A DNA stretch of 64,000 nt from an uncultured Prevotellaceae bacterium (lineage in GTDB: Bacteria; Bacteroidota; Bacteroidia; Bacteroidales; Muribaculaceae). The notes under the pieces were generated by a model, which saw nothing but the letters and a program-made list of their open reading frames with translations, ran no database searches and was not told the DNA's origin. Below are positions 1-64,000 of this stretch, piece after piece. The DNA lies in contig ONGE01000005.1 of NCBI GenBank assembly GCA_900317325.1, forward strand, positions 1 to 64,000, in the 5' to 3' direction. Position numbers and translations under genes: made by a program. Each line of letters begins with the position of its first letter. Position 1 is the stretch's first letter.

Positions 1-180
1 CTCGATGTCGCCGCTATAACCTCCAGATTTCTTGACCACGCGCAACGTGGTCATGTCTTCAAACCTGGTGTATCCATAAGCGATGCCATCCACTACAAAG
101 CCCCCGGCTTCAAGGGCAGTGCCAAGCATCAGTAATAGCAACATCGCACTGATTAGAGTTGTTCTTTTTCTCATCGTCAT
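1..180 (-). CDS. BspA-like leucine-rich repeat surface protein, N-terminal part only
   Basis: Sixty codons of the 5' end are present; the rest lies beyond the left edge. The protein begins with a charged MTMRKR stretch and a hydrophobic signal peptide (about residues 7-25). A segment of the form GGFVVDGIAYGYTR, then VVKKSGGYSGDI, follows; this resembles the start of BspA-type leucine-rich repeat proteins of Bacteroidales, which are exported and often adhesive. A second ATG two codons in (ending at 174) is an equally good start. Two -7 boxes lie upstream on the same strand (206-213 and 303-310). The family call rests on a short stretch, so it is moderate. Confidence 0.6.
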   Translation of the reverse strand, partial: MTMRKRTTLISAMLLLLMLGTALEAGGFVVDGIAYGYTRFEDMTTLRVVKKSGGYSGDIE

Positions 181-205
181 GACTATTTTGATTATTTGTC
201 TGTTG

Positions 206-249
206 CAAAAATACTCTCCGGTTTAGTGGCTCGCAATACCCATTTGGGT
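206..249 (-). promoter_or_regulatory. Promoter with palindromic ACCC/GGGT site, BspA-like gene
   Basis: Read on the minus strand, a TATTTTTG box (213 to 206) fits the Bacteroidetes -7 consensus TAnnTTTG and lies 26 bases before the start at 180. Exactly 44 bases from the end of this box begins ACCCAAATGGGT (249 to 238), a palindrome with a two-base centre. The same layout recurs at 24079-24122, 28307-28350 and 30598-30641. The box is read directly; the operator role is inferred. Confidence 0.6.
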
Positions 250-302
250 GTTTTTTGCTCTGTATCGTGATGTGGCGGCCACAATGTGGTAACCGGTCAC
301 TG

Positions 303-310
303 CAAAGTTA
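303..310 (-). promoter_or_regulatory. -7 box TAACTTTG, distal promoter of the BspA-like gene
   Basis: Minus-strand TAACTTTG, a perfect TAnnTTTG match, 123 bases upstream of the start at 180. It lies 42 bases from the 65-bp repeated element at 352-416, so the BspA-like gene appears to have two tandem promoters with different control sites. Confidence 0.55.
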
Positions 311-351
311 CTGCAAATAACTGGATTTTTCGTGAAATTTGGCTTCATTGT

Positions 352-416
352 GACTTCATTTTGACAGTTATAAACCATTGATTATCAGATGCCCGAAAAA
401 TAAAAAGTTCATTTTG
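352..416 (-). promoter_or_regulatory. 65-bp repeated upstream element, copy 1
   Basis: Shared blocks are GACTTCATTT at one end, CCATTGATT in the middle and AAAAATAAAAAGTTCATT followed by TTG at the other. Copy 2 at 7556-7620 is exactly as long and matches at most positions; copies 3 and 4 (17268-17333, 14529-14594) are more diverged. Each lies upstream of a minus-strand TAACTTTG box, so it is probably an activator-binding region. This copy sits in the intergenic region shared with the divergent TPR-HTH gene at 558. Confidence 0.6.
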
Positions 417-462
417 ATATAATTCGGCCCGTTAAAGCTGAAATTGTTGCCCAAAAATGACG

Positions 463-470
463 TAAATTTG
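463..470 (+). promoter_or_regulatory. -7 box TAAATTTG for the TPR-HTH gene at 558
   Basis: Plus-strand TAAATTTG fits TAnnTTTG and lies 88 bases before the ATG at 558. A TTG triplet 13-16 bases upstream is the only -33 candidate and is not at the best spacing. The paralogue at 14700 also has TAAATTTG in its upstream region. Confidence 0.5.
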
Positions 471-557
471 CGAGAAGAAAACTACGAATTACGCTAATTG
501 AACTAATTTGGCATCCGCGTTCAATTGCTACGAATTGGACTCCATGTTAACTGGATT

Positions 558-2299
558 ATGAATACAAGAAATATCTCTTTTACCGCATTAATAGTTGTTC
601 TTGCTCTGGCATTGGCCTGTTGCAACGGGGGCGGTGATACGGCCACTATGCGTGAATTGGCTGCCATCGACTCGCTGTTGTCAAAGGCTCGCCAGTATGA
701 ACTAGCGCAGCACCGTTTGGATTCTCTCCATCCGGGCGGGTTCAACAAGGGCGAACGCGCCTACTATAGCTTGCTGCTCACCCAATCACATTACAAGAAC
801 TATATCGACGACACGACCGACGCCGTGATCAACGTGGCGGTGGACTACTATGAGCACCACGGCGACCGCGAGAAATACACCCGTTCCCTACTCTATCAGG
901 GCTGTGTCTATCAGATGATGGGCGATGCCGAAAAGGCGATAGCGTCCTATAAGGATGCCGAGAACGCGGCCGAAGCTGGTGACCTGGAGAATAAAGCCTT
1001 CGCCAAGCTGCGATTGGCGACCCTCTATGCCGACAATTCAAACTATGCCGACCTGAAAATCAGGAAATACAAGGAGGCCCTTGACCTGTACAACCAGCTG
1101 GGCGACAAGCACTACCAGATTGTGTGTCTGACCGACATGGGCGGCTATTACCGCAGCTTGCCCGATAAACGCGACAGCGCCCTCTATTACATCAATCAAG
1201 CCATCCAGCTGGCTGAGGCCGAGCACGAGAACTGGTTCCTGTTCCAGAACCTGTATCAACGCGCCGAGATGTACTGCCTGTTGACCAAGGAGTATGACAA
1301 GGCCCGGGTTGATATCCTGAAAGCCATAGCGGCCGGCAAGGATGAGATTGACCATCCCCGCGCACACTATGTCGCTGCCGAGACCTATCTGAACCTGGGG
1401 CGGCCCGATTCGGCCCTCTACTATCTGAATCATGTGCCCGCCAGCGGCATGATGAGCAACCACACCAGTGACACGGTCATGTATTGTCGGCTCATGAGTG
1501 AAATCGCCAAAGCCAACTGAGTGGGCCAACAAGATGGCCGACTCTATACTGGTGACCAACGTCAACAAGAACTACCTGGCCATTGAGAAGAAATATGACA
1601 TCCAGCTGGAGGAACTCAAGAAGGTGAAGAGCGAGTCCCGCACAAGGGGAGCCATCCTGCTGGCTGCGCTGCTGGCCCTCATGGCGCTGGGCGTGACCTT
1701 CCTGGCATGGCGCTACCGCAGCCGCCTGAAGCAGAAGGAGACCGAACCTCGATGCGTCGCTGGCAAGCCTGGAGCAGATGAGAACGACCATCAGCACCCG
1801 GGAACAGGAACTGAAGGCAGCGCAGGACGAGTTGCGAGGTAACGAGGCGCGCATGGGCGAGGAACTTGCGGCCCTGGAAGCCAAGCAACGCAAGAGTGAC
1901 GAGATGCGGTCCATCGTCGACAACCAGATACAGGTGATTCGCCAGCTGCTGGAGCTGTCCTATCAGCCCAACGAGGTGCCTTTTACCCGCAAGTTCAACG
2001 AAGTGATGACACTGCCCGTCGAGGGTGCCATCCCCACCGACTCCTATTGGAACAACCTGCACAGCCTGACCAATGAGCTGCACCATAACGTGCTCGATGA
2101 GGCACAACGCATCGCCGGAGGCACGCTCAACGAGAGCGAGATGAACTTCCTGGCCCTGTACTGCTACGGCTTCTCCCGCACGGTCATCATGATCTGCATG
2201 AAATACAGCAGCCTGGGCACCGTTTCCAACAAGAAAATCCAAATTGCCAAGAAGCTCGGCGTCAACAACCTCGACGACTTCGTCAACAACTACCGCTAA
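558..2299 (+). pseudogene. TPR-membrane-HTH regulator broken by two frameshifts
   Basis: The three reading frames together match the intact 568-residue paralogue at 14700-16406 end to end. Frame one (558-1520) holds a lipoprotein-like signal (LALACC) and the TPR repeats. It runs into a stop at 1518, where one extra T shifts the frame. Frame two carries EWANKMADS, the KNYLAIEKKYD helix, and the membrane segment (about 1650-1710) with the RYRSRLKQKE boundary. A second one-base shift near 1744 leads into frame three, which carries the coiled coil and the C-terminal LuxR-like HTH ending LDDFVNNYR. Both shifts go in the same direction, as expected for one extra base each. The start at 558 is the first ATG; the upstream TTG lacks a signal peptide. 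Either the gene is dead or the sequence has two indel errors. Confidence 0.75.
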
Positions 2300-2310
2300 C
2301 AAGAATCAAA

Positions 2311-2380
2311 AAGGAAGACAATAAGTACAATAAAAACAATAGCTTTCGCGCTGTTGAACTTGTTGTACTTATTGCCTCCC
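2311..2380. terminator. Bidirectional terminator between convergent genes
   Basis: CAATAAGTACAA (2319-2330) and TTGTACTTATTG (2363-2374) are perfect 12-base inverted arms between the plus-strand TPR gene ending at 2299 and the minus-strand barrel gene ending at 2400. There is no long T-run, so termination strength is uncertain. Confidence 0.5.
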
Positions 2381-2399
2381 CTTAGTGTGTCGTGGGGTA

Positions 2400-2903
2400 T
2401 CAGAAGCGGTAACCCACGCCTACGCAGAAGAGTACCCAGTCGGCATTCTTGAGGTACTCATACTTGATTTCGCCGTTGAGCATCAGGTGATCGCCGATGA
2501 GGTAGTCGATACCGCCACCCACATTGAAGCCAATCTTCATTTCGCTGTCACCATCGACCTTGATGTGGACATCACCCACGCTAGCATTGATGTCATCCAC
2601 TTTCCAGAAAGCGGCACGGATACCAGCAAGAGGATACAGACGGATCTTGTCGCCCAACTCAAACAGGTAGTGCTGCTCGGCGTTGAGGTCAAAGCAGGAC
2701 ACGCCGTTCTTCTTGAAGTAGTAATTGCCCGAAACGGCCGAGCGCCATGCGTGAGAATAGTTGCTCTGGAACTTCAAACCCACACCGGGCATGCTGCCCT
2801 CGGTGCCAAACACAAACTGACCGCCCAGGGACCACTCGCCCACGTCGGCACTTGCCATCATCGAAGTGACGGCCATCAGCATGATCAATAAAACCTTTTT
2901 CAT
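2400..2903 (-). CDS. Small outer-membrane beta-barrel protein
   Basis: 167 residues with a signal peptide (about 1-19, ending ASA) and alternating aromatic/polar strands. It ends in GVGYRF, with the terminal Phe typical of Bacteroidetes outer-membrane barrels recognised by the BAM machinery. At this length it would form a small eight-strand barrel of the OmpX/OmpW kind. It is a paralogue of the next upstream gene (2959-3444): both have DxGExxLGxQ after the signal, a YFKKN motif, and LGDKxRLxPLAG. It is the last gene of a minus-strand run from 7462. Ligand and role cannot be read from the sequence. Confidence 0.75.
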   Translation of the reverse strand: MKKVLLIMLMAVTSMMASADVGEWSLGGQFVFGTEGSMPGVGLKFQSNYSHAWRSAVSGNYYFKKNGVSCFDLNAEQHYLFELGDKIRLYPLAGIRAAFWKVDDINASVGDVHIKVDGDSEMKIGFNVGGGIDYLIGDHLMLNGEIKYEYLKNADWVLFCVGVGYRF

Positions 2904-2958
2904 TGTAACTGAGTTTTTTAGAGATTTATAAAAAAATTATAGCACAGAAATCGTCTAT

Positions 2959-3444
2959 TCAGAATCGCCAAGCTACCCCAATGCTGAAAAGCCCTTGGGT
3001 CTTGTCTCCATTATAGTGGCACTTTGACTTGACATCCAGCATCAGGTGTTCACCGATGAGGTATTCCGCTCCAAGGCCAGCGAAGGCGGTCATGTGCTCG
3101 TCGCTATCCGTCTCCCTGCCACCTAAGCCCTCAAAGGTGATGTGATCGGTTTGGAATCCTAATCCAGCCAACGGGAAGAGCCTCACCTTATCGCCCAAAT
3201 AAATGAGGTAGTTATGCTCCAGGGCAAAATCGGTGCTCCACACGTCATTTTTCTTGAAGTAAAAGTCGGCAAGCAGGTTGATGCGCCAGTGATAGAAGAA
3301 ATTATACTTCAGCGATACACCAGCCGCCATCGCTTTTTTATGGGTCCCATAGGTGGCCTGTGTTCCCAGGGCAAATTCGCCCATGTCAGCTCTTGCCACA
3401 AGCGCGCTCAAGAGCACGAGTAATATTATGACTGTCTTTTTCAT
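2959..3444 (-). CDS. Small outer-membrane beta-barrel protein (paralogue of 2400-2903)
   Basis: 161 residues: signal peptide ending VARA, then barrel strands, ending GVAWRF. Shares the YFKKND, LGDKVRLFPLAG and EYLIGEHLMLD segments with its downstream neighbour, so the pair arose by tandem duplication. The gap to the DUF3857 gene upstream is 24 bases and to the paralogue downstream 55 bases, which suggests one transcript. Structural role in the outer membrane is likely; no substrate can be inferred. Confidence 0.75.
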   Translation of the reverse strand: MKKTVIILLVLLSALVARADMGEFALGTQATYGTHKKAMAAGVSLKYNFFYHWRINLLADFYFKKNDVWSTDFALEHNYLIYLGDKVRLFPLAGLGFQTDHITFEGLGGRETDSDEHMTAFAGLGAEYLIGEHLMLDVKSKCHYNGDKTQGLFSIGVAWRF

Positions 3445-3468
3445 TATCTTATCATTATTTTTGTCGGT

Positions 3469-5643
3469 TTATTTCTTGAATACGACCTGACGGGTGGTGA
3501 ATTCGTCGGCTGCATCAATGATTTGCAGCAGATCCTGCCACTGCGATGCCGGATAGTCACCCTTGTTGTAACGCATATTGACCGCCAGCGTCAGCCGATT
3601 GCCCTCGATGCTGGCCGTGGCGTTGAATTCGCCTGCCGAGTTCTTTACCTGCTGTTGCAGTTTGGCCAGGCTCTCTTGTGACACCTGATAGCCGTCGGGC
3701 ACATTGATGGTGATATTCCAGCTGACCAGCGCCGGGCAGCGCCTGTTCACATCGAAGGTGCGGCGGCGGTCACTGCCCTCGATCTTGCTTTGTGCACCAA
3801 TCAGTTTACCAGCACTCACCACCAGGTTGGAACCGGCGCGTTTTACCCAGCCGTCCATCGTGTAACGGGTCTTATAGACGAATGCGGGCTCACTGGGGTT
3901 GATGCCGGTATTGAGTATCTCGCTACTGATGACGCTGGCAGCGGCCTGATCATGATAGGCCTTGATTTCTTCCTTGAAATCGTCCTGCTGTTCCTCACGC
4001 TCCTTGGCAAACTTCTGCGCCGTACCTTTTTTCGCACCCCCTGCAATACGCTCCATGTAGGGCTTCTTGCGGCCCAGGTACAGGTCATAGGCATCAAACT
4101 CTTGCTCGTCGGTCATGATGGCGGCGATAGACTCTTTCATGGCGCCAGTGAGCGACTCGGAACGCTCAATGTCCATAGCCATCCCGTCTATGCTGGCATT
4201 CACGGTTACTTGATTGACGTTGTCGTCAGCAGTGGACTGCGGCAGGGTTACCATGTCGCTTTGGGACTTATCGCCCTTGAGTTTGTTGACCACTGCAGCA
4301 CGGCGCCCTTGGAAACAGGCGGGTAACAGTCCTGCTGTGGTCCCCTGGTAGGTGGGCGGTGCGAAGTAAGTGCCGCCCTCGGTCTTGATGAGCCAGCTCG
4401 TGTTGCCGCTGTAGATGAGCTGATCGAGCGGTTCATTCTCATAGTCGGTGGTGACGACAAACTGGTAGGGAATGTCCCGCATGTCCAGCATCTCGCTCAT
4501 CATCAGCATCAAGCGGAATGGCGAATAGGTGTCATATTTGTCAAACGCCCTGTAAGTATACACTAGGCCGCTGTAGATGAGTTTGGCGGCCTCTTCTTTG
4601 TCTGCCAGTTTTTTAGCGGTAGCGAGCTCGTCTTTCATCTGCTTCTTGTTCTCGGGCCAGTCCAGATACTCCTTGATGATTTTCTTGTCGGCCTTCATGA
4701 AGTTGAGGTCATCGGCCAGGATGCTGCTGAAGTCGGGGTTGGCCTGCACATCACGATTCTTGACGCTTTTCATCTGCTTTTTGGTCACGCTCTTGTCAAA
4801 GATATAGAGCAGGGTGACGGGTGACTGCTCGATGGGATTGTACCACAGCGTGGGTTCTACCTTGTTCATATTGTTGACTTCGGCCTCGAGCACGGTGTTG
4901 CCCTCGTCGTCAAGGCTGCTGGCAAAGTCGGGAGCGCCGTTGAGGGTACGGTACTGCACCGTAAACTTCTTGTCGATGACACATCTCACCTTTTGCTTGA
5001 CGATAGGATACTCCTCCAGAAACCAGAACCTGAAGTGCGGCACGTTGCGGTCGTGGACAACGAGTTCGTCATAAGTGAAGATGTCCAGAATGTCGCCCAC
5101 TTCGAGGCCCGGGACTGCCAGCTTGTGGCTCACGTCCTTATCCTTCTTGCCCTCGCGAGTGGTCATGTAGTCGTCGGTGTTGACATCTACTATACGCCCG
5201 TCGGGCTTAATCACGCGCACGCCCAGCACCTGACGATGCTCATCGGTGAATGCACCCGAACGTGCCTTCTTGAACGTGGAATAGTCAAATTCCGAGAATT
5301 TCTTCAGCGCCGCAGCATCATTGAGCTTGATGAGCATGCGGTTGAGCTCATGGCGTCCTAGCTGCTTGCTGGTTTGGGGAATCCACAGCGTCATGTAAAA
5401 GCGAGACTTGCGGGTCACCTCAGCATCAGTGCAGCTGGCCAGGATGACCGCCGAGCACACGTCAGGGTCACTGTACTGCTGCGGGCAGGTATAGTTCTTG
5501 AACATCGGGTCGTCGTCACTCCATACCTTCTCGCGCAGTTCAGCCGCAAATTTCAGGTACTTTTTCTCGTCATCGGCATGTACCGGGGTCAGCGTCAGCA
5601 GCATCACCAGCAATGCCAGGCATTTAATCATTGATTGTCTCAT
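3469..5643 (-). CDS. DUF3857-type exported protein with a degenerate transglutaminase domain
   Basis: 724 residues: signal peptide (MRQSMIKCLALL, cleavage after VHA), an N-terminal DUF3857-like beta domain (about 110-290), a transglutaminase-like helical/beta region (about 340-450), and a C-terminal domain. In the neighbour at 5687-7462 the transglutaminase Cys lies in YGDCKG. Here the corresponding stretch reads YDTYSPFRLMLMM and has no Cys, so the domain is probably not enzymatic. The start at 5643 is the ATG giving a compact signal peptide; the longer frame would use a TTG at 5655. The gene lies 43 bases after its paralogue and is probably cotranscribed with it and the two barrels. Periplasmic or surface location is inferred. 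Confidence 0.75.
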   Translation of the reverse strand: MRQSMIKCLALLVMLLTLTPVHADDEKKYLKFAAELREKVWSDDDPMFKNYTCPQQYSDPDVCSAVILASCTDAEVTRKSRFYMTLWIPQTSKQLGRHELNRMLIKLNDAAALKKFSEFDYSTFKKARSGAFTDEHRQVLGVRVIKPDGRIVDVNTDDYMTTREGKKDKDVSHKLAVPGLEVGDILDIFTYDELVVHDRNVPHFRFWFLEEYPIVKQKVRCVIDKKFTVQYRTLNGAPDFASSLDDEGNTVLEAEVNNMNKVEPTLWYNPIEQSPVTLLYIFDKSVTKKQMKSVKNRDVQANPDFSSILADDLNFMKADKKIIKEYLDWPENKKQMKDELATAKKLADKEEAAKLIYSGLVYTYRAFDKYDTYSPFRLMLMMSEMLDMRDIPYQFVVTTDYENEPLDQLIYSGNTSWLIKTEGGTYFAPPTYQGTTAGLLPACFQGRRAAVVNKLKGDKSQSDMVTLPQSTADDNVNQVTVNASIDGMAMDIERSESLTGAMKESIAAIMTDEQEFDAYDLYLGRKKPYMERIAGGAKKGTAQKFAKEREEQQDDFKEEIKAYHDQAAASVISSEILNTGINPSEPAFVYKTRYTMDGWVKRAGSNLVVSAGKLIGAQSKIEGSDRRRTFDVNRRCPALVSWNITINVPDGYQVSQESLAKLQQQVKNSAGEFNATASIEGNRLTLAVNMRYNKGDYPASQWQDLLQIIDAADEFTTRQVVFKK

Positions 5644-5686
5644 ATCGTTTTGCAATTGGTTGTATTATGGTCTCAACTATTCTCCA

Positions 5687-7462
5687 CTAGTCCTTGACAA
5701 GCACAATCTGCTCGTGGGCATGCTCGTTCCACTGCTTGAGCTGTGCATTCCATGCCATGATCTTGTCAAGGGGCACACGTGGATGGTGCAATGATATCAC
5801 CTTGCGGTAAATTATTGTGTTGACTTCCTGCCTGAAGGTGCATGACAGGTCTGCTACATCGGTATGGCGGTCATAGTCATCAGGCAGTTGTTCGCACCTG
5901 TAACCCGCGGGCAGGGTTAATGCCACTTCTCGCACCTGGCGACATGGGAAAGGCAGTACATAGTCGTTCTTGCGGTCGGTGGTGTCGATGGGGGCGGTCA
6001 TCAGCATGTTATCGGGATCCAGCTCGACAAACAGCTCATTCTCGACCTGCTCGACCGAGTGCCCGTCGGTCATGGTCGCTGCGACTACTGCCCACTCGCT
6101 GCGGCAGTCCTTATCTTGCCAGGCGGCACCTTCAATCTTGTTGGCGTGATCCTTATCGTTAAGGGCATTGTTCATGAACTGCATGCGGTCGGCAGCCTCA
6201 TTGTCGTCAAGCATGCTGAGCATCATCTCCTTCATGTCGCCCTTGAACCAGCGTGAGGCCTTTCCTGTCAGCTGGAACTCATGGTTCATTGTCAGGTCGA
6301 TGCGCACGCTGTCGCAGTTGGCACTGGCGGGTAGAACGGGCACGGTGCGCAACGAGGGGGCACCTCCCGGTTCCTCGACCATGACTTCCATGCCCTGCAC
6401 ATTGCTGGGGATATGGCCCAGCGGGATGTGGTTGCAGGTGGCGTCCAGGTAATAGGTTTTGCCCTGCCACTCCAGCGTACAGATGGCATGGTTGATGGCT
6501 GCAAGAGTGGGAATCTCGCTCATCTGGAGCGTTTTCAACAGCAGCGCCATGCCTTTACAGTCGCCGTAACGCTTGCGCACAACCTCGGCAGGCTTGTCTG
6601 GCTGATGTCCACTGATGCCTTCCTCAAAGGCGACATAGCGGATATTGTTTTGCACCCAGGCATAAGTGTTCTTGATCTTGTCCAGGTCGCTATGGCATTC
6701 ACGGTTAATATCAGCCAGGATATCGCTCAATGACGGAATGGCGGTATCGACGTCCGACAGCTGCCGTCCCCAGGCAAACATGTCGGCGGCATCCTTGAAC
6801 GACCCCACGACAAATACCGTGGGATAGACGCTGGCCACGGTTGGCATGGCTTCTTCCTGCTTGATGGGCGCCATGTCGTTGATTGTGTAGGTCACCACCC
6901 TACTTCCGCCCTTGTCTTTGTGCTCGATGGTAACTGCCGGGGACATGTTCTTGTCAACCAGCCGGTAATGCTCGAATTCCTTGGGCAGGATGAAAGTGAC
7001 CGTCTTTTGCTTGACAAAATATTGCTCGCCCAGCACGATGCGCGTGAAATAGTGCAGGTCGGTGAACGTGCGCTCATAGGTCATCCTGCGCTTTCGGCCC
7101 CATTTGCCCAGGGTCACATCGAAATAGCACACGCGGGAGTCGTCAAAGAACACATTCTCAGGCGTCGCCGACCGATAGTTAGCGCTGAAGCCGTCACAAC
7201 GTGCCTCATCTAGCTTGATGTTGTCCCCATAGAAGACCGCGGGCTGGATCTTCACGTCATACTGCCGCAAGGACTCATACTCAATGACGGTCTTGTTCTT
7301 GACAATAGGCTGGCCGCCTTTCATCTTGAACTCATACACCTCGCTGCATTTGCTCACCATCACCTCGTCGTCCCGCGACTGGGCGGCAACAGGAATGGAT
7401 GGCAAGACCATGGCACACACCAGCGACACCATGAGCAGGTGCCTGTAAAATGTCTGTATCAT
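5687..7462 (-). CDS. DUF3857/transglutaminase-core exported protein
   Basis: 591 residues: signal peptide ending AAQS, a DUF3857-like domain (about 45-250) and a transglutaminase-like core (about 255-370). The catalytic Cys is visible in KRYGDCKGMALLL, the His in AINHAICTLEW, and the Asp in TYYLDAT, so the cysteine-protease-like triad is intact. Such proteins are exported and may cleave or cross-link peptides; the true substrate is unknown. It is first in a minus-strand group with a catalytically dead paralogue and two barrels. A TAACTTTG box (7518-7525) stands 56 bases upstream, preceded by the 65-bp element, so this is probably the lead gene of a regulated operon. Confidence 0.8.
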   Translation of the reverse strand: MIQTFYRHLLMVSLVCAMVLPSIPVAAQSRDDEVMVSKCSEVYEFKMKGGQPIVKNKTVIEYESLRQYDVKIQPAVFYGDNIKLDEARCDGFSANYRSATPENVFFDDSRVCYFDVTLGKWGRKRRMTYERTFTDLHYFTRIVLGEQYFVKQKTVTFILPKEFEHYRLVDKNMSPAVTIEHKDKGGSRVVTYTINDMAPIKQEEAMPTVASVYPTVFVVGSFKDAADMFAWGRQLSDVDTAIPSLSDILADINRECHSDLDKIKNTYAWVQNNIRYVAFEEGISGHQPDKPAEVVRKRYGDCKGMALLLKTLQMSEIPTLAAINHAICTLEWQGKTYYLDATCNHIPLGHIPSNVQGMEVMVEEPGGAPSLRTVPVLPASANCDSVRIDLTMNHEFQLTGKASRWFKGDMKEMMLSMLDDNEAADRMQFMNNALNDKDHANKIEGAAWQDKDCRSEWAVVAATMTDGHSVEQVENELFVELDPDNMLMTAPIDTTDRKNDYVLPFPCRQVREVALTLPAGYRCEQLPDDYDRHTDVADLSCTFRQEVNTIIYRKVISLHHPRVPLDKIMAWNAQLKQWNEHAHEQIVLVKD

Positions 7463-7517
7463 TGTTTATATCGTGTTGATGATGTTTTCGGGAAGATCTG
7501 TCAAGAACTTAACATGG

Positions 7518-7525
7518 CAAAGTTA
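7518..7525 (-). promoter_or_regulatory. -7 box TAACTTTG for the DUF3857 operon
   Basis: Perfect minus-strand TAnnTTTG match 56 bases before the ATG at 7462; 31 bases separate it from the repeated element at 7556-7620. Confidence 0.6.
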
Positions 7526-7555
7526 CTCAAAAACCATCAAACAGTCACAACATCC

Positions 7556-7620
7556 GACTTCATTTAACAAATCCTAATCCATTGATTTTCAGCATCCATA
7601 AAAATAAAAAGTTCATTCTG
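7556..7620 (-). promoter_or_regulatory. 65-bp repeated upstream element, copy 2
   Basis: Same length as copy 1 (352-416). Shared blocks are GACTTCATTT, CCATTGATTnTCAG and AAAAATAAAAAGTTCATT, with TG at the end. The distance to its -7 box is 31 bases, against 42 for copy 1, which is one helical turn less. Confidence 0.6.
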
Positions 7621-7622
7621 TT

Positions 7623-7665
7623 TAAATTTAGGTTCATCCCCATACCCACAATACCCCAAACGCGT
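7623..7665 (-). promoter_or_regulatory. Weak copy of the ACCC...GGG/-7 promoter module
   Basis: On the minus strand, ACGCGTTTGGGG begins at 7665 and TAAATTTA (one mismatch to TAnnTTTG) ends at 7623, a span of 43 bases. The segment closely resembles the modules before the two ECF operons (24079-24122, 28307-28350). It directly abuts the 65-bp element, so it may be a second, distal promoter for the DUF3857 operon or a decayed copy. Confidence 0.35.
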
Positions 7666-7710
7666 GCTTTTCTGCCACGAATTGCCCGTTTTTCCCCATC
7701 TGAGGCATGT

Positions 7711-7742
7711 AAAAAAAAAGCCCACCGAGGTCATCGGTGAGC
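7711..7742 (-). terminator. Rho-independent terminator shared with the barrel gene at 16516
   Basis: Minus strand: GCTCACCGA, loop TGACC, TCGGTGGGC (one G-T pair), then nine T. The same hairpin, with the same spacer to the stop codon, follows the intact barrel gene at 16516-17196. This marks the small frame at 7770-7862 as a relative of that gene. Confidence 0.8.
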
Positions 7743-7769
7743 CAACAAGTCTGTAATAAAAATTATGGT

Positions 7770-7862
7770 TTAGAAACGGAAGCCAATAGACAGTTGGGTG
7801 CTGGCACTCATGCAAGCAATCATCGCCAGCAGCAGAGTTATCAGCTTTTTTGTCCTGTTCAT
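7770..7862 (-). pseudogene. Outer-membrane barrel gene collapsed to signal peptide plus last strand
   Basis: Thirty codons: MNRTKKLITLLLAM and a cleavage-like MSAS, followed directly by QLSIGFRF and a stop. A signal peptide joined to a single C-terminal barrel strand is what an in-frame internal deletion of a barrel gene would leave. The stop codon, 3' spacer and terminator are nearly identical to those of the intact barrel gene at 16516-17196, which ends GLTIGFGYRF. It follows the DUF4249 gene by 40 bases, so it may still be transcribed as the operon's last frame. A functional micropeptide is possible but less likely. Confidence 0.7.
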
Positions 7863-7902
7863 TGTGCCCGTTAGTTATACGATTAAAAAATGGATTTTCA
7901 TA

Positions 7903-8913
7903 TCAATAATAGATGATGTGGCGGTCGTAGCTGAGAGAGCCCAGGATGCCCCATCCATCCTTGATATTGCTGTATAGTCCTATCGGTGTCATGTAAACAT
8001 CATCGGTGGAGATACGGAACACCTGATAGGATTTCAAGAAGTAATACAGGTCTTGGCTGATTGTCTGTAATTCCAAGATTACATGGGGATTATCTCCATT
8101 ACGTTTGCGGGATTCCACTGTGAAAGTATATTCCTGGCCATCAAAAAGATGGTCATCGAAGACATTGCTGAACCCCGCTTGCCAGTCGCCGAATGGCTTG
8201 GTGAGCATATTGTCCGAGAAGATGATGTCATCGGATGTAAAAACATCCGAGAGGTTGTATTGTTTATATGTAATAGTTCCCAGTGGTAGTTCTTTTTCAG
8301 CAACCCCGCACACTCTCAATCGGTAAAAATTGTGCTCACCTGCCGGGTCGTTGATCTTCAATGTGATTGACATCACCGAATCAACACCGAAACGGTCAAG
8401 CGGGTTCCCGACAATTATTGAGCCGTCATCGCCATTGTCCTTATAGACAACTTCTGTTTTAACAATTTGGGCCCTTTGTATCTTCTCAATTTTTGTACTG
8501 GCACTGATGTCATGATACCCAGGAGCACTCACTTTGACAGAAATATTGTCGCCTTCTTTAGGGACATAATCGCAATTATAGGCATAGGGACTGACCGGAT
8601 TATATGTCATTGCGTACTTCTCCGAGCCATTGACTGTCACTTCGACTTGGGCATTATTAATGACAATTTCTGTCCTGTAGAGCGTGTCCAGTTCACTGTA
8701 ATAGCTACTATAATGTGAGAAAACGACGGTTGGATTGTCGTTGACTGTGAAAGACCGTGAAAGTCTCATCGAGAACGGTTCTCCAGGCACCGCGATGGCA
8801 TAGACCGCTATGCCGCTGTCGTATTGTCCGCTGAAGTCTATTTCCTTCTCACAACTGGTCAATAGCGCAAGTAGAGAGATTAGAAATATAATATGTCGAT
8901 TCTGATTGCTCAT
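7903..8913 (-). CDS. DUF4249 family lipoprotein, partner of a TonB-dependent receptor
   Basis: 336 residues with a lipoprotein signal (LLALLTSCEKEIDFSG, lipidated Cys about residue 21). Beta-rich segments follow (YDSGIAVYAIAVPGEPFSMRLSRSF, PKEGDNISVKVSAPGY), typical of DUF4249 proteins. Known members sit beside TonB-dependent receptors and are thought to act as surface-exposed partners. Here the receptor gene ends 3 bases upstream, so the two are surely cotranscribed. The start is the ATG ending at 8913. The ligand is unknown. Confidence 0.8.
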   Translation of the reverse strand: MSNQNRHIIFLISLLALLTSCEKEIDFSGQYDSGIAVYAIAVPGEPFSMRLSRSFTVNDNPTVVFSHYSSYYSELDTLYRTEIVINNAQVEVTVNGSEKYAMTYNPVSPYAYNCDYVPKEGDNISVKVSAPGYHDISASTKIEKIQRAQIVKTEVVYKDNGDDGSIIVGNPLDRFGVDSVMSITLKINDPAGEHNFYRLRVCGVAEKELPLGTITYKQYNLSDVFTSDDIIFSDNMLTKPFGDWQAGFSNVFDDHLFDGQEYTFTVESRKRNGDNPHVILELQTISQDLYYFLKSYQVFRISTDDVYMTPIGLYSNIKDGWGILGSLSYDRHIIYY

Positions 8914-8916
8914 GGA

Positions 8917-11352
8917 TTAAAACTTTTGGGTGAGTGAGATTGACGGCATGAACGGGAAAGGACAGATGCCTTTTAGTATGGCTTTTTGGTCCTTATAACC
9001 GATATACACATTGCTGATGTTGTAATGATTATAGACATTATAGATGCCCAAGCCTATCACGCTCTCGCCAAGGCGGGACTTGATTGAAAGGTTGGCATTG
9101 ATGTCAAGGTGGTGGGAGTCAGGGAGTTTGAAGTCATTGATGTTGCGGAATGTGTGGAACGGTTGGGCAACACCGATAAGACCTTCGCTGAAAGCAACTT
9201 TATAAATGTCAATACCGTATGGAGACGTGATGGCTGATATATAGAAAAGAATCTCCCCATAGGCAACAGCCGGGATGTTGTAATTATACTCCCTTAGGCT
9301 TTGGCCGTAGGTAATGGCATAGGGGACAGTGCCCCTGCGGCCCGACTGGTAAGTCCATGATGCGCTGAGGTCAAGGGCAATTTTCTTGGAGAAAGTGAAA
9401 TGATGGGACACATTCACTGAAAAATTATGTCTGCGGTCGGTGGAGGCATAGAACTCCTTGCCGCCGTTAATTTCATTGCCTGGACGGTCAAATGTGCGCA
9501 GCGCCTTTGACCAGGTATAGCTCAACCATCCCGTGGTGTTCCCTACTTTTCTTTCCACGAGCACTTCGAATCCGTAGCTCCGTCCTTTTCCTTGTGCCAC
9601 AATCTCTTGCCAGTTCTGGTTGGCGATGAAATAGGTGGCGCCGTTGCGATACTCCAGCACGTTGTCCATTGTTTTGTAGTAGGCCTCGGCTGCAAAATTA
9701 AAGCCTTGCCAGTCGTAATTGATGCCCAAGCCATAGAGATCGCTCTTCATCAACGGGATGTCTTTAGTAATCGGCACCCAGATGTCGCTGGGCATGATCA
9801 GGCTGTTAGTCACCAGGCGGTGGATGCCCTGCGTCATGTGGGAATAGGAGGCTTTAACGGACAGGTTGTCGCCTATCAGATATCGCAACGACAGGCGAGG
9901 TTCAAGGGCAAGGTAGGATTTGTCAGTGACAAAATAGGAACTCAATCTCAAGCCGTAGTTCAGTTTAAGGTGGTGGAAGACTGTGAAATCATCTTCGGCA
10001 TACAGTGCAAGGTTATTGATGAACATCTCGTCGCCATTCGTGTAGTCTATGTACTCCTTGTACTCGTCATATCTCGACTCCTCATCGGAAATTACACCTT
10101 TAAAGTTTAATCCGCCTTGAAACCGCTTGATGGTTGCATCTTTGAAGATCTTGGTACTTGGATCCAGCCATTGTCTGGATAGCTTCAGGCCGTAGCGCAG
10201 CCAGTGGGCGTTCCCTGCCTTCAGCGATGCGTCAACAGTGAGCGCCAGGTCTTTGATGCCTGAATGGGCGGTAATGCTTGCCGTCTCGTCATGGGAATAG
10301 AACAGACGATAGAGGTCGGTGATTTTGTTGTCAATCCTGCTGGTGACAGCCATGTCATACATGTACTGGCTGTAATTCAGGTTGACATTCAAGCGATGAT
10401 TGGGCGTAATGAAAGAGGTGAAATAGAAGCTTGAGAGCAGATTGTTCCACTGGCTCTCGTTGCTGCTGGCACGGTAATCATCCTCCTTGTATTGTTTCTC
10501 GGTCAAGATATCAACCCTGCCGATGGTGCTTTCACTGCGGCGGCTTTCGGTGGGTGATTCATTGTCGGTGTCCTTTCCGTAATAAAATACCGCTGACAAA
10601 CGGTTGCGTTCGTTGAATTTGTGCACCAGTTTGGCAGTGATGTCATAGTAGCGCATGTTGCTATATGGCTGCAACGCTTCGGGTCGGTCATAGAAGTGCT
10701 TCAATACTGGCTTGGCTATCAAATCGAAATAGGACAGACGGGCTGCTACATTGAAGAATGTATGCCCTTTCCAGATGGGTCCTTCGGCCTGGATGCGGCT
10801 GGACAATGTTCCCAGACTTAACAGACCGTGATAATGGTTATAGTCGCCCTCCTTGATACCTACGTCGACCACGCTCGACAGGCGCGAGCCATAACGGGCA
10901 GGAAAAGCGCCGCGATAGAAGTTGATGCTGCCCACCATGTCGGGATTGATGGCGCTGACATACCCTCTCAGATGCTCTGCATTATAGATGGCTGAGCCGT
11001 CGAGGGTGATATAGTTCTGGTCATAGTCGCCGCCACGTACAAAGATGCCAGCACTGCCCTCGGTACCAGACTGGACTCCAGGGAGTTTCTGTATTGACTT
11101 GAGCACATCAGGCTCGCCCAAGAACACGGGAACAGACAGGATTTGCTCCTTGCTGAGCGTTACGGCGCTCATCTGTGATGAAGTCACGCCGAAGTTGTTG
11201 CGGCTGCCATAGACCACAACATTCTCAAGATGCACGCCACGTGATAAGGCACTGCTGTCACTTGGGGCAACTTTTGTCGTATCGACAGGTGTTGCCCCTA
11301 ATGACAATGTGCATACAGTCATCAGTAGCAGCTGAATCAGAGTTCTTTTCAT
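8917..11352 (-). CDS. TonB-dependent outer-membrane receptor
   Basis: 811 residues: signal peptide ending LGAT, a short linker, a plug domain (about 45-165) and a long barrel ending in PSISLTQKF. The plug carries VVVYGSRNNFG, the PDVLKSIQKLPGVQ segment and VRGGDYDQNYITLDG. Unlike the receptor at 20266-22839, it has no STN or carboxypeptidase-like N-terminal domain. The ATG at 11352 is preferred over the GTG just before it. The gene lies between the third lipoprotein paralogue and a DUF4249 gene in a minus-strand operon starting near 13091. It should import or sense a ligand through TonB; the ligand cannot be read. Confidence 0.85.
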   Translation of the reverse strand: MKRTLIQLLLMTVCTLSLGATPVDTTKVAPSDSSALSRGVHLENVVVYGSRNNFGVTSSQMSAVTLSKEQILSVPVFLGEPDVLKSIQKLPGVQSGTEGSAGIFVRGGDYDQNYITLDGSAIYNAEHLRGYVSAINPDMVGSINFYRGAFPARYGSRLSSVVDVGIKEGDYNHYHGLLSLGTLSSRIQAEGPIWKGHTFFNVAARLSYFDLIAKPVLKHFYDRPEALQPYSNMRYYDITAKLVHKFNERNRLSAVFYYGKDTDNESPTESRRSESTIGRVDILTEKQYKEDDYRASSNESQWNNLLSSFYFTSFITPNHRLNVNLNYSQYMYDMAVTSRIDNKITDLYRLFYSHDETASITAHSGIKDLALTVDASLKAGNAHWLRYGLKLSRQWLDPSTKIFKDATIKRFQGGLNFKGVISDEESRYDEYKEYIDYTNGDEMFINNLALYAEDDFTVFHHLKLNYGLRLSSYFVTDKSYLALEPRLSLRYLIGDNLSVKASYSHMTQGIHRLVTNSLIMPSDIWVPITKDIPLMKSDLYGLGINYDWQGFNFAAEAYYKTMDNVLEYRNGATYFIANQNWQEIVAQGKGRSYGFEVLVERKVGNTTGWLSYTWSKALRTFDRPGNEINGGKEFYASTDRRHNFSVNVSHHFTFSKKIALDLSASWTYQSGRRGTVPYAITYGQSLREYNYNIPAVAYGEILFYISAITSPYGIDIYKVAFSEGLIGVAQPFHTFRNINDFKLPDSHHLDINANLSIKSRLGESVIGLGIYNVYNHYNISNVYIGYKDQKAILKGICPFPFMPSISLTQKF

Positions 11353-11354
11353 CA

Positions 11355-11933
11355 CTAATCATTTGGTATTGTATGCCAAATCAATCTTGCGTAAGAAGAA
11401 TTAGCATCATAACCATCAATTGGTGCTGCCGATAACTGTCTGTCAAGAATCATCCTGCTGCTCCCGTTATCGTTCAGGTCAAGAGCAATAATGACATATT
11501 TTTCGACAGGAATAGCAAATCCCGAGTGGATTTCTGTTCGTGGTGTTGAGATCAATTCCTTGCCATTGATGGAAAAATCCCTGATTTTACCTTCCTGCCT
11601 TGGAAATTTACTATATTCTATAGTACCGTCAACATGTATGTTGGTAGGCCAATATCCACCAAACTCTTTCTTGGGTGACACATGGGAGTTGTCATAATAA
11701 AAGCCATAGTCAAAATACCACTCATTCTCAGTCAAGGCTTTGCTTAACTCAGCTGAAGTGTAGTCAATATTGGCATCAACCAAAACACCATTTTCCAAGA
11801 ATACTTTACCATTGCCGTCTTTAACTCTTGTGATTTCATCAGGTTTCACAGGGTCAGGCTCATCGCTGTGGCCGCAGGAAACAGCAATTATTGCCGTGGC
11901 AATTACTGTAAATAAGAATATCACCTTTTTCAT
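11355..11933 (-). CDS. Lipoprotein of a four-copy local family (copy 3 in the operon)
   Basis: 192 residues; lipobox AVSCGH. After a short acidic linker comes the family signature DEITRVKDGNGKVFLENG, then LVDANIDYTSAELSKAL and a YGFYYDN segment; a beta-rich C-terminal half follows. Same family as 11939-12493, 12499-13059 and 18616-19149. The ATG at 11933 starts 5 bases after the stop of copy 2; the longer frame would overlap that gene. The stop is two bases from the receptor ATG at 11352, which implies coupled translation. No family name is recognised; a surface or periplasmic partner of the adjacent TonB receptor is inferred. Confidence 0.75.
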   Translation of the reverse strand: MKKVIFLFTVIATAIIAVSCGHSDEPDPVKPDEITRVKDGNGKVFLENGVLVDANIDYTSAELSKALTENEWYFDYGFYYDNSHVSPKKEFGGYWPTNIHVDGTIEYSKFPRQEGKIRDFSINGKELISTPRTEIHSGFAIPVEKYVIIALDLNDNGSSRMILDRQLSAAPIDGYDANSSYARLIWHTIPND

Positions 11934-11938
11934 AATGC

Positions 11939-12493
11939 TTACATTTTTGCTTTCCAAATCATACGGACGTTCATGGTATTAGGATCATAGTTTTTATATT
12001 CATAGCCTTTTAAGTTTGTATCCATTATCATCCTTCCACCGTTTTCATTAATGTCAAGGGCGACAATCACAAAATCACGTGGCAATTCATAATAACTTGA
12101 CCAGACGTCCTCTATTAATGACATCGTGAGTATTTTCCCTTTTATGGTATATTCGCGTTGCCTTAAAGGATATTCGTCTGTAATATCAATTGTTCCGTTG
12201 GTGTGAATGGTAATAGGCATGTAACGTAATTCAGAAATTCGAGAAGAGACATTGCGGTTGTCATAGAAGAAACAATACTCCCTTTCCCATTCATACTGTT
12301 TCAGCGCTTGCTCTAACTCTTCCTGAGAATAATCCAAGTTGGCATCCACCAACGTTCCATTCTCAAGAAACACCTTACCATTGCCATCTTGAACACGGGT
12401 GATCTCGTTGGGATCCACGGGCTCATCATGGCCGCAGGAAACAACCATTAATGCGGTAGCAATCACTGTAAATAAGATTATTTTCTTTTTCAT
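11939..12493 (-). CDS. Lipoprotein of a four-copy local family (copy 2)
   Basis: 184 residues: lipobox MVVSCGH, then DEITRVQDGNGKVFLENG and TLVDANLDYSQEELEQALKQYEWEREYCFFYDN. The C-terminal region includes VIVALDINENGGRMIMDT and ends NVRMIWKAKM, like its upstream neighbour. The start at 12493 is 5 bases after the stop of copy 1. The N-terminal half is strongly conserved between copies while the centre (about 85-130) varies, which suggests a common scaffold with a changing ligand or partner surface. Confidence 0.75.
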   Translation of the reverse strand: MKKKIILFTVIATALMVVSCGHDEPVDPNEITRVQDGNGKVFLENGTLVDANLDYSQEELEQALKQYEWEREYCFFYDNRNVSSRISELRYMPITIHTNGTIDITDEYPLRQREYTIKGKILTMSLIEDVWSSYYELPRDFVIVALDINENGGRMIMDTNLKGYEYKNYDPNTMNVRMIWKAKM

Positions 12494-12498
12494 GATAT

Positions 12499-13059
12499 TT
12501 ACATTTTTGCTTTCCAAACCATGCGGACATAGAGTGAAGCCGAGGAGAAACCCTCTAGATCCTCTCTAAAGATTTTACGGTCCATAACAATTCGGCCGGA
12601 AGTTTCCGTCATGTCAAGGGAAACGACGGTTAGAACTACGTCGGGATACCATGAACTTGACCAAGCGGGTGCTTGGTAAATCGCCGTGATTTGTTTACCC
12701 GAAACGGTGTATAATCTCAGCCTTCCTTCCTCTATTGGGAAATCAAATTCAATTGTTCCGTCGGGATGGATGATTCGAGGCATGGCATCAATTTCCGTCT
12801 TGGGGGAAATCTTGTGGTTGTCATAGTAAAAACTGTATTCCCGTTCCCAGTCATACTTGTTCAAGGCATCTATTAGTTCCGCTTGGGTATAATCCAAGTT
12901 GGCATTCACCAGCGTTCCATTCTCAAGAAACACCTTACCGTTGCCATCTTGAACACGGGTAATTTCGTCAGGAGTGACCGGTTCATCTTTACTGTCACCA
13001 CAGGAAACAGCCATCAGTCCTGCTGCAAGCATCATCATTATTAAAGTTAACTTCTTCAT
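12499..13059 (-). CDS. Lipoprotein of a four-copy local family (copy 1, first in operon)
   Basis: 186 residues: signal with lipobox AVSCGD, then DEITRVQDGNGKVFLENG, DYTQAELIDALNKYDWEREYSFYYDN and a tail ending VRMVWKAKM. A TAACTTTG box at 13091-13098 lies 31 bases before the ATG, so this gene opens the operon lipoprotein-lipoprotein-lipoprotein-receptor-DUF4249. Conserved positions are concentrated in residues 30-85. Function is not recognised. Confidence 0.75.
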   Translation of the reverse strand: MKKLTLIMMMLAAGLMAVSCGDSKDEPVTPDEITRVQDGNGKVFLENGTLVNANLDYTQAELIDALNKYDWEREYSFYYDNHKISPKTEIDAMPRIIHPDGTIEFDFPIEEGRLRLYTVSGKQITAIYQAPAWSSSWYPDVVLTVVSLDMTETSGRIVMDRKIFREDLEGFSSASLYVRMVWKAKM

Positions 13060-13090
13060 AATTTTGATATAGTTTAGTTATTGTATTCGG

Positions 13091-13098
13091 CAAAGTTA
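13091..13098 (-). promoter_or_regulatory. -7 box TAACTTTG for the lipoprotein/receptor operon
   Basis: Perfect minus-strand match, 31 bases upstream of the ATG at 13059. Neither of the two repeated regulatory elements is seen upstream of it. Confidence 0.6.
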
Positions 13099-13156
13099 TT
13101 ATACAAGTTCATCTATGTATTGAGTAATCCTCATAATACAAAAAACTAACAGCTGA

Positions 13157-14218
13157 TTATTTAGCATATATTTTCTGTCCATTCTTGATATAAAAACCAT
13201 GTGTTGGCTTCGAGTCCAATCTTCTACCTTGCAAGTCATAATAATGGTCTTCGGGCTGTGTGTTTGTGACAATCTCAATGACGCTGCTTGTTGAGTACTC
13301 GTTATCACCAATATGGATTGTGTATTGGCCGCTTGCGGGCGTCGGCAATCCCTTGAAGGTGACAACATCTCTTATCAGGGTTAAATCACCATCATCGACA
13401 TGGGGCTCCAACTCCCAAGCATAAACATGATAGATATCGTCTCCATTCCGATAATACAGGGAGTAATCGCGATGCGCCCACCTTAACTGAACATTTTCAA
13501 ATACCACATTTCCATCCTCAATGTAACAGTTTGCATAGCCCTGGTCTACAGGAGAATCGTCATACGAACCTTCCAGCCACCCGCTGTCATGGGCATATAA
13601 AGGGTCTGCATTGATTTCGCGCGCAAGGTACTCCCCATAGCCATATTCCATCCACAATGATTGAGAACAAACGATATTTTCCAAGTCGTTCATCATAAAA
13701 ATATCTGTGAATGACCCGAAATCCTCTAACCACTGGTCTGTCAACAGACCATCTGTTGACTTTACGGTCAGTAGTCTCTTGGGCACAGCCTCGCCATAAC
13801 AGCAAAACGAAGTATTCACAAGGGTATCCGTGGATGCTTCAACCGTCCATTCAATTCCATTTAACGTCGTGAAATGATCGCCTGGAGAGAGGCTAAAATC
13901 AAATGCAAGAGTCTCTTTTTGACTATCAAAATCATAGATATACAGTTGTTTATCCGTCCATCTGTAACCATACTGTAGTTTTACAGGATTATATAGCTCA
14001 CCATAATGGAATATAGAGCTGTCATCAATGATACGATAATACTGAATCCCGTTTTCGGCAGTTTCCACATCACTATGGTATTGAAAAAGTGTCGGTGTTT
14101 CATTCCCACTTTCCAAGACGGCCATGGCCCAACGATGGTAAACTCCAGCATGCAATACTAACGGGTTAATTGACAGTAGTACTGCAAAGAAAATACTTTT
14201 CATAGATAATCGTTTCAT
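13157..14218 (-). CDS. Secreted protein with a short C-terminal YDLQGRRL motif
   Basis: 353 residues from the ATG at 14218 (MKRLSMKSIFF; signal peptide ending LHAG); the ATG at 14203 is an alternative. The body is rich in aromatic and acidic residues and has no recognised domain. The last about 30 residues read YYDLQGRRLDSKPTHGFYIKNG then QKIYAK. This matches the short C-terminal module found on many exported Prevotella-like proteins, possibly a sorting or anchoring signal. A TAACTTTG promoter at 14479-14486 lies 261 bases upstream, with the relic of another gene between. Function unknown. Confidence 0.7.
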   Translation of the reverse strand: MKRLSMKSIFFAVLLSINPLVLHAGVYHRWAMAVLESGNETPTLFQYHSDVETAENGIQYYRIIDDSSIFHYGELYNPVKLQYGYRWTDKQLYIYDFDSQKETLAFDFSLSPGDHFTTLNGIEWTVEASTDTLVNTSFCCYGEAVPKRLLTVKSTDGLLTDQWLEDFGSFTDIFMMNDLENIVCSQSLWMEYGYGEYLAREINADPLYAHDSGWLEGSYDDSPVDQGYANCYIEDGNVVFENVQLRWAHRDYSLYYRNGDDIYHVYAWELEPHVDDGDLTLIRDVVTFKGLPTPASGQYTIHIGDNEYSTSSVIEIVTNTQPEDHYYDLQGRRLDSKPTHGFYIKNGQKIYAK

Positions 14219-14384
14219 ATTCAGAAATTTATTATAGTTCAACATCAAAAGATAGCAAGAATATTTTACACACTCGAAACTTGCTAGCCTTCCGTCTCAT
14301 GCAAATACCCCTTCTATATATAGACACACAAATTCTCATTTACTAAACCCCAAAAGTGATTTTTTTGTTTTTCGCGAGAAAGAA

Positions 14385-14433
14385 TCAGAACTTCATGCCG
14401 AAGGCCAGCCGGATGTTTCTTTGTCGCGTTCAT
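14385..14433 (-). pseudogene. Second collapsed outer-membrane barrel gene
   Basis: Minus strand from 14433: ATG AAC GCG ACA AAG AAA gives MNATKK, resembling the MNRTKK start of the collapsed gene at 7770-7862. Immediately after, in a shifted frame, comes RNIRLAFGMKF and a stop (14385-14387), a typical last strand of a Bacteroidetes barrel. Almost the whole gene has been deleted. A TAACTTTG box stands 46 bases upstream of the ATG and the 65-bp element further up, so the promoter survived the gene. Confidence 0.6.
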
Positions 14434-14478
14434 ATTGATCCATTGCTTTGGTTTAGTAATCGTGGTTTTTTTTAACTG

Positions 14479-14486
14479 CAAAGTTA
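14479..14486 (-). promoter_or_regulatory. -7 box TAACTTTG upstream of the barrel relic and 14218 gene
   Basis: Perfect minus-strand match; 43 bases from the repeated element at 14529-14594. Its original target was probably the deleted barrel gene; transcripts would now run into the secreted protein gene at 14218. Confidence 0.55.
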
Positions 14487-14528
14487 GCAAAGATTATCGT
14501 TAAATTGACTAAAAAGTGGACAAATTCA

Positions 14529-14594
14529 GACTTAATTCTCGGAATTACAAAACACTGAATATCAATCATATAAAAAATAAAATTCTAATTTTGA
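14529..14594 (-). promoter_or_regulatory. 65-bp repeated upstream element, copy 4 (diverged)
   Basis: Shows GACTTAATTC, then GAATATCAAT, then AAAAATAAAATTCTAATTTTG, aligned over 66 bases with copies 1-3. It lies in the intergenic region of the divergent TPR-HTH gene at 14700, as copy 1 does for the broken TPR gene. Confidence 0.45.
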
Positions 14595-14627
14595 CTTAAT
14601 TGGCACAAATGATGGGGTTGAAAGTGT

Positions 14628-14636
14628 TAAATTTGC
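14628..14636 (+). promoter_or_regulatory. -7 box TAAATTTG for the TPR-HTH gene at 14700
   Basis: The sequence GTTAAATTTGCATG contains a TAnnTTTG match about 65 bases before the ATG at 14700. The coordinates are accurate to about one base. Confidence 0.5.
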
Positions 14637-14699
14637 ATGTGGATTTCACCGTTTTCTCGTGAGGATCGGGTGAAAATCCAGCCTAAACATATTTGACAA

Positions 14700-16406
14700 A
14701 TGATACACTCCAGACACATCATCATTGTAATTTTGGCCGTCTTTGCTCTCATGTCAGTAGGCTGCCATCATGACAACGCCACCATGCAGCAACTAGCAGG
14801 GTTCGACTCCATGGTCTATCACCAGCAAGAGAGGGAGGCGTTGCCCATACTCCAGAAAATGGACGTCAACGGCTTCAACGACGAGGAAAAGTCTTATTAC
14901 TCGTTATTGCTCGCCATGGCACAGTATAAATGCTATCAACCATTCACCAGCGATTCGGCCATCAACGAGGCCGTTGAACACTACAGGAAATCAGGCGACA
15001 AGGTGAAATACCTGAAAGCCCTTGTGGCCCAGGGGTGCGTCCTTGAGGACTTGGGGCACCTTGATCTAGCGGTTGAAAGTTACCATCATGCCGAGGAACT
15101 GCCGTTAGCCACCGATAGTTCAATGATCGCTTATGCCAAATTGAGAATGGGTGTACTCTATCAAAATCAGATTATTGGCTCCAATACTATTGCGCTGCAG
15201 AAGTTGCAAGAAGCCCTGCCTTTATACCGAAGTCTTGGAGATAGGCACTATGAACTCATCTGCCTTTCAAGTATTGCCGGGATTTATCGAAACATTGAAG
15301 AAAAGCACGATTCAGCAGTTTTCTATCTCAATGACGCCATTGATTTAGCAAAATCCTTGAATGAGCAATATGTGGTGTTTGCTAATCTATTCCTTCTTTC
15401 AGAGTATTATCTAGTCAGGGAACATGATTATGAAAAGGCGAAGCATTATGCCCTGCAAGCGATATCAACAGACGGAATAACGATAGATCATCCGAGAGCG
15501 CATTATCGCCTTGCTTCGTCTTACTTGTTCCTGGGACAACCCGACTCTGCTGTTTATTATCTAAACAAAGCCCCTATTGCCAAGAGTGCGATGGACAGCA
15601 TTGTTTATTATGAACTCATGTCCGAACTGGAGCACCGTTATTGGAAAAATGAAGGGAAATCCAAAAACTACATCCAACAAGCACATGCCATAGCCGATTC
15701 TTTGACCATGAACAGCCTCAATCACCGATTATTGGCTGTGGAGAAGAAATATGATGTGCAGTTGGCGGAGTTGAACAAGATTAAATACCAGTCAAGATTT
15801 AGAGGGGCACTGCTGGCCTTGGCGGGAGTGATCATCGCTTCGCTGCTACTGTTGTTGGGGCTGATGCGTTACCGCAACCGATTGAAGATGAAGCAGAACG
15901 AGGCCGAGATGCTGAAGGCCGACCTTGAGGACTCGTTGACGAATCTGAAAAAGATGCAGCGACTGCTCGGCGACGGTGAGCAGTCCGACGATGGCAAGAA
16001 CAACCATAGCAACAAGTTGCGTGCCATCGTTAACCAGCAGATTGACGCCGTGCAGCAACTGATGAAATTGTCTTACCAATATCACGGCGAGGATTTTGCC
16101 GTCAAGTTTAGGGAAGCGATGACCTTGCCCAAGACGGGCGATGAGAGCAACTATTGGTCCAATCTGCAGACCCTGGCCAACGACCTGCACGACAACATCC
16201 TGGTCAAGGCCCAAGAGACCGCTGGCGGTACCCTGAACGACAGCGAACTTAATCTGTTGGCCCTTTATTGCTTTGGTTTTTCCTTCACGACTATTATGGT
16301 GACGATGGGTTACAAACATATCGGCACGGTTTATAACAAGAAGAACCAAATCGACAAGAAACTAGGTGTTCCCGACCTCGACGACTTCGTCAACAACTAT
16401 CGGTGA
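14700..16406 (+). CDS. TPR-transmembrane-HTH regulator
   Basis: 568 residues. An N-terminal signal with a lipobox-like VGC at about 20-22 leads into TPR repeats (about 25-345; recurring YAKLRMGVLYQ, YELICLSSIAGIYRN and LFLGQPDSAVYYLNKA). One membrane helix follows (about 365-385), then a coiled coil (about 388-430) and a C-terminal LuxR-like HTH (about 505-568; GGTLNDSELNLLALYCFGFS, then TVYNKKNQIDKKLGV). This layout suggests a periplasmic sensor that signals through the membrane to a cytoplasmic DNA-binding domain. The gene lies divergent to an element-bearing promoter (14479-14594). A broken paralogue is at 558-2299. Targets are inferred to be nearby surface operons. Confidence 0.8.
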   Translation: MIHSRHIIIVILAVFALMSVGCHHDNATMQQLAGFDSMVYHQQEREALPILQKMDVNGFNDEEKSYYSLLLAMAQYKCYQPFTSDSAINEAVEHYRKSGDKVKYLKALVAQGCVLEDLGHLDLAVESYHHAEELPLATDSSMIAYAKLRMGVLYQNQIIGSNTIALQKLQEALPLYRSLGDRHYELICLSSIAGIYRNIEEKHDSAVFYLNDAIDLAKSLNEQYVVFANLFLLSEYYLVREHDYEKAKHYALQAISTDGITIDHPRAHYRLASSYLFLGQPDSAVYYLNKAPIAKSAMDSIVYYELMSELEHRYWKNEGKSKNYIQQAHAIADSLTMNSLNHRLLAVEKKYDVQLAELNKIKYQSRFRGALLALAGVIIASLLLLLGLMRYRNRLKMKQNEAEMLKADLEDSLTNLKKMQRLLGDGEQSDDGKNNHSNKLRAIVNQQIDAVQQLMKLSYQYHGEDFAVKFREAMTLPKTGDESNYWSNLQTLANDLHDNILVKAQETAGGTLNDSELNLLALYCFGFSFTTIMVTMGYKHIGTVYNKKNQIDKKLGVPDLDDFVNNYR

Positions 16407-16456
16407 AGCCCTTTTTATACCACGATTCGTCCGTTTTCCCCCTTCTTAAGTATGTA

Positions 16457-16487
16457 AAGAAAAAGCCCACCGAGGTCATCGGTGAGC
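16457..16487 (-). terminator. Rho-independent terminator of the barrel gene at 16516
   Basis: Minus strand GCTCACCGA/TCGGTGGGC hairpin followed by a T-rich run (TTTTTCTTT). Near-identical to the terminator at 7711-7742 together with the spacer up to the stop codon. Confidence 0.8.
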
Positions 16488-16515
16488 CAACAAGTCTGTA
16501 ATAAAAAAATATGGT

Positions 16516-17196
16516 TTAGAAACGGTAGCCGAAGCCGATGGTTAAGCCATTCATAGGCCGTTTGCGCGGAAAGTCCAAGTGATGGCCCAGGATGGTGACA
16601 TTACGCACGCCGCTATAGGGATCCATGTTGCTCCACAAATAGCCGAGCCAAATCTGGCAACGATGGATATCATAAGCTACTGATGGCTTGAAGTACAGGA
16701 AACAACTCTTGCCACCATGGCTGCGCTCATATTGCCAATCTGAGCCGTCCCAAGTACCGGCAGCGTTCGGAATGGCACGGTAGCCTAATTTGTCATTCGC
16801 GGGAACAGGCAACCTGATGCCCACATCGGCCTTGAGTGACAGCCCACCATCCCCATCGCTACTATGCCACAAGGCGGGACTCTGTAATTGTAGACCTGTG
16901 CTGAACCATGCGACACCGTTACCGTCGTCGGCGATTACCATCATATCTCCAGCTTCAAAGGTGATAGTACCGAGTTCGCCAATGTCTCCACCAATTCCAA
17001 CCCCGGCGCCAATGCCTACATATCGGATGGGATAGTATTTAATGCCCACTTCAAAACCAAGATTCATCGTATTTTGGAACGACGTCTCGATATAGCCTTG
17101 CCAATGTCGCATGAGCTCATCAACCGCTTGAGCATTGGCAGCAACACAAGCAAGCATCGCCAGCAACATGGACATCAGTATCCTTATACTGTTCAT
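16516..17196 (-). CDS. Outer-membrane beta-barrel protein
   Basis: 226 residues from the ATG at 17196. The -7 box at 17230-17237 would place the transcript start near 17223, so the longer frame to 17232 cannot be the real one. Signal peptide MNSIRILMSMLLAMLACVAA then NAQA; long amphipathic strands follow, with GFEVGIKYYPIRYVGIGAGVG early and GLTIGFGYRF at the C-terminus. The terminal Phe and strand pattern support a barrel. It appears to be the intact member of a local family of which two others are collapsed (7770-7862, 14385-14433). Function unknown. Confidence 0.75.
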   Translation of the reverse strand: MNSIRILMSMLLAMLACVAANAQAVDELMRHWQGYIETSFQNTMNLGFEVGIKYYPIRYVGIGAGVGIGGDIGELGTITFEAGDMMVIADDGNGVAWFSTGLQLQSPALWHSSDGDGGLSLKADVGIRLPVPANDKLGYRAIPNAAGTWDGSDWQYERSHGGKSCFLYFKPSVAYDIHRCQIWLGYLWSNMDPYSGVRNVTILGHHLDFPRKRPMNGLTIGFGYRF

Positions 17197-17229
17197 GTTG
17201 ATAAATTGTTTTAGTATTGTTCTGATTTG

Positions 17230-17237
17230 CAAAGTTA
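17230..17237 (-). promoter_or_regulatory. -7 box TAACTTTG for the barrel gene at 17196
   Basis: Perfect TAnnTTTG match on the minus strand, 33 bases before the ATG at 17196; 31 bases from the repeated element at 17268-17333. It decides the start codon of the gene. Confidence 0.65.
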
Positions 17238-17267
17238 ATGGTAATTACCGAAACCGGCAAATAATCG

Positions 17268-17333
17268 ATGTTCATTTCGTTTTATACAAATCCCTGTAAA
17301 CCAGATGTTTGAAAAAACAAAAAATTCATTCTG
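17268..17333 (-). promoter_or_regulatory. 65-bp repeated upstream element, copy 3
   Basis: Begins with GTTCATTT, has CCAGATG in the middle, and ends with AAAAAACAAAAAATTCATTCTG. Aligned with copies 1 and 2 over 66 bases and set at the 31-base spacing to its -7 box. Upstream of the one intact barrel gene of the set. Confidence 0.55.
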
Positions 17334-17366
17334 CTAAATAGTCTCTATTTCACACTGTGAATCGTA

Positions 17367-18158
17367 TCACAGGATGCGGCCTGCTAGGCGGATGGTGATG
17401 ACGGGATAGACCGTGTTGCGGCCGAAGGAGGCTTGGCTCTTATACGCTACTTGGGTAAGGCGTTTGCCGGTTATTCCGTCATAGAGCCTGGGCCTGCCCC
17501 AAAACTGCACTCCGAGGTCAAGTTGTACGTTCAGGCGGCGAGCGCCGGGCACGGCACGGCCAAAGCCGATTCCCACGTAGGGCCGGAAACGGTTCGTTAG
17601 CATGTAAGCATTAAACGAGCCTTCGGCACTGGTGGGGACCAGATAGCCATAATACCCGATCGTCGCAGGGCCCATTTCTGCTGGGACGTCAGCATAGTCA
17701 CCACGGCGAGCGTTGAAGTCGGCAATCTTTCTCCAAGCCCAGTTATCTGCATTCTCGAGAGATTCCACTTGCCGATGCCATGCCAGATAAGCACCCACAG
17801 TCACATGGAAACCCGATTTTGACGGTTTGAAGGGGTAATAGTCCAGCAACAGGTGTCCCGATGAATTAGTGAGATGGGTATCGGCATCTTGCCCGGGCAA
17901 TGGCTCAAGGTCAGGGTCAAGCAGATAAAGCTTCTTGTTGAGATCCTCATAGTCCTCATAGCCATGAAAATAGATTCCCAGCAGATCCACACCAGCCCTG
18001 AGGCCGAAATGGTCGGTCATCATCGTGCCCATGTCAATCGTGAGACCAGTAGAGCCAAGACCTCCCGACAGGCTGAAATGCTGAAACACATTGCCCTCCT
18101 GCCCCAGGCAGGAGAGACTGCACAACCCAAATACCGCTAGAAATAGTTTTGCTTTCAT
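17367..18158 (-). CDS. Outer-membrane beta-barrel protein, last gene of the ECF operon
   Basis: 263 residues: signal peptide (MKAKLFLAVFGLCSLSCLGQ), then FSLSGGLGSTGLTIDMGTMM, LLLDYYPFKPSKSGFHVTVGAYL and FRPYVGIGFGRAVPG, all strand-like with turn residues. This resembles small outer-membrane barrel families with 8-12 strands. It ends 6 bases after the upstream lipoprotein begins its run (18165), so it closes the minus-strand operon that starts with the ECF sigma gene at 24013. The C-terminus (RLAGRIL) is not a canonical aromatic end. Confidence 0.7.
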   Translation of the reverse strand: MKAKLFLAVFGLCSLSCLGQEGNVFQHFSLSGGLGSTGLTIDMGTMMTDHFGLRAGVDLLGIYFHGYEDYEDLNKKLYLLDPDLEPLPGQDADTHLTNSSGHLLLDYYPFKPSKSGFHVTVGAYLAWHRQVESLENADNWAWRKIADFNARRGDYADVPAEMGPATIGYYGYLVPTSAEGSFNAYMLTNRFRPYVGIGFGRAVPGARRLNVQLDLGVQFWGRPRLYDGITGKRLTQVAYKSQASFGRNTVYPVITIRLAGRIL

Positions 18159-18164
18159 TGTTGA

Positions 18165-18587
18165 TTACTCATGCATGACAAAGCCATAATAGTATTGACG
18201 ATCGGGAGAGAATGCGAAGGGGTACTCGTTCTTGTCCTGAAGAATGAGCGCCAAGCAATAAATGCGGAATTTCACGGTCATGCCAGGTTTAAGAACCTGC
18301 CCAGGGAAGTCGTTGCGTTGAAAGTATAGATAATTTCCATTGACAGGAGCGCCCTTAGCCTTGGCATCCTCGGGGGCTTTGGTGATTTCACACCAAACCC
18401 ACATATCAGGGTCATACCATTCCACGACCGCATCGGCCTTTAAAGGCACCTCAACGATTGTTGCCTCATAAATGCCCTTGGTGCGGCACTCTTGCAGGGA
18501 CTCGGGACCGGTTGTCACCTCTTCCTTGCAACCAGTGAACAAGCCAGCAACAAATAGCATCATCAAATAAAATGATATCTTCTTCAT
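18165..18587 (-). CDS. Small lipoprotein of the ECF/TonB operon
   Basis: 140 residues; the signal MKKISFYLMMLFVAGLFTGCKEE is almost the same as that of the next upstream gene (18616-19149), but the mature part is unrelated. It contains the motif VVEWYDPDMWVWCEITKAPEDA and a beta-rich tail (KPGMTVKFRIYCLAL). Not recognised as a named family. Cotranscription with the adjacent lipoprotein (28 bases) and barrel (6 bases) is likely. Confidence 0.7.
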   Translation of the reverse strand: MKKISFYLMMLFVAGLFTGCKEEVTTGPESLQECRTKGIYEATIVEVPLKADAVVEWYDPDMWVWCEITKAPEDAKAKGAPVNGNYLYFQRNDFPGQVLKPGMTVKFRIYCLALILQDKNEYPFAFSPDRQYYYGFVMHE

Positions 18588-18615
18588 GATTGTTCTCCTT
18601 TCTTTTTCTTATCTG

Positions 18616-19149
18616 TCACTGCATGACTGCTCGCCAAACCATTCGGATATAGGTCGTTTTAGAATAGTCGCTTTTACCATATCCTTTGGGAGCGATGCGG
18701 TCAATGATCATTCTGCCAGCGCCTTCATTCAAATCAAGCGATACGACATCCAGCTTATCGTAGTAGGAATAATTGTTCACACCCACTTGCACCTCATTGG
18801 TGATAAGTATATGCTTGTCTAGCACGGTGTACTTTGCGGTACTCTCATCATCAAATTCAATGGTTCCATCAGGATGCATGACAGTGGGCAAACCTTTGAC
18901 TTCATACCTGTTTGATATTGTTTGATTGTCATAGTAGAAACTGTATTCCCGTTCCCACTTGTAAGTATTTAGAGCTTGCTTTAATTCAGCCTCAGAGAAA
19001 CTGAGGTTGGCTTCCACGAGTGTTCCTGTCTCGAGAAACACCTTGCCATTGCCGTCTTGAACACGCGTGATTTCAGGTTCGTCATCGCCACACGAGGTAA
19101 ACATACCGGTAGCGAGGATCATCAATAAATAAAATGATATCTTCTTCAT
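18616..19149 (-). CDS. Lipoprotein of the four-copy local family (copy in the ECF operon)
   Basis: 177 residues: lipobox FTSCGD, then EITRVQDGNGKVFLETGTL, LSFSEAELKQALNTYKWEREYSFYYDN, and a C-terminal half with VVSLDLNEGAGRMIIDR and YIRMVWRAVMQ. The same signature is found in three tandem copies at 11355-13059. Presence in two separate TonB-receptor operons links this unnamed family to receptor function. No catalytic motif is visible. Confidence 0.75.
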   Translation of the reverse strand: MKKISFYLLMILATGMFTSCGDDEPEITRVQDGNGKVFLETGTLVEANLSFSEAELKQALNTYKWEREYSFYYDNQTISNRYEVKGLPTVMHPDGTIEFDDESTAKYTVLDKHILITNEVQVGVNNYSYYDKLDVVSLDLNEGAGRMIIDRIAPKGYGKSDYSKTTYIRMVWRAVMQ

Positions 19150-19180
19150 GATGTTATAAAATGATTAGGTTAGTCTTTAG

Positions 19181-20239
19181 TTATTGTTTGTCATTCTTTA
19201 CTATAGCGATGGCGGTGATGCCCAGATTAATCAATGTGGTGGTAGCGCCATCGTCATCAAGGCTTTGGGCATAGTATTTCCTCAAATTTTCGGGAACGAC
19301 AATGTTATTGGGCAGATCCATGCACTGTAAATTCTTGTAAATCAGCGACCAATTAGAGCGCCCACTGACATCATTTACAAGAATATAAGTGTCCATGCCG
19401 TCGGCAACAACTTGTTTCGCTGCAAAATCATATTCATCACTCAATATGGTTACCATCCCGTCGATAATCACTGCAGGGACGTAATGGGCACCACTAGAGC
19501 TCAGTGTCCTCTTTATTGCGCCCAAGATGAAGGCATGTCCATTAATAAGGCGTGATGTCGAAGGGAAAAACATTTCAGGCATGTCGTAATTCTTCCCGTT
19601 CCACCAGTACATGTATTTCCCATCATTTAGAGCACCCTCGTAAGTGATTAAGACATCATAACCGCTGCGGTCACAACCAAAGGTGTGTCCGAATCCCTCC
19701 TCTAGTCCTGAGTCTGGGCCTCCAAACTCGACTGTCCTTCCGTTGATCCAGGTATAAGGCTTGCTGGCAAAGACTGTGAAAGAGACAATGTCGTTGCTGA
19801 CACAGATTGTGTTGAAGTTCACATTCCTGTCTAATTCATATATCCGTTCAAAATCCTTATAGACCCACACGGTGCGGTCAGACCTGTTTTCTTGTACAGT
19901 ATAAACTATACCGTTTTCAACGGCCATGCACCAGATGGTTTCCTCGGTTGTGTATATAGTCGTGCTGTCTTTGACCACACTGTGAATACCGTCTTCAGTT
20001 CTGAGTGATGCATACCAATCACTCCCTTCGCTCAGCAACTCAAAAATGTGATAACCCTCGGCACATTGATAAATCGTATCACCATCTAGGTCATAGATCA
20101 TTTCAGGATAGCCTGGAAACCCCGGTGTGGCGAAATAGAGGTCCTCGCCCCCGGTGGGATTAGGCCTGGGTTCGTCACTTTCGTTGGTGCAAGACACCAG
20201 TGCCAGCAATCCGATAAGGAAAAATAAATAATTCTTCAT
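19181..20239 (-). CDS. Lipoprotein with a repeated beta-strand layout, near a TonB receptor
   Basis: 352 residues from the ATG at 20239 (MKNYLFFLIGLLALVSC, lipidated Cys about 17); the longer frame would overlap the receptor gene. The mature protein shows repeated segments of the type YDLDGDTIYQC, EDGIHSVVKDSTTIYTTEE, VYKDFERIYELD and WNGKNYDMPEMFF, which suggests a beta-propeller-like fold. It lies 26 bases after the receptor and could be a surface ligand-binding partner in the manner of SusD/DUF4249 proteins, though it matches neither. Function inferred from position only. Confidence 0.65.
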   Translation of the reverse strand: MKNYLFFLIGLLALVSCTNESDEPRPNPTGGEDLYFATPGFPGYPEMIYDLDGDTIYQCAEGYHIFELLSEGSDWYASLRTEDGIHSVVKDSTTIYTTEETIWCMAVENGIVYTVQENRSDRTVWVYKDFERIYELDRNVNFNTICVSNDIVSFTVFASKPYTWINGRTVEFGGPDSGLEEGFGHTFGCDRSGYDVLITYEGALNDGKYMYWWNGKNYDMPEMFFPSTSRLINGHAFILGAIKRTLSSSGAHYVPAVIIDGMVTILSDEYDFAAKQVVADGMDTYILVNDVSGRSNWSLIYKNLQCMDLPNNIVVPENLRKYYAQSLDDDGATTTLINLGITAIAIVKNDKQ

Positions 20240-20265
20240 GATAGTTGTGTTATTGATTGTGATGA

Positions 20266-22839
20266 TTAGTTGTCTTGGGTACGGCGCAAGGGTGCGTCGT
20301 TGCCGCTGCGCTTCTTGAACGGGTTGCTGATGGAGTTGAAGGTCCAACGCACCATCAGCGAGACGCCCCGTGTGTAGTTATAACTATAGGTCTCATTATG
20401 CGCATTCATGTAGCGTGTTTCACTCCAGGACGGCGTGCTACGGCGGAAGATGTCATTGGCGGTTACTCCCAGCAGCAGGCGGTTCTTGAACAAAGAGGCC
20501 ATGGCACTCAAGTTCACCCCAAGGATTGAGCTGTTTCTTGTGAATCCTCTGGTCCATGGTGTGCTGTAGAGCGCATTGCATCCTAGCAGGAACTTACGCG
20601 CCACGGTGAACTGGGCATTGAGCGAGAGAACGGCATAGGGCCTGTCCTCAATCCTCGTTCCATCCAGATAAGGATAGGTGATGTGGGGCAATGTCATACT
20701 CGACTGCACGCCCAGGTTAACCCATGAATTGCTGTAGTTGTAGCCCAAGTCCAGCGACCAGGCATGTGAATGCTTGATGTTGATGGGATGCTCACTGATG
20801 ATGCCCGATGGCATATACTCCACAATGCGTTGGATGGCATTGTCCATGAGCCGATAGCTCAGCGAGGAGGTGAAGCCCTTGTAGTTGGCATTCAGGGCCA
20901 ACCGATGGGTCACCGACGGCTGCAACAAGGGATTGCCTGTCGTTTCCTGATATGTGTTGATGTAATAGGACGTGGGGCGCAGTTCGTTGTAGGTGGGGCG
21001 CCTCAATATGCGGCCATAATAAAGCACCAAGTCAACATCATGCGACGGCTTGAACCCCACGCTGGCACTGGGCAGCACATTGTGATATGTCTTGTTGAGG
21101 ACAAAGCCCTTGCTGTCGGTGCGGGTGTGGTCATACTCATAGCGCAGTCCCGCATTCAGGCGCCACCTGCCCCAAGTCTTGGCCAGAGTGTAATAGACGC
21201 CAAGCCAGTCATTGTCACGCTTGCTGGTCTGCGTGAGGTCGTTCTGGTGAACGATCGCATTGCTTGCAGTATAACCCCATTCGAGGCCCGTGTGGTTTTT
21301 CCATCCGTCAGAGACAAAGTCATATTTGGCCGAAGCCGTCACGATATCATAATCATTGGTATCAACGATAAAATATTGTTTAATGATTGTAGAGGACTCG
21401 CCGCCGGGATTAAGAGTAGGTTTAATATACTCGTAGAGATTCTGGTCGTCTCGCTGTCGTGATGTCGCATAGTCGGCTATCAGCAGCAGTTGTGAGTGGT
21501 CATTGCGTTGCCACAGGTAACTGGCCGATGTGCTATTGCGCTTGATGATGTCTTCAGTAATAGTGAATCCGTGAAGGTATTGGGCGGTCTTCAGCCTTGA
21601 GAATTGGTCGAGATTCAATTTGCGGTAATTGCCATTGAACTGCAAGCCGAAGACGCTCCTGGGTGTGAAGGCATAATTCAAGCCGGCAAAGAACTGGAAA
21701 TCATCCCCGCTGCTTTGGTAGGATGTCGAGTCGGTTTTTGTATAACTCCACGGTTCTATACCATTTCCAGCGATTTCGGTCAACCCTTGAGTAAAAGCGA
21801 CCGTGTTTAAATGGCCATAGGAGAATGAGGCGTTGCCCGACAACTTATCGCGCTTGCCATCGATGGTGACGGTAGTGGTATTGGATTTCTTGTGTTTGAT
21901 GTCGAGCACATTCATCAGGCTGGCCCCCAGATTGTCTTTGTAAGGGCTATGGGTGTACAGCTTGACAACGGCGGCCACATTGGAGGCATATTGGGCATCA
22001 GGCTCGCGGATGATCTCCACTCGCTTGATATTTTGCGAGGTGACGGCTTTCAGCTCAGCGTTGTTGGTGACGCGGCGGTCATTGAGATAGACCTCGGTCT
22101 TGCCGTCGCGGCCGATGAGGGAGATGTCCTCGTTCATGCCTACGATAACACCGGGCGTCCAGCGCAGCAGATCGAGTGCGTTGCCGGCGTTGCCCATGAT
22201 GGTGCCGCCCAAGTTGCGCAGGGTGTAATTGGCGCCGTCGCGTTCAATCTGCATCTTGGCAGCGGTCACCACGGTTTCCTTGAGGGCCGTAATGTCGGGG
22301 TGCATCTTGATGGTGCCGACGTTGTCGCGGCTGCACAGGCGATAGGCCGTTTTGTAGCCCACATAGGAGACACGGGCGATGACCTTGCCGTACTCGATGG
22401 GAATGACGAAGCGGCCGCTCTCGTTGGTCACACCGCCGCCCACCATCGTCGAGTCGGCGGGGCTGAGCAGGGTGACATTGGCGTAGGGCATCGGCAAGTT
22501 GTGCTCATCCACGACCACGCCCTTGAGGCGGCGCTCGGTCTTGAGGATGGCTTCGACGTAGATTTCGCGGTTTTCCTTCCTGGTCATCTTGATGGGATAG
22601 AAACCAATCATCTGGCGGATGGCGTCGGGCACGGACTTGTTCTTGACCGTGGTCGTCACCTTGTAGTCCTCCAGGTCGTCATAGATGAAGACGATCTTGT
22701 AGCGGCTGGTGTGTTGCTGCAGGTACTTGAGGGCATCGCTCATCGACACGTCACTGAAGGTGTGCGTGATACTTTGTGCAACGGCCGTGAGCAGCAGGGC
22801 AAACGCCATGCACATGAGCAATGAGATTGTTCGCTTCAT
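20266..22839 (-). CDS. TonB-dependent transducer with STN and carboxypeptidase-like domains
   Basis: 857 residues: signal peptide, an STN domain (about 25-95; FSDVSMSDALKYLQQHTSRY, VPDAIRQMIGFYPI), and a carboxypeptidase-regulatory-like domain (about 105-180; RRLKGVVVDEHNLPMPYANV). A plug follows (about 185-300; DLLRWTPGVIVG, DRRVTNNAEL), then an OMP-b-brl type barrel. The STN domain is the part that contacts a FecR-like anti-sigma factor, and such a gene (22848-23516) lies 8 bases upstream with its ECF sigma. So this receptor should both import a ligand and signal its arrival. The C-terminus FKKRSGNDAPLRRTQDN extends past the usual aromatic end. Confidence 0.85.
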   Translation of the reverse strand: MKRTISLLMCMAFALLLTAVAQSITHTFSDVSMSDALKYLQQHTSRYKIVFIYDDLEDYKVTTTVKNKSVPDAIRQMIGFYPIKMTRKENREIYVEAILKTERRLKGVVVDEHNLPMPYANVTLLSPADSTMVGGGVTNESGRFVIPIEYGKVIARVSYVGYKTAYRLCSRDNVGTIKMHPDITALKETVVTAAKMQIERDGANYTLRNLGGTIMGNAGNALDLLRWTPGVIVGMNEDISLIGRDGKTEVYLNDRRVTNNAELKAVTSQNIKRVEIIREPDAQYASNVAAVVKLYTHSPYKDNLGASLMNVLDIKHKKSNTTTVTIDGKRDKLSGNASFSYGHLNTVAFTQGLTEIAGNGIEPWSYTKTDSTSYQSSGDDFQFFAGLNYAFTPRSVFGLQFNGNYRKLNLDQFSRLKTAQYLHGFTITEDIIKRNSTSASYLWQRNDHSQLLLIADYATSRQRDDQNLYEYIKPTLNPGGESSTIIKQYFIVDTNDYDIVTASAKYDFVSDGWKNHTGLEWGYTASNAIVHQNDLTQTSKRDNDWLGVYYTLAKTWGRWRLNAGLRYEYDHTRTDSKGFVLNKTYHNVLPSASVGFKPSHDVDLVLYYGRILRRPTYNELRPTSYYINTYQETTGNPLLQPSVTHRLALNANYKGFTSSLSYRLMDNAIQRIVEYMPSGIISEHPINIKHSHAWSLDLGYNYSNSWVNLGVQSSMTLPHITYPYLDGTRIEDRPYAVLSLNAQFTVARKFLLGCNALYSTPWTRGFTRNSSILGVNLSAMASLFKNRLLLGVTANDIFRRSTPSWSETRYMNAHNETYSYNYTRGVSLMVRWTFNSISNPFKKRSGNDAPLRRTQDN

Positions 22840-22847
22840 GGGCAGGA

Positions 22848-23516
22848 TTACTTCAGGTCTTTCGATTCCACAATCAGCTGGTTACCCTCGTGCCGGATGG
22901 AGATGGCCTCGAAGTTGTTGAGCATCTCGACCACCTTGTCCAGCGAGTATTCCGGTTCCCATTGATAGAACAGGCGCAGCGACCGCACTTCGTCCGAGCG
23001 GTACTCCACCTCCACGCCATAGTAGGCAGCGAGTTCGGCGAGCACCTGCTCCAGCGGAACTTCCTCAAACAGGCGGGGCTCGGCAGCCATCGACAAGGTG
23101 TCGGGCGTGGGTGCCAGCGCTTCATCGGTGACGGTATTCTCTGGGTTATTGCCTTGCTGGACGACCTTCTCGGGCTGGTTTTCGCTGTGCTTAAGGCCGA
23201 AAAAGCCTGTATGCACCGCTGCAATGGCGATACCCACACAAGCGATTACCACAACGGCTGCGGCGGCGATCTTGCGCCACAGGGGCACGATGACGGCCCG
23301 CTCGTGCTGCTCCCCAGCCAAGCGTTGCCACTGCGCGTCAATCATCTCGTCGCTCAGCCGCTCGGCGGCTTGCTCGCTGGCAAGGGCGCTGCGGGTCTTG
23401 GCCATCAACGAGTAGAGTTCGCGGCACTCATCGTCGGCAAGGATGTCCTGCCACTGCCGCTCGGTGTATTGCTCGGGATGCTCAAGCATCTTCAACAGTT
23501 GTTCGGTCTTGTTCAT
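22848..23516 (-). CDS. Short FecR-like anti-sigma factor
   Basis: 222 residues. A cytoplasmic N-terminal helical part (1-80) is followed by one membrane helix (about 84-106; IAAAAVVVIACVGIAIAAV), a Pro/Asn-rich linker, and a C-terminal DUF4974-like domain (about 150-220; PLEQVLAELAAYYGVEVEYRSDEV, LDKVVEMLNNFEAISI). The central FecR beta domain usual in this family is missing, so the linker joins the membrane helix directly to the STN-like part. Its ATG overlaps the sigma stop by 4 bases, so translation is coupled. It should hold the sigma factor inactive until the STN receptor reports ligand. Confidence 0.8.
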   Translation of the reverse strand: MNKTEQLLKMLEHPEQYTERQWQDILADDECRELYSLMAKTRSALASEQAAERLSDEMIDAQWQRLAGEQHERAVIVPLWRKIAAAAVVVIACVGIAIAAVHTGFFGLKHSENQPEKVVQQGNNPENTVTDEALAPTPDTLSMAAEPRLFEEVPLEQVLAELAAYYGVEVEYRSDEVRSLRLFYQWEPEYSLDKVVEMLNNFEAISIRHEGNQLIVESKDLK

Positions 23517-24013
23517 CGCTCTGGTGGTGTTAATGTTAAACGAAGTTGGTCGAGTGCGCTTCGCAGATGCTTGTAAACCGTGGTCTCGCTCACGTTCAAC
23601 CGTTCGGCAATCTCACGGAAGGTGAGCCCGTAACGGTAATGCAACACGATGACCTCGCGGCACACAGGCGGCTCCAGGTCGGCGACACCTTGATGGAGCG
23701 CGCTGATCTCGGCCTCGATGTCCTCGGCTTCACGGCTGGAAACCTCACTCTCCAGCAGCAGGAGCTGTCGGGCCCGTTCATCGATCTTGCGGTCACGCAT
23801 CACATTCAAGCACTGGTTGCGCACGCATGACAGCAGGAACACCTCGGCGGTCGCCTCCTGCAGCGGACGGCGGTCGGCAAGCAGCCTGGCAAAGACATCA
23901 TGCACGATGTCCATGCTCTCCTCATTGTCGTGCAAGAGGATGCTGGCCAGCCTGAACATGGCCCGGTAATGCTGCTTGAACAGCCGTTCGATTTGTCGTT
24001 TCCTGTCTGTCAT
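23513..24013 (-). CDS. ECF RNA polymerase sigma factor
   Basis: 166 residues. Region 2 is at the N-terminus (LFKQHYRAMFRLASILLHD, SMDIVHDVFARLLAD). Region 4 is at the C-terminus (VCREVIVLHYRYGLTFREIAERLNVSETTVYKHLRSALDQL). The start is the ATG at 24013; a longer frame adds five residues that do not fit. A promoter module (24079-24122) lies 66 bases upstream. Together with the anti-sigma and STN receptor it forms a cell-surface signalling triad, and probably drives its own seven-gene operon or distant surface genes. Confidence 0.9.
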   Translation of the reverse strand: MTDRKRQIERLFKQHYRAMFRLASILLHDNEESMDIVHDVFARLLADRRPLQEATAEVFLLSCVRNQCLNVMRDRKIDERARQLLLLESEVSSREAEDIEAEISALHQGVADLEPPVCREVIVLHYRYGLTFREIAERLNVSETTVYKHLRSALDQLRLTLTPPER

Positions 24014-24078
24014 ACACTCTATATACACACTCAGGTCGATTTACTAAACCCTTTTCCGCAACTTTTTTAATCACGCGA

Positions 24079-24122
24079 CAAAATTACCCATCAATCCCGA
24101 CACCCACAACCCCCAAACGGGT
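24079..24122 (-). promoter_or_regulatory. 44-bp promoter module of the ECF operon at 24013
   Basis: Minus strand: ACCCGTTTGGGG at 24122, then GTTGTGGGTGT, GGGATTGATGGG and TAATTTTG ending at 24079. It matches the module before the second ECF operon (28307-28350) at nearly every base and at identical length. Confidence 0.65.
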
Positions 24123-24285
24123 ACTTTTGGCTTTATTTAGGATGCCATCCATCCTTGCCTGGGAGCAGCAGTGTCTAATTAGCAACTCATTACCACCATA
24201 ACCAACCGAACCGAAAAAAAGTCGAGACCAGTACCTTTTCGGTATCAGCCTCGTTGCTTCTTTTCCAGACTCGCTGTCGGTTTGA

Positions 24286-25065
24286 TTATGCCGTCTTGAA
24301 GGCATCTTTCATCACTTCCTCCACCCCTGCACTCAGTGCTCTTATGGCCGAAGGTAAATGGATATTATCATTACCGTCCTTTTTCGATGAAGCAAGCACA
24401 TCCCCTTGCCCATTTTCGGAGAAATGCTCATACTGCGAGAAATATTTAAAGTAGTGATATAATCGTGTAGCCATTGATTTAAGTTCAGGTATATCAATCA
24501 AGAAATCTGCAACATCTTTGGTCATAACACTCTTCACCCTCGAAAAACCTTCTTCCTTCAGTTGACCCTTCGATTGTTTCGTAACTATCAGCTCTTCCAG
24601 ATTCTCGTCAAGTGTCAGCAGTCCTAAAAAGTTGTCTTCCATCGTCAACTCCCACATATGGTCTATAAAGGCATCATCAAGTATCATTCCGGTGCTTTTC
24701 ACCTGATCTCTGTATACCTCTTTGCGCTCCAACATCGAATTGGCATACTCTATTCGTCTCAAATCCAACTCTTCGCAAGCCCGCTCATTGCCAGCATGCT
24801 GTATGTACAGGGCGAACATACAATCCGTATAGCAACAACGCAGCATCAATCCTATCGGCAATTGAAAAAAGGAAACCTTTCCAGTTCTTAAGATTTGCAC
24901 AGTTAATAACAGAGATGAATACAGATTTGAGTAGATACGGTATAACAAGAGTAACTTAACCTTCTCAACCTGCTCCAGTTCACCCTGTGGGTGTTCTTTC
25001 CCGTACTTTTGAATCTTTTTCAGCACGGTTAACTCTTCTACAAGAAGTTCTTTTATCTCAGTCAT
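24286..25065 (-). CDS. Hypothetical mostly helical cytoplasmic protein
   Basis: 259 residues, no signal peptide, rich in Leu, Glu and Lys. A hydrophobic helical core (LLLLYRIYSNLYSSLLLTVQIL, then GLMLRCCYTDCMFALYIQH) could be one or two buried helices. The C-terminal half contains LYHYFKYFSQYEHFSENGQGD. I do not recognise the family. Base composition is somewhat AT-richer than the ECF operon beside it, as is the broken ATPase upstream, so both may belong to an acquired segment. It stands alone on the minus strand. Confidence 0.6.
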   Translation of the reverse strand: MTEIKELLVEELTVLKKIQKYGKEHPQGELEQVEKVKLLLLYRIYSNLYSSLLLTVQILRTGKVSFFQLPIGLMLRCCYTDCMFALYIQHAGNERACEELDLRRIEYANSMLERKEVYRDQVKSTGMILDDAFIDHMWELTMEDNFLGLLTLDENLEELIVTKQSKGQLKEEGFSRVKSVMTKDVADFLIDIPELKSMATRLYHYFKYFSQYEHFSENGQGDVLASSKKDGNDNIHLPSAIRALSAGVEEVMKDAFKTA

Positions 25066-25136
25066 TATAGCATGTAAAACTCTTTAATGCAAGAAGTTTA
25101 TAACAGCTTCGTTTTACTTGAATTTGTCTCCCTAAG

Positions 25137-26353
25137 TCACACGTCCATCAGCCACTTCCACACTGGCACTACGGGTATTCCTTCTTCCGTGCTCTCCTCA
25201 TCGTAAGTAATGAGCATACACTTCCAATCTTGATGTCCTTTTGCATACTTCACCAGTGGTGACACCTCCCTGTTGTAAGTGGTCTCATCCTTGATGCTGT
25301 ACGACACTTGGATGGCCAGTTTCTCTTCGGGTATGATAAAGTCAATTTCCTTATCTGCATTCATATAATAAACATTCTCTTTACCATACCGTCTACAGAG
25401 TTCCACTGCTACCATATTCTCCAACAGCGATGATTCGGAATTCATCAGGAAGAGGTTAAGTAAGCCGTTGTCTATAAAGTAATATTTCTTCTGTGATTCC
25501 TTCTCTGTCAGTTTGCCTACCTCATTTTGCATGGGCAATATCAGCCAACTGTCAGCAGCATATCCAGCATAATCTATTGTCGTTGGCACACTGATAGGAG
25601 CCCCCGTTGCCACAATCACATTCTTCAACCGGTTGAACGACAGCGGTTGCTTCACACTCTCTGCCATCTTCTTGATCAATATGTTCATCACGCGGTCGTT
25701 CTTAATATTGTTTCGGGCACAGATGTCACCCAGATAGATTTTCTGATACAAGCTCGACAGCATGGCTCGCTTATTCTTAAACGACAGGATCTCCGGCAGA
25801 CCGCCGTAATAGAAGTACTCATTCAGATGTCGCTTCACCTCGCTCCGCTGTATCGTGTCATATTCCCAGTGTTCCTTCAGTTCCACCTGTTGCGCTGCCA
25901 GGTATTCTTTAAATGAATATGGGTACGCATCATAGATAAAGAATCTTCCGCCCAACGTAGTTGCCACCTCCTTGCTCAGCATCTTCGCATTGCTGCCCGT
26001 CACATATACCCTATATTTAGCATCAGCCAGTCTCCGCACAAACTTATCCCAATGTTCTTGCCATACAGTTCCAAATGAGCCTCCAGCAGACTGTTGAAGT
26101 CCTCTGTCTGAAATTCAGCCAGACGCTCATCCTCAAAGTCCACAAATAGAATCTCGTCCCATCCCTTTCCTGCAGCCTGCAGCTGGCGCACACGCTGATA
26201 TAGCAGGTACGACTTACCCGCATGTCTCACGCCAACTATCACATAGTTGCCATTCTCTTCAAAGTCTATGGGACGGTTCACAATCACCGCCTCATCCACC
26301 TCGCGTTGCTTACTAATTAGGCATTGTTTGATGACATCTTTACTGATACTCAT
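25137..26353 (-). pseudogene. AAA-type ATPase (DUF4143 family) broken by a deletion over the Walker B region
   Basis: Two frames cover one gene. The N-terminal frame (from 26353) has a Walker A motif GVRHAGKSYLL, then DEILFVDFEDERLAEF, and reads correctly to ELYGK. The C-terminal frame resumes with EHWDKFVRRLADAKYRVYVTGSNA and continues through the DUF4143 half (YVMNADKEIDF-like end region, ending WKWLMDV). Intact relatives normally have about a dozen residues including LFLDEIQ between these points. Here they are absent and the frame is shifted near 26045-26056. A deletion of roughly 35 bases that removed the catalytic Asp-Glu is the simplest reading. Intact relatives are common orphan ATPases of unknown role. 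Confidence 0.75.
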
Positions 26354-26401
26354 ATAAATTATATTTAATAAGAATTAGGTGAGATTATTAAGTTTGGCTT
26401 A

Positions 26402-26409
26402 CAAAGTTA
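26402..26409 (-). promoter_or_regulatory. -7 box TAACTTTG for the broken ATPase gene
   Basis: Perfect minus-strand match 49 bases upstream of the ATG at 26353. Confidence 0.55.
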
Positions 26410-26835
26410 GGAATTTTTTATAAAACAAAATTGATAAAACCCGAATTATTGCAAAAATTCCACACTTTTTTATCACAAACTATGATTTTTGCCCCAAAAT
26501 GACATCTCTCTGGAAAATTCTTGTCAAAACATAGTTACATCATTCCCTAATTAAATCGATTTGCATCGTTTTAATGCCCATTAAAATGATGCAAAATATA
26601 AAAAGGATTTGGTCAAGTTGTTGGATTAATTCAACACACACTCAATTGCATTATACGAGCCAGCCGAGGATATGACATCACCCTTGGCTGAACTCAGTAT
26701 AGAAGCTATTTCTGTGCGTTAGTTTTTACAGGCGGTTACGCTTTTCTTGGCTATCTTGTCCGTCTTTTTTGAAATCAGTTTGCTTATGTCGTGTAAATAA
26801 TTATCGACATCAAGGGGGGCTATTTTCTTGTTTTA
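26410..26835. other. AT-rich intergenic stretch with a possible small relic
   Basis: Mostly AT-rich and without a convincing gene. On the minus strand, just after the two stop codons (TAA TAA) of the frame at 26836-27231 and in the same frame, 34 more codons run KKIAPLDVDNYLHDISKL, then lysine-rich, then TACKN and a stop near 26727. This could be a small relic or chance. No RNA gene or promoter is evident. Confidence 0.4.
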
Positions 26836-27231
26836 TTACATTTCCCTGCCTCTTATTCTGCTCACCATTTCGCTGGTATTCATCATGGCAATGATGCAGA
26901 ACGCAATCATCAGCGAGGTTAGCAGCACACAAATCATGCGACTGTTCTGCTCGATGAATTGTAGCGGGTAGAAATTGATGCCGAAAGTGAACAGGGGTGT
27001 GTTGGATGGTATGGCAAGGATGAAGACAAGAAGTCCGCTGCCAAGGACAATACCTGCCACGAAGGCTGCAACCACAGCCATGCGGTAACGGCGTATTTGT
27101 TTCGTCTCTGCCTGTTGGATTTCATCAATCATGGCGAATTTCCTTTCCAACCGTTTGTTGAACAACTCGTTGTCCTTAAGTGCTGGGGTGAAACTGTCGA
27201 AAAGTTCCTGTATTCTTTTGTCGTCATTCAT
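26836..27231 (-). CDS. Small two-helix membrane protein, candidate anti-sigma factor
   Basis: 131 residues: a charged N-terminal third (LFDSFTPALKDNELFNKRLERKF), then two membrane helices (about 50-74 and 97-116). It overlaps the end of the ECF sigma gene by 8 bases and is AT-richer than its neighbours. A cytoplasmic helical part followed by membrane spans, placed directly behind an ECF sigma, is the layout of many anti-sigma factors, but no known anti-sigma domain is visible. That role is therefore inferred from position. Confidence 0.65.
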   Translation of the reverse strand: MNDDKRIQELFDSFTPALKDNELFNKRLERKFAMIDEIQQAETKQIRRYRMAVVAAFVAGIVLGSGLLVFILAIPSNTPLFTFGINFYPLQFIEQNSRMICVLLTSLMIAFCIIAMMNTSEMVSRIRGREM

Positions 27232-27706
27232 TTTTCAAAAGGGTTTTAAGTTTGTCTCTGCCTCGTGATAGCTGCTTCTTCACAGCATCTTCAGTCACAT
27301 TTACAATATCGGCTATTTCCCTGATTGAATAACCTTTAAGATAGAAGAGCAATATTGCGGTTCGTTCTTTTGGCGGCAATTGCTCCATAGCTATGTAGAG
27401 AGCTTGGTAACGAAATTCGCGGTCGGCTGCAAAAGAGGAATCCTCACGTTTTTCGAGCGCATCCAAGGGTTGCATGGTTCGGCGACAGCGGTTCGTGTCG
27501 ATAAACATATTGTAGGCGATACGGTAGAGCCATGCCGTGCCTTTTCCACATTCCTCATACTTAGAACAGGATAGGTAAGCCTTCACCAGTGCGTCCTGTG
27601 CGATGTCGTCTGCCTCATCCCGATTGCCACAGCAGAGTGCGAGCAGAAAGCGCCTAAGCGCTTCCTGTTCAGTCTTGATAATCTCTATGAATTGCTCGCG
27701 GGTCAC
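27224..27706 (-). CDS. ECF RNA polymerase sigma factor
   Basis: 160 residues. Region 2 reads ALRRFLLALCCGNRDEADDIAQDALVKAYLS and WLYRIAYNMFIDTNR; region 4 reads LPPKERTAILLFYLKGYSIREIADIV, then TEDAVKKQLSRGRDKLK. The start is a GTG overlapping the stop of the upstream membrane protein (GTGA), which implies coupled translation. The downstream membrane protein may be its anti-sigma. Unlike the system at 23.5 kb there is no FecR/STN partner, so the signal is probably not a TonB ligand. Confidence 0.85.
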   Translation of the reverse strand: MTREQFIEIIKTEQEALRRFLLALCCGNRDEADDIAQDALVKAYLSCSKYEECGKGTAWLYRIAYNMFIDTNRCRRTMQPLDALEKREDSSFAADREFRYQALYIAMEQLPPKERTAILLFYLKGYSIREIADIVNVTEDAVKKQLSRGRDKLKTLLKNE

Positions 27707-28140
27707 GCCTGGTTTCTGGCTTCAGCCTCAATCTCTTGCTTCAGTACCTTTCGCCCCACAAAGTAATTGATAAGGAAAGCAAGCCCAACACCTAACGACG
27801 GTACTGCTACGAAGGACAGTCCGATGAACATGTCAGCATCGACTTCATCAATGACTAAACCGAACATAGCCAGAGCCACATAGATTCCCGCACCAAAAAG
27901 GGTGAAGATACAACCGTACAATAGCTTGTCAAGCAGTCGCTCCTTGATACTGGGGCGAGGTTGGTTCATCTTCTTGAAGAATTCTTCCAAATCCACATCA
28001 GAGTTCTTCTCAATTGCGGCCAGCGCAATTTGGGCGCGTTTATTAGTGGCGTTTGTCTTTGCACGTGCTACAATTGCCACGATGATGATTGGAAGCACAA
28101 CAAAAATCCCTAAAAGGACTATCATTTCAGCAAATTTCAT
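27703..28140 (-). CDS. DUF6249-like small membrane protein
   Basis: 145 residues: an N-terminal membrane helix (about 5-24), a cytoplasmic KRAQIALAAIEKNSDVDLEEFF segment, and two C-terminal helices (about 72-92 and 103-126). The helix-linker-two-helix layout with AIEKN resembles DUF6249 proteins that often sit beside ECF sigma genes in Bacteroidetes. It is first in a three-gene operon whose 44-bp promoter module is at 28307-28350. Function unknown; the family name is given with moderate confidence. Confidence 0.65.
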   Translation of the reverse strand: MKFAEMIVLLGIFVVLPIIIVAIVARAKTNATNKRAQIALAAIEKNSDVDLEEFFKKMNQPRPSIKERLLDKLLYGCIFTLFGAGIYVALAMFGLVIDEVDADMFIGLSFVAVPSLGVGLAFLINYFVGRKVLKQEIEAEARNQA

Positions 28141-28306
28141 TTTCTCTACCTTTATGTGTTATACAATGATTTTTATTATTCTCGTTTGAGCTCGCTCATA
28201 TATATAACGAATTAGTAAGTCGAAAAGTGACGTGGAAAGAATATTTTAGAGACAGGTGCCCAAATGGAGATTTTTCTCGTTATTTTTCGATATCAGTTTG
28301 GCGAGA

Positions 28307-28350
28307 CAAAATTACCCATCAATCCCCACACCCACAATCCCCAAATAGGT
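28307..28350 (-). promoter_or_regulatory. 44-bp promoter module of the second ECF operon
   Basis: Minus strand: ACCTATTTGGGG at 28350, then ATTGTGGGTGT, GGGATTGATGGG and TAATTTTG ending at 28307. The start at 28140 is 166 bases away, giving a long 5' leader in the otherwise empty 28141-28306 interval. Confidence 0.65.
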
Positions 28351-28464
28351 AAATAGTCAGCCGAGGGCGACATTTCGTACCCTCGGCTGGCCACGGTATC
28401 GAAAAAGCTGTTTCTATATATTCCGTTTACAGGCGATTGCTCTCGTCTTGGCCGGCATGGCTGT

Positions 28465-30560
28465 TCAAAGCAGTCCTCTATCTTTGTTCTTCTCGTCGTC
28501 AAATTTTGATTGGTTCTTGACTTTGAAGCGCTTGTTGTTGTTCAGACGGAATCCCACCCTGAGCAGTATGAGGTTGTCATAGGTCTTCAGGTTCAAGCGT
28601 TGATGCTCTTTATAGAAGTCAGTATCAATGGCGCGTTGCTGATACTCCCGCACACCTAACCGGATGGGAGGCAAATAGGTGAGCGAGACATTGATCCTGT
28701 CGTGCCAGAAGGTCTTGAACAATGAGACCGCCCACATGTCCTGCTCCTGCTGCTCATATCCTTGAAGCAAAGGCACCTGGCGCAACGAGCGTGAATAATC
28801 CACCTCAAGCCTCATCTTGAGCGGGTTGATATAATAGGACAAGTTGCTGCTGAATTCAGGTTGTTAGCATGGTTTTTATAAGTGTCCCAACTGATGTTCA
28901 TATGAGAGTACTGCAATGAGTTGCTCCATGTGATGTTTTTATTAATGCTCCAGTTGTGCATGATCACGAACGCGAGTGCGGAGTGTCTAGAGTTCACGAA
29001 TGACTGCTGATACAGTTCATCCACATGACTATAAAAGTCGCTGATAGCATGCTTGGAGGACTGATAAACACCCGCCAAGATGAGATTCTGCCATAGCACC
29101 GCCTGCAGATTCACTTCGTGTTTCAAACTGGGTTTCAGCCCAGGATTCCCCTGAAAGGCCATCCTCTCGTCCAGGTTGTAACCGATGGGCGATAACTGAT
29201 ATAGTTTGGGATATTCCATCCTTGTGGAGTAGTCCGCGCTGACCTGCACATTCTGTGAAGGGACAAAATTCAGCGATGCCGCAGGTAGCAGTTGATTGTA
29301 AGTATTGGAAGTAACCTTATCACTGATATGGATAGACTCGAAGGCCAGTCCAACACGTCCACTCAACTTGTCGTTCAACGTGTAATCGAGATAGGAGAAC
29401 ACATTGTGCCTGTTCTCATCTGATTTTGTAACAGGAATATTGCGTTGGCCGAATCTGTAGAGAGCCCAAGTGGCCGAATATCCAAAATCCACAGAAAGCT
29501 TGTCATTCGGGCTGAACACGGCATCAACGGTTCCCTTGTAATAATTCTTCTTGTGGGTGGAATAGACATCATTGAGTAAGGTTTCATGCATCGAATAGGT
29601 ATTGCGATTGTCTGTCTTGAATAGGTTGTAGTTCAAGTCAGCATATAGCTTCCACTTTTGGCAGATGGTCCAGTTATAGATAACAGAAAACTTGAAGTCA
29701 TTGCTTTTCACGTCATTGCCTATCAGTTCGCTAAATTTGGTTGTCACATTGTCCGTGGAAGTGCCCGTGTAGTCATATTGAGTAGAATGACGCCTGTTGT
29801 CATGTATAAAAGAGCCCCGCAGTGACAGCGTCTGGTTGTCGGCAACTTTCCAGTCCAGACCGAGGTTTGCCGCATGTGCATTGCTCTTATTGTGGTCATT
29901 GGGATTGTCTGTAGTGTATTCCTTGCTGGACAAATCGGACAGACCTAGATAGACCTTACTGTAGGAAATCGGGTAGTTCCACCTGATATGGCCATAGACA
30001 TAGCCAACGTTAAAGTTCCATTTCTTGTCGGTATGCGAGTACTGGATGTTGGGTTGCTCATTGACAATGTGGTCATCGCCATTGTTGCCAGGCGATACAA
30101 TCGTGAAGTTGTTAATGGACAAGCCGTTTCCCACATAATCATTTTTGAGTTTGATGTCAATGACATATTTATAGCCGGCAATAACGTATCTGCCAGGCAA
30201 TTCATGGATGATTTCTATCTCCTTGACCCTTTTAGGATCGATTGACCTGACATAATCAAAGTTTCGTTCCTGCCCGTCAACTATCACAAGCACCCGTTCG
30301 TCGTTCTTAACGCTGACTTTTGATTTCAATTGGTCGAACTTCACACCAGGTAGCAAGTTCATTATATCGAATACATTGGTAACGCCCTTGCGATGATTCT
30401 CGGTGATTTTAAACACATCGCTTTTAGGCTTGTGCTTGATCAGGCTCTCGGTAAACACCAGTTCAGGGAGCGTGACCTCCATGATGGAGTCCTGCCCGTT
30501 TTGACCCATGATGTCAAAGAACAGGCTTACGAGCATAAAGAATGTCCATAATCTTCTCAT
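28465..30560 (-). pseudogene. TonB-dependent receptor with a one-base frameshift
   Basis: The first frame (from 30560) reads a signal peptide and a plug (SDVFKITENHRKGVTNVFDIMN, LLPGVKFDQLKSKVSVKNDERV), then most of an OMP-b-brl barrel, up to HANNLNS. One base is missing near 28848-28856, and the next frame continues naturally as SNLSYYINPLKMRLEVDYS to the C-terminus at 28465. The plug starts right after the signal peptide, without a carboxypeptidase-like domain. Either a recent inactivation, a phase-variable site, or a sequencing error; the run CAGCAGC at the site is a short repeat. A promoter module (30598-30641) lies 38 bases upstream. Confidence 0.75.
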
Positions 30561-30597
30561 AATAAATGATTAATTAAAAATGAGTTTTTGTTGAAGC

Positions 30598-30641
30598 TAA
30601 ATCAATCGGTTTTGTAAGGGCGTACGATGCCCTAGATGGGT
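30598..30641 (-). promoter_or_regulatory. 44-bp promoter module of the frameshifted receptor
   Basis: Minus strand: ACCCATCTAGGG at 30641; the -7 position, 44 bases on, reads TTGATTTA, a weak match. Spacing is the same as at 206-249, 24079-24122 and 28307-28350. Confidence 0.4.
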
Positions 30642-30700
30642 ATTTCTTTCCCACTTGGGAGAGAAGGTGCCCATTTTATAAGAGGCTTAAAATTAAGGTA

Positions 30701-30904
30701 TTACTCGTTGCGATACTCGAGGATGTCGCCAGGGGTGCAGTCCAAGGCACGGCAGATGGCGTCGAGCGTCGAGAAACGCACGGCCTTGGCTTTGCCGGTC
30801 TTGAGGATCGAGAGGTTGGCAATCGTGATTCCAACGCGTTCGCTCAGTTCATTGAGCGACATCTTGCGGCGCGCCATCATCACATCAAGATTCACGATAA
30901 TCAT
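30701..30904 (-). CDS. Small XRE-family HTH regulator (YozG-like)
   Basis: 67 residues, almost entirely one XRE helix-turn-helix: VMMARRKMSLNELSERVGITIANLSILKTGKAKAVRFSTLDAICRALDC, ending PGDILEYRNE. Stand-alone regulators of this type are commonly paired with a DUF2975 membrane protein, as here, with 13 bases between the genes. It probably controls its own operon; a perfect inverted repeat is found in that promoter (31448-31466). Confidence 0.85.
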   Translation of the reverse strand: MIIVNLDVMMARRKMSLNELSERVGITIANLSILKTGKAKAVRFSTLDAICRALDCTPGDILEYRNE

Positions 30905-30917
30905 AGCGCAAATGGGG

Positions 30918-31400
30918 TTAAATGGTTAACTTCTGTTCCTCGGCGGCGTCATAGGCCAACTTGTAAAGTATGGCTACAAGTACTGCCACTATCGCATAGA
31001 CAAATGGGGTGTCGGTCAGGCCCCATTCATAGTGATCCGTGGCCGAGCAGGCATAACCCATGTTATCACTGATGAACGAATGAATGGGTAGCACAATGGC
31101 CATGATCCACAATAGCACCACATTGGCACGGTTGAATATCGTTCCCCCTTTCAGGTATTTGAGGATGTTGAACACAAACGCAGCCATCAGCCCCGCCATC
31201 AAAAGGATAAAGAGACGGTTAACGATGAACAGGGCTAATTTGGAACCTATGTTCGGAGAGCCCCAGTTGATGACACCCTTGCCGCTGCCTGTTGTCAGGA
31301 CAAAATAGGACTGGACGGCATAAAACGCCACCCACAAGACGATGCCGATAAGCGCTAACACGCACACGGTTTTCAACACTCTGTTAGATGTCTTCTTCAT
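30918..31400 (-). CDS. DUF2975 family membrane protein
   Basis: 160 residues from the ATG at 31400. Four hydrophobic helices are visible (about 10-30, 57-80, 90-110, 130-150), with the loop LKGGTIFNRANVVLLWIMA typical of DUF2975. The family has no proven function; members are paired with a small XRE regulator, as here. Its promoter TATCTTTG (31434-31441) lies 33 bases upstream. Confidence 0.8.
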   Translation of the reverse strand: MKKTSNRVLKTVCVLALIGIVLWVAFYAVQSYFVLTTGSGKGVINWGSPNIGSKLALFIVNRLFILLMAGLMAAFVFNILKYLKGGTIFNRANVVLLWIMAIVLPIHSFISDNMGYACSATDHYEWGLTDTPFVYAIVAVLVAILYKLAYDAAEEQKLTI

Positions 31401-31433
31401 AATGTACAACTCTTTTAATGTTCATTTCCGCCA

Positions 31434-31466
31434 CAAAGATACATCAATTTATCGAGAAACGATAAA
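31434..31466 (-). promoter_or_regulatory. Promoter and inverted-repeat operator of the DUF2975/XRE operon
   Basis: Minus-strand -7 box TATCTTTG (31441 to 31434). TTTATCG, a 5-base centre, and CGATAAA form a perfect 7-base inverted repeat at 31448-31466, between the -33 and -7 regions. A protein bound there would block RNA polymerase, so autorepression by the XRE protein is likely. Confidence 0.6.
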
Positions 31467-31552
31467 TATATCATAAAAATTAAGAAAATTTAATCATTTA
31501 ACAATTAAATTTTATCGCTGCAAAAATAAAGGGGATTTCTTAAGCCAGCAAC

Positions 31553-31599
31553 ACCCAAATGGGTGTTTTTGGATTTATGCAGGATAATGTGTACTTTTG
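31553..31599 (+). promoter_or_regulatory. Promoter of the LuxR-type gene with ACCCAAATGGGT palindrome
   Basis: ACCCAAATGGGT (31553-31564), a TTTG at 31568-31571 at -33 spacing (20 bases), and the -7 box TACTTTTG (31592-31599). The box places the transcript start near 31606, which rules out the ATG at 31597 and supports the one at 31621. The palindrome is the same as at the BspA-like promoter (238-249). Confidence 0.6.
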
Positions 31600-31620
31600 G
31601 CCTTTCTAAAGATCACATTT

Positions 31621-32385
31621 ATGGCTCGGGTTGAGGATTTCTTTATCATGGACAATGCGGTGACGGGGATCACCGATGAGGATTACCGCAACATCCAGGA
31701 CGTTGTGGACTCGGTGGATGCGTTCTCGCGCATGACCTACAAGAGTGTCTATATCATCGACTACTTCAAGAAGAACTTCCTGTATGTCAGCGAGAACCCG
31801 TTGTTCCTGTGCGGCTTGTCGTCCAGCGAAGTCAAGGAAATTGGCTACAAGTTCTATATCAACAATGTGCCGCAGGAGGATCTCGAGCGGCTGTTGATAA
31901 TCAATTCTTCAGGCTTTTATTTTTCCAAGGACATCCCTGCGGCCGAGAAGCGATATTACACGCTATCTTACAATTTCAGGGTCATCAACACGGTGTCCAA
32001 AAAGGTGCAGACCATCAACCATCAACTGACGCCCCTCAAGATGATGCCCGACGGGAGAATCTGGCTGGCGTTGTGTGTGGCTTCCATCCCCACGAAGCAG
32101 GGTGATGACACCATCCTGATGTTCAATAACCGCACGCATGAGGGTTGGAACCTGGATCTGGAGAGCGGCACATGGCAGTCGGTCCCCTACATCTCGCTCA
32201 CCGAGCAGGAGACGCAGGTTCTCAAATATTCGGCCATGGGTTACACCACCCAGGAAATCGCCCGGCTGATGTTCAAGTCGTTTGACACGGTGAAAGGCTA
32301 CCGTAAAAGCATCCTTGAGAAATTCGACACCGACAGCATCACCGAGGCCATCAACTACGCCATGATCTACCGCCTCATCGACTGA
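31621..32385 (+). CDS. LuxR-type HTH regulator with an N-terminal sensor-like domain
   Basis: 254 residues from the ATG at 31621. The N-terminal two thirds (about 10-165) reads like a PAS-type fold (YKSVYIIDYFKKNFLYVSEN, then SYNFRVINTVSKKVQTINHQ). The C-terminal 65 residues are a LuxR HTH: SLTEQETQVLKYSAMGYTTQEIARLMFKS, then DTVKGYRKSILEKF. No receiver Asp motif is seen, so it is not a standard response regulator. Its own promoter carries the ACCC...GGGT palindrome found at other surface-gene promoters, which makes it a candidate for the protein that binds there. Confidence 0.8.
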   Translation: MARVEDFFIMDNAVTGITDEDYRNIQDVVDSVDAFSRMTYKSVYIIDYFKKNFLYVSENPLFLCGLSSSEVKEIGYKFYINNVPQEDLERLLIINSSGFYFSKDIPAAEKRYYTLSYNFRVINTVSKKVQTINHQLTPLKMMPDGRIWLALCVASIPTKQGDDTILMFNNRTHEGWNLDLESGTWQSVPYISLTEQETQVLKYSAMGYTTQEIARLMFKSFDTVKGYRKSILEKFDTDSITEAINYAMIYRLID

Positions 32386-32419
32386 CAAGCGAATACCAGC
32401 AGGAGAAGAGTGCACCTCA

Positions 32420-33472
32420 TCAAGCATCAATACGAGGACTTTTGCGGGTTGACTCTGACTTGCTGACGAAGTAGTCGGCAATGTCGGCAGTCGGGGCGAT
32501 GGCTGTAAGCAGAGACTCGTAATCGGGGATGAGCAGAGAGGCATCGTGCCAGTGGTGCTGCTGGGCGATTTTGCGCCAATCGGCAATGGCGTCGGCATCA
32601 GGATAGAGTGTTACATCACGGCCATTCAGCACGCTGCGCTCACTCAGTGCATTGAGGTTGCTTTTTGAGCCTGTTGCCAACCAAATCACGCCGTGAATCA
32701 CCATCGAGGCGATGATGGCTGTTTTCTCACTTTCTACGACGGCTACAGGAGAGTCGGGGTGCCGCGCAAGCAGGTGCTCGCCAAAGTAAACCAATTCGGC
32801 ACGCTGGCCATCTTGGGGCTGTTTGCGATAAATGAGCGGATATATCGATTTGTCTCGGTGTCCGTCGCTGCAGTAAGCCATTGCCTTAATCTGGCGCAGG
32901 CGATGGTTGACGTCCAGGTAGCGGAACATCGTGCGGCGGCCGTCATACCCCACTTCGTAGCGCTTGAACGCTTCATGAGTGCTAGGATAAAGGCTCTTGA
33001 GAAATCTGTACAGATTGGACATTTCAATCACATTAGGCCGAGTCGTGCGTTGGTAATCCTCCCATCTCTCTTCGTAATAAATCGGTTCCGGCCGTGATTG
33101 CACTACTGGTGCAACACGACGTGGAATATAGGGAAGCGAGTGGTGACCTCGTGTCATCGTCACACCATTCGCCCGCAGATGGGCAATGATGGTGCCTGGG
33201 GAGATTCGTGACGGTGTGCGGCAGCTGCGCCATTGCGTCATCACGTCACGGTCGCCCTTATAGCCGCCACTATTACGGCTCAACGAGAGCCACAGCTCCC
33301 GCAAGGTTTCCTCATCGGCTGGTGACTCGATGGCTGCTGCACGCAGCGACAAGCAGGCCCGGTACCATGTCTCGTGGTCATCCAGGCCACCAACCTGCAT
33401 CACGTCCACCTGACGCAGGATGTCGTTCCAGTCATAATCGCTGGCAGTGTGAGAAGAAAAAGTGCGTTTCAT
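32420..33472 (-). CDS. TOPRIM/primase-like protein of the mobile element (DUF6371-like)
   Basis: 350 residues. The N-terminal part (about 1-90; HETWYRACLSLRAAA, GGYKGDRDVMTQWRS) resembles a PriCT-type primase C-terminal module. The C-terminal half has a TOPRIM core: VAVVESEKTAIIASMV supplies the catalytic Glu and LYPDADAIADW supplies the Asp-x-Asp. Zinc-finger cysteines expected of a full DnaG primase are not visible. Likely involved in replication or priming of the element. It ends 34 bases from the chromosomal LuxR gene. Confidence 0.7.
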   Translation of the reverse strand: MKRTFSSHTASDYDWNDILRQVDVMQVGGLDDHETWYRACLSLRAAAIESPADEETLRELWLSLSRNSGGYKGDRDVMTQWRSCRTPSRISPGTIIAHLRANGVTMTRGHHSLPYIPRRVAPVVQSRPEPIYYEERWEDYQRTTRPNVIEMSNLYRFLKSLYPSTHEAFKRYEVGYDGRRTMFRYLDVNHRLRQIKAMAYCSDGHRDKSIYPLIYRKQPQDGQRAELVYFGEHLLARHPDSPVAVVESEKTAIIASMVIHGVIWLATGSKSNLNALSERSVLNGRDVTLYPDADAIADWRKIAQQHHWHDASLLIPDYESLLTAIAPTADIADYFVSKSESTRKSPRIDA

Positions 33473-33574
33473 TGGTTTCTGTTATTTTAGAGTTGTTGGT
33501 GCAACGGTAATTATGATTACTTCACTACTTGTGCAATCGCTCCGGTGTCGTGGGGTGGTGCAGTTTATATATTA

Positions 33575-33594
33575 CACCCCCTTTATAGGGGGTG
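33575..33594. repeat. GC-rich hairpin in the element, possible origin or attenuator
   Basis: CACCCCC, loop TTTATA, GGGGGTG form a perfect 7-bp stem, extended loosely by AT pairs. The surrounding 33505-33612 contains repeated GTGCAA/TTGCAC half-sites. It lies between the ATPase stop (33613) and the primase-like start (33472). An origin (oriT or oriV) or an intra-operon hairpin are both possible. Confidence 0.4.
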
Positions 33595-33612
33595 ATATAA
33601 ATTGCACCTCAC

Positions 33613-34827
33613 CTACGTAGCTTCACCATCGGCTGCACAGTACAGACCATTGTCGCGCTTGACAATCAAGCCAGCTTCCATGGTATGTTTGATGTCTTCT
33701 TTGGCAGTGCGATCACCCTTGTCGAACGCTCGTTTAATCTCCTTAATCAAGTCGGCATAACGACAACCATTGGGAAACTTGCGGCAGTAGTTAGCGATTG
33801 CATCATAACGTATTTGCTGGCGCATCGAGGGGCCATCGTCCTGCTGTGGCGCGCCCACCACCTCGGGCAAGCCCTGGTCGTTCACTTTGAAACAAAAGTC
33901 CTCTGGGCGCTTTCCACGGGCTTTCTCGAAAGAGACTTTCGTTATCTCGCCATCGGCGTTGAAGACCATGGCCGTTTCAGTTTTGCGGTACAGGTTAGAG
34001 CCGGCATGGCCACGCGGACGCAGCACCTTTCCTCCGCTCATCACGTCATTCAGATTGGCGTGGATGACAGTGAGGATGTGGCAGTTGTAGTGTGAAGAGA
34101 ACTTCATCACAAACTGCTGGATGATGGCACCCTCAACAATGTGGTTGGGATCATTGCACAAGTCGGCGATGCCATCGATGACCACAAGCGACGGACGATA
34201 CTGCTCGATAGCCAATGCACATGCCATCAAGCGCTTGGGCGGGTCTATCTCGCGCAGGTCAAAGACTTCAAGCAAGGCGGCATCAGAGTCAAGAATACGC
34301 CTCATGCGGCGTTTGATGCGTCGTGCCCTGCCTCTGCCTTGCTCCGTGTCAATCCACAGCACACGGCCCGGCTCGACATCGGCTCGAATGAAATAGTTGG
34401 AGCGTGGGCGGGTACACGCACTCAGATATTCGGCCACCAGCAGTAGGCAGCCGAATGTCTTGCGTGTACCTGGCACACCGATGATGACCGAGAAGTTTTG
34501 CAGAGTCATCATGGGCGATTCTTTACTGCCGGCATACAGGATGGGCACCTCGTCGCAGTCATCGTTGTCCACTTCCTCGGGCGTGATGCGCCCAGCATCA
34601 AGGATGTCCTTTACAGCGCCGGGGTCAATCTGGTCTGCCTCACTTTCATAGGCCGTTGCGGCAGTGATAACGTCATGCAGCATGCGCAGCGATTCGGGCA
34701 CGAGCTGGCCATTAGCGGCATACTGGTCAGCCGTTGGACGGTCTTTTCCGTTTTTAGCGGCTAACATCGCCGCACTCATCGGGTCAATGACATTGCCCGT
34801 GGGTGAGTTTTCAGAAAAATCATTCAT
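33613..34827 (-). CDS. RecA-like AAA ATPase of the mobile element
   Basis: 404 residues: an N-terminal linker (1-100), then a RepA/DnaB-type ATPase (about 105-310), then a C-terminal winged-helix-like part (about 330-400; GCRYADLIKEIKRAF). Walker A reads GVPGTRKTFG, in which the Gly before Lys of the usual GxxxxGKT is Arg. Walker B is PSLVVIDGIADL; a sensor-like CHILTVIHAN follows. Such proteins serve as replicative helicase loaders or helicases of integrative elements. Transcribed between the HTH and primase-like genes. Confidence 0.75.
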   Translation of the reverse strand: MNDFSENSPTGNVIDPMSAAMLAAKNGKDRPTADQYAANGQLVPESLRMLHDVITAATAYESEADQIDPGAVKDILDAGRITPEEVDNDDCDEVPILYAGSKESPMMTLQNFSVIIGVPGTRKTFGCLLLVAEYLSACTRPRSNYFIRADVEPGRVLWIDTEQGRGRARRIKRRMRRILDSDAALLEVFDLREIDPPKRLMACALAIEQYRPSLVVIDGIADLCNDPNHIVEGAIIQQFVMKFSSHYNCHILTVIHANLNDVMSGGKVLRPRGHAGSNLYRKTETAMVFNADGEITKVSFEKARGKRPEDFCFKVNDQGLPEVVGAPQQDDGPSMRQQIRYDAIANYCRKFPNGCRYADLIKEIKRAFDKGDRTAKEDIKHTMEAGLIVKRDNGLYCAADGEAT

Positions 34828-34916
34828 GGTACAAGAATATTAAGATTATTCTGCAAAGTACGCATATGAGGACACCTCTCCGCAATGTCAAAAAGCAGAG
34901 AGGTATCATCAATTCG

Positions 34917-35213
34917 CTAATCATGGCATTGGCCTGCTCCTGCCAGGCGATTGATGTCTTCACGACGATAGGCCACGCGACGCCCAACATGGCGTTTGGG
35001 CAGATAGCCACTCTTGTCCCATCGGATAAGCGTGCGCAGGCTTACCTTGAGTAATTTAGCAGCTTCTTCCTGAAAAACGAAGCCGTCATCAGACTTGGGT
35101 TGTTCAACATTGTGTGTTTTTCCTTGCAATTGTTGGATGACGCGATTAGCAATCGTTTCTGCCAACTGATTGTAATCGTCCTCCGTAAGCAAGATTAGAT
35201 TTGTCGCTTTCAT
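34917..35213 (-). CDS. HTH (MerR/excisionase-like) DNA-binding protein of the element
   Basis: 98 residues from the ATG at 35213. An N-terminal helix (LTEDDYNQLAETIANRVIQQL) is followed by an HTH_17-type domain (about 48-92; FQEEAAKLLKVSLRTLIRWDKSG, then YLPKRHVGRRVAYRREDINRL). This is the usual small excisionase/regulator found next to element replication genes. The longer frame upstream lacks the domain and would include a non-coding leader. Confidence 0.8.
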   Translation of the reverse strand: MKATNLILLTEDDYNQLAETIANRVIQQLQGKTHNVEQPKSDDGFVFQEEAAKLLKVSLRTLIRWDKSGYLPKRHVGRRVAYRREDINRLAGAGQCHD

Positions 35214-35426
35214 AATGTTTAAAATATAATGCCTTGACTCCGTTGTCATCGGCATTGCAAAGTTCACACCCAAATGTATAACCAAAACGTATGATTTTAT
35301 AAGAAAAACAGACAATGAAGCCAATCAAGAAAAGCCCTGTAATCACTTGGATTACAGGACTTAACTATATAAGTAAAGAAAAATATTTTATAAGAAATAT
35401 AACTTATATATAATTCCCATACCTTT

Positions 35427-36341
35427 TCAGGGGAAGTTACGTTTCCATCGTGCTTCAATTTTGGTATTATTGGAGTATAGCGTGTCCCATTGGCCGCTTG
35501 TCAAAACCGACTTTTTCCAGTCCTTGACCTCATCAATGATAAGTGATGAGATTTGTCCCATGGCATAGTAGAACTTTAATTTCTTTTTTACCTGAATGAT
35601 GTCTGCAGGGAAATAGGCATTCTTGACCCAAACAAAGAAATCCTCATAATCACAGGGCTCGATAACGCCAGTCTCGACCAGGTAGGCATGGATCTTCTTT
35701 ACCCTCTCCTTTTTGGAAAACGTGAACGTTTTCTGACTCTCGGGCTGGCTCTCAAACTGGCTCTCGGGCTGACTCTCAGGCTGACTCTCGGGCTGACTCT
35801 CGGGCTTGCTCTCGGGCTGAATCTCAGCCTGGATCTCGGGCTCTCGGTCGTTCTTTTCAGATGGCGAGAAACTCAGGTCAATAGCATGGGGAATGCCCAG
35901 TCGTTCCAGCCGTTGCGACAGTTCATCGATAGCAAATTGATAAATACGCGACGAGTTGACGATTGCCTGGCCACTGAATATAGGCTTCCCAAGATAATAT
36001 ATCTGAGGAATATCACCATTATAGTTTGGAGAGAGCTTGATGCATTTGAGCACATAATCGAATGCATTCTGCATCGTTTCTTGGTTGATCTGCTGCAATA
36101 GGTCAATCAACATTTGCATCATCACAGGGTTAAACCCTGCAGTGGCGTCGCTAAGGCGCTTAAGCTCGTCCTCATCCCCGCCAAACGGCCTGCCAAACTC
36201 CTCTATTTTCAATTCTATGCCTCTTTCACTAGTAGTGACATGTGGCGTGACTTTCACATAAGCGTAATTAACGTAAGTCTCCAAACGATCATTGATTTCC
36301 TCCTCGGTGAGTTTTCTCTTATTGGGTTCTTCTTTTGCCAT
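35427..36341 (-). CDS. Element-borne hypothetical with PESQ tandem repeats
   Basis: 304 residues, no signal. The N-terminal domain (about 1-165) is helical and acidic. About nine four-residue units (PESQ and variants, residues about 170-203) form a flexible linker, and a C-terminal domain (about 205-304; KKERVKKIHAYLVETGVIEP, WVKNAYFPADIIQ) follows. I do not recognise the family. Located between the integrase (24 bases away) and the excisionase-like gene. Confidence 0.65.
   Translation of the reverse strand: MAKEEPNKRKLTEEEINDRLETYVNYAYVKVTPHVTTSERGIELKIEEFGRPFGGDEDELKRLSDATAGFNPVMMQMLIDLLQQINQETMQNAFDYVLKCIKLSPNYNGDIPQIYYLGKPIFSGQAIVNSSRIYQFAIDELSQRLERLGIPHAIDLSFSPSEKNDREPEIQAEIQPESKPESQPESQPESQPESQFESQPESQKTFTFSKKERVKKIHAYLVETGVIEPCDYEDFFVWVKNAYFPADIIQVKKKLKFYYAMGQISSLIIDEVKDWKKSVLTSGQWDTLYSNNTKIEARWKRNFP
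35738..35850. repeat. 12-bp tandem repeats encoding PESQ units
   Basis: About nine imperfect copies of a 12-base unit (plus-strand form TGACTCTCGGGC) inside the hypothetical gene. Copy number could change by slippage without shifting the frame. Confidence 0.8.
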
Positions 36342-36365
36342 TGTTTCTCGATGTATTATGTCATG

Positions 36366-37724
36366 CTATTGTTGTCCATTGTCAAAGAATTTGAAGAATG
36401 ACTCGATTTGGTGTTTTCTTAGTTCCTCGGGATCTTTCTCGATATAAATCCTAAACACCTCCTCTGTCTCATGGCCGGTGATGCCCATGATGATTTGTGT
36501 CGGCCAGTTGCGTTCAAACATATTAGTAGCGAAACTGCGGCGGCCACTGTGAGAAGTCACGAGATTATAGAATTTCTCGCTTAACGTAGTCTTCTCGGCA
36601 TTCAATGTCCGTTCCAACTCCACAGTCTCACCAAAACCCGCATCTTGGCCATCATCAGTTTCTGAGATAGTCTTGCAGACATCTTTGATGAAGTTATTGA
36701 ACTTCTGATTACTGATAGGAGCAGGGAAACCATCCTTGTATTTTTCCAGCAATGGCTCAACTTCAGGCAATACCGGAATATAAACGAGTGCACCCGTTTT
36801 CGTTTGCTTAACTTTGAAAAAGCGGTGCTTCCCGTCATCTGTTGTATCGATATTGTCCGGAATAAGTTGACCCAAATCACTATATCGTTGGCCGGTCCAA
36901 CACAACAACAAGAATTGGTCCCTTACACGATCCATGTAACCGTTTAATTGTGCATTAGCCATCACGTGAAGCTTGTTCTCATCCAGATATACATTCTTCA
37001 CTCGCTCGTGCAGCACCTTGCACTTGCCACGAACAATGAAGGCACACTTGGCAGCCTGCTCGGGATCGTCAATTCGCTTGCGCAGAACAGTCTTCAAGCT
37101 CTTGATATGCTTCCCTACACTATTTTTACGCAGTCCCTGGTCGTACAGGAATTTCACAAACGCGGCATACCAACGCTCATTAAGCTCATCAGTTTCATAA
37201 TCGGCCACGGAAGAATGTTTGCAAAACTTCTTGAGCCAGCCCTCAACCTGGGCATAGACACGGACGGAACTCGGCTTGAGGCGTTCTCCGTTATCATTCA
37301 GCAATCTTCCTTCCTTGCCATCCAAGCAGAATTCATGCACAATTTGCATGAGTGTCTTGCTTTTCTTCTTTTTCAGTTCTGATTTTTTAGGATGCAGGAA
37401 ATTATTCGTTTCCTCCAAGAGCCATAATTTCAGTTCCTCTGAACTCCTTCCGTTGAGACCGCCCTGCGCGGTATAAGCTTCGAGCAGGTGGGCTTTAAGG
37501 TTGGTTATTCTTTTGTTGATTTTCGCGTTCCGCTCACGTTGATCATCATCTGGCACCTGTTTGATTGACGTGCTCAGTTTTTGCGTCTTGGGCGACCAGT
37601 ACTCCCTAATGATATGGATGCCAGTTGAGAAAAACGGCTTTATGGTCTGCGTCGCGCTAAAGCGGAAGCGCACTTCTGCTTCTGCTCCACCACCTTTGCT
37701 GATTGATATTTGTATGCCTGCCAT
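36366..37724 (-). CDS. Tyrosine-type site-specific integrase
   Basis: 452 residues from the ATG at 37724; the -7 box at 37743-37750 excludes the longer frame. Order: arm-binding domain (about 1-95), SAM-like core-binding domain (about 105-205), catalytic domain (about 225-445). Catalytic residues are visible: Arg in LLLCWTGQRYSDLGQL, His-x-x-Arg in TSHSGRRSFATN, His in GITGHETEEV, and Tyr in RIYIEK. It cuts and rejoins DNA to integrate and excise the element. The family is common in Bacteroidales integrative elements. Confidence 0.9.
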   Translation of the reverse strand: MAGIQISISKGGGAEAEVRFRFSATQTIKPFFSTGIHIIREYWSPKTQKLSTSIKQVPDDDQRERNAKINKRITNLKAHLLEAYTAQGGLNGRSSEELKLWLLEETNNFLHPKKSELKKKKSKTLMQIVHEFCLDGKEGRLLNDNGERLKPSSVRVYAQVEGWLKKFCKHSSVADYETDELNERWYAAFVKFLYDQGLRKNSVGKHIKSLKTVLRKRIDDPEQAAKCAFIVRGKCKVLHERVKNVYLDENKLHVMANAQLNGYMDRVRDQFLLLCWTGQRYSDLGQLIPDNIDTTDDGKHRFFKVKQTKTGALVYIPVLPEVEPLLEKYKDGFPAPISNQKFNNFIKDVCKTISETDDGQDAGFGETVELERTLNAEKTTLSEKFYNLVTSHSGRRSFATNMFERNWPTQIIMGITGHETEEVFRIYIEKDPEELRKHQIESFFKFFDNGQQ

Positions 37725-37742
37725 TATTGTAATTTTGTTCTG

Positions 37743-37750
37743 CAAAGATA
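37743..37750 (-). promoter_or_regulatory. -7 box TATCTTTG of the integrase gene
   Basis: Perfect TAnnTTTG match 19 bases upstream of the ATG at 37724. It overlaps the upstream ATG ending at 37745, so translation cannot start there. Confidence 0.6.
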
Positions 37751-37927
37751 CAAAAGAAATTTATTCCGTTGTCATTCTGTTGTCATAAAAATGGTAAAAT
37801 AATGTCAATACATTGTCAGGCTATGTCTGATTGGCTTGAATTATCTATCAGACATTCAGTGATTTATGATGAAATTATCATGATACATCCTATCCATGGA
37901 TGGAGTCCGCTATGCTCCACAATCAAT

Positions 37928-37961
37928 AATAAGCGACTGAACTTCAGCCGCTTATTTTTTT
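37928..37961 (+). terminator. Strong plus-strand terminator without an evident gene
   Basis: AATAAGCG and CGCTTATT arms flank an inner CTGAA-C-TTCAG palindrome, followed by a T-run (TTTTTT). No plus-strand gene ends before it, so it may belong to a gene or RNA interrupted by the element. Confidence 0.65.
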
Positions 37962-38042
37962 GTTATTTTGGAAAATCCTTATACTCATCCTTTCTTATCT
38001 TAAATTGTTGTAGCTGTATTTGGTATGCAGCGATTTTAGTTG

Positions 38043-38183
38043 AATTTGGTGGCGCCTCAACTTAAAAAAGAATAAATTCTTTTGTTCAGTGTTCGGCTTG
38101 CACAAATTTTTGATAAATTTGGTGGCGCCTCAACTTAAAAAAGAATAAATTCTTTTATTCAGTGTTCGGCTTGCACAAATTTT
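38043..38183 (+). repeat. Two 68-bp direct repeats in tandem (period 73) upstream of dxr
   Basis: Copies 38043-38110 and 38116-38183 differ at one base (G at 38084, A at 38157). Each includes AAAAGAATAAATTCTTTT, a 7-base-arm palindrome. Each is followed at the same offset by a -7 box: TAAATTTG (38114-38121) and TAATTTTG (38187-38194). So the promoter region of dxr has been duplicated. Confidence 0.85.
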
Positions 38184-38186
38184 GTG

Positions 38187-38194
38187 TAATTTTG
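38187..38194 (+). promoter_or_regulatory. -7 box TAATTTTG, proximal promoter of dxr
   Basis: Perfect TAnnTTTG match 61 bases before the dxr ATG. Its twin TAAATTTG lies exactly one repeat period (73 bases) upstream at 38114-38121. Confidence 0.65.
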
Positions 38195-38254
38195 CCGATT
38201 GGTTGCAATGACAGGCCTCTAGGGCTTGATGCACTAAATCGACAAATAAAGGAA

Positions 38255-39433
38255 ATGACGAACAAACGGAACATAGCGGTGCTGGGCAGCACCGGTTCGA
38301 TTGGCAAGCAGACGCTTGACATCATCACCGAGTATCCTGACTTGTTTGAGGTCGGGTTGCTGGTGGCCCGCAGCAGTGCTGATCTGCTGATTGCCCAAGC
38401 ACGACTCATGCGCCCGCGCATGGTCATTATCGCCGATGAACAGTATTATGAGTACGTGAGTGACGCGTTGCAGGACACGGGCATCGAGGTGGCTACCGGT
38501 AGCGCCTCCATTGCCCAGGCCGTCACTGCCCCCGAAATCGACACGGTGGTCACTGCCATGGTCGGCTACAGTGGTCTTGAGTCCACAATTGCCGCTATTA
38601 ATGCGGGCAAGCGTATCGCTCTGGCCAATAAAGAGACGCTGGTGGTAGCCGGTGAGTTGATTGACCGGTTACTGAAGGATTCCTCGAGTGTGCTCTACCC
38701 TGTGGATAGCGAACACGGAGCCTTTTATCAGTGCCTGGTGGGCGAGCGACACGAGGATATCGACAAACTGTTGCTTACCGCATCGGGTGGTCCCTTCCGC
38801 ACATTGCCTAAAGCGCAACTGGCCAACGTCACTGCTGCCGATGCCTTGAAGCATCCCAACTGGTCGATGGGTGCCAAGATTACCATCGACTCGGCCACAA
38901 TGATGAACAAGGGCTTCGAGATGATTGAGGCCCGTTGGCTGTTCGGTGTGATGCCCGACGATATCGAGATCATGGTGCATCCGCAAAGTATTGTTCACTC
39001 GATGGTCGCATTTAAGGACGGCTCGGTGAAAGCTCAACTGGGTTTGCCCGACATGCACCTGCCCATCCGCTATGCCTTGGGTCTGCCGGATCGTCGCCTT
39101 GCCAGTGATTGCCGCAAGATGACCTTGGAGGACATGGCGACGCTGACGTTTGAACGCCCCGACTTCGACAAGTTCCCGCTGCTGGGCACGGCCTATTCGG
39201 CTGCACGCAAGGGCGGAACTGCCCCCTGTGTCATGAATGCCGCCAACGAAATTGCAGTGGCATCGTTTTTGCAGAACAGAATCAGATTTACTGACATATA
39301 TAATATAATAGAGAAAACCATGGAGAAGGCGCCCTTTATCGAGCATCCCACCTACGACGACTATGTCGCAAGTAATGCCGACGCCCGTGCTCGAGCCGAA
39401 GAAATTGTTAACAGATTAGAAAACAGAGATTAA
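38255..39433 (+). CDS. dxr: 1-deoxy-D-xylulose 5-phosphate reductoisomerase
   Basis: 392 residues from the ATG at 38255; the -7 box at 38187 rules out the upstream extension. NADPH-binding GSTGSIGKQT is at the N-terminus. Metal/substrate motifs are NKETLVVAGE, VDSEHGAFYQCL and TIDSATMMNKGFEMIEA, with a HPQSIVHSMVAF segment and a C-terminal helical domain. The enzyme converts DXP to 2-C-methyl-D-erythritol 4-phosphate, the first committed step of the MEP isoprenoid pathway, in the cytoplasm. Next to rseP, as in many Bacteroidetes. Confidence 0.97.
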   Translation: MTNKRNIAVLGSTGSIGKQTLDIITEYPDLFEVGLLVARSSADLLIAQARLMRPRMVIIADEQYYEYVSDALQDTGIEVATGSASIAQAVTAPEIDTVVTAMVGYSGLESTIAAINAGKRIALANKETLVVAGELIDRLLKDSSSVLYPVDSEHGAFYQCLVGERHEDIDKLLLTASGGPFRTLPKAQLANVTAADALKHPNWSMGAKITIDSATMMNKGFEMIEARWLFGVMPDDIEIMVHPQSIVHSMVAFKDGSVKAQLGLPDMHLPIRYALGLPDRRLASDCRKMTLEDMATLTFERPDFDKFPLLGTAYSAARKGGTAPCVMNAANEIAVASFLQNRIRFTDIYNIIEKTMEKAPFIEHPTYDDYVASNADARARAEEIVNRLENRD

Positions 39434-39442
39434 TATCATAAA

Positions 39443-40963
39443 ATGGAACTATCATTAATATTATTGGCATCAACATTCTGGATCAAAACCTTCGAGATGC
39501 TTTTGGCATTGAGTATCTTGGTTGTCTTTCATGAGTTTGGACATTATTTCTTTGCCCGCATCTTCGGTGTTTGGGTCGAGAAGTTCTATATGTTCTTCAA
39601 TTACAAAGTGAGCATCCTGAAATGGAAACCGGGTAAATACCTCAAGTGGTTCTCTACTGGCAACGAGATGGGTGCCATGGAAGCTCCTGTGGAGAGACAA
39701 ATTGAAGCACGCGAAGTGAAACAGATTGAATCCACGAAAGCTAAGAAAGCAAAACAAATAGAAGCGGACGCCAATAATGAAAACAAGAATTCCTGGCGAG
39801 CCACCGAATATGGCATCGGCTGGATTCCCCTGGGTGGATATTGTGCCATTGCCGGCATGATTGACGAGTCGATGAATACCGAGGCCATGAAACAGCCGGC
39901 CAAGCCCTATGAATTCCGCAGCAAGCCCGCATGGCAGCGCTTGTTCATCATGCTGGGTGGTGTGCTGTTCAATCTGTTGCTGGCCATGATCATCTATGCC
40001 GGCATCGTGTATGCTGTCGGCGAGCAGTTCGTTAAGTTCACCGACGCCACCGAGGGTATGGAGTATTGTGAGAGCGCCCACAATGTGGGATTCATTGATG
40101 GTGACATTCCCCTTACTGCCGACGGTCACGAGTTGGAATATCTGAACGCCGATGATCTGCAGAACATGCTGTCGGCCAAGCAGGTTACGGTATTGCGCAA
40201 TCATAAGGATACAGTATCCATCGACATTCCCAAGGATTTCATTTTCCGAGCCAACGATGATGCCCAGAAGGGCCAACCTTTCATGGCTTATCGTTTACCG
40301 GTTGTCGTATCCCAGACTCAACCCAGGATGGGCGGCGAGAAAGCCGGTCTGCAAGATGGCGACCGCATGATGGCCGTCAATGGTGTGCCCACGCCCAGTT
40401 ACACCGAGTTCACCACTGAGTTGGAGAAAAACAAGGGCAAAAACATCACCTTGGATTATCAACGCAACGGCAAGACGCTGACAGCCGTAAACGTGCCTAT
40501 CGACAATGCCGGAAAGCTGGGTATCCTGCTCACCGACCCCACCAAGATTTACAAAACCACTGTCATCCATTATAACATCCTGCAATCGATTCCCCGCGGC
40601 ATCGAGATGGGATGGACCAAGATGGTGAATTACGTTAAGCAGCTGAAGCTTATTTTCACTCCTGAAGGAGCTCAGAGCTTGGGTGGCTTCGGCACCATCG
40701 GCAGCATTTTCCCTGCCTCTTGGAATTGGGTGGATTTCTGGAACATTACCGCCTTCATCTCGGTTATCCTGGCTGTGATGAACGTGTTGCCGATTCCTGC
40801 CCTCGACGGTGGTCACGTGATGTTCCTGCTCTATGAGATCATCACCCGCCGCCAGCCCAGCGTGAAATTTCTTGAGAGGGCTCAATATGTGGGCATGGCC
40901 TTGCTGTTGGCCCTGTTGTTGTTCGCAAATGGAAATGACATCTACAGATTCTTGTTCAAATGA
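39443..40963 (+). CDS. rseP: RseP-family intramembrane zinc metalloprotease
   Basis: 506 residues. The HExxH motif sits in the first membrane segment (VVFHEFGHYFFARIF). A charged Lys/Glu-rich insertion follows (about 75-112), then GWIPLGGYCAIAGM, a PDZ-like domain (about 285-365; KAGLQDGDRMMAVNGVPTP), and the second metal site LPIPALDGGH near the C-terminus. Site-2 proteases cleave membrane-bound anti-sigma factors, so the FecR-like protein at 22848 is a conceivable substrate. Nine bases after dxr; probably cotranscribed with it. Confidence 0.92.
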   Translation: MELSLILLASTFWIKTFEMLLALSILVVFHEFGHYFFARIFGVWVEKFYMFFNYKVSILKWKPGKYLKWFSTGNEMGAMEAPVERQIEAREVKQIESTKAKKAKQIEADANNENKNSWRATEYGIGWIPLGGYCAIAGMIDESMNTEAMKQPAKPYEFRSKPAWQRLFIMLGGVLFNLLLAMIIYAGIVYAVGEQFVKFTDATEGMEYCESAHNVGFIDGDIPLTADGHELEYLNADDLQNMLSAKQVTVLRNHKDTVSIDIPKDFIFRANDDAQKGQPFMAYRLPVVVSQTQPRMGGEKAGLQDGDRMMAVNGVPTPSYTEFTTELEKNKGKNITLDYQRNGKTLTAVNVPIDNAGKLGILLTDPTKIYKTTVIHYNILQSIPRGIEMGWTKMVNYVKQLKLIFTPEGAQSLGGFGTIGSIFPASWNWVDFWNITAFISVILAVMNVLPIPALDGGHVMFLLYEIITRRQPSVKFLERAQYVGMALLLALLLFANGNDIYRFLFK

Positions 40964-42147
40964 CCTATAAAACTGTAACTCTCAAGCGCGGCAAGGAAGA
41001 ATCGCTGTTGCGCTTACACCCATGGGTGTTTTCGGGTGCCATCGCAGCAGCCGACGAGACTATCGAGGAGGGCGACCTGGTGACGGTCTATGCCCACGAC
41101 GGCACCCTCATCGGTAACGGCCATTCCCAAATCGGGAGCATTGCCGTGAGAATGCTCACCTTTGACGACACTGCCATCGATGAGGCCTTCTACGAGCAAC
41201 GGCTTAACGATGCTTATCGCATGCGTCAAGCATTGGGTCTCCAGCGTGAAGACAATAACGCTTATCGCCTCGTGCATGGCGAGGGTGATTTTCTGCCCGG
41301 ACTGGTGGTCGATATCTATGGACCCACCGCCGTGATGCAGGCACATTCTCCAGGCATGCACTTTGCCCGCAACATGATTGCTCAAGCATTGACCAAACTG
41401 CCCGGAGGCATCATCCGCAACGTCTATTACAAGAGCGAGACCACCCTGCCCTACAAAGCCCATCTTGACCCGATGAACGATTACATCATCGGCGGCATGG
41501 AGACCGACGAGGCCCTGGAGAACGGATTGCGTTTCCACGTTGATTGGCTCAAGGGTCAGAAGACTGGTTTCTTTGTGGATCAACGCGAGAACCGTCGCCT
41601 GTTGGAACACTACAGCCACGGTCGCAAGGTGCTCAACATGTTCTGCTATACGGGCGGTTTCTCGGTATATGCCCTGCGAGGTGGCGCTCAGCTCGTCCAC
41701 TCGGTCGACAGTTCGGCCAAGGCAGTGCGTCTGACCGATGACAACGTGACTCTGAATTTCGCTCCTGACGATACGCGTCATAAATCCTTTGCCGAGGATG
41801 CCTTTAAGTTCCTTGACAATATGGAGGCTGACGCATACGATCTCATTATTCTGGATCCGCCGGCTTTTGCCAAGCACAAGAGCGCATTGCGAAATGCCCT
41901 GGTGGGTTACCGCCGCTTGAATGCCAAGGCGCTGGAGAAAATCGCTCCTGGCAGCATCCTGTTCACATTCTCCTGCTCTCAGGCGGTAAGCAAGGAGCAG
42001 TTCAGGTTGGCAGTATTCAGTGCAGCCGCCCAGACCAAGCGCAAGGTTCGCATCCTGCACCAGTTGACCCAACCTGCCGACCACCCCATCAACATCTATC
42101 ACCCTGAGGGTGAGTACCTGAAGGGTCTGGTACTCTATGTCGAATAA
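40960..42147 (+). CDS. Class I SAM-dependent rRNA methyltransferase (RlmI-like)
   Basis: 395 residues: a PUA-like domain (1-75; HPWVFSGAIAAADETIEEGDLV), an EEHEA-type linker, and a Rossmann methyltransferase. The methyltransferase shows VDQRENRRLLEHYSHGRKVL, NMFCYTGGFSVYALRGGA, LIILDPPAFAKHKSAL and FTFSCSQAVSKEQF, including the catalytic Cys. It likely methylates C5 of a cytosine in 23S rRNA, as E. coli RlmI does at C1962. Its ATG overlaps the rseP stop by 4 bases. Confidence 0.88.
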   Translation: MTYKTVTLKRGKEESLLRLHPWVFSGAIAAADETIEEGDLVTVYAHDGTLIGNGHSQIGSIAVRMLTFDDTAIDEAFYEQRLNDAYRMRQALGLQREDNNAYRLVHGEGDFLPGLVVDIYGPTAVMQAHSPGMHFARNMIAQALTKLPGGIIRNVYYKSETTLPYKAHLDPMNDYIIGGMETDEALENGLRFHVDWLKGQKTGFFVDQRENRRLLEHYSHGRKVLNMFCYTGGFSVYALRGGAQLVHSVDSSAKAVRLTDDNVTLNFAPDDTRHKSFAEDAFKFLDNMEADAYDLIILDPPAFAKHKSALRNALVGYRRLNAKALEKIAPGSILFTFSCSQAVSKEQFRLAVFSAAAQTKRKVRILHQLTQPADHPINIYHPEGEYLKGLVLYVE

Positions 42148-42180
42148 TCATTAAATATCAATCATAATACATTTAAGACA

Positions 42181-42645
42181 ATGAAGAAGATTTTTTTCTT
42201 TATCGCAGCTGTGGCGCTGATGGCCATGACCTCATGTAATGAGAAACCTGCCAAAACCGCCGACGATGCAAGCAATGCCCCTGCTACCGAGCAGGTTGAC
42301 ACCAACAAAGATGCCTCTAAACCCAAGATTGACGTTGAGAAGGCTAAGCCCACCGAAGATGGCAAAGACCACATCGTGGGAGAGTTCAACACCAAGGAGT
42401 ATCAGGTGCGTATTGAGAACCTTGCCGATGGTACCTACCGCGTGAGCATGTGGAAGCCCGGTCAGGACAAGAGCGGCAAGCCCGATCAGGTTGCCGAGTC
42501 CAAGAAGTGCGTGATGAAAGACGGTGCTTACCTGATGCAGACCGCCGATGGCAAGAATTACATCATCAGCACCAAAGCCGGCACAGAGAGCCTCATCATC
42601 ATGGATGACAAGGGCGTGATTTACAACGGTAAAGGCGTCAAATGA
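42181..42645 (+). CDS. Small hypothetical lipoprotein
   Basis: 154 residues: signal with lipobox MAMTSCNEK, then a low-complexity Lys/Asp/Ala/Thr linker (about 23-62) and a compact beta domain (about 63-154; HIVGEFNTKEYQVRIENLADGTYRVSMW, then IIMDDKGVIYNGKGVK). No known domain is recognised. A 33-base gap separates it from the methyltransferase. Its stop overlaps the next frame's first ATG (42642) by 4 bases. Confidence 0.7.
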   Translation: MKKIFFFIAAVALMAMTSCNEKPAKTADDASNAPATEQVDTNKDASKPKIDVEKAKPTEDGKDHIVGEFNTKEYQVRIENLADGTYRVSMWKPGQDKSGKPDQVAESKKCVMKDGAYLMQTADGKNYIISTKAGTESLIIMDDKGVIYNGKGVK

Positions 42646-42656
42646 TTAAGAACACG

Positions 42657-43427
42657 ATGAAAAATACTGTTCTTATCATTTCTCTCCTGGCCTTGATTCT
42701 GGCCTCTTGCTCCAAACTTGAACGCAACGAGAAGAAGTTTTACAAGGGGATGCAGGACGAGGACTACGAGACCTCGATTCAGGCATTCAACGAGTTCGCC
42801 GACTGGATGCAGCGTGATAAATCCACGATGACCTATGACTTCAAGTTGATGCGTGAGAAAATGGGCATGAAGATTGCTACCAGCGAGGATGGCAAGTTGC
42901 GTTGTTACAGCTTGCCTACCAATGTCAACGACACGATACAGGTCTATGCCAACATTATTCAATGGACGGCTGGCGATAATTTTGTCGGTTTCAATGGCCC
43001 CATCGACAAGCTGCTTGCAGGTCGTAATGCCAATATCAAGAAGGAATCGACCATGGCTCACTGCATCGACACGATATTTGAGCTCAAAGCCACTAATCCC
43101 ACGGTCTATCTGATCATGCAATCCTACAGGAACACGTACGGCAGGAACAGGGCTTATGTGTCGGCTGCTTTTGTCGATGGCGTTGTCCTCAGATTGCTGC
43201 CCTTCTTCTTCGACGGTACAGAGATTGCCGGCAACTATGAGTACAATGGAGCCGCCAAGCCCAGTATCAATGATTTGTTCAAGTGGGACGAGAAAACCCT
43301 TCAGTTCAAGGTGTATCAAACCGATGACAATTATAACATCATCCCCGGCAAGTATGCCGTTTATCAGCTTGACAAGCACCGCTTTGTGCGTCTTCCTGAA
43401 CAGGACCAATCCACGATTAACAACTAA
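42657..43427 (+). CDS. Hypothetical lipoprotein
   Basis: 256 residues from the ATG at 42657 (MKNTVLIISLLALILASC); an ATG at 42642 is also possible and would overlap the previous stop. The lipidated Cys is about residue 18. The mature part is mixed alpha/beta (RNEKKFYKGMQDEDYETSIQAFNEF, LRCYSLPTNVNDTIQVYANIIQ). No named family recognised. It lies between another lipoprotein and a DPP III-like peptidase, and all three face the same way. Confidence 0.7.
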   Translation: MKNTVLIISLLALILASCSKLERNEKKFYKGMQDEDYETSIQAFNEFADWMQRDKSTMTYDFKLMREKMGMKIATSEDGKLRCYSLPTNVNDTIQVYANIIQWTAGDNFVGFNGPIDKLLAGRNANIKKESTMAHCIDTIFELKATNPTVYLIMQSYRNTYGRNRAYVSAAFVDGVVLRLLPFFFDGTEIAGNYEYNGAAKPSINDLFKWDEKTLQFKVYQTDDNYNIIPGKYAVYQLDKHRFVRLPEQDQSTINN

Positions 43428-43454
43428 AAACCATATCAACTTAACTGTTTCTCT

Positions 43455-45455
43455 ATGAAGAATACAATTATTGCCGTCCTCGCAGCAACGGCGTTATCAT
43501 TCACTGCTATGGCACAGAACAGCAATTTCAACTACTCGGTCGACCGCTTTGCCGACATCGAGGTACTCCGCTACCAAGTGCCCGGATTCGAGGATCTCTC
43601 GCTCCAGCAGAAGGAGCTCGTTTATTACCTTACCGAGGCCGCCCTTAACGGTCGCGACATCCTGTTTGACCAGAACTGCAAGTACAACCTGATGGTGCGT
43701 CAGACCCTTGAGGAAATCTACCGCAACTACAATGGCAACAAGAGCGACAAGAATTTCATCGCCTTCGAGAAGTACCTCAAGCAGGTTTGGTTCGGCAATG
43801 GTATCCATCACCATTACTCGATGGACAAGTTCATCCCCGAATTTTCTAAGGATTTCTTTGACAAGCAGTTTGCTGCACTGCCCGGTGCCAAGAAGCGTGT
43901 CGATGAGAAGAAGGTGCTCGACCGCATCCTCTTTGACCCTGCTTTCATGGCCAAGCGCGTCAACCAGGCTGACGGCGAGGACCTGATCCTCACTTCGGCC
44001 TGCAACATGTATGAAGGCGTTACCCAGCAGGAAGTCGAGAACTTCTACAACAACCTCAAGGACACCACCGACCTCACCCCCATCTCTTGGGGCCTGAACT
44101 GCAAGGTGGTCAAGAAGAATGGCAAGGTGGTAGAGGAGCCCTATAAGGTGGGTGGTCTTTACAGCAAGGCTATCGAGAAGATCGTTTATTGGCTCCAGAA
44201 GGCAGCTACCGTGGCCGAGAACGAGGGCCAGCGCGCCTATATCAATGAGCTGATCAAGTTCTACCAGACCGGTTCGCTCAAGACCTTTGATGATTACAGC
44301 ATCATGTGGGCCGAGGAGACCAAGAGTGACGTGGACTTCATCAACGGCTTTATCGAGAGCTACGGCGATCCCCTGGGCATGACCGGCTCATGGGAGGGTA
44401 TGGTCAACTTCAAGGACAAGGCCGCCTCGCGCCGCTCCAAGCTCATCAGCGACAATGCTCAGTACTTCGAGAGCAATTCGCCCGTTGACAACCGCTTCAA
44501 GAAGAAAAACGTGAAGGGTGTGAGCGCCAAGGTCATCACCGCCGCCATCCTGGCCGGTGACAGCTATCCCTCGACTCCCATCGGCATCAACCTGCCCAAC
44601 AGCAACTGGATTCGTGCCGCTCACGGTTCCAAGTCGGTATCTATCGACAACATTACCGACGCCTATAACAAGGTGGCTGCAGGAACTGGTTTCAACGAGG
44701 AGTTTGCTTACAGCAACGAGGAGGTCGAGCTGATGAAGAAATATCTCGACATCGCCGACGCTCTGCATACCGACCTTCACGAGTGCCTCGGTCATGCTTC
44801 GGGACAATTGCTGCCCGGTGTTGACCCTGATGCCCTCAAGGCCTATGGCTCATCGCTCGAGGAAGGACGTGCCGACCTGTTCGCCCTGTATTACCTGGCC
44901 GATCCCAAGCTCGTTGAACTGGGAATCTTCCCCAACAACGATGTCTATAAAGCTGAGTACTACAAGTACATCATGAACGGCCTGATGACCCAGCTGACCC
45001 GCATCGTGCCTGGCAAGGACATCGAGGAGGCTCACATGCGCAACCGCAAGTTCATCAGCGAGTGGTGCTATCAGCATGGCAAGAAGGACAATGTCATCGA
45101 GTATGTGAAGCGCGACGGCAAGACCTACATCCGTGTCAACGACTACGAGAAGCTGCGTGACCTGTTCGCCCAGCTGTTGGCCGAGGTGCAGCGCATCAAG
45201 AGCGAGGGTGACTACGAGGCCGGACGCCAGCTCGTCGAGACCTACGGCGTGAAGGTTGACCCCGAGATCCACAAAGAGGTGCTTGCTCGCTACGAGGGTC
45301 TGAACATCGCCCCCTACAAGGGCTTTGTCAACCCCATCTACACTCCCGTGTATGACAAGAACGGCAAGCTCGTTGACGTGAAGGTATCTTATACCGAGGG
45401 CTACATCGACCAGATGATGCGCTACGGCCGCGACTACTCGCCGCTGACTCATTGA
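43455..45455 (+). CDS. Dipeptidyl-peptidase III-family (M49) zinc peptidase
   Basis: 666 residues with a signal peptide (TALSFTAMAQN). The zinc motif HExxxH is present as HECLGHASGQ (about residues 442-451). The second glutamate motif appears as SLEEGRADLFALYYL, matching EExRxD of the M49 family. Family members remove dipeptides from N-termini; Bacteroidetes forms carry a signal peptide and work in the periplasm. A stem-loop terminator follows at 45503-45540. Confidence 0.88.
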   Translation: MKNTIIAVLAATALSFTAMAQNSNFNYSVDRFADIEVLRYQVPGFEDLSLQQKELVYYLTEAALNGRDILFDQNCKYNLMVRQTLEEIYRNYNGNKSDKNFIAFEKYLKQVWFGNGIHHHYSMDKFIPEFSKDFFDKQFAALPGAKKRVDEKKVLDRILFDPAFMAKRVNQADGEDLILTSACNMYEGVTQQEVENFYNNLKDTTDLTPISWGLNCKVVKKNGKVVEEPYKVGGLYSKAIEKIVYWLQKAATVAENEGQRAYINELIKFYQTGSLKTFDDYSIMWAEETKSDVDFINGFIESYGDPLGMTGSWEGMVNFKDKAASRRSKLISDNAQYFESNSPVDNRFKKKNVKGVSAKVITAAILAGDSYPSTPIGINLPNSNWIRAAHGSKSVSIDNITDAYNKVAAGTGFNEEFAYSNEEVELMKKYLDIADALHTDLHECLGHASGQLLPGVDPDALKAYGSSLEEGRADLFALYYLADPKLVELGIFPNNDVYKAEYYKYIMNGLMTQLTRIVPGKDIEEAHMRNRKFISEWCYQHGKKDNVIEYVKRDGKTYIRVNDYEKLRDLFAQLLAEVQRIKSEGDYEAGRQLVETYGVKVDPEIHKEVLARYEGLNIAPYKGFVNPIYTPVYDKNGKLVDVKVSYTEGYIDQMMRYGRDYSPLTH

Positions 45456-45502
45456 ACCTTGATTCAGGACATGGAATAACCCACTGATGTGGGATTCTAA
45501 AG

Positions 45503-45540
45503 AAGTGGGACTTGTGAATCGACACAAGTCCCACTTTCTA
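45503..45540 (+). terminator. Rho-independent-like terminator after the M49 peptidase
   Basis: AAGTGGGACTTGTG and CACAAGTCCCACTT form a perfect 14-bp stem with a 6-base loop, followed by TTTCTATTTC. Confidence 0.8.
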
Positions 45541-45599
45541 TTTCTGTTGCAGGCAACAAAAACCGGGTGCATCAGCGCAGGAGACAGCAAACTTTGTAT

Positions 45600-45607
45600 T
45601 ATCTTTG
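45600..45607 (+). promoter_or_regulatory. -7 box TATCTTTG of the transglutaminase-like gene
   Basis: Perfect match. Transcription from about 45614 excludes the frame start at 45567 and points to the ATG at 45621 or 45633, with a leader of only about 7-20 bases. Confidence 0.6.
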
Positions 45608-45620
45608 TGCCGCTAACCCA

Positions 45621-48212
45621 ATGAATGAAACAATGAAAAGAATACTGTTGTCGCTATTGTTGATGTTGCCGCTCATCAACGCCGTGTCCCAAGAGTCACC
45701 TCAGGTAGCTGCCTTGCGCACGCCCAACCTGACCACTGTGCAGATGAGTGATCAAGAAGCTGAGTTCATGCGCTTCCTGTATGCCTATATGCCGATGGCC
45801 GATGTGACCGACTATACTGTTGAGTTCCATCTTGAGAACGTGCGCGCCACGCTGGAAGCCCGTGAGCAGATGCCGTGGGGCAAGACGGTGCCCGAACTGC
45901 TGTTCAAGCATTTTGTGCTACCGTTGCGCGTCAACAACGAGGCACTGGACCTGTCACGTCCCGTATTCTACCGTGAATTGAAAGAGCGTGTCCAGGGCAT
46001 GACTATGGAAGAAGCCATTCTCGAGGTCAACCATTGGTGCCATGAGCATGTGACCTACCAGCCCAGCGATTCCCGCACTTTGTCTCCGCTGGCCTGTATG
46101 AACACTGCAATCGGGCGTTGTGGCGAGGAATCGACCTTCACTGTCGCCGCCTTGCGTTCAATCGGCATTCCTGCCCGTCAGGTCTATACCCCGCGATGGG
46201 CCCACACCGATGACAACCACGCTTGGGTCGAAGCATGGGCCAATGGCCGCTGGCATTTCCTGGGCGCTTGTGAGCCCGAGGCGGTGCTTGACTTGGGTTG
46301 GTTCAATGCCCCCGCATCAAGGGCCCTGTTGATGCACACGCGGGCCTTCGGTGATTATCAGGGCCCCGAGGAGGTCATGTCACGCACCCGCAATTTCACA
46401 GAAATCAACCTTATCGGCAACTATGCCGCTACAGCCCGTGTCCAGGTTCAGGTGCTGGACCGCAGCGGCAACCCTGTTCCTGGCGCCAGGGTTGAGTTCC
46501 GCATCTACAATTATGCTGAATTCTATCCCGCTGCCACCAAGACGGCCGACGGCAAGGGCCGAGCATCACTCACTGCTGGCCGTGGCGACATGCTCGTGTG
46601 GGCCAGCAAGGATGGGTGGTATGGCTACAGAAAGGTGACTTTTGGTCAAGATTCCAAGGTGGAGATCACGCTCAACAAGAGCAACAGCCTCAAGAGCGGA
46701 CCCACCTACGAGACTATTGACATCACACCTCCCGTCGAGAAGGCTGTATTACCGTCGCTCAGCCCCGAAATGGTCGCTGCCAACAAGTACCGTTTGGCCC
46801 GTGAAGACTCCATACGCAAGGCCTATGAAGCCACCTTCCTGAACACCGAGAAGGCCCAAGAACTCTCTCCTGCGGCAGCTGGCTATCTGGTGAAGGCTCG
46901 CGGCAACTGGAGAACCGTTTTGGAGTTTGTGAACAAGCACAGCGACAACATGGATCGAGCGCTCGGTGTCCTCAGCGGATTAAACGACAAGGATAAGCGC
47001 GACGTGCCGATGGCGATACTTGAGGACGCCTTCAATGCTCGCAGCAGCCAGTTGAGTCAACGCGTGGAATATGAGATGATCACGTCCCCGTTCAAGACCG
47101 AGTTGCAGGACGCCTTTGATGCCGCCACCACAGCACAATTCCGCAACGACCCGTCGCAACTGGCCGCTTGGGTGCGTGACAATATCGCCTTGCACCCCGA
47201 GGAGAACGCGCTGCACATTGCCCAAACGCCAATGGGCGTGTGGCGTTCGCGCGTGACCGATGAGCGTGGTCGTGACATCTTCTTTGTGGATTTGGCCCGT
47301 TCACTTGATATCGAGGCCCGAAAAGATCCCGTCACCGGCAAGGTGCAGTATCGCCAGGGCGGTAAGTGGAAAGACGTCAACTTTGAGGGCGTGGAGCAGC
47401 AGAATGCTCCAACAGGCACACTCAAGTTGCGTTACACCCCCACCCCAACCCTCGATGACCCGAAGTATTACCACCACTTCACCCTTTCTCGCATCCTCGA
47501 CGACGGTACAACCAGGTTGCTGAATTATGATGAAGGTGATTCAGGTCTGGAAGATGGATCGTCGTGGAGCAATACGTTCCAAAACGGAACCACGCTGGAT
47601 GCCGGCACCTATATGCTCACCAGCGGCACTCGCGCCGCGAGCGGCAAGGTGCTTGTCGCCAATCGCATCTTCACTGTAAAACCTGGTGAAACCACGACCA
47701 TCAACCTGACCATGCGCCAGAGCGATGACATCGTGGCAGTGATCGGCAATTTTGATTCCGAATCCAAATTCCAGCTCCTTGACAATGACTTCAAGCCTGT
47801 TGCCGTCGACGAGGTCAGCATCCTGTCGCAGACGGGACGCGGCTACTTTATCGTTGGTTTGCTAGGTGTTGGACATGAACCCACCAATCATGCCATGCGT
47901 GACATCGCCTTGAAGAACAAGGAGTTCGACAAGTGGGGCCGTCCGCTGGTACTGCTGTTCGAGAGTGAAGCCGAGGCCTTGAAATACCGTCACGAGAACT
48001 ATGGCACCTTGCCTCGTAACATCATCTACGGCATCGATACCGAGGGCCGCATTCGTCACCAGATTGTTCAGGCAATGAAACTTAACAGCGAGTCGCAACT
48101 ACCCGTTTTCCTGCTTGCCGATACTTTCAATAGGGTGATGTTCTGCTCACAAGGATACACCATCGGCTTGGGAGAACAGTTGACGAAGGTCATTAACAAT
48201 CTTGATAAATGA
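45621..48212 (+). CDS. Exported transglutaminase-like protein
   Basis: 863 residues from the ATG at 45621 (the ATG at 45633 gives the more compact signal peptide MKRILLSLLLMLPLINAVSQ). A transglutaminase-like core lies at about 140-250: Cys in IGRCGEESTFTVAALRSIGIPARQVYT, His in DDNHAWVEAWANGRW, and a third-position candidate in HFLGACEPE. A carboxypeptidase-like beta domain follows (about 280-370; RVQVQVLDRSGNPVPGARVEF), then a long C-terminal region that includes a thioredoxin-like tail (about 760-860). It may process or bind peptides in the periplasm. It overlaps hydE by 4 bases. Confidence 0.75.
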   Translation: MNETMKRILLSLLLMLPLINAVSQESPQVAALRTPNLTTVQMSDQEAEFMRFLYAYMPMADVTDYTVEFHLENVRATLEAREQMPWGKTVPELLFKHFVLPLRVNNEALDLSRPVFYRELKERVQGMTMEEAILEVNHWCHEHVTYQPSDSRTLSPLACMNTAIGRCGEESTFTVAALRSIGIPARQVYTPRWAHTDDNHAWVEAWANGRWHFLGACEPEAVLDLGWFNAPASRALLMHTRAFGDYQGPEEVMSRTRNFTEINLIGNYAATARVQVQVLDRSGNPVPGARVEFRIYNYAEFYPAATKTADGKGRASLTAGRGDMLVWASKDGWYGYRKVTFGQDSKVEITLNKSNSLKSGPTYETIDITPPVEKAVLPSLSPEMVAANKYRLAREDSIRKAYEATFLNTEKAQELSPAAAGYLVKARGNWRTVLEFVNKHSDNMDRALGVLSGLNDKDKRDVPMAILEDAFNARSSQLSQRVEYEMITSPFKTELQDAFDAATTAQFRNDPSQLAAWVRDNIALHPEENALHIAQTPMGVWRSRVTDERGRDIFFVDLARSLDIEARKDPVTGKVQYRQGGKWKDVNFEGVEQQNAPTGTLKLRYTPTPTLDDPKYYHHFTLSRILDDGTTRLLNYDEGDSGLEDGSSWSNTFQNGTTLDAGTYMLTSGTRAASGKVLVANRIFTVKPGETTTINLTMRQSDDIVAVIGNFDSESKFQLLDNDFKPVAVDEVSILSQTGRGYFIVGLLGVGHEPTNHAMRDIALKNKEFDKWGRPLVLLFESEAEALKYRHENYGTLPRNIIYGIDTEGRIRHQIVQAMKLNSESQLPVFLLADTFNRVMFCSQGYTIGLGEQLTKVINNLDK

Positions 48213-49255
48213 TGATCAGGAATCTTGTTGACAAGTTGCGTCAGTGCCATGAATTGACTGCACGCGAGTATAGGGCTTTGCTCACCATGCGGGACCCGCA
48301 GGACATCGATTATTTGATGGCCCAAGCCCGCGAGGTGGCCCAGAAGCAATTCGGCACAATGATTTTCCTGCGAGGCCTTGTTGAGTTGTCCAATGTGTGC
48401 CGCAACGATTGCCTGTATTGCGGCATTCGTCGCAGTAATATAAAAGTCACCCGTTACACGCTCTCGCGTGAGCAGGTGCTGCAATGCTGTGAGCAGGGCT
48501 ATAAAACCGGATTCCGCACCTTTGTTCTGCAGGGCGGTGAATGGGGCGAAGAGCGCACACAATGGATAGCAGATCTCATTTCAGCTATCAGGAAATGCTG
48601 GCCTGACTGCGCTATCACCCTCTCGCTGGGCGAGCACCCTCGTGAGACCTATGCGCTGTGGCGTGAAGCCGGGGCCGATCGTTACCTGTTGCGTCACGAG
48701 ACGCACAACGAGCGGCTTTACAGTCTGCTGCATCCGCATGGCATGACAATCAGGCACCGTCTGCAGTGCCTCGACTGGCTCAAGGAACTGGGCTATCAGA
48801 CCGGAGCCGGTATCATGGTGGGGGCTCCCTATCAGTCGCTGGGCAGTATCGTCGAAGATATTCAATACCTCATTGATTTCAAGCCGCACATGATCGGCAT
48901 CGGACCTTTCATTCCGCAACACGACACGCCGTTTGCCCGTTTCCCGGCAGGCAGCGCCGACTTGACTGCACGGATGTATGCCATCTTGAGGCTAGCCCTA
49001 CCCCAGGCCTTGATTCCCAGCACCACCGCCATGGCCACAGTGGTGCCTGACGGCCGCTTACGAGGCATTCTGGCCGGAGCCAACGTGGTGATGCCTAATC
49101 TATCGCCCGAGGATAACCGCAAGCAGTATGCCCTGTATGACAACAAGGCCGCGCTGGGTGCCGAATCGGTGCAGGGTATCAAGCAACTGGCCGATGAGCT
49201 TGCAACGATCGGCTATGCCATCGATTGGTCTCGTGGCGATTCCCCCAATACATGA
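48209..49255 (+). CDS. hydE: [FeFe]-hydrogenase maturase HydE (radical SAM)
   Basis: 348 residues. The radical SAM cluster motif CxxxCxxC is present as SNVCRNDCLYCGIRRSN, followed by GYKTGFRTFVLQGGE, YLLRHETHNERLYSLLHP and PSTTAMATV, all typical of HydE rather than BioB. HydE uses a [4Fe-4S] cluster and SAM to help build the organometallic H-cluster of [FeFe]-hydrogenase together with HydF and HydG. Neither those genes nor a hydrogenase is in the window. The start ATGATG overlaps the previous stop. A terminator follows at 49259. Confidence 0.88.
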   Translation: MMIRNLVDKLRQCHELTAREYRALLTMRDPQDIDYLMAQAREVAQKQFGTMIFLRGLVELSNVCRNDCLYCGIRRSNIKVTRYTLSREQVLQCCEQGYKTGFRTFVLQGGEWGEERTQWIADLISAIRKCWPDCAITLSLGEHPRETYALWREAGADRYLLRHETHNERLYSLLHPHGMTIRHRLQCLDWLKELGYQTGAGIMVGAPYQSLGSIVEDIQYLIDFKPHMIGIGPFIPQHDTPFARFPAGSADLTARMYAILRLALPQALIPSTTAMATVVPDGRLRGILAGANVVMPNLSPEDNRKQYALYDNKAALGAESVQGIKQLADELATIGYAIDWSRGDSPNT

Positions 49256-49258
49256 AAA

Positions 49259-49294
49259 AAGCGGGTGCACTGCAATAACAATACACACCCGCTT
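49259..49294. terminator. Bidirectional terminator between hydE and trxA
   Basis: AAGCGGGTG and CACCCGCTT arms; on the minus strand the stem is followed by six T, so it is strongest for the thioredoxin gene and may also serve hydE. Confidence 0.75.
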
Positions 49295-49322
49295 GTTAAG
49301 CGACTTTTGCCTTGATAATTCT

Positions 49323-49640
49323 TTATAACAGGGCGTCAATCTTGGCGCACAGGGCATCGCGTGTGATGGTACCCACATGCTTGTCCACCATCTTGCCTTC
49401 CTTGTCGAAGAAGAGCATCGTGGGGATGTTGCGGATGCCAAACTCAAAACTGAGCTCATCGCCCTCGTCCACATTGTATTTGCCGATGATAGCACGATCC
49501 TCATAGACCGTGGCCAACTCCTCGACGATGGGAGCGATGCTGCGGCAGGGACCGCACCAGGGAGCCCAGAAATCAATCACTACGGGCTTGCCCGATTCCA
49601 GTAAACTCTTGTAGTTAGTGTCGTTAATTTCGATTGCCAT
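49323..49640 (-). CDS. trxA: Thioredoxin
   Basis: 105 residues, full thioredoxin length without signal peptide. The active site is FWAPWCGPCRSIAP, with cis-Pro in IRNIPTMLFFDKEG. It reduces disulfides in cytoplasmic proteins using electrons from thioredoxin reductase. Alone on the minus strand, followed by the terminator at 49259; dnaE lies 103 bases upstream. Confidence 0.93.
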   Translation of the reverse strand: MAIEINDTNYKSLLESGKPVVIDFWAPWCGPCRSIAPIVEELATVYEDRAIIGKYNVDEGDELSFEFGIRNIPTMLFFDKEGKMVDKHVGTITRDALCAKIDALL

Positions 49641-49743
49641 TGCTTTCTAGTTTTTTCAGTTAATAATATATAGTATTGTTGTTGATGTCACAGTCAGTTA
49701 TCTCGGCAAAAATGATGCCAACCAAGATAGTCTGCAGCACTGC

Positions 49744-52700
49744 CTAAATCCTTGCGTTGATTTTGAACTGGATGCCTGCTTCGTTCATGGCCTCCAGCAG
49801 GTGTTTGTCAAGCGAAATCAGCCGTTTGGACCGCAACATGACAAAATTGCCGTTGACGTGGTCACGCATCCTGAAGTAGAGTTCACAGCAATTGTCACCC
49901 TTGACGCCCAGGTTCTGTTTCAAGAAATTCACATTACCTAGGTCCTCGTCGGGCAAATTGATGAGCAGATTCCTCACCATCCTGCCCTTGAGGTTCTCCA
50001 GCAGGTCGATATTGCGCACGTTGAACCGCACTTTATCGCCATAGCCCTTCTCATAGGCGCCACGCACGACAATCGAGAGTCCGGGAACGCCGAATTTCTG
50101 GTAATCCACGAATTTGTTGCCGAACAGCATGAACTCGAATGAGCCCGTGTAGTCCTCGATCTTGAGGATGCCGAATTGTCCGCCTTTCTTGCCCATGCGC
50201 GTCTGGAAATCGACTACGATGCCACCCATCGTGAGTTCCTTGTCCAGCTCATCGGAACGCTTGTTCACCTCGGCCAGCGGCGTGTCACAGCCATAATTCA
50301 CTTCGATGAAATAAGGGTCGAGCGGATGGGCTGACAGATACATGCCCACCAGGTCGCGCTCGCGGTTCAGGCGCTCGAGCTGAGACCACGGCTCGGCTTT
50401 CGGAATCTCAGGAGTGGCCACTTCGATGGCGCCAAAGGCTCCGAAAAGAGAATTCTGCATTTCTTGCTGACTGGCTTGATAGCGTGCTCCGAATTTCATG
50501 AGCGTGTCGCTGAACACTTCGCCACGGGGATTCACCTCGAAGAAGTCCTCACGCTTGATTTCCTTGAAGTCGTCGAAGGCACCTGCCAGGGCCATCGATT
50601 CCAGAGCCTTGCGGTTGCAGGCGCCCTGGTTGAGGCGCTGAACAAAGTCGAAGATGTCCTTGTAGTTGCCGTTCTTGTCACGCTCGGCGACAATGGCATC
50701 GACACAGCTCACGCCCACACCCTTGATGCCGGCCAGACCGAAGCGGATGCGGCCGTCGCGGGTGGCGCTGAAGCTCTGGTAACTCTCGTTGATATTGGGA
50801 CCCAGCACCTCGATGCCCATCGAGCGGCACTCGTCCATGTATTTGGACAGTTTGTCCACGTCGTTGAGGTTGCTACTCAGCACGGCGGCCATATACTCGC
50901 TGGGGTAATTGGCCTTGAGGTAAGCGGTCTGATAGGCCACCCAGCTGTAGCAGGTGGCGTGCGACTTGTTGAAGGCGTAGGAAGCGAATTTCTTCCAGTC
51001 TTCCCAAATCTTGTTGAGCACCTTCTTGTCGTGTCCGTTTTTCTCACCTCCCTCATAGAACAGCGCCTCGAGCTCGTTCATCTTGTCGATCTGCTTCTTG
51101 CCCATCGCCTTACGCAAGGTGTCGCTCTGGCCTCGTGTGAAACCCGCCAGCTGTCGTGACAGCAGCATGACTTGCTCCTGATAGACGGTGATGCCGTAGG
51201 TCTCCTTGAGGTATTGCTCCATGCAGGGGATATCGTACTCGATGGGCTCATCGCCATGCTTGCGCTTGATAAACGATGGGATGTAGTCCATGGGGCCTGG
51301 GCGATAAAGGGCATTCATGGCAATCAGGTCCTCGAAGCAAGTGGGATGCAGGTCAATCAGATGCTTCTGCATGCCCGCCGACTCGAACTGGAATGTGGCC
51401 GACGTCTGGCCTTTGCAATACAACTCGTAGGTCTTGGGATCATCGATGGGGATTTTCTCGATATCGATGTCGATGCCGTGGTTGAGCTTGATGTTGGCCA
51501 GCGCCTCCTTGATGATGGAAAGGTTCTTCAGTCCCAGGAAGTCCATCTTGATCAGGCCGGTGCTCTCAATCACGCCGCCCTCATATTGGGTGACGATGAT
51601 GCGCTCGCCGTCGCTGTCGTTGGCGGTGCTCACGGGCACCCAGTCGGTGATGTCATCGCGTCCGATGATCACGCCGCAGGCGTGGACGCCGGTGCTGCGG
51701 ATGCTGCCCTCAAGCTTCTCAGCAAACTTGATGGTTTCGACCACGCGCGGGTCCTCGTTCTCAAGCTCGGCCTTGAAGTCGTTGAAGCATTCCAGGCAGT
51801 TTTTCACCGTGATCTTGTATTTCTTGCCGTTCTTGTCCTCAGGCATCTCGTTGGGCGACGAGGGTATGAACTTGGCCAGGCGGTTGCTCTCGGCCAGCGG
51901 CAGATCCTCGACACGGGCCACGTCCTTGATGGCGCTCTTGGCAGCCATCGTGCCGTAGGTTACAATATGAGCCACCTTCTCGGCACCGTATTTCTCGGTC
52001 ACATAGTTGAGCACGGCGGCACGCCCGTCGTCGTCAAAGTCGGTATCGATATCGGGCAATGAGATGCGGTCGGGGTTCAGGAAACGCTCGAACAGCAGGT
52101 CATATTTCATCGGGTCGATCTTGGTGATGCCCAGGCAATAGGCCACTGCAGAACCCGCAGCCGATCCGCGGCCGGGACCCACCGAGCAGCCCAACTTGGG
52201 TGCCATCCTGATGTAGTCCTGCACGATAAGGAAGTAGCCGGGGAAGCCCATGTTCTTGATGGTCTCCAGCTCAAAGTCGATGCGCTCACGGTGCTCGTCA
52301 TCCATATCCGGCCAACGCTCCTTGGCGCCCTCATAGACCAGATAGCGCAAATATTCGTCCTCGTCCTTGAAACCTTCGGGCAACGGGAAATCGGGCAGGA
52401 TGGGTTTATGGTCGATGCTGTAGATCTCTACTTTGTCGAGGATTTCGTTGGTGTTCTGCAGGGCCTCGGGGACGTCGGCAAACACCTGGTTCATCTCCTC
52501 GGTGGTTTTGAACCACTCCTGCTTGCTGTAAAGCATTGAGGATTCTTCCTTGAGAGTGCGGCCTGTCGAGACACAAATCAGGCGCTCGTGGGCATCGGCG
52601 TCATCCTCGTTGACAAAGTGGGAGTCGTTGGTGCACACCAGCTTCACGTCCAACTCGCGGGCCAGTTGCATGAGCACCTCATTCACCTCGCATTGCCGCA

Positions 52701-53295
52701 CGTAGGTCTCGTGGTTGGCGTTAGCAACGGTAGCCTTGTGGCGCTGCAATTCCAGATAGTAGTCGTCGCCGAACACACTCTTGAACCACTGAACGGTTTC
52801 GCGCGCCTGGTTCAGGCGGCCGTTCATGATGTGCTGCGGCACCTCGCCGCCCAGGCAGGCCGAGCAGCAGATGATGCCCTCGTGGTATTTCTCCAGCTCA
52901 CTGTGGTCGGTTCGGGGATGGTAATACATGCCCTCGGTCCAGCCGTGTGACACGATCTTGATCAGGTTCTTGTAGCCTTGCAGATTCTTGGCCAGCAGGA
53001 TCAGGTGGTTGCCCTTGTCGTTCTTGTCGTTGCGGTCATGACGATCGTTATTGGCGACATATACCTCGCAGCCGAAGATGGGCTTAAACAATTCCTTGTT
53101 TTCCTTCTTAAGACCTTTGTTGACCTTGGCGACATAGTCATGGAGTTCCTTGATGCCATACATGTTGCCGTGGTCGGTCAGCGCCATGCCGCGCATGCCG
53201 TCGGCTACAGCCTTATCAACCAAGGCCTTGACGGGTGCCATGCCGTCAAGGATAGAATATTGTGAGTGTACGTGCAGGTGTACAAAAGGTATCAT
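49744..53295 (-). CDS. dnaE: DNA polymerase III alpha subunit
   Basis: 1183 residues from the ATG at 53295 (MIPFVHLHVHSQYS); the longer frame adds a non-conserved extension. Order: PHP domain (HLHVHSQYSILDGM), polymerase palm with catalytic aspartates in LPDIDTDFDDDGR, fingers (YRPGPMDYIP), helix-hairpin-helix region, OB-fold (KKGGQFGILKIEDYTGSFE) and C-terminal tail. It is the replicative polymerase. A TAATTTTA box (one mismatch) lies about 36 bases upstream. Length and motifs are those of a complete DnaE. Confidence 0.97.
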   Translation of the reverse strand: MIPFVHLHVHSQYSILDGMAPVKALVDKAVADGMRGMALTDHGNMYGIKELHDYVAKVNKGLKKENKELFKPIFGCEVYVANNDRHDRNDKNDKGNHLILLAKNLQGYKNLIKIVSHGWTEGMYYHPRTDHSELEKYHEGIICCSACLGGEVPQHIMNGRLNQARETVQWFKSVFGDDYYLELQRHKATVANANHETYVRQCEVNEVLMQLARELDVKLVCTNDSHFVNEDDADAHERLICVSTGRTLKEESSMLYSKQEWFKTTEEMNQVFADVPEALQNTNEILDKVEIYSIDHKPILPDFPLPEGFKDEDEYLRYLVYEGAKERWPDMDDEHRERIDFELETIKNMGFPGYFLIVQDYIRMAPKLGCSVGPGRGSAAGSAVAYCLGITKIDPMKYDLLFERFLNPDRISLPDIDTDFDDDGRAAVLNYVTEKYGAEKVAHIVTYGTMAAKSAIKDVARVEDLPLAESNRLAKFIPSSPNEMPEDKNGKKYKITVKNCLECFNDFKAELENEDPRVVETIKFAEKLEGSIRSTGVHACGVIIGRDDITDWVPVSTANDSDGERIIVTQYEGGVIESTGLIKMDFLGLKNLSIIKEALANIKLNHGIDIDIEKIPIDDPKTYELYCKGQTSATFQFESAGMQKHLIDLHPTCFEDLIAMNALYRPGPMDYIPSFIKRKHGDEPIEYDIPCMEQYLKETYGITVYQEQVMLLSRQLAGFTRGQSDTLRKAMGKKQIDKMNELEALFYEGGEKNGHDKKVLNKIWEDWKKFASYAFNKSHATCYSWVAYQTAYLKANYPSEYMAAVLSSNLNDVDKLSKYMDECRSMGIEVLGPNINESYQSFSATRDGRIRFGLAGIKGVGVSCVDAIVAERDKNGNYKDIFDFVQRLNQGACNRKALESMALAGAFDDFKEIKREDFFEVNPRGEVFSDTLMKFGARYQASQQEMQNSLFGAFGAIEVATPEIPKAEPWSQLERLNRERDLVGMYLSAHPLDPYFIEVNYGCDTPLAEVNKRSDELDKELTMGGIVVDFQTRMGKKGGQFGILKIEDYTGSFEFMLFGNKFVDYQKFGVPGLSIVVRGAYEKGYGDKVRFNVRNIDLLENLKGRMVRNLLINLPDEDLGNVNFLKQNLGVKGDNCCELYFRMRDHVNGNFVMLRSKRLISLDKHLLEAMNEAGIQFKINARI

Positions 53296-53468
53296 ATCTC
53301 GATGTGAAGTTTTTGATTCAGATAGGGATTGTAAAATTACAGCTTTTCCCCAATCCACCAAAATAAAGTTATTAACAAGCGAATCATATCATTAATCTCT
53401 TCGTCTCAAAAATCCCTAATAGTGCCTCTAATTTGAAAATAAAAACATCTTGTTTGAATTTTTTATAT

Positions 53469-53476
53469 TATTTTTG
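53469..53476 (+). promoter_or_regulatory. -7 box TATTTTTG for the LecA-like membrane protein pair
   Basis: Perfect TAnnTTTG match, 23 bases before the ATG at 53500. A TTTG at 53452-53455 is closer than the usual -33 spacing. Confidence 0.55.
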
Positions 53477-53499
53477 CAAAAACTCAAAAACCGAATCTT

Positions 53500-54573
53500 A
53501 TGGATAATATAGACAACCAAATTTTAGACAAAGAAAATACCTCAAATCAAGACTCAGTGAACCAGCCGAAAATTGAAATTACGGTTAAACGGCACAAGCA
53601 ACTTTTCGACCTGCTTAATGAACCGGCGAAAATGTGGCGTGTACTGGTTTCATTATTCTTATTGATCATCATCTTGTTTATAGGTCTTGCTTTTGTGGTT
53701 ATATCCATCAAGAAGTTCTACCCCTATAACATCATTGAAACAAACGTTCAAGGAGCTTCAATAGTAAAAAACGAAGACAAAGATGTCATCTATTGGCTAT
53801 TCAATACTGCAGACCTTTGGGCTAATTCTGGCATTAAAGTACAAGAAGGCGACATCTTGACTATTAGGGCCTCGGGCAGCTCGTTTACTGCAATTCATCA
53901 CCTTGTTGATGCTTCAAAAGCGAATAAAATACCTCAAGACAAATGGGTTGGTACTGAAGGGCAACCTAAAGATAACCTTCGAGACTTGGCTAGGTCAAAG
54001 TATAGGTTGTGCCATGAAGCCCCCGAGGGAATCCTCTTAATGAAAATCATCGATCCTAAAAACGCTCAACAATCCTTTTCTGATTGGAGCGATGAACTTC
54101 TATACCAGGACATCGAAGTGATTGGTAAAGAACGCACTCTGTACATCAGCAAGTCTGGAATACTCCATTTTGCAGTCAATGACATTGTATTGACCGACTC
54201 GATATTGGACTTGATGTATCATGATTATATATATTCTATTTCTGTTGATAAAAACATTTCGAAAGGTCTGGCTGAACAAAGAGATACAATCATTAACTCT
54301 TTCAAAAAAATTAATCTGAAAGAACCAAGCATACCCACTACCGACTTGATAGATTTTCTTGTGAAGAATAATAGTCTTATAATAGACCCAGCTGAAGCCG
54401 AAAAAACAGGAATTGCACCAGGTAAATTTCCTAAAACTGATAGCTTGGACTACAACAGGGCATATCCCCTAGTTAATGAGCTTGTATACTATAAGCAAGA
54501 GAAGTTTAGAGATGCTTGGTATGTGGACAATCTTGGGTCATTCCTCATTGTCATTGAACGAAAAAGAAAGTGA
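53500..54573 (+). CDS. Membrane-anchored protein with a LecA-like jelly-roll split by an insertion
   Basis: 357 residues: a short cytoplasmic tail, one membrane helix (about 47-70), then an outside domain. Segments WANSGIKVQEGDILTIRASGS, KWVGTEG, RLCHEAPEGILLMKII and SGILHFAVND, and a final VDNLGSFLIVI, line up in order with the galactose-binding lectin LecA. There the ND and NN residues bind calcium. Here about 110 residues separate ND (about 228) from DN (about 343), as if a helical domain were inserted between the two calcium-loop halves. AT-rich compared with the flanks. The fold is a family-pattern inference and sugar binding is not shown. Confidence 0.6.
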   Translation: MDNIDNQILDKENTSNQDSVNQPKIEITVKRHKQLFDLLNEPAKMWRVLVSLFLLIIILFIGLAFVVISIKKFYPYNIIETNVQGASIVKNEDKDVIYWLFNTADLWANSGIKVQEGDILTIRASGSSFTAIHHLVDASKANKIPQDKWVGTEGQPKDNLRDLARSKYRLCHEAPEGILLMKIIDPKNAQQSFSDWSDELLYQDIEVIGKERTLYISKSGILHFAVNDIVLTDSILDLMYHDYIYSISVDKNISKGLAEQRDTIINSFKKINLKEPSIPTTDLIDFLVKNNSLIIDPAEAEKTGIAPGKFPKTDSLDYNRAYPLVNELVYYKQEKFRDAWYVDNLGSFLIVIERKRK

Positions 54574-54579
54574 TAGGCA

Positions 54580-56082
54580 ATGAATATCAATTCAATCATA
54601 GAAAAAATCTTGGGCAATAGTATTGTTGGTTCCAAGGGCAATATCGAACTCATTGAAGAGTCCCGTCTTTTGGATTTGCTCAAGGACGGGCGACACAATG
54701 GCAAACAGTTCCATATAGGCGACCACATCAAAGCGAGGTTCAGGGCAGCCAAAACAGGAAATCATAGATTCCCTGTCACCCACTTCTTGTATTCAATGGT
54801 TGTTTATGTAGCTAAACTATTGATTTTTGCATTTTATTGGGTAGCTTCTTTCATCAAAAGAATTATCACTGGAAAGAAATGTGATTTGAGTCAATCACCA
54901 CGATTCAATTTCATCATCTTCTTTTCATCCTGCATGCTCTTCGTAATGTTGATTGTTGCAGTACTCGTTTTCTTCATTAAGAGTGTACTGTTTTCTCCCC
55001 CTGATCTCCAAGTTAATGAATATGGTGCTATAACAATGCCTCAATCATGTGAACGTGAAAGCTATATGTATCTACTCAATACAGCTCGTTGTTGGGAGAA
55101 TTCAGGCATAAAAGTATTGGAAGGCGACGAAGTGAGCATTACGGTGTCAGGCTCATTCTTCAGTGATATTGACAGAATGTGCGCTGCAGCTCTCAATAAC
55201 AATGTGCCCAATTATAATAGAACGTATGTCTCATTTGATAGGAACTGGAAAGAGACACCAGACAGTACCAAAGATGCAGAATTGCTAATGACCAATCTCA
55301 ACAAAAGTCAGAACAGGAAAACAAACAATAGATTCGGTCTCCTTCTAGTCCAAGTCAGGTATCCTTCCCAAAGCACACCACCCTATCTTGACAATATAAT
55401 CACCCAAAACGAATCCGATACAACTCTCAGCGCATTGCATTTCAACGTAGAGGAATCCGGCTATCTTCACTTTGCTGTCAATGATGAATATATCACTGAA
55501 TCATGGTTTAATCGTATCAAGTATAACTCAGAATTACGGGATTCTTTAAAAATCTATAATTTCGCCAAATTACCAATAAATGTTTATAATAAACTTGATA
55601 GCGCTATTAAGCATAATAGTAATCAACAGGATGACAGCACCTTAGTTCTATACAATTACAAAACTGGAAAAGAGGCGTTCATTTCTAAAATATGTTTTGA
55701 CATTATCAAAAGCGATAAGAAGTATCAAGAATTAATAGGATGGACTAAAGATGATATTGATACTCTTACGGCTTGGGGCGATTGGGACGAGGATTTGGCT
55801 ACCATGTGGTATAGTGATAATGTAGGAGATGTCTTGATCAATGTAAAAATCAACAGGGCTGTTCATGGAAATGTATTTGCACCCAGCATTTTAACAAAAT
55901 CTTACCGACGACTTGAAGAATTTTTTCTATCTCCGAGTTTTGGAGAAAACGAGATTTGGATTCTTCTTAAACTCTTATCTCTAGTTGCACTTTGGTTTGT
56001 TTTGGACTGGTGTCTTGGATATTTCAATGCTAGGTGTAAGAAAAAACACCGCAAGCTCATCGAAGAACCCAATGATACATAA
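54580..56082 (+). CDS. Paralogue: three-helix membrane protein with the same LecA-like domain
   Basis: 500 residues, 6 bases after its paralogue. Two N-terminal membrane helices (about 68-93 and 111-135) and one C-terminal helix (about 463-483) flank the outside domain. That domain shows CWENSGIKVLEGDEVSITVSGS, FGLLLVQVRYP, SGYLHFAVND (with FNVEE before it), and TMWYSDNVGDVLINV, with about 115 residues between ND and DN. The N-terminal tail (HIGDHIKARF) looks like a short cytosolic module. The shared domain and tight spacing suggest a two-protein membrane complex. AT-rich like its partner. Confidence 0.6.
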   Translation: MNINSIIEKILGNSIVGSKGNIELIEESRLLDLLKDGRHNGKQFHIGDHIKARFRAAKTGNHRFPVTHFLYSMVVYVAKLLIFAFYWVASFIKRIITGKKCDLSQSPRFNFIIFFSSCMLFVMLIVAVLVFFIKSVLFSPPDLQVNEYGAITMPQSCERESYMYLLNTARCWENSGIKVLEGDEVSITVSGSFFSDIDRMCAAALNNNVPNYNRTYVSFDRNWKETPDSTKDAELLMTNLNKSQNRKTNNRFGLLLVQVRYPSQSTPPYLDNIITQNESDTTLSALHFNVEESGYLHFAVNDEYITESWFNRIKYNSELRDSLKIYNFAKLPINVYNKLDSAIKHNSNQQDDSTLVLYNYKTGKEAFISKICFDIIKSDKKYQELIGWTKDDIDTLTAWGDWDEDLATMWYSDNVGDVLINVKINRAVHGNVFAPSILTKSYRRLEEFFLSPSFGENEIWILLKLLSLVALWFVLDWCLGYFNARCKKKHRKLIEEPNDT

Positions 56083-56154
56083 GGCATGTGCCTTATCAAT
56101 CTTGTGATGGGCTATTTTTTAAGGAGGTCGCCTTACGTATTTCTGGGTGATTGT

Positions 56155-58698
56155 TTAGAAGTTGAAGTGGAGTTGGACGCGGATGCCGTGGCGGTCGGTG
56201 CCGGCGTTTTCACGGTAGGTAAGGCGCCAGACGTAGTCGATGCGCAGAATGGTGAAAATGTTGTCGAGGCCGACACCTGCCTCCATATAAGGCTTGTCGC
56301 CCATGGGCATGCAGGGCGTGTCGGCCGGGAACAGGAACACGCTCGGATTCTTGGTGGGATTGTTCTTGTCGCTCAGGCTGCCCCAGATGCCGCGCAGGGT
56401 GATCACCTCGCGCAGTCGCAGCCGCTTGATGAGTGGCAAGCGGTTCATCAAGATGCCGTTACCCCAATAGGTGAGGTCCCAGGACAGCGCCTGATCGTTG
56501 ACAAACTCCATGGGTTTCATCAGGGCAAAACTCTCGGGCTGGACGGTATAAGAGAGGTTCACATTGGGCAGGAGCAGGTCGGGATAGGCCACCTGGCTCC
56601 ACACTTTCTCGCCCTTGAGGATCACGTCGGCATAGCCGAAGGCCGAGAACCAGAAACGCTTCTGCAATCCCAACTCGGTCTTGTTGACCTCGTGCAGACT
56701 TCCCATGAAACCCTTTGGCATACAGGTGTGGGAGAGCGTGATGATCGGGGCATCCATGTTGATGGGAATGCGAACCGAGCGTGCCTGATAGAACGTCTCG
56801 CCGGGAGCAAAACGCAACCGGGCGGTGAAGCCGGCCTGGGTATAGCAGGCGCGGCTGCTGCCGTCGGCATACTGGAAGGGCACATATCGTGTGGCCTCGT
56901 GGATGTGGTGCACAAAGCCCAACTCCACCGAGAAATGGTTGTACCACTCGTGGCGGTACTCGAGGCGCGTAGTGCGCAGGTATTGCATCCTCACGTCCTT
57001 GTGGCGCCTGAGGGTGAGGAAGACGTTGTCGGCATTGGTGTAGAGGTAGTGCTGGGCGAGTTTGTCCACGTCGTATTTGTGGGTCAGGCGCAGACTGTGG
57101 ATGGGGAATTCCTGGTCCATGGCCTTCTTGGGCGTGAACGAGTACTCGAGCGAGCCCATGTACTTGAATCGGTGGTCACGCGTGCCGTAGGCTACATAGG
57201 CCCTTGCAAACCAATGACGGCTGAGGTTTACCGTTGTCATGCCGCCCAAGCGCAGCCTCAGACCCTCGAACGAGTTGCCGCTGATCGTCGTGTTGAGCGG
57301 CCCCAGGTCGAATTTGCTTACTTTAGCCGTGGGAATGTAGCCGTTAACCATGACGACCACGACCTGCTCGGCCCAATAGAACAATTTGGAACCTCGCAAG
57401 CGTTGCATCAGGTTCTTCATCGTGGCCGTTGTGGTGCGCACATCGGCTGGCCGGTATTCCAGCCAGAACTCATCTGGCATGAAGGACGCACTGCTAGCTG
57501 TGGTCTGCTCGGCTTTCGCGGTGAACACGCCAGCCTCGGGACGCTCAAAGTTGTGATCGCGATAGGTTGTCTCGCGGCGGGCGAACATCACGGGCAGGCC
57601 GGGCATCAGCTTCAGGCTCACTTCAACATGGTCTTTGGTCTTGAGCCTGGCCCCGTTGGGTGCGCGTTCAAAATCCTGCTCGATGCTCATGCGCTCCACA
57701 TAATTGAGGTTGATGTCGTGAGGCACACCCATCGACACGCGTTTGATGAACATCGTGCTGTCCTCGAGCGAGACATACAGGCGGCCCAGGAAGCCGAAGG
57801 TCTGCGGAGTGAAGGGCACGAAGCTCAACACGGCGCAGCGCTCGCCGTCAACCATCACGGTGTCGTTGAGGTAATACTTATAGAAGTCCACAGCGATACG
57901 CGACAGCGGACTCACAAAGCGGTTGGAGAGCAGCGTCACGTCGTTCTGGAAGATATCCACCTCGCCCATGAAGTCCTCGAGCACCTTCCTGATGTTTTCC
58001 TGGTCGATGTGCTCATCGATACCAGCGTTCTTCAGGCCCAGGATGACCTGACGGTGGGCATCGGGGTCATGGCTGTAGTAGTCGCGAGCCACGGTTTCCT
58101 TGATCGACACGGGCAGCACACGCTTTCCCGTGAGCAGCGAGGTGTCGGCATACTCGCTGATCCACTGCTGTTCCTCGGGCTTGGTCACCAGGTCGTCCAG
58201 GTCGCCGAGGCCCACCATCATCCGCTCGTATTGTGAGTAGCCGTAATGCGGCATCAGGCGCGGATCGCCGTCATCGCGGCGGGCCCGCAGCCGCTTAATC
58301 ATCTCGACGGCGGGATTGTTCTTCTTGGAGTACTTTTCCTTGCCACGGTGCACCACCACCTCGTCCAGTTCCACACCGGTGGCTACCAGGTCGATGAGCA
58401 CCACACTCCCCTGCCCCTGTCGGATGGTGACTTCCTTGGGACGGTAGCCCAGCGCCGTGACACGAAGCCGCGAGAACGAGGCGCGGCTGTTGATGGTGAA
58501 GCCACCCGATTCGCCTGCCAGTGTGCCCTCGCTGGTGCCCACCAGCGAAATTGAAGCGTGTGAGATGCCCTCGTGCGAGATGGAGTCGCGCACCAAGCCC
58601 GTAATCTGAGTCACCGGCCCGGTCTGCCCTGTTGCAGCCAATGCCATCGACAGCATCACGAGCAACAGGAGCAAGCTATGTCGCACTGCGTTTTTCAT
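56155..58698 (-). CDS. DUF5686 outer-membrane protein with carboxypeptidase-like domain
   Basis: 847 residues from the ATG at 58698. After the signal peptide comes a carboxypeptidase-regulatory-like domain (about 30-115; ITGLVRDSISHEGISHASISLVG, VELDEVVVHRGKEKYSKKNNPAVEMI). The DUF5686 region (about 120-400) and a C-terminal barrel ending RHGIRVQLHFNF follow. This architecture is frequent in Bacteroidetes; function is unknown, with outer-membrane location supported by the terminal strand. The -7 box TAATTTTG (58708-58715) would put the transcript start only 2-5 bases before the ATG. Confidence 0.8.
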   Translation of the reverse strand: MKNAVRHSLLLLLVMLSMALAATGQTGPVTQITGLVRDSISHEGISHASISLVGTSEGTLAGESGGFTINSRASFSRLRVTALGYRPKEVTIRQGQGSVVLIDLVATGVELDEVVVHRGKEKYSKKNNPAVEMIKRLRARRDDGDPRLMPHYGYSQYERMMVGLGDLDDLVTKPEEQQWISEYADTSLLTGKRVLPVSIKETVARDYYSHDPDAHRQVILGLKNAGIDEHIDQENIRKVLEDFMGEVDIFQNDVTLLSNRFVSPLSRIAVDFYKYYLNDTVMVDGERCAVLSFVPFTPQTFGFLGRLYVSLEDSTMFIKRVSMGVPHDINLNYVERMSIEQDFERAPNGARLKTKDHVEVSLKLMPGLPVMFARRETTYRDHNFERPEAGVFTAKAEQTTASSASFMPDEFWLEYRPADVRTTTATMKNLMQRLRGSKLFYWAEQVVVVMVNGYIPTAKVSKFDLGPLNTTISGNSFEGLRLRLGGMTTVNLSRHWFARAYVAYGTRDHRFKYMGSLEYSFTPKKAMDQEFPIHSLRLTHKYDVDKLAQHYLYTNADNVFLTLRRHKDVRMQYLRTTRLEYRHEWYNHFSVELGFVHHIHEATRYVPFQYADGSSRACYTQAGFTARLRFAPGETFYQARSVRIPINMDAPIITLSHTCMPKGFMGSLHEVNKTELGLQKRFWFSAFGYADVILKGEKVWSQVAYPDLLLPNVNLSYTVQPESFALMKPMEFVNDQALSWDLTYWGNGILMNRLPLIKRLRLREVITLRGIWGSLSDKNNPTKNPSVFLFPADTPCMPMGDKPYMEAGVGLDNIFTILRIDYVWRLTYRENAGTDRHGIRVQLHFNF

Positions 58699-58707
58699 CA
58701 CGAGGTG

Positions 58708-58715
58708 CAAAATTA
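58708..58715 (-). promoter_or_regulatory. -7 box TAATTTTG, nearly leaderless promoter
   Basis: Perfect match on the minus strand. The predicted transcript start lies within about 5 bases of the ATG at 58698, so the mRNA may be leaderless. Confidence 0.55.
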
Positions 58716-58842
58716 CGTTTTTTTTCGTTAGGAAACTGCTCGCAGCGCGCAGTTTCTTGGAATTTATTACTGAATAGGGCCCAACATGAAGTGTAATGTT
58801 CGACCAAACAATAAAGCGCCAAGCGCCACGTTATTTATATAT

Positions 58843-59295
58843 ATGGCAACCGAGATTGAACACAAATTCCTGGTAACAAACAACAGTTACAGGCTAGCCG
58901 CTTGCAAGACGAGCGAAATCGTGCAGGGTTTTCTGTCACGCGATCCCATGCGCACCGTGCGCGTGAGGCTTCGTGACGACAAGGGATTCATCACCGTCAA
59001 GGGAAAAGGCGACGGAGCTGCTCATCCCGAATTTGAGTACGAAATTCCGGCAAGTGATGCGCGGCAACTGCTGTCCCTTTGCGAGCCGCCTGTTATCGTC
59101 AAGACGCGCTACATCGTGAACCATGAGGGCAACCAGTGGGAAGTGGACGAGTTCCACGGTGACCTGGAAGGCTTGGTCATCGCCGAACTCGAGGTCCCCA
59201 GCGAGGACTATCAGTTCGCGCGGCCTGCCTTCGTGGGCCAAGAGGTCACCGGTGACCCGCGGTACTACAATTCGCAGTTGGGAGTTAACCTATAG
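58843..59295 (+). CDS. CYTH-domain triphosphatase-like protein
   Basis: 150 residues from the ATG at 58843. The ExExK signature EIEHKFLV opens the protein; VRVRLRDDKGFITVKGKGDG, EFEYEIPASDARQLL, and WEVDEFHGDLEGLVIAELEV follow, supplying the charged residues of the CYTH tunnel. Family members hydrolyse inorganic triphosphate or thiamine triphosphate, with a metal bound by the glutamates. Which substrate applies here is not shown. The upstream frame extension (to 58786) lacks family character. Confidence 0.88.
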   Translation: MATEIEHKFLVTNNSYRLAACKTSEIVQGFLSRDPMRTVRVRLRDDKGFITVKGKGDGAAHPEFEYEIPASDARQLLSLCEPPVIVKTRYIVNHEGNQWEVDEFHGDLEGLVIAELEVPSEDYQFARPAFVGQEVTGDPRYYNSQLGVNL

Positions 59296-59325
59296 TTAAC
59301 AGTGAAAAGTTAACAGTGAACAGTT
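59294..59325 (+). repeat. Short direct repeats AGTTAACAGTGAA
   Basis: Two close copies of AGTTAACAGTGAA and a partial third, just after the CYTH gene. Short non-coding repeats of unknown role. Confidence 0.55.
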
Positions 59326-59384
59326 GGCCGGAGTGTGTTTTCGGCTAATTGGTGAAAGCTGATTGCTAATTGGTAAAAAAATAG

Positions 59385-59392
59385 TATTTTTG
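59385..59392 (+). promoter_or_regulatory. -7 box TATTTTTG for the LptF/G gene
   Basis: Perfect match; 27 bases before the ATG at 59420. Excludes the earlier ATG at 59363. Confidence 0.6.
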
Positions 59393-59419
59393 CAGCCGTT
59401 AAATAGACGATGCATAGCG

Positions 59420-61357
59420 ATGTTTAAGATTAAACGGCTTTATACGTTCATGTTGTCCAGGTTCCTACCCAGGTTCCTGATGACTTTCTGCATCTGTTTG
59501 TTTATCGTGATCATGCAGTTCCTGTGGCGCTACATCGACGAGTTGGTGGGCAAGGGACTGAGCATCGGCTTGATTGGCGAACTGTTCTTCCACGCGGCCT
59601 TGTCGCTGTTGCCGCTGGCGCTGCCGTTGAGCATCCTGCTGGCGGCGCTGATGACCTTCGGCGACCTGGGCGAACACATCGAGTTGACGGCCTTGAAGTC
59701 GTCGGGTATCTCACTGACAACCATCATGAAGCCCATCGCGGCGCTCATCGTGCTGGTGGCTATTGGGGCGTTTTTCTTCATGAACAACGCCTTGCCGCGC
59801 TCTCAGGTCAAGATGTGGACGCTGCTGTTCTCGATGCGGCAGACATCGCCCACGCTTGATATCCCCGAGGGCACTGTCTATAGTCAAATTCCCGGTTACA
59901 ACATCTATGTCAAGCGCAAGGATAAGGAGCGCGACATGCTGTATAACGTGCTCATCTATGACGTGTCGGTGGGAACGATGTTCCCGCGTATCGTCGCAGC
60001 CGACTCGGGTCGCCTGAGCATGACCGAGGACAAGCGGCACCTGGTGCTCACGCTCTACAAGGGGGCGTGGTATGAGGAAATGAAAGGTGGTGGCGGCGTG
60101 AACGGCATGAGCGGCGAACTGTACCGTCGTGAGACCTTCCATGACAAGGAAATCCTGATCCCCTATGATGCCAATTTCACCCGCATGGACGATGAGACGA
60201 TGAAATCGCAATATGTGGGCAAAAATATCGCTGAACTGCAACAGACCATCGATTCAGTGCGTCTGAGGGTGGATTCGGCGGCTAACCTGATTGTCACGAA
60301 AATGCGGTCACAGCCCGAGTGCGGCGTGCCGCTGCAGCGCACCGTCCACAAGGACGGCAAGACAGTCACCGAGCCCGTGAAAGAGGTGAAACTGGAGCGC
60401 AGCGTCGATATCAACGACTTAATCAAGGCCATGCCCGAGACCGAGCAGCAGATGCTTGTCAATCAGGCCCTGATGCGTGCCACCACGGCCATGCAGGACA
60501 TCCAGTTCCAGGGTTACCCGGTCAACGATGACAACTTCGTCATCCGCCGCCACCAGATTGAGCTGATGAAGAAATTCACCCTGTCGCTGGCTTGCCTGAT
60601 CTTCTTCTTCATCGGGGCCCCGTTGGGCGCCATCATCCGCAAGGGCGGCTTGGGAATGCCCATCGTGGTGAGCGTGCTGCTGTTTATCGTCTATTACATC
60701 ATCGACAACATGGGCTACAAACTGGCCCGCGACGGCCGCTGGGAAGTGTGGCAGGGTATGTGGCTCAGTTCGGCGGTGCTGTTGCCGCTTGGCGTGTTCC
60801 TGACCAAAAAGGCGGTCAACGACTCGGCGGTGTTCAACCCCGACGCCTGGCTCAACTTCCTGCGTCGCTTCACCGGACTGCACCAGACGCGCAAACTCGA
60901 GGCCAAAGAGGTCATCATCAACGAGGTTGACGAGGCTCGTGCCATTGCGATGGCCACCGAGCTCAAAGCAGCCGCCCAGGCGTTCCTGGATCGTTATCCT
61001 GGCCGTCAGCGCTATATCGACTATTGGCAACAAGGATATGACAAAGCCGCCATCAAGGCGCTGTCCGAACAGGTTGACGGTGTGGTGGACTATCTGTCGA
61101 ACTCGCGTGACCAGATGGTGCTCAACAAGGCCATGGATTATCCTGTTATTCGCCAGCTGCTCACCTATGATCCCGTGGGCAACAAGACGATTGGCACCGT
61201 GCTGGCCGCCCTGTTCCCCATCGGTTTGCCGGTGTGGATCATCGGCTTGAGGCACCAGCGAAACCTGAAGCGTGACATCCAGCTCACCATCAAGACCAGC
61301 GATCAGCTCATGGCCATCCTCAACGGCGAGTACAGCCGCGAGATGGAGTATAAATAG
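59420..61357 (+). CDS. LptF/LptG-family lipopolysaccharide export permease
   Basis: 645 residues. Three N-terminal membrane segments (about 12-32, 50-80, 100-120) are followed by a large periplasmic jelly-roll-type domain (about 125-330) and three C-terminal helices (about 385-480). Motifs of the YjgP/YjgQ family are seen: QFLWRYIDELVGKGL, LTALKSSGISL and IGAPLGAIIRKGGLGMPIVVS. A cytoplasmic C-terminal extension (about 500-645) is longer than in LptF of proteobacteria. It should work with LptB/LptC to move LPS from the inner membrane. Whether it is LptF or LptG cannot be decided. Confidence 0.88.
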   Translation: MFKIKRLYTFMLSRFLPRFLMTFCICLFIVIMQFLWRYIDELVGKGLSIGLIGELFFHAALSLLPLALPLSILLAALMTFGDLGEHIELTALKSSGISLTTIMKPIAALIVLVAIGAFFFMNNALPRSQVKMWTLLFSMRQTSPTLDIPEGTVYSQIPGYNIYVKRKDKERDMLYNVLIYDVSVGTMFPRIVAADSGRLSMTEDKRHLVLTLYKGAWYEEMKGGGGVNGMSGELYRRETFHDKEILIPYDANFTRMDDETMKSQYVGKNIAELQQTIDSVRLRVDSAANLIVTKMRSQPECGVPLQRTVHKDGKTVTEPVKEVKLERSVDINDLIKAMPETEQQMLVNQALMRATTAMQDIQFQGYPVNDDNFVIRRHQIELMKKFTLSLACLIFFFIGAPLGAIIRKGGLGMPIVVSVLLFIVYYIIDNMGYKLARDGRWEVWQGMWLSSAVLLPLGVFLTKKAVNDSAVFNPDAWLNFLRRFTGLHQTRKLEAKEVIINEVDEARAIAMATELKAAAQAFLDRYPGRQRYIDYWQQGYDKAAIKALSEQVDGVVDYLSNSRDQMVLNKAMDYPVIRQLLTYDPVGNKTIGTVLAALFPIGLPVWIIGLRHQRNLKRDIQLTIKTSDQLMAILNGEYSREMEYK

Positions 61358-61407
61358 ACATGAGCCATGAGGTTGTCATTGCTATGCAATCAATTTAATG
61401 TAAAAAA

Positions 61408-62622
61408 ATGGAAGAAATCAAACTGAATACTATTGACGAGGCCGTGGAGCAATTGCGCCGCGGCGAGTTTGTCATCGTGGTCGATGACGAGGATCGTGAG
61501 AACGAAGGCGATTTTATCATCGCTGCCGAGAAAATCACCGAGGAAAAGGTTAATTTCATGCTGCGTGAGGGTCGCGGCGTGCTGTGCGCCCCCATCACTG
61601 CCGAGCGCTGCCATGAACTGGAACTGAACATGCAGGTCGATGACAACACATCGATGCTGGGCACTCCGTTCACGGTAACCATCGACCTGCTGGATGGTTG
61701 CACCACCGGTGTGTCGATGCACGACCGCGCGATGACTATCCGCGCCCTGGCCAACCTCCACAGCAAGCCTCAGGACTTCGGCCGTCCGGGCCACATCAAC
61801 CCTCTGCGCGCCGTCGATAAGGGCGTGCTCAAGCGCGCCGGCCACACCGAGGCCTCCATCGACCTGATGCGCATAGCCGGCCTCTACCCTGCTGCCGCCC
61901 TGATCGAGATCATCAATCCCGACGGCACCATGGCCCGCTTGCCTCAGCTGATCGAAGTGGCTAAGCGATTCGATATGCCTATCATCACCATCAAGGACCT
62001 GATTGCCTATCGCCTGCGCACCGAGAAGGTCGTCGAGGTGGGCGACGAAGTCGATCTGCCCACACAGTACGGCCATTTCAAGCTTATTCCTTTCCGCCAG
62101 ATCAACAATGGCCTGGAGCACATTGCCCTGATCAAGGGCGAATGGAGAGCCGATGAGCCCGTCCTGGTGCGTGTACACTCGTCATGCGCCACGGGTGACA
62201 TCTTCGGGTCGATGCGCTGCGAGTGCGGTGAGCAACTGCACTTGGCGATGCAGATGATTGAGCAGGAAGGCAAGGGTGTACTCGTTTACATGAACCAGGA
62301 GGGACGCGGCATCGGCTTGATGAACAAAATCAAAGCCTACAAGCTTCAGGAGCACGGCTACGATACCGTTGACGCTAACGTCCATTTGGGTTTCAAGCCC
62401 GACGAACGTGACTATGGCGTGGGCGCCAACATCCTGCGCATCCTGGGCATCACCAAGATGAGGCTGATGACCAACAATCCCGTTAAACGCGTTGGCCTTG
62501 AAAGTTATGGCCTTGAGGTGGTCGAGAATGTCCCCATCGAGGTGACGCCTAACCGCTACAACGAGTTCTACATGCACACCAAGAAGTCGCGCATGGGGCA
62601 TGACTTGCATAAGGTGGATTAA
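61408..62622 (+). CDS. ribBA: Bifunctional DHBP synthase / GTP cyclohydrolase II
   Basis: 404 residues. The RibB domain (1-205) has [20 protein letters not shown] and [15 protein letters not shown]. The RibA domain (about 206-404) has the zinc Cys motif [20 protein letters not shown], then [19 protein letters not shown]. It supplies both precursors of riboflavin: 3,4-dihydroxy-2-butanone 4-phosphate and the opened GTP product. Fusion is typical of Bacteroidetes. Both active sites look intact. Confidence 0.96.
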
Positions 62623-62630
62623 GCGGGCTA

Positions 62631-62713
62631 AAGCGGGCGTTTGCCCGCTTGATTAGAGATTAGTGATTAGAGAAGCGGGCGTTTGGCCGTTTGATTAGGG
62701 ATTAGAGATTAGA
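62631..62713 (+). repeat. Hairpin and imperfect direct repeats between ribBA and the HD gene
   Basis: AAGCGGGC, loop GTTT, GCCCGCTT form a perfect stem (62631-62650). The unit GCGGGCGTTTG...GATTAGAGATTAG is then repeated imperfectly, with several GATTAGAGATTAG copies. Possibly a terminator plus short repeats; no T-run follows the stem. Confidence 0.55.
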
Positions 62714-62720
62714 GAAATTA

Positions 62721-63350
62721 ATGAGGGAGATTGAGGAGATACGGAGTTTTATCGAGCGAGAGATTGTTCCCCGCTACGATGACTTTGATGCGGGACATGG
62801 CCGCGACCATGTCCAGACAGTGATGTCCCAAGCCTTGAGTCTTGCTCAATACTATCCCGAGGTTGATCAATGCCTGCTGCTCGTTGCAGCGGCCTACCAC
62901 GACTTGGGGCTGATCAACGGCCGTGAACACCATCACACCGACAGCGCCCGCATCGTGCGCGAGGACGAGCGCTTGAGGCAATGGTTTGACGACGCCGAAA
63001 TCAACACCATCGCAGATGCGGCCGAGGATCACCGTGCCTCGAGCAATCATGAACCGCGCACCATCTATGGCCGCATTGTGGCTGAGGCCGATCGCATCAT
63101 CGACGGCAAGACCATTGTGCGCCGAGCCCTGCAGTACGGACTCAAGCACGAGCCGGGTCTGGACCGCGAGGGACAGTATTGCCGCCTGATGGAGCACATG
63201 CGCGAGAAATATGACTACGGCGGTTACCTCAAGCTGTGGATACCTCATGGCGAGAATGCGCGTCGGCTGGAGGAATTCCGCCAGGTTCTCGCCGACCAAA
63301 CAGCCTTCAGGAATCTTTTTGACACCATATACGATTCAATAAACCAGTAA
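62721..63350 (+). CDS. HD-domain phosphohydrolase
   Basis: 209 residues, soluble. Metal-binding HD motif: first His in DAGHGRDHVQTVM, the HD pair in AAAYHDLGLINGREHHHTDS, and Asp/His in EDHRASSNH and EADRIIDG. Members hydrolyse phosphate esters of nucleotides or related small molecules; the substrate is not evident. It follows ribBA in the same direction across a repeat-rich 98-base gap, so cotranscription is uncertain. Confidence 0.8.
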   Translation: MREIEEIRSFIEREIVPRYDDFDAGHGRDHVQTVMSQALSLAQYYPEVDQCLLLVAAAYHDLGLINGREHHHTDSARIVREDERLRQWFDDAEINTIADAAEDHRASSNHEPRTIYGRIVAEADRIIDGKTIVRRALQYGLKHEPGLDREGQYCRLMEHMREKYDYGGYLKLWIPHGENARRLEEFRQVLADQTAFRNLFDTIYDSINQ

Positions 63351-63363
63351 ATCAGATAAAACG

Positions 63364-64000
63364 ATGAAAAGAATTACCTCTTTTTTATTATTGTGCACAC
63401 TGATGGCAACAACAGTCCTGGCCGACATCCCTGACGGCTATTACAGAAATGCCATCGGAATGAAAGACGAAGCATTGATGACTGCACTCGAGGGCATCAT
63501 CTTCAATCACAGCTTGCTCGGCTACAACCCCTTGTGGGACTACTATCCCACGACCGATGGTGGCAGCGACGGCTACTACATTGACATGTATTCCACTTGC
63601 AAGTACAATCACGATTCGCCCCACCCCAGCACGGCCTCCTATGTGGGCCAGGGCCTGAACCGCGAGCACTCGTTCCCCAAGAGCTGGTTTGGTGGTGAGG
63701 TGTATCCCATGTTCACCGACCTGACCATGATTATTCCCACCGATGCCTATGTGAACCAGCGCCGCAGCAATAACCCTTATGGCGTGTGCGCCAATGGCAT
63801 CACCTACACCAACGAAGAACTGGGTGTGTCGATGCGCGGTAAGCTGGGCACAAGCACCTACGACGGCTACACAGCCACCGTGTTTGAACCCGACGACGAG
63901 TTCAAGGGCGACTTTGCCCGCATCTATTTCTATATGGTCACCTGCTACAAGGATTCGGTAGATCATTGGCCCGGCAGCGGTCAGTTGGACAAGAACAATG
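63364..64000 (+). CDS. Exported endonuclease I-family nuclease, C-terminus beyond the window
   Basis: At least 212 residues, cut by the right edge. Signal peptide MKRITSFLLLCTLMATTVLA; then the endonuclease I core with NREHSFPKSWFGG (catalytic His and Asn-type metal ligands), TDLTMIIPTDAYVNQRRSN and NPYG. The family (EndA/NucM-like) cuts DNA or RNA outside the cytoplasm, often to obtain nucleotides. Thirteen bases after the HD gene. Confidence 0.85.
   Translation, partial: MKRITSFLLLCTLMATTVLADIPDGYYRNAIGMKDEALMTALEGIIFNHSLLGYNPLWDYYPTTDGGSDGYYIDMYSTCKYNHDSPHPSTASYVGQGLNREHSFPKSWFGGEVYPMFTDLTMIIPTDAYVNQRRSNNPYGVCANGITYTNEELGVSMRGKLGTSTYDGYTATVFEPDDEFKGDFARIYFYMVTCYKDSVDHWPGSGQLDKNN

Follow-up and report, generated by a model that had tools for sequence, protein, structure and literature searches.

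Sites in the window

The 64-kb window (the whole stretch of DNA analyzed here) raised the question of whether promoters of several different genes share one regulatory site and, if so, which protein binds it. An earlier note had described an ACCC...GGG site close to 44 bases from the end of a -7 box in six stretches, before two ECF operons, a TonB-type receptor gene, a BspA-like gene, and a LuxR-type gene. All six stretches were located, with lengths of 44, 44, 44, 44, 43, and 47 bases as described; 31553-31599 lies on the forward strand and the other five on the reverse strand (Table 1). The pattern ACC[CT]N4GGG-N22..30-TAnnTTT[GA] matched the window five times, compared with a mean of 0.03 and a maximum of 1 in 60 first-order simulated sequences. 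A stricter pattern, ACCYNNNTGGG-N23..27-TANNTTTG, matched four times in the 3.47-Mb genome, with all four matches in the window and inside 31 kb, and the reversed strict pattern had no match in the whole genome.

Table 1. Predicted sites and genes in the window
Feature	Position	Strand	Basis
Start of BspA-like leucine-rich-repeat gene, cut by contig end	1..180	-	clusters with BspA-like proteins
Site ACCCAAATGGGT + ATTG + N20 + TATTTTTG, 44 bases, before BspA-like gene	206..249	-	
591-aa protein, weak transglutaminase-like match	5687..7462	-	21.6 bits (Pfam cut-off 23)
Degenerate site ACGCGTTTGGGG ... TAAATTTA, 43 bases, before gene 5687-7462	7623..7665	-	
Outer-membrane TonB-type receptor	20266..22839	-	OMP_b-brl_3, plug
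FecR-type anti-sigma factor	22848..23516	-	PF16344
ECF sigma factor, first ECF operon	23513..24028	-	
Site ACCCGTTTGGGG + GTTG + N20 + TAATTTTG, before first ECF operon	24079..24122	-	
ECF sigma factor, second gene of second operon	27224..27706	-	
DUF6249-like small protein, first gene of second operon	27703..28140	-	29 bits (Pfam cut-off 33)
Site ACCTATTTGGGG + ATTG + N20 + TAATTTTG, before second ECF operon	28307..28350	-	
Outer-membrane receptor, 582 aa	28812..30560	-	
Degenerate site ACCCATCTAGGG before receptor gene, no clear -33/-7 box	30598..30641	-	
Cro/C1-type (HTH_26) regulator, 67 aa	30701..30904	-	
160-aa hydrophobic protein	30918..31400	-	no Pfam match
Site ACCCATTTGGGT + GTTG + N20 + TATTTTTG, exact 44-base promoter pointing left	31521..31564	-	
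Palindrome of 31521-31564 before LuxR gene, 47-base spacing	31553..31599	+	
LuxR/GerE-type regulator, 254 aa, proposed binder, named LuxR-A	31621..32385	+	PF00196

The full form of the module was ACCC-N4-GGGT-RTTG-N20-TAnnTTTG, in which ACCC-N4-GGGT abuts the -33 box and the site center falls near -41.5. The Bacteroidota housekeeping promoter TTG-N20-TAnnTTTG was found at 206, 24079, 28307, 31521, and 31553. Of the six stretches, four had full boxes, and those at 7623 and 30598 were degenerate. The former reads ACGC...GGGG followed by TAAATTTA, with 18 bases separating the boxes of an imperfect housekeeping promoter; the latter contains ACCC-N4-GGG, lacks both TTG at -33 and TAnnTTTG at -7, and ends in TTGATTTA. 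In relatives, apparently corresponding genes are preceded by fuller forms of the site. A gene in G019 (L111:8860) similar to 5687-7462 is preceded by the full consensus, with DNA similarity over the 7623-7665 stretch, and its 611-aa product has a transglutaminase-like match of 31.6 bits; a receptor gene similar to 28812-30560 (L127:868) is preceded by ACCCTATTGGGTATTG ... TATTTTTG. The receptor copy in the window looks broken, with its putative C-terminal part in another frame (28465-28842) and a 698-aa frame in G097:C40.

One promoter had been overlooked. At 31521-31564, an exact 44-base module aims at gene 30918-31400 and shares the palindrome 31553-31564 with the LuxR gene; promoters similar to it were found in G032 and G101. 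The description of two sites as true palindromes did not hold for ACCCAAATGGGT, which is palindromic in its half-sites only and has the reverse complement ACCCATTTGGGT. The reported near identity of the two ECF promoters was borne out over the 44 bases (40/44 positions agree), with agreement of 16/50 in the preceding 50 bases and 14/50 in the following 50. Both operons contain an ECF gene; in the second operon it is preceded by another gene (27703-28140) and comes second. A promoter identical to 206-249 precedes a gene for a 733-aa LRR_5 protein in L138, and LRR_5 matches were found on the L138 and L148 relatives of the BspA-like gene.

Distribution of the motif in the genus

The motif search with a spacing constraint proposed in the earlier note was run on this genome and related genomes, and a common site was confirmed well beyond the window, both in the genus and in other lineages. 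When N10..40 was permitted between the site and the -7 box in 61 genus genomes, distances formed a single sharp peak, with 42 of 80 matches at exactly 44 bases. The 70 genus genomes, probably from rumen dwellers, gave 89 motif matches in 33 genomes and none in the other 37; the reversed pattern had no match in any of the 70. In a logo of 38 distinct sites, RTTG followed GGGT in 34, although it had not been demanded for 37 of the 38, and spacer positions 17 to 36 carried little information. If TTG is taken as -33, its middle is 8.5 bases downstream of the site center; a site abutting the -33 box with its center near -41.5 is at the position where class II activators bind. Sequence alone shows a site held at an exact distance from the promoter, present before a variety of genes and linked in evolution to the LuxR regulator of gene 31621.

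LuxR-A and its association with the motif

The product of gene 31621 (LuxR-A) matched the LuxR/GerE family (PF00196, E 9.5e-13) over residues 200 to 255 of a 262-aa open frame. GerE was its sole Pfam match at E 0.01, with neither the autoinducer-binding domain of acyl-homoserine-lactone LuxR proteins nor the receiver domain of NarL-type response regulators, and all 19 NCBIfam matches were confined to residues 183 to 254. The gene carries the palindrome 31553-31564 before its own promoter as a 47-base variant, as had been noted, and the corresponding spacing in genus relatives was 47 to 49. Given the different spacing, self-control may work by repression or more weakly.

The suggestion that this gene encodes an autoregulated binder is supported by comparison, namely, by co-occurrence, upstream palindromes, and distant homologs. 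The motif was found in 14/14 genomes with a close LuxR-A ortholog and in 19/56 others (70 related genomes; Fisher P = 4e-6, with relatedness of genomes left in the co-occurrence tests, so that independence is overstated). Among the genomes with a close ortholog, the upstream DNA was readable in 13; a palindrome lay upstream of LuxR-A in 10 of these and was missing from 3. Seven of the 19 motif-bearing genomes without a close ortholog (G006, G012, G018, G019, G025, G036, and G083; 85 to 96% complete) also lacked LuxR-B, a paralog of ~40% identity in the same genus. In 4 of the 14 genomes with LuxR-A, the gene runs into a contig end, and gaps in the assemblies may account for some of the absences. 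These comparisons make LuxR-A the best candidate binder, and regulator and site are probably switch and landing site.

Homologs in other lineages

Loci of distant LuxR homologs were collected by protein alone (23 loci) and examined together with 10 earlier loci. The 23 distant loci contained 16 palindromes in 7 loci, ~49-fold more than the 0.33 expected (maximum of 3 in 200 simulations), and the 10 earlier loci contained 9 in 6 loci versus 0.67 expected (maximum of 4); no palindrome was found in 16/23 and 4/10 loci, respectively. RTTG stood beside the palindrome in 11 orientations of the distant loci, and all 11 had a -7-like box at exactly 44, by a definition of the box that was widened after looking; 8 of the 11 were in loci that had not been fetched by motif. 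The spacing was 33 in L023 and L025. Parabacteroides distasonis NM39_I3 encodes a homolog of 45% identity, with no palindrome in the 12.7-kb locus around it. In G119, G117, G116, G114, and G155, the sole motif match, or one of two, was near the LuxR homolog. When 391 further genomes in the order, 17 of which contained the LuxR family, were searched by motif only, three had matches (Fisher P = 0.005 for the link with the motif). One match lay close to a divergent LuxR homolog, at a distance of 87 bases; the second was in a genome with a LuxR homolog elsewhere; and the third fell inside a coding frame, in a genome lacking the homolog. The recognition helix read YRK in 12/16 palindrome-bearing homologs versus 2/22 others, a pattern noticed post hoc among related rows.

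No palindrome was found in 18 LuxR-B loci (0.72 expected), and no site preceded LuxR-B in any of 20 rows. LuxR-B was rejected as the binder on the basis of these loci and of the occurrence of the motif in genomes without it. The idea of a conserved receptor gene beside LuxR in both the genus and L027 was dropped; the two proteins share a weak stretch only (89 residues, 29%, E 9e-8 in one comparison) and were not called orthologs, and the L027 protein had no Pfam match.

Proposed mechanism and alternatives

The explanation that we consider likely, taken as a whole, is that ACCC-N4-GGGT is an operator of LuxR-A that serves promoter activation and self-control. A LuxR-A dimer would bind the palindrome through its C-terminal GerE domain, next to the -33 TTG of a housekeeping-type promoter (-33 TTG, -7 TAnnTTTG), and, centered near -41.5, would most likely act as a class II activator that recruits RNA polymerase. 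The predicted regulon comprises genes for proteins that are secreted or exposed at the surface (with BspA-like repeats, TonB-type receptors, and lipoproteins) as well as ECF sigma operons and, in certain species, a small RNA. LuxR-A would also bind upstream of its own gene at a different spacing and so control itself. From the comparisons we infer binding, dimerization, and activation rather than repression, as well as the position of the site relative to the transcription start and the sensing of a signal by the N-terminal domain.

LuxR-A might instead bind the site and repress these promoters through contact at the -33 box, a reading that we regard as rather unlikely. The site does touch the TTG at -33, and the deviating spacings (47 to 49 before LuxR-A and 33 in L023 and L025) are compatible with autorepression; simple blocking, however, should tolerate many positions, and one exact distance with free spacers would better fit contact between an activator and polymerase. 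It also appears improbable that the site belongs to another protein, with LuxR-A simply a member of the regulon; such a binder could be, for instance, the HTH_26 protein at 30701-30904, a response regulator, or a different protein with a GerE domain. The 19 of 56 motif-bearing genomes without close LuxR-A, including the 7 that also lack LuxR-B, are in keeping with such a binder, as are further proteins with a GerE-like stretch in many (uncounted) genus genomes. A ubiquitous regulator would nevertheless leave the 37 of 70 motif-free genomes unexplained, and in other lineages the palindrome is more frequent than expected near LuxR homologs.

Common descent, by which the 44 bases were merely duplicated or transferred along with paralogous genes, seems very hard to credit as the full account. 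It would suit the near-identical ECF promoters of the window and the spacers common to ECF promoters of different species. Yet the 38 distinct sites fell into 25 spacer groups, the 53 downstream frames (a few of which are probably spurious) fell into 20 BLASTP clusters, and the positions of the boxes stayed constant; for the non-ECF sites, descent alone was rejected on the basis of these spacer groups and clusters.

Relation to known systems

Vibrio LuxR at the lux box is a class II activator of the LuxR family. The proposed LuxR-A pair resembles such activators in its GerE-type DNA-binding domain, its palindromic promoter-adjacent site, and a position near -42; it differs in that LuxR-A has no matched autoinducer-binding or receiver domain, the site is a 12-bp ACCC-N4-GGGT, and the promoter is of the Bacteroidota -33/-7 type rather than -35/-10. 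A distant relative of solved structure, 3CLO ("Transcriptional regulator"), presumably from Bacteroides thetaiotaomicron, matched residues 10 to 252 of 254 (E 2.8e-8), and the family profile matched it at E 6.7e-16 (positions 97 to 251). We know of no function, operator, or regulon for 3CLO.

Work on CdhR of Porphyromonas gingivalis is placed under "LuxR" in PMC12040651; CdhR, likened here by description only, is reported as negative for Mfa1, unlike the proposed activator LuxR-A. Promoters of Bacteroides sigma-ABfr have TAnnTTTG at -7 and TTTG near -33, and a second motif is placed at -10 and -30 (PMC7366714). In its promoter part, the 44-base module agrees with this sigma-ABfr consensus (PMC7366714), to which it adds the upstream ACCC-N4-GGGT. 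Our literature searches, with subscription journals mostly outside their scope, recognized no paper describing the motif or the regulator. To our knowledge, few transcription factor-operator pairs have been worked out for Bacteroidales surface proteins; here, sequence alone points to a single candidate regulator and a single operator, whose geometry is exact, along with a set of target genes. More tentatively, LuxR-A and its operator could be a regulatory pair across several Bacteroidales lineages that jointly controls surface proteins, receptors, and ECF sigma operons, partly in a gene island, plus a new small-RNA family; one signal-sensing LuxR solo might then re-dress the cell surface at three levels simultaneously, through transcription, a sigma cascade, and RNA. 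If the main proposal is right, the pair would offer a way to study when Bacteroidales of the gut and rumen alter their BspA-like proteins, receptors, and ECF pathways, and it would illustrate how an activator might be placed on Bacteroidota promoters of the -33/-7 type.

Small-RNA candidate

The site precedes a small-RNA candidate in seven genomes. An Rfam search with ten of its loci returned only microRNA matches far below gathering scores; the window contained no known RNA family at gathering score and no copy detected by the small-RNA model. Covariation lent weak support to the predicted hairpin, with 13 to 253 of 500 shuffles reaching the observed measures. Across 36 sequences, 3 cells changed on both sides, and 97.4% of cells were paired.

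The motif and its spacing

All six stretches that the earlier note had read as one shared promoter site were present in the window at the lengths it gave. The full form, ACC[CT]-N4-GGG followed by a -33 TTG, 20 bases, and then TAnnTTTG, was found at four of them (206, 24079, 28307, and 31553), and those at 7623 and 30598 were degenerate. Boxes are named by the -7 and -33 promoter consensus of the phylum (PMC7366714). Five spaced matches were observed in the window, compared to 0.03 expected. The source genome, of the order Bacteroidales (3.47 Mb in 44 contigs; the window covers the opening 64 kb of one that is 133 kb long), contained four strict matches, all inside the window, and none to the reversed pattern, a control in which the pattern is turned round.

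A motif search with a spacing constraint, one of the checks proposed in that note, was run in related genomes. With the gap left free from 10 to 40 bases in 61 genus genomes, 80 matches were obtained, compared to 23 for the reversed pattern; spacing, counted from the first A to the end of the -7 box, was exactly 44 bases in 42 of the 80 and 45 bases in 8. A 61-genome set made up of the source genome, 36 others of the genus, and 24 of other families gave 51 matches (49 in the genus) and 9 reversed matches (2 in the genus); some of the 51 look like chance. Among 38 distinct sites, which formed 25 spacer groups, positions 13 to 16 were RTTG in 34, the four central palindrome bases were ATTT in most, and the 20-base spacer had low information content. 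The complete consensus reads ACCC-N4-GGGT-RTTG-N20-TAnnTTTG. A fuller search pattern matched 89 times in 33 of 70 genus genomes, and its reverse did not match.

Co-occurrence with LuxR-A

The palindrome at 31553 in the window served two divergent promoters. Rightward, at 47-base spacing, lay the LuxR/GerE-type regulator gene LuxR-A (at 31621), whose product is the candidate binder of the site, and leftward lay genes for a small hydrophobic protein and a Cro/C1-type regulator. Among 70 genus genomes, each at least 85% complete, a close LuxR-A ortholog (at least 75% identity) was found in 14 (four as fragments), all of which contained the motif (57 sites), compared to 19 of the 56 without one (32 sites; Fisher P = 4e-6, with genomes counted without removing relatedness). 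The DNA upstream of LuxR-A could be read in 13 genomes, and in 10 of them the palindrome lay 68 to 70 bases before the gene; G088, G121, and G009 did not have it there. It preceded none of 20 genes for LuxR-B, a roughly 40%-identical paralog.

The 19 motif-bearing genomes without close LuxR-A speak against it as the binder. Seven of them also had no LuxR-B; one of these, G036, contained a 35-residue fragment that was 63% identical. Because contig ends truncated the gene in 4 of the 14 genomes, some absences may be assembly losses; the truncations look as though assembly had been interrupted by near-identical copies shared among co-occurring species. G015 and G063 each had a LuxR-A-like promoter (spacing, 49 and 48) followed by a different small frame in place of a LuxR gene, which looks like loss of the gene. 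Of 27 LuxR-A relatives in the homolog listing, 13 had RUG names, which we take to denote rumen genomes, and 3 were named after ruminant organs.

LuxR homologs in other lineages

A search by protein alone (392 genomes of the order; E value, 1e-45) found the LuxR family in 17 genomes besides the source genome. Twenty-three of the loci so found contained 16 palindromes, in 7 loci, compared to 0.33 expected; most had none, a further point against LuxR-A as the binder. Ten distant loci from the homolog listing contained 9 palindromes in 6 loci (0.67 expected), and 18 LuxR-B loci contained none (0.72 expected). In 17 distant loci, RTTG adjoined the palindrome in 11 orientations, 8 of them in loci fetched independently of the motif, and all 11 had [TG]AnnTT[TC]G, a -7 box widened after the data were seen, at exactly 44 bases.

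Searching 391 other genomes of the order by motif only identified three, two of which had the LuxR family, compared to 15 of the 388 others (P = 0.005). The match in G155 lay 87 bases from a divergent, 50%-identical LuxR homolog and was directed at a receptor-like frame (CarboxypepD_reg) starting about 500 bases on; in G396, a similar frame lay about 95 bases behind the site, with a LuxR homolog elsewhere in the genome. The G308 match was within a coding frame, and no LuxR homolog was found in that genome. In twelve genomes reached via LuxR loci, there was one match in G119 and two each in G117, G116, and G114, one per genome within about 1.2 kb of the homolog; the sole match in G113 and G115, at 33-base spacing, preceded LuxR itself, G112 had one match at 50-base spacing, and G111, G118, and G120 had none.

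The recognition-helix residues YRK, a pattern noticed after the fact, were present in 12 of 16 palindrome-bearing homologs and 2 of 22 others, in related rows and with two further rows without letters left out. One of the 2 others with YRK was the G009 copy of LuxR-A, from a genome that does contain the motif. Palindromes near distant homologs were often paired, 37 to 38 bases apart, in several lineages.

Genes behind the sites and proposed regulation

An open frame started within 450 bases behind 53 of the 61 sites read, taken from loci of relatives and the window, and these frames formed 20 BLASTP clusters. BspA-like proteins made up the largest cluster (13 frames, two of them tested for LRR_5), with ECF sigma factors next (10; identity tested on the window's genes). 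The remainder included TonB-type receptors, lipoprotein-like frames, small outer-membrane barrels, a serpin, a CotH-like protein, and a ThiF protein. Of the 53 frames, three that follow small-RNA sites are probably spurious, and chance may account for some single sites, such as that in locus L130. Contig C40 of G097 contained six exact sites within 33 kb, alongside a LuxR gene and two ECF-like operons. The window's receptor gene behind a degenerate site appeared broken into two frames, and G097 had a longer unbroken one. ThiF genes adjoined LuxR homologs in two loci; within the genus, one lay behind a 44-base site, and its promoter recurred in G101. The gene behind the L024 site had a 4Fe-4S domain match.

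The palindrome middle lay 8.5 bases upstream of the TTG middle and, with TTG taken as -33, was thus centered at -41.5. Class II activators touch polymerase at about -41.5, as established in other phyla. Since the site center is at this position, a LuxR-A dimer on ACCC-N4-GGGT would probably compensate for a weak -33 box. Class II activation by LuxR-type regulators is already known; no open-licence literature was found on the LuxR-A/site pair, operator, targets, or small RNA. The 47- to 49-base spacing before LuxR-A suggests different, perhaps negative, self-control, and ECF operons in the regulon would relay the signal onward. In the ECF promoters compared, the -33/-7 spacer was kept whole (16 to 20 of 20 bases identical), with ECF proteins as low as 49 to 61% identical; other sites were variable there. 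These spacers may overlap an additional element, perhaps the sigma factor's own promoter.

A candidate small RNA

The ACCC site preceded a conserved element, about 75 bases long and closed by a hairpin and T run, in seven genomes (G002, G009, G012, G018, G073, G079, and G096), with TATTCATACTAT conserved in the family. A model from six copies found members, some weak, in 38 of the 70 genus genomes (E value, 0.01). The ACCC site was in front of 7 of 30 loci examined, most copies having another promoter, and the G073 copy adjoining the site was a weak match (34 bits). An Rfam search of ten loci gave no match. The hairpin showed weak covariation. The candidate is presumably transcribed.

Coordinates of features in the window and in related genomes (G, genome; C, contig; L, locus)
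Feature	Location	Strand	Basis or remark
Palindrome serving two divergent promoters	window 31553-31564	both	pattern search
Exact 44-base promoter, leftward	window 31521-31564	other	pattern search
Broken receptor gene	window 28465-30560		
ECF promoters compared	window 24079-24122, 28307-28350; L111:1374; L112:7041; L134:261; L135:1271; L146:1694		
LuxR-A-like promoters without LuxR gene	L133:1978-2026; L158:858-905		
LuxR-A contig-end loci	L083 (same contig as L014); L084 (L016); L173 (L018); L087 (L021); L122 (L030); L031		
ThiF genes adjoining LuxR homologs	L022:6762-7520; L024:949-1716		
ThiF gene behind 44-base site	L142:1287-2045		promoter recurs at G101:C25:23798-23841
Best small-RNA copy in source genome	G000:C20:32550-32624 (L194:1501-1575)		promoter other than ACCC site
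Further small-RNA copies	L131:1319-1393; L119:5427-5503		
Palindrome pairs	L245:1402/1440; L247:2324/2362 and 3092/3130; L023:5910/5948; L025:2209/2247; L261:2237/2274
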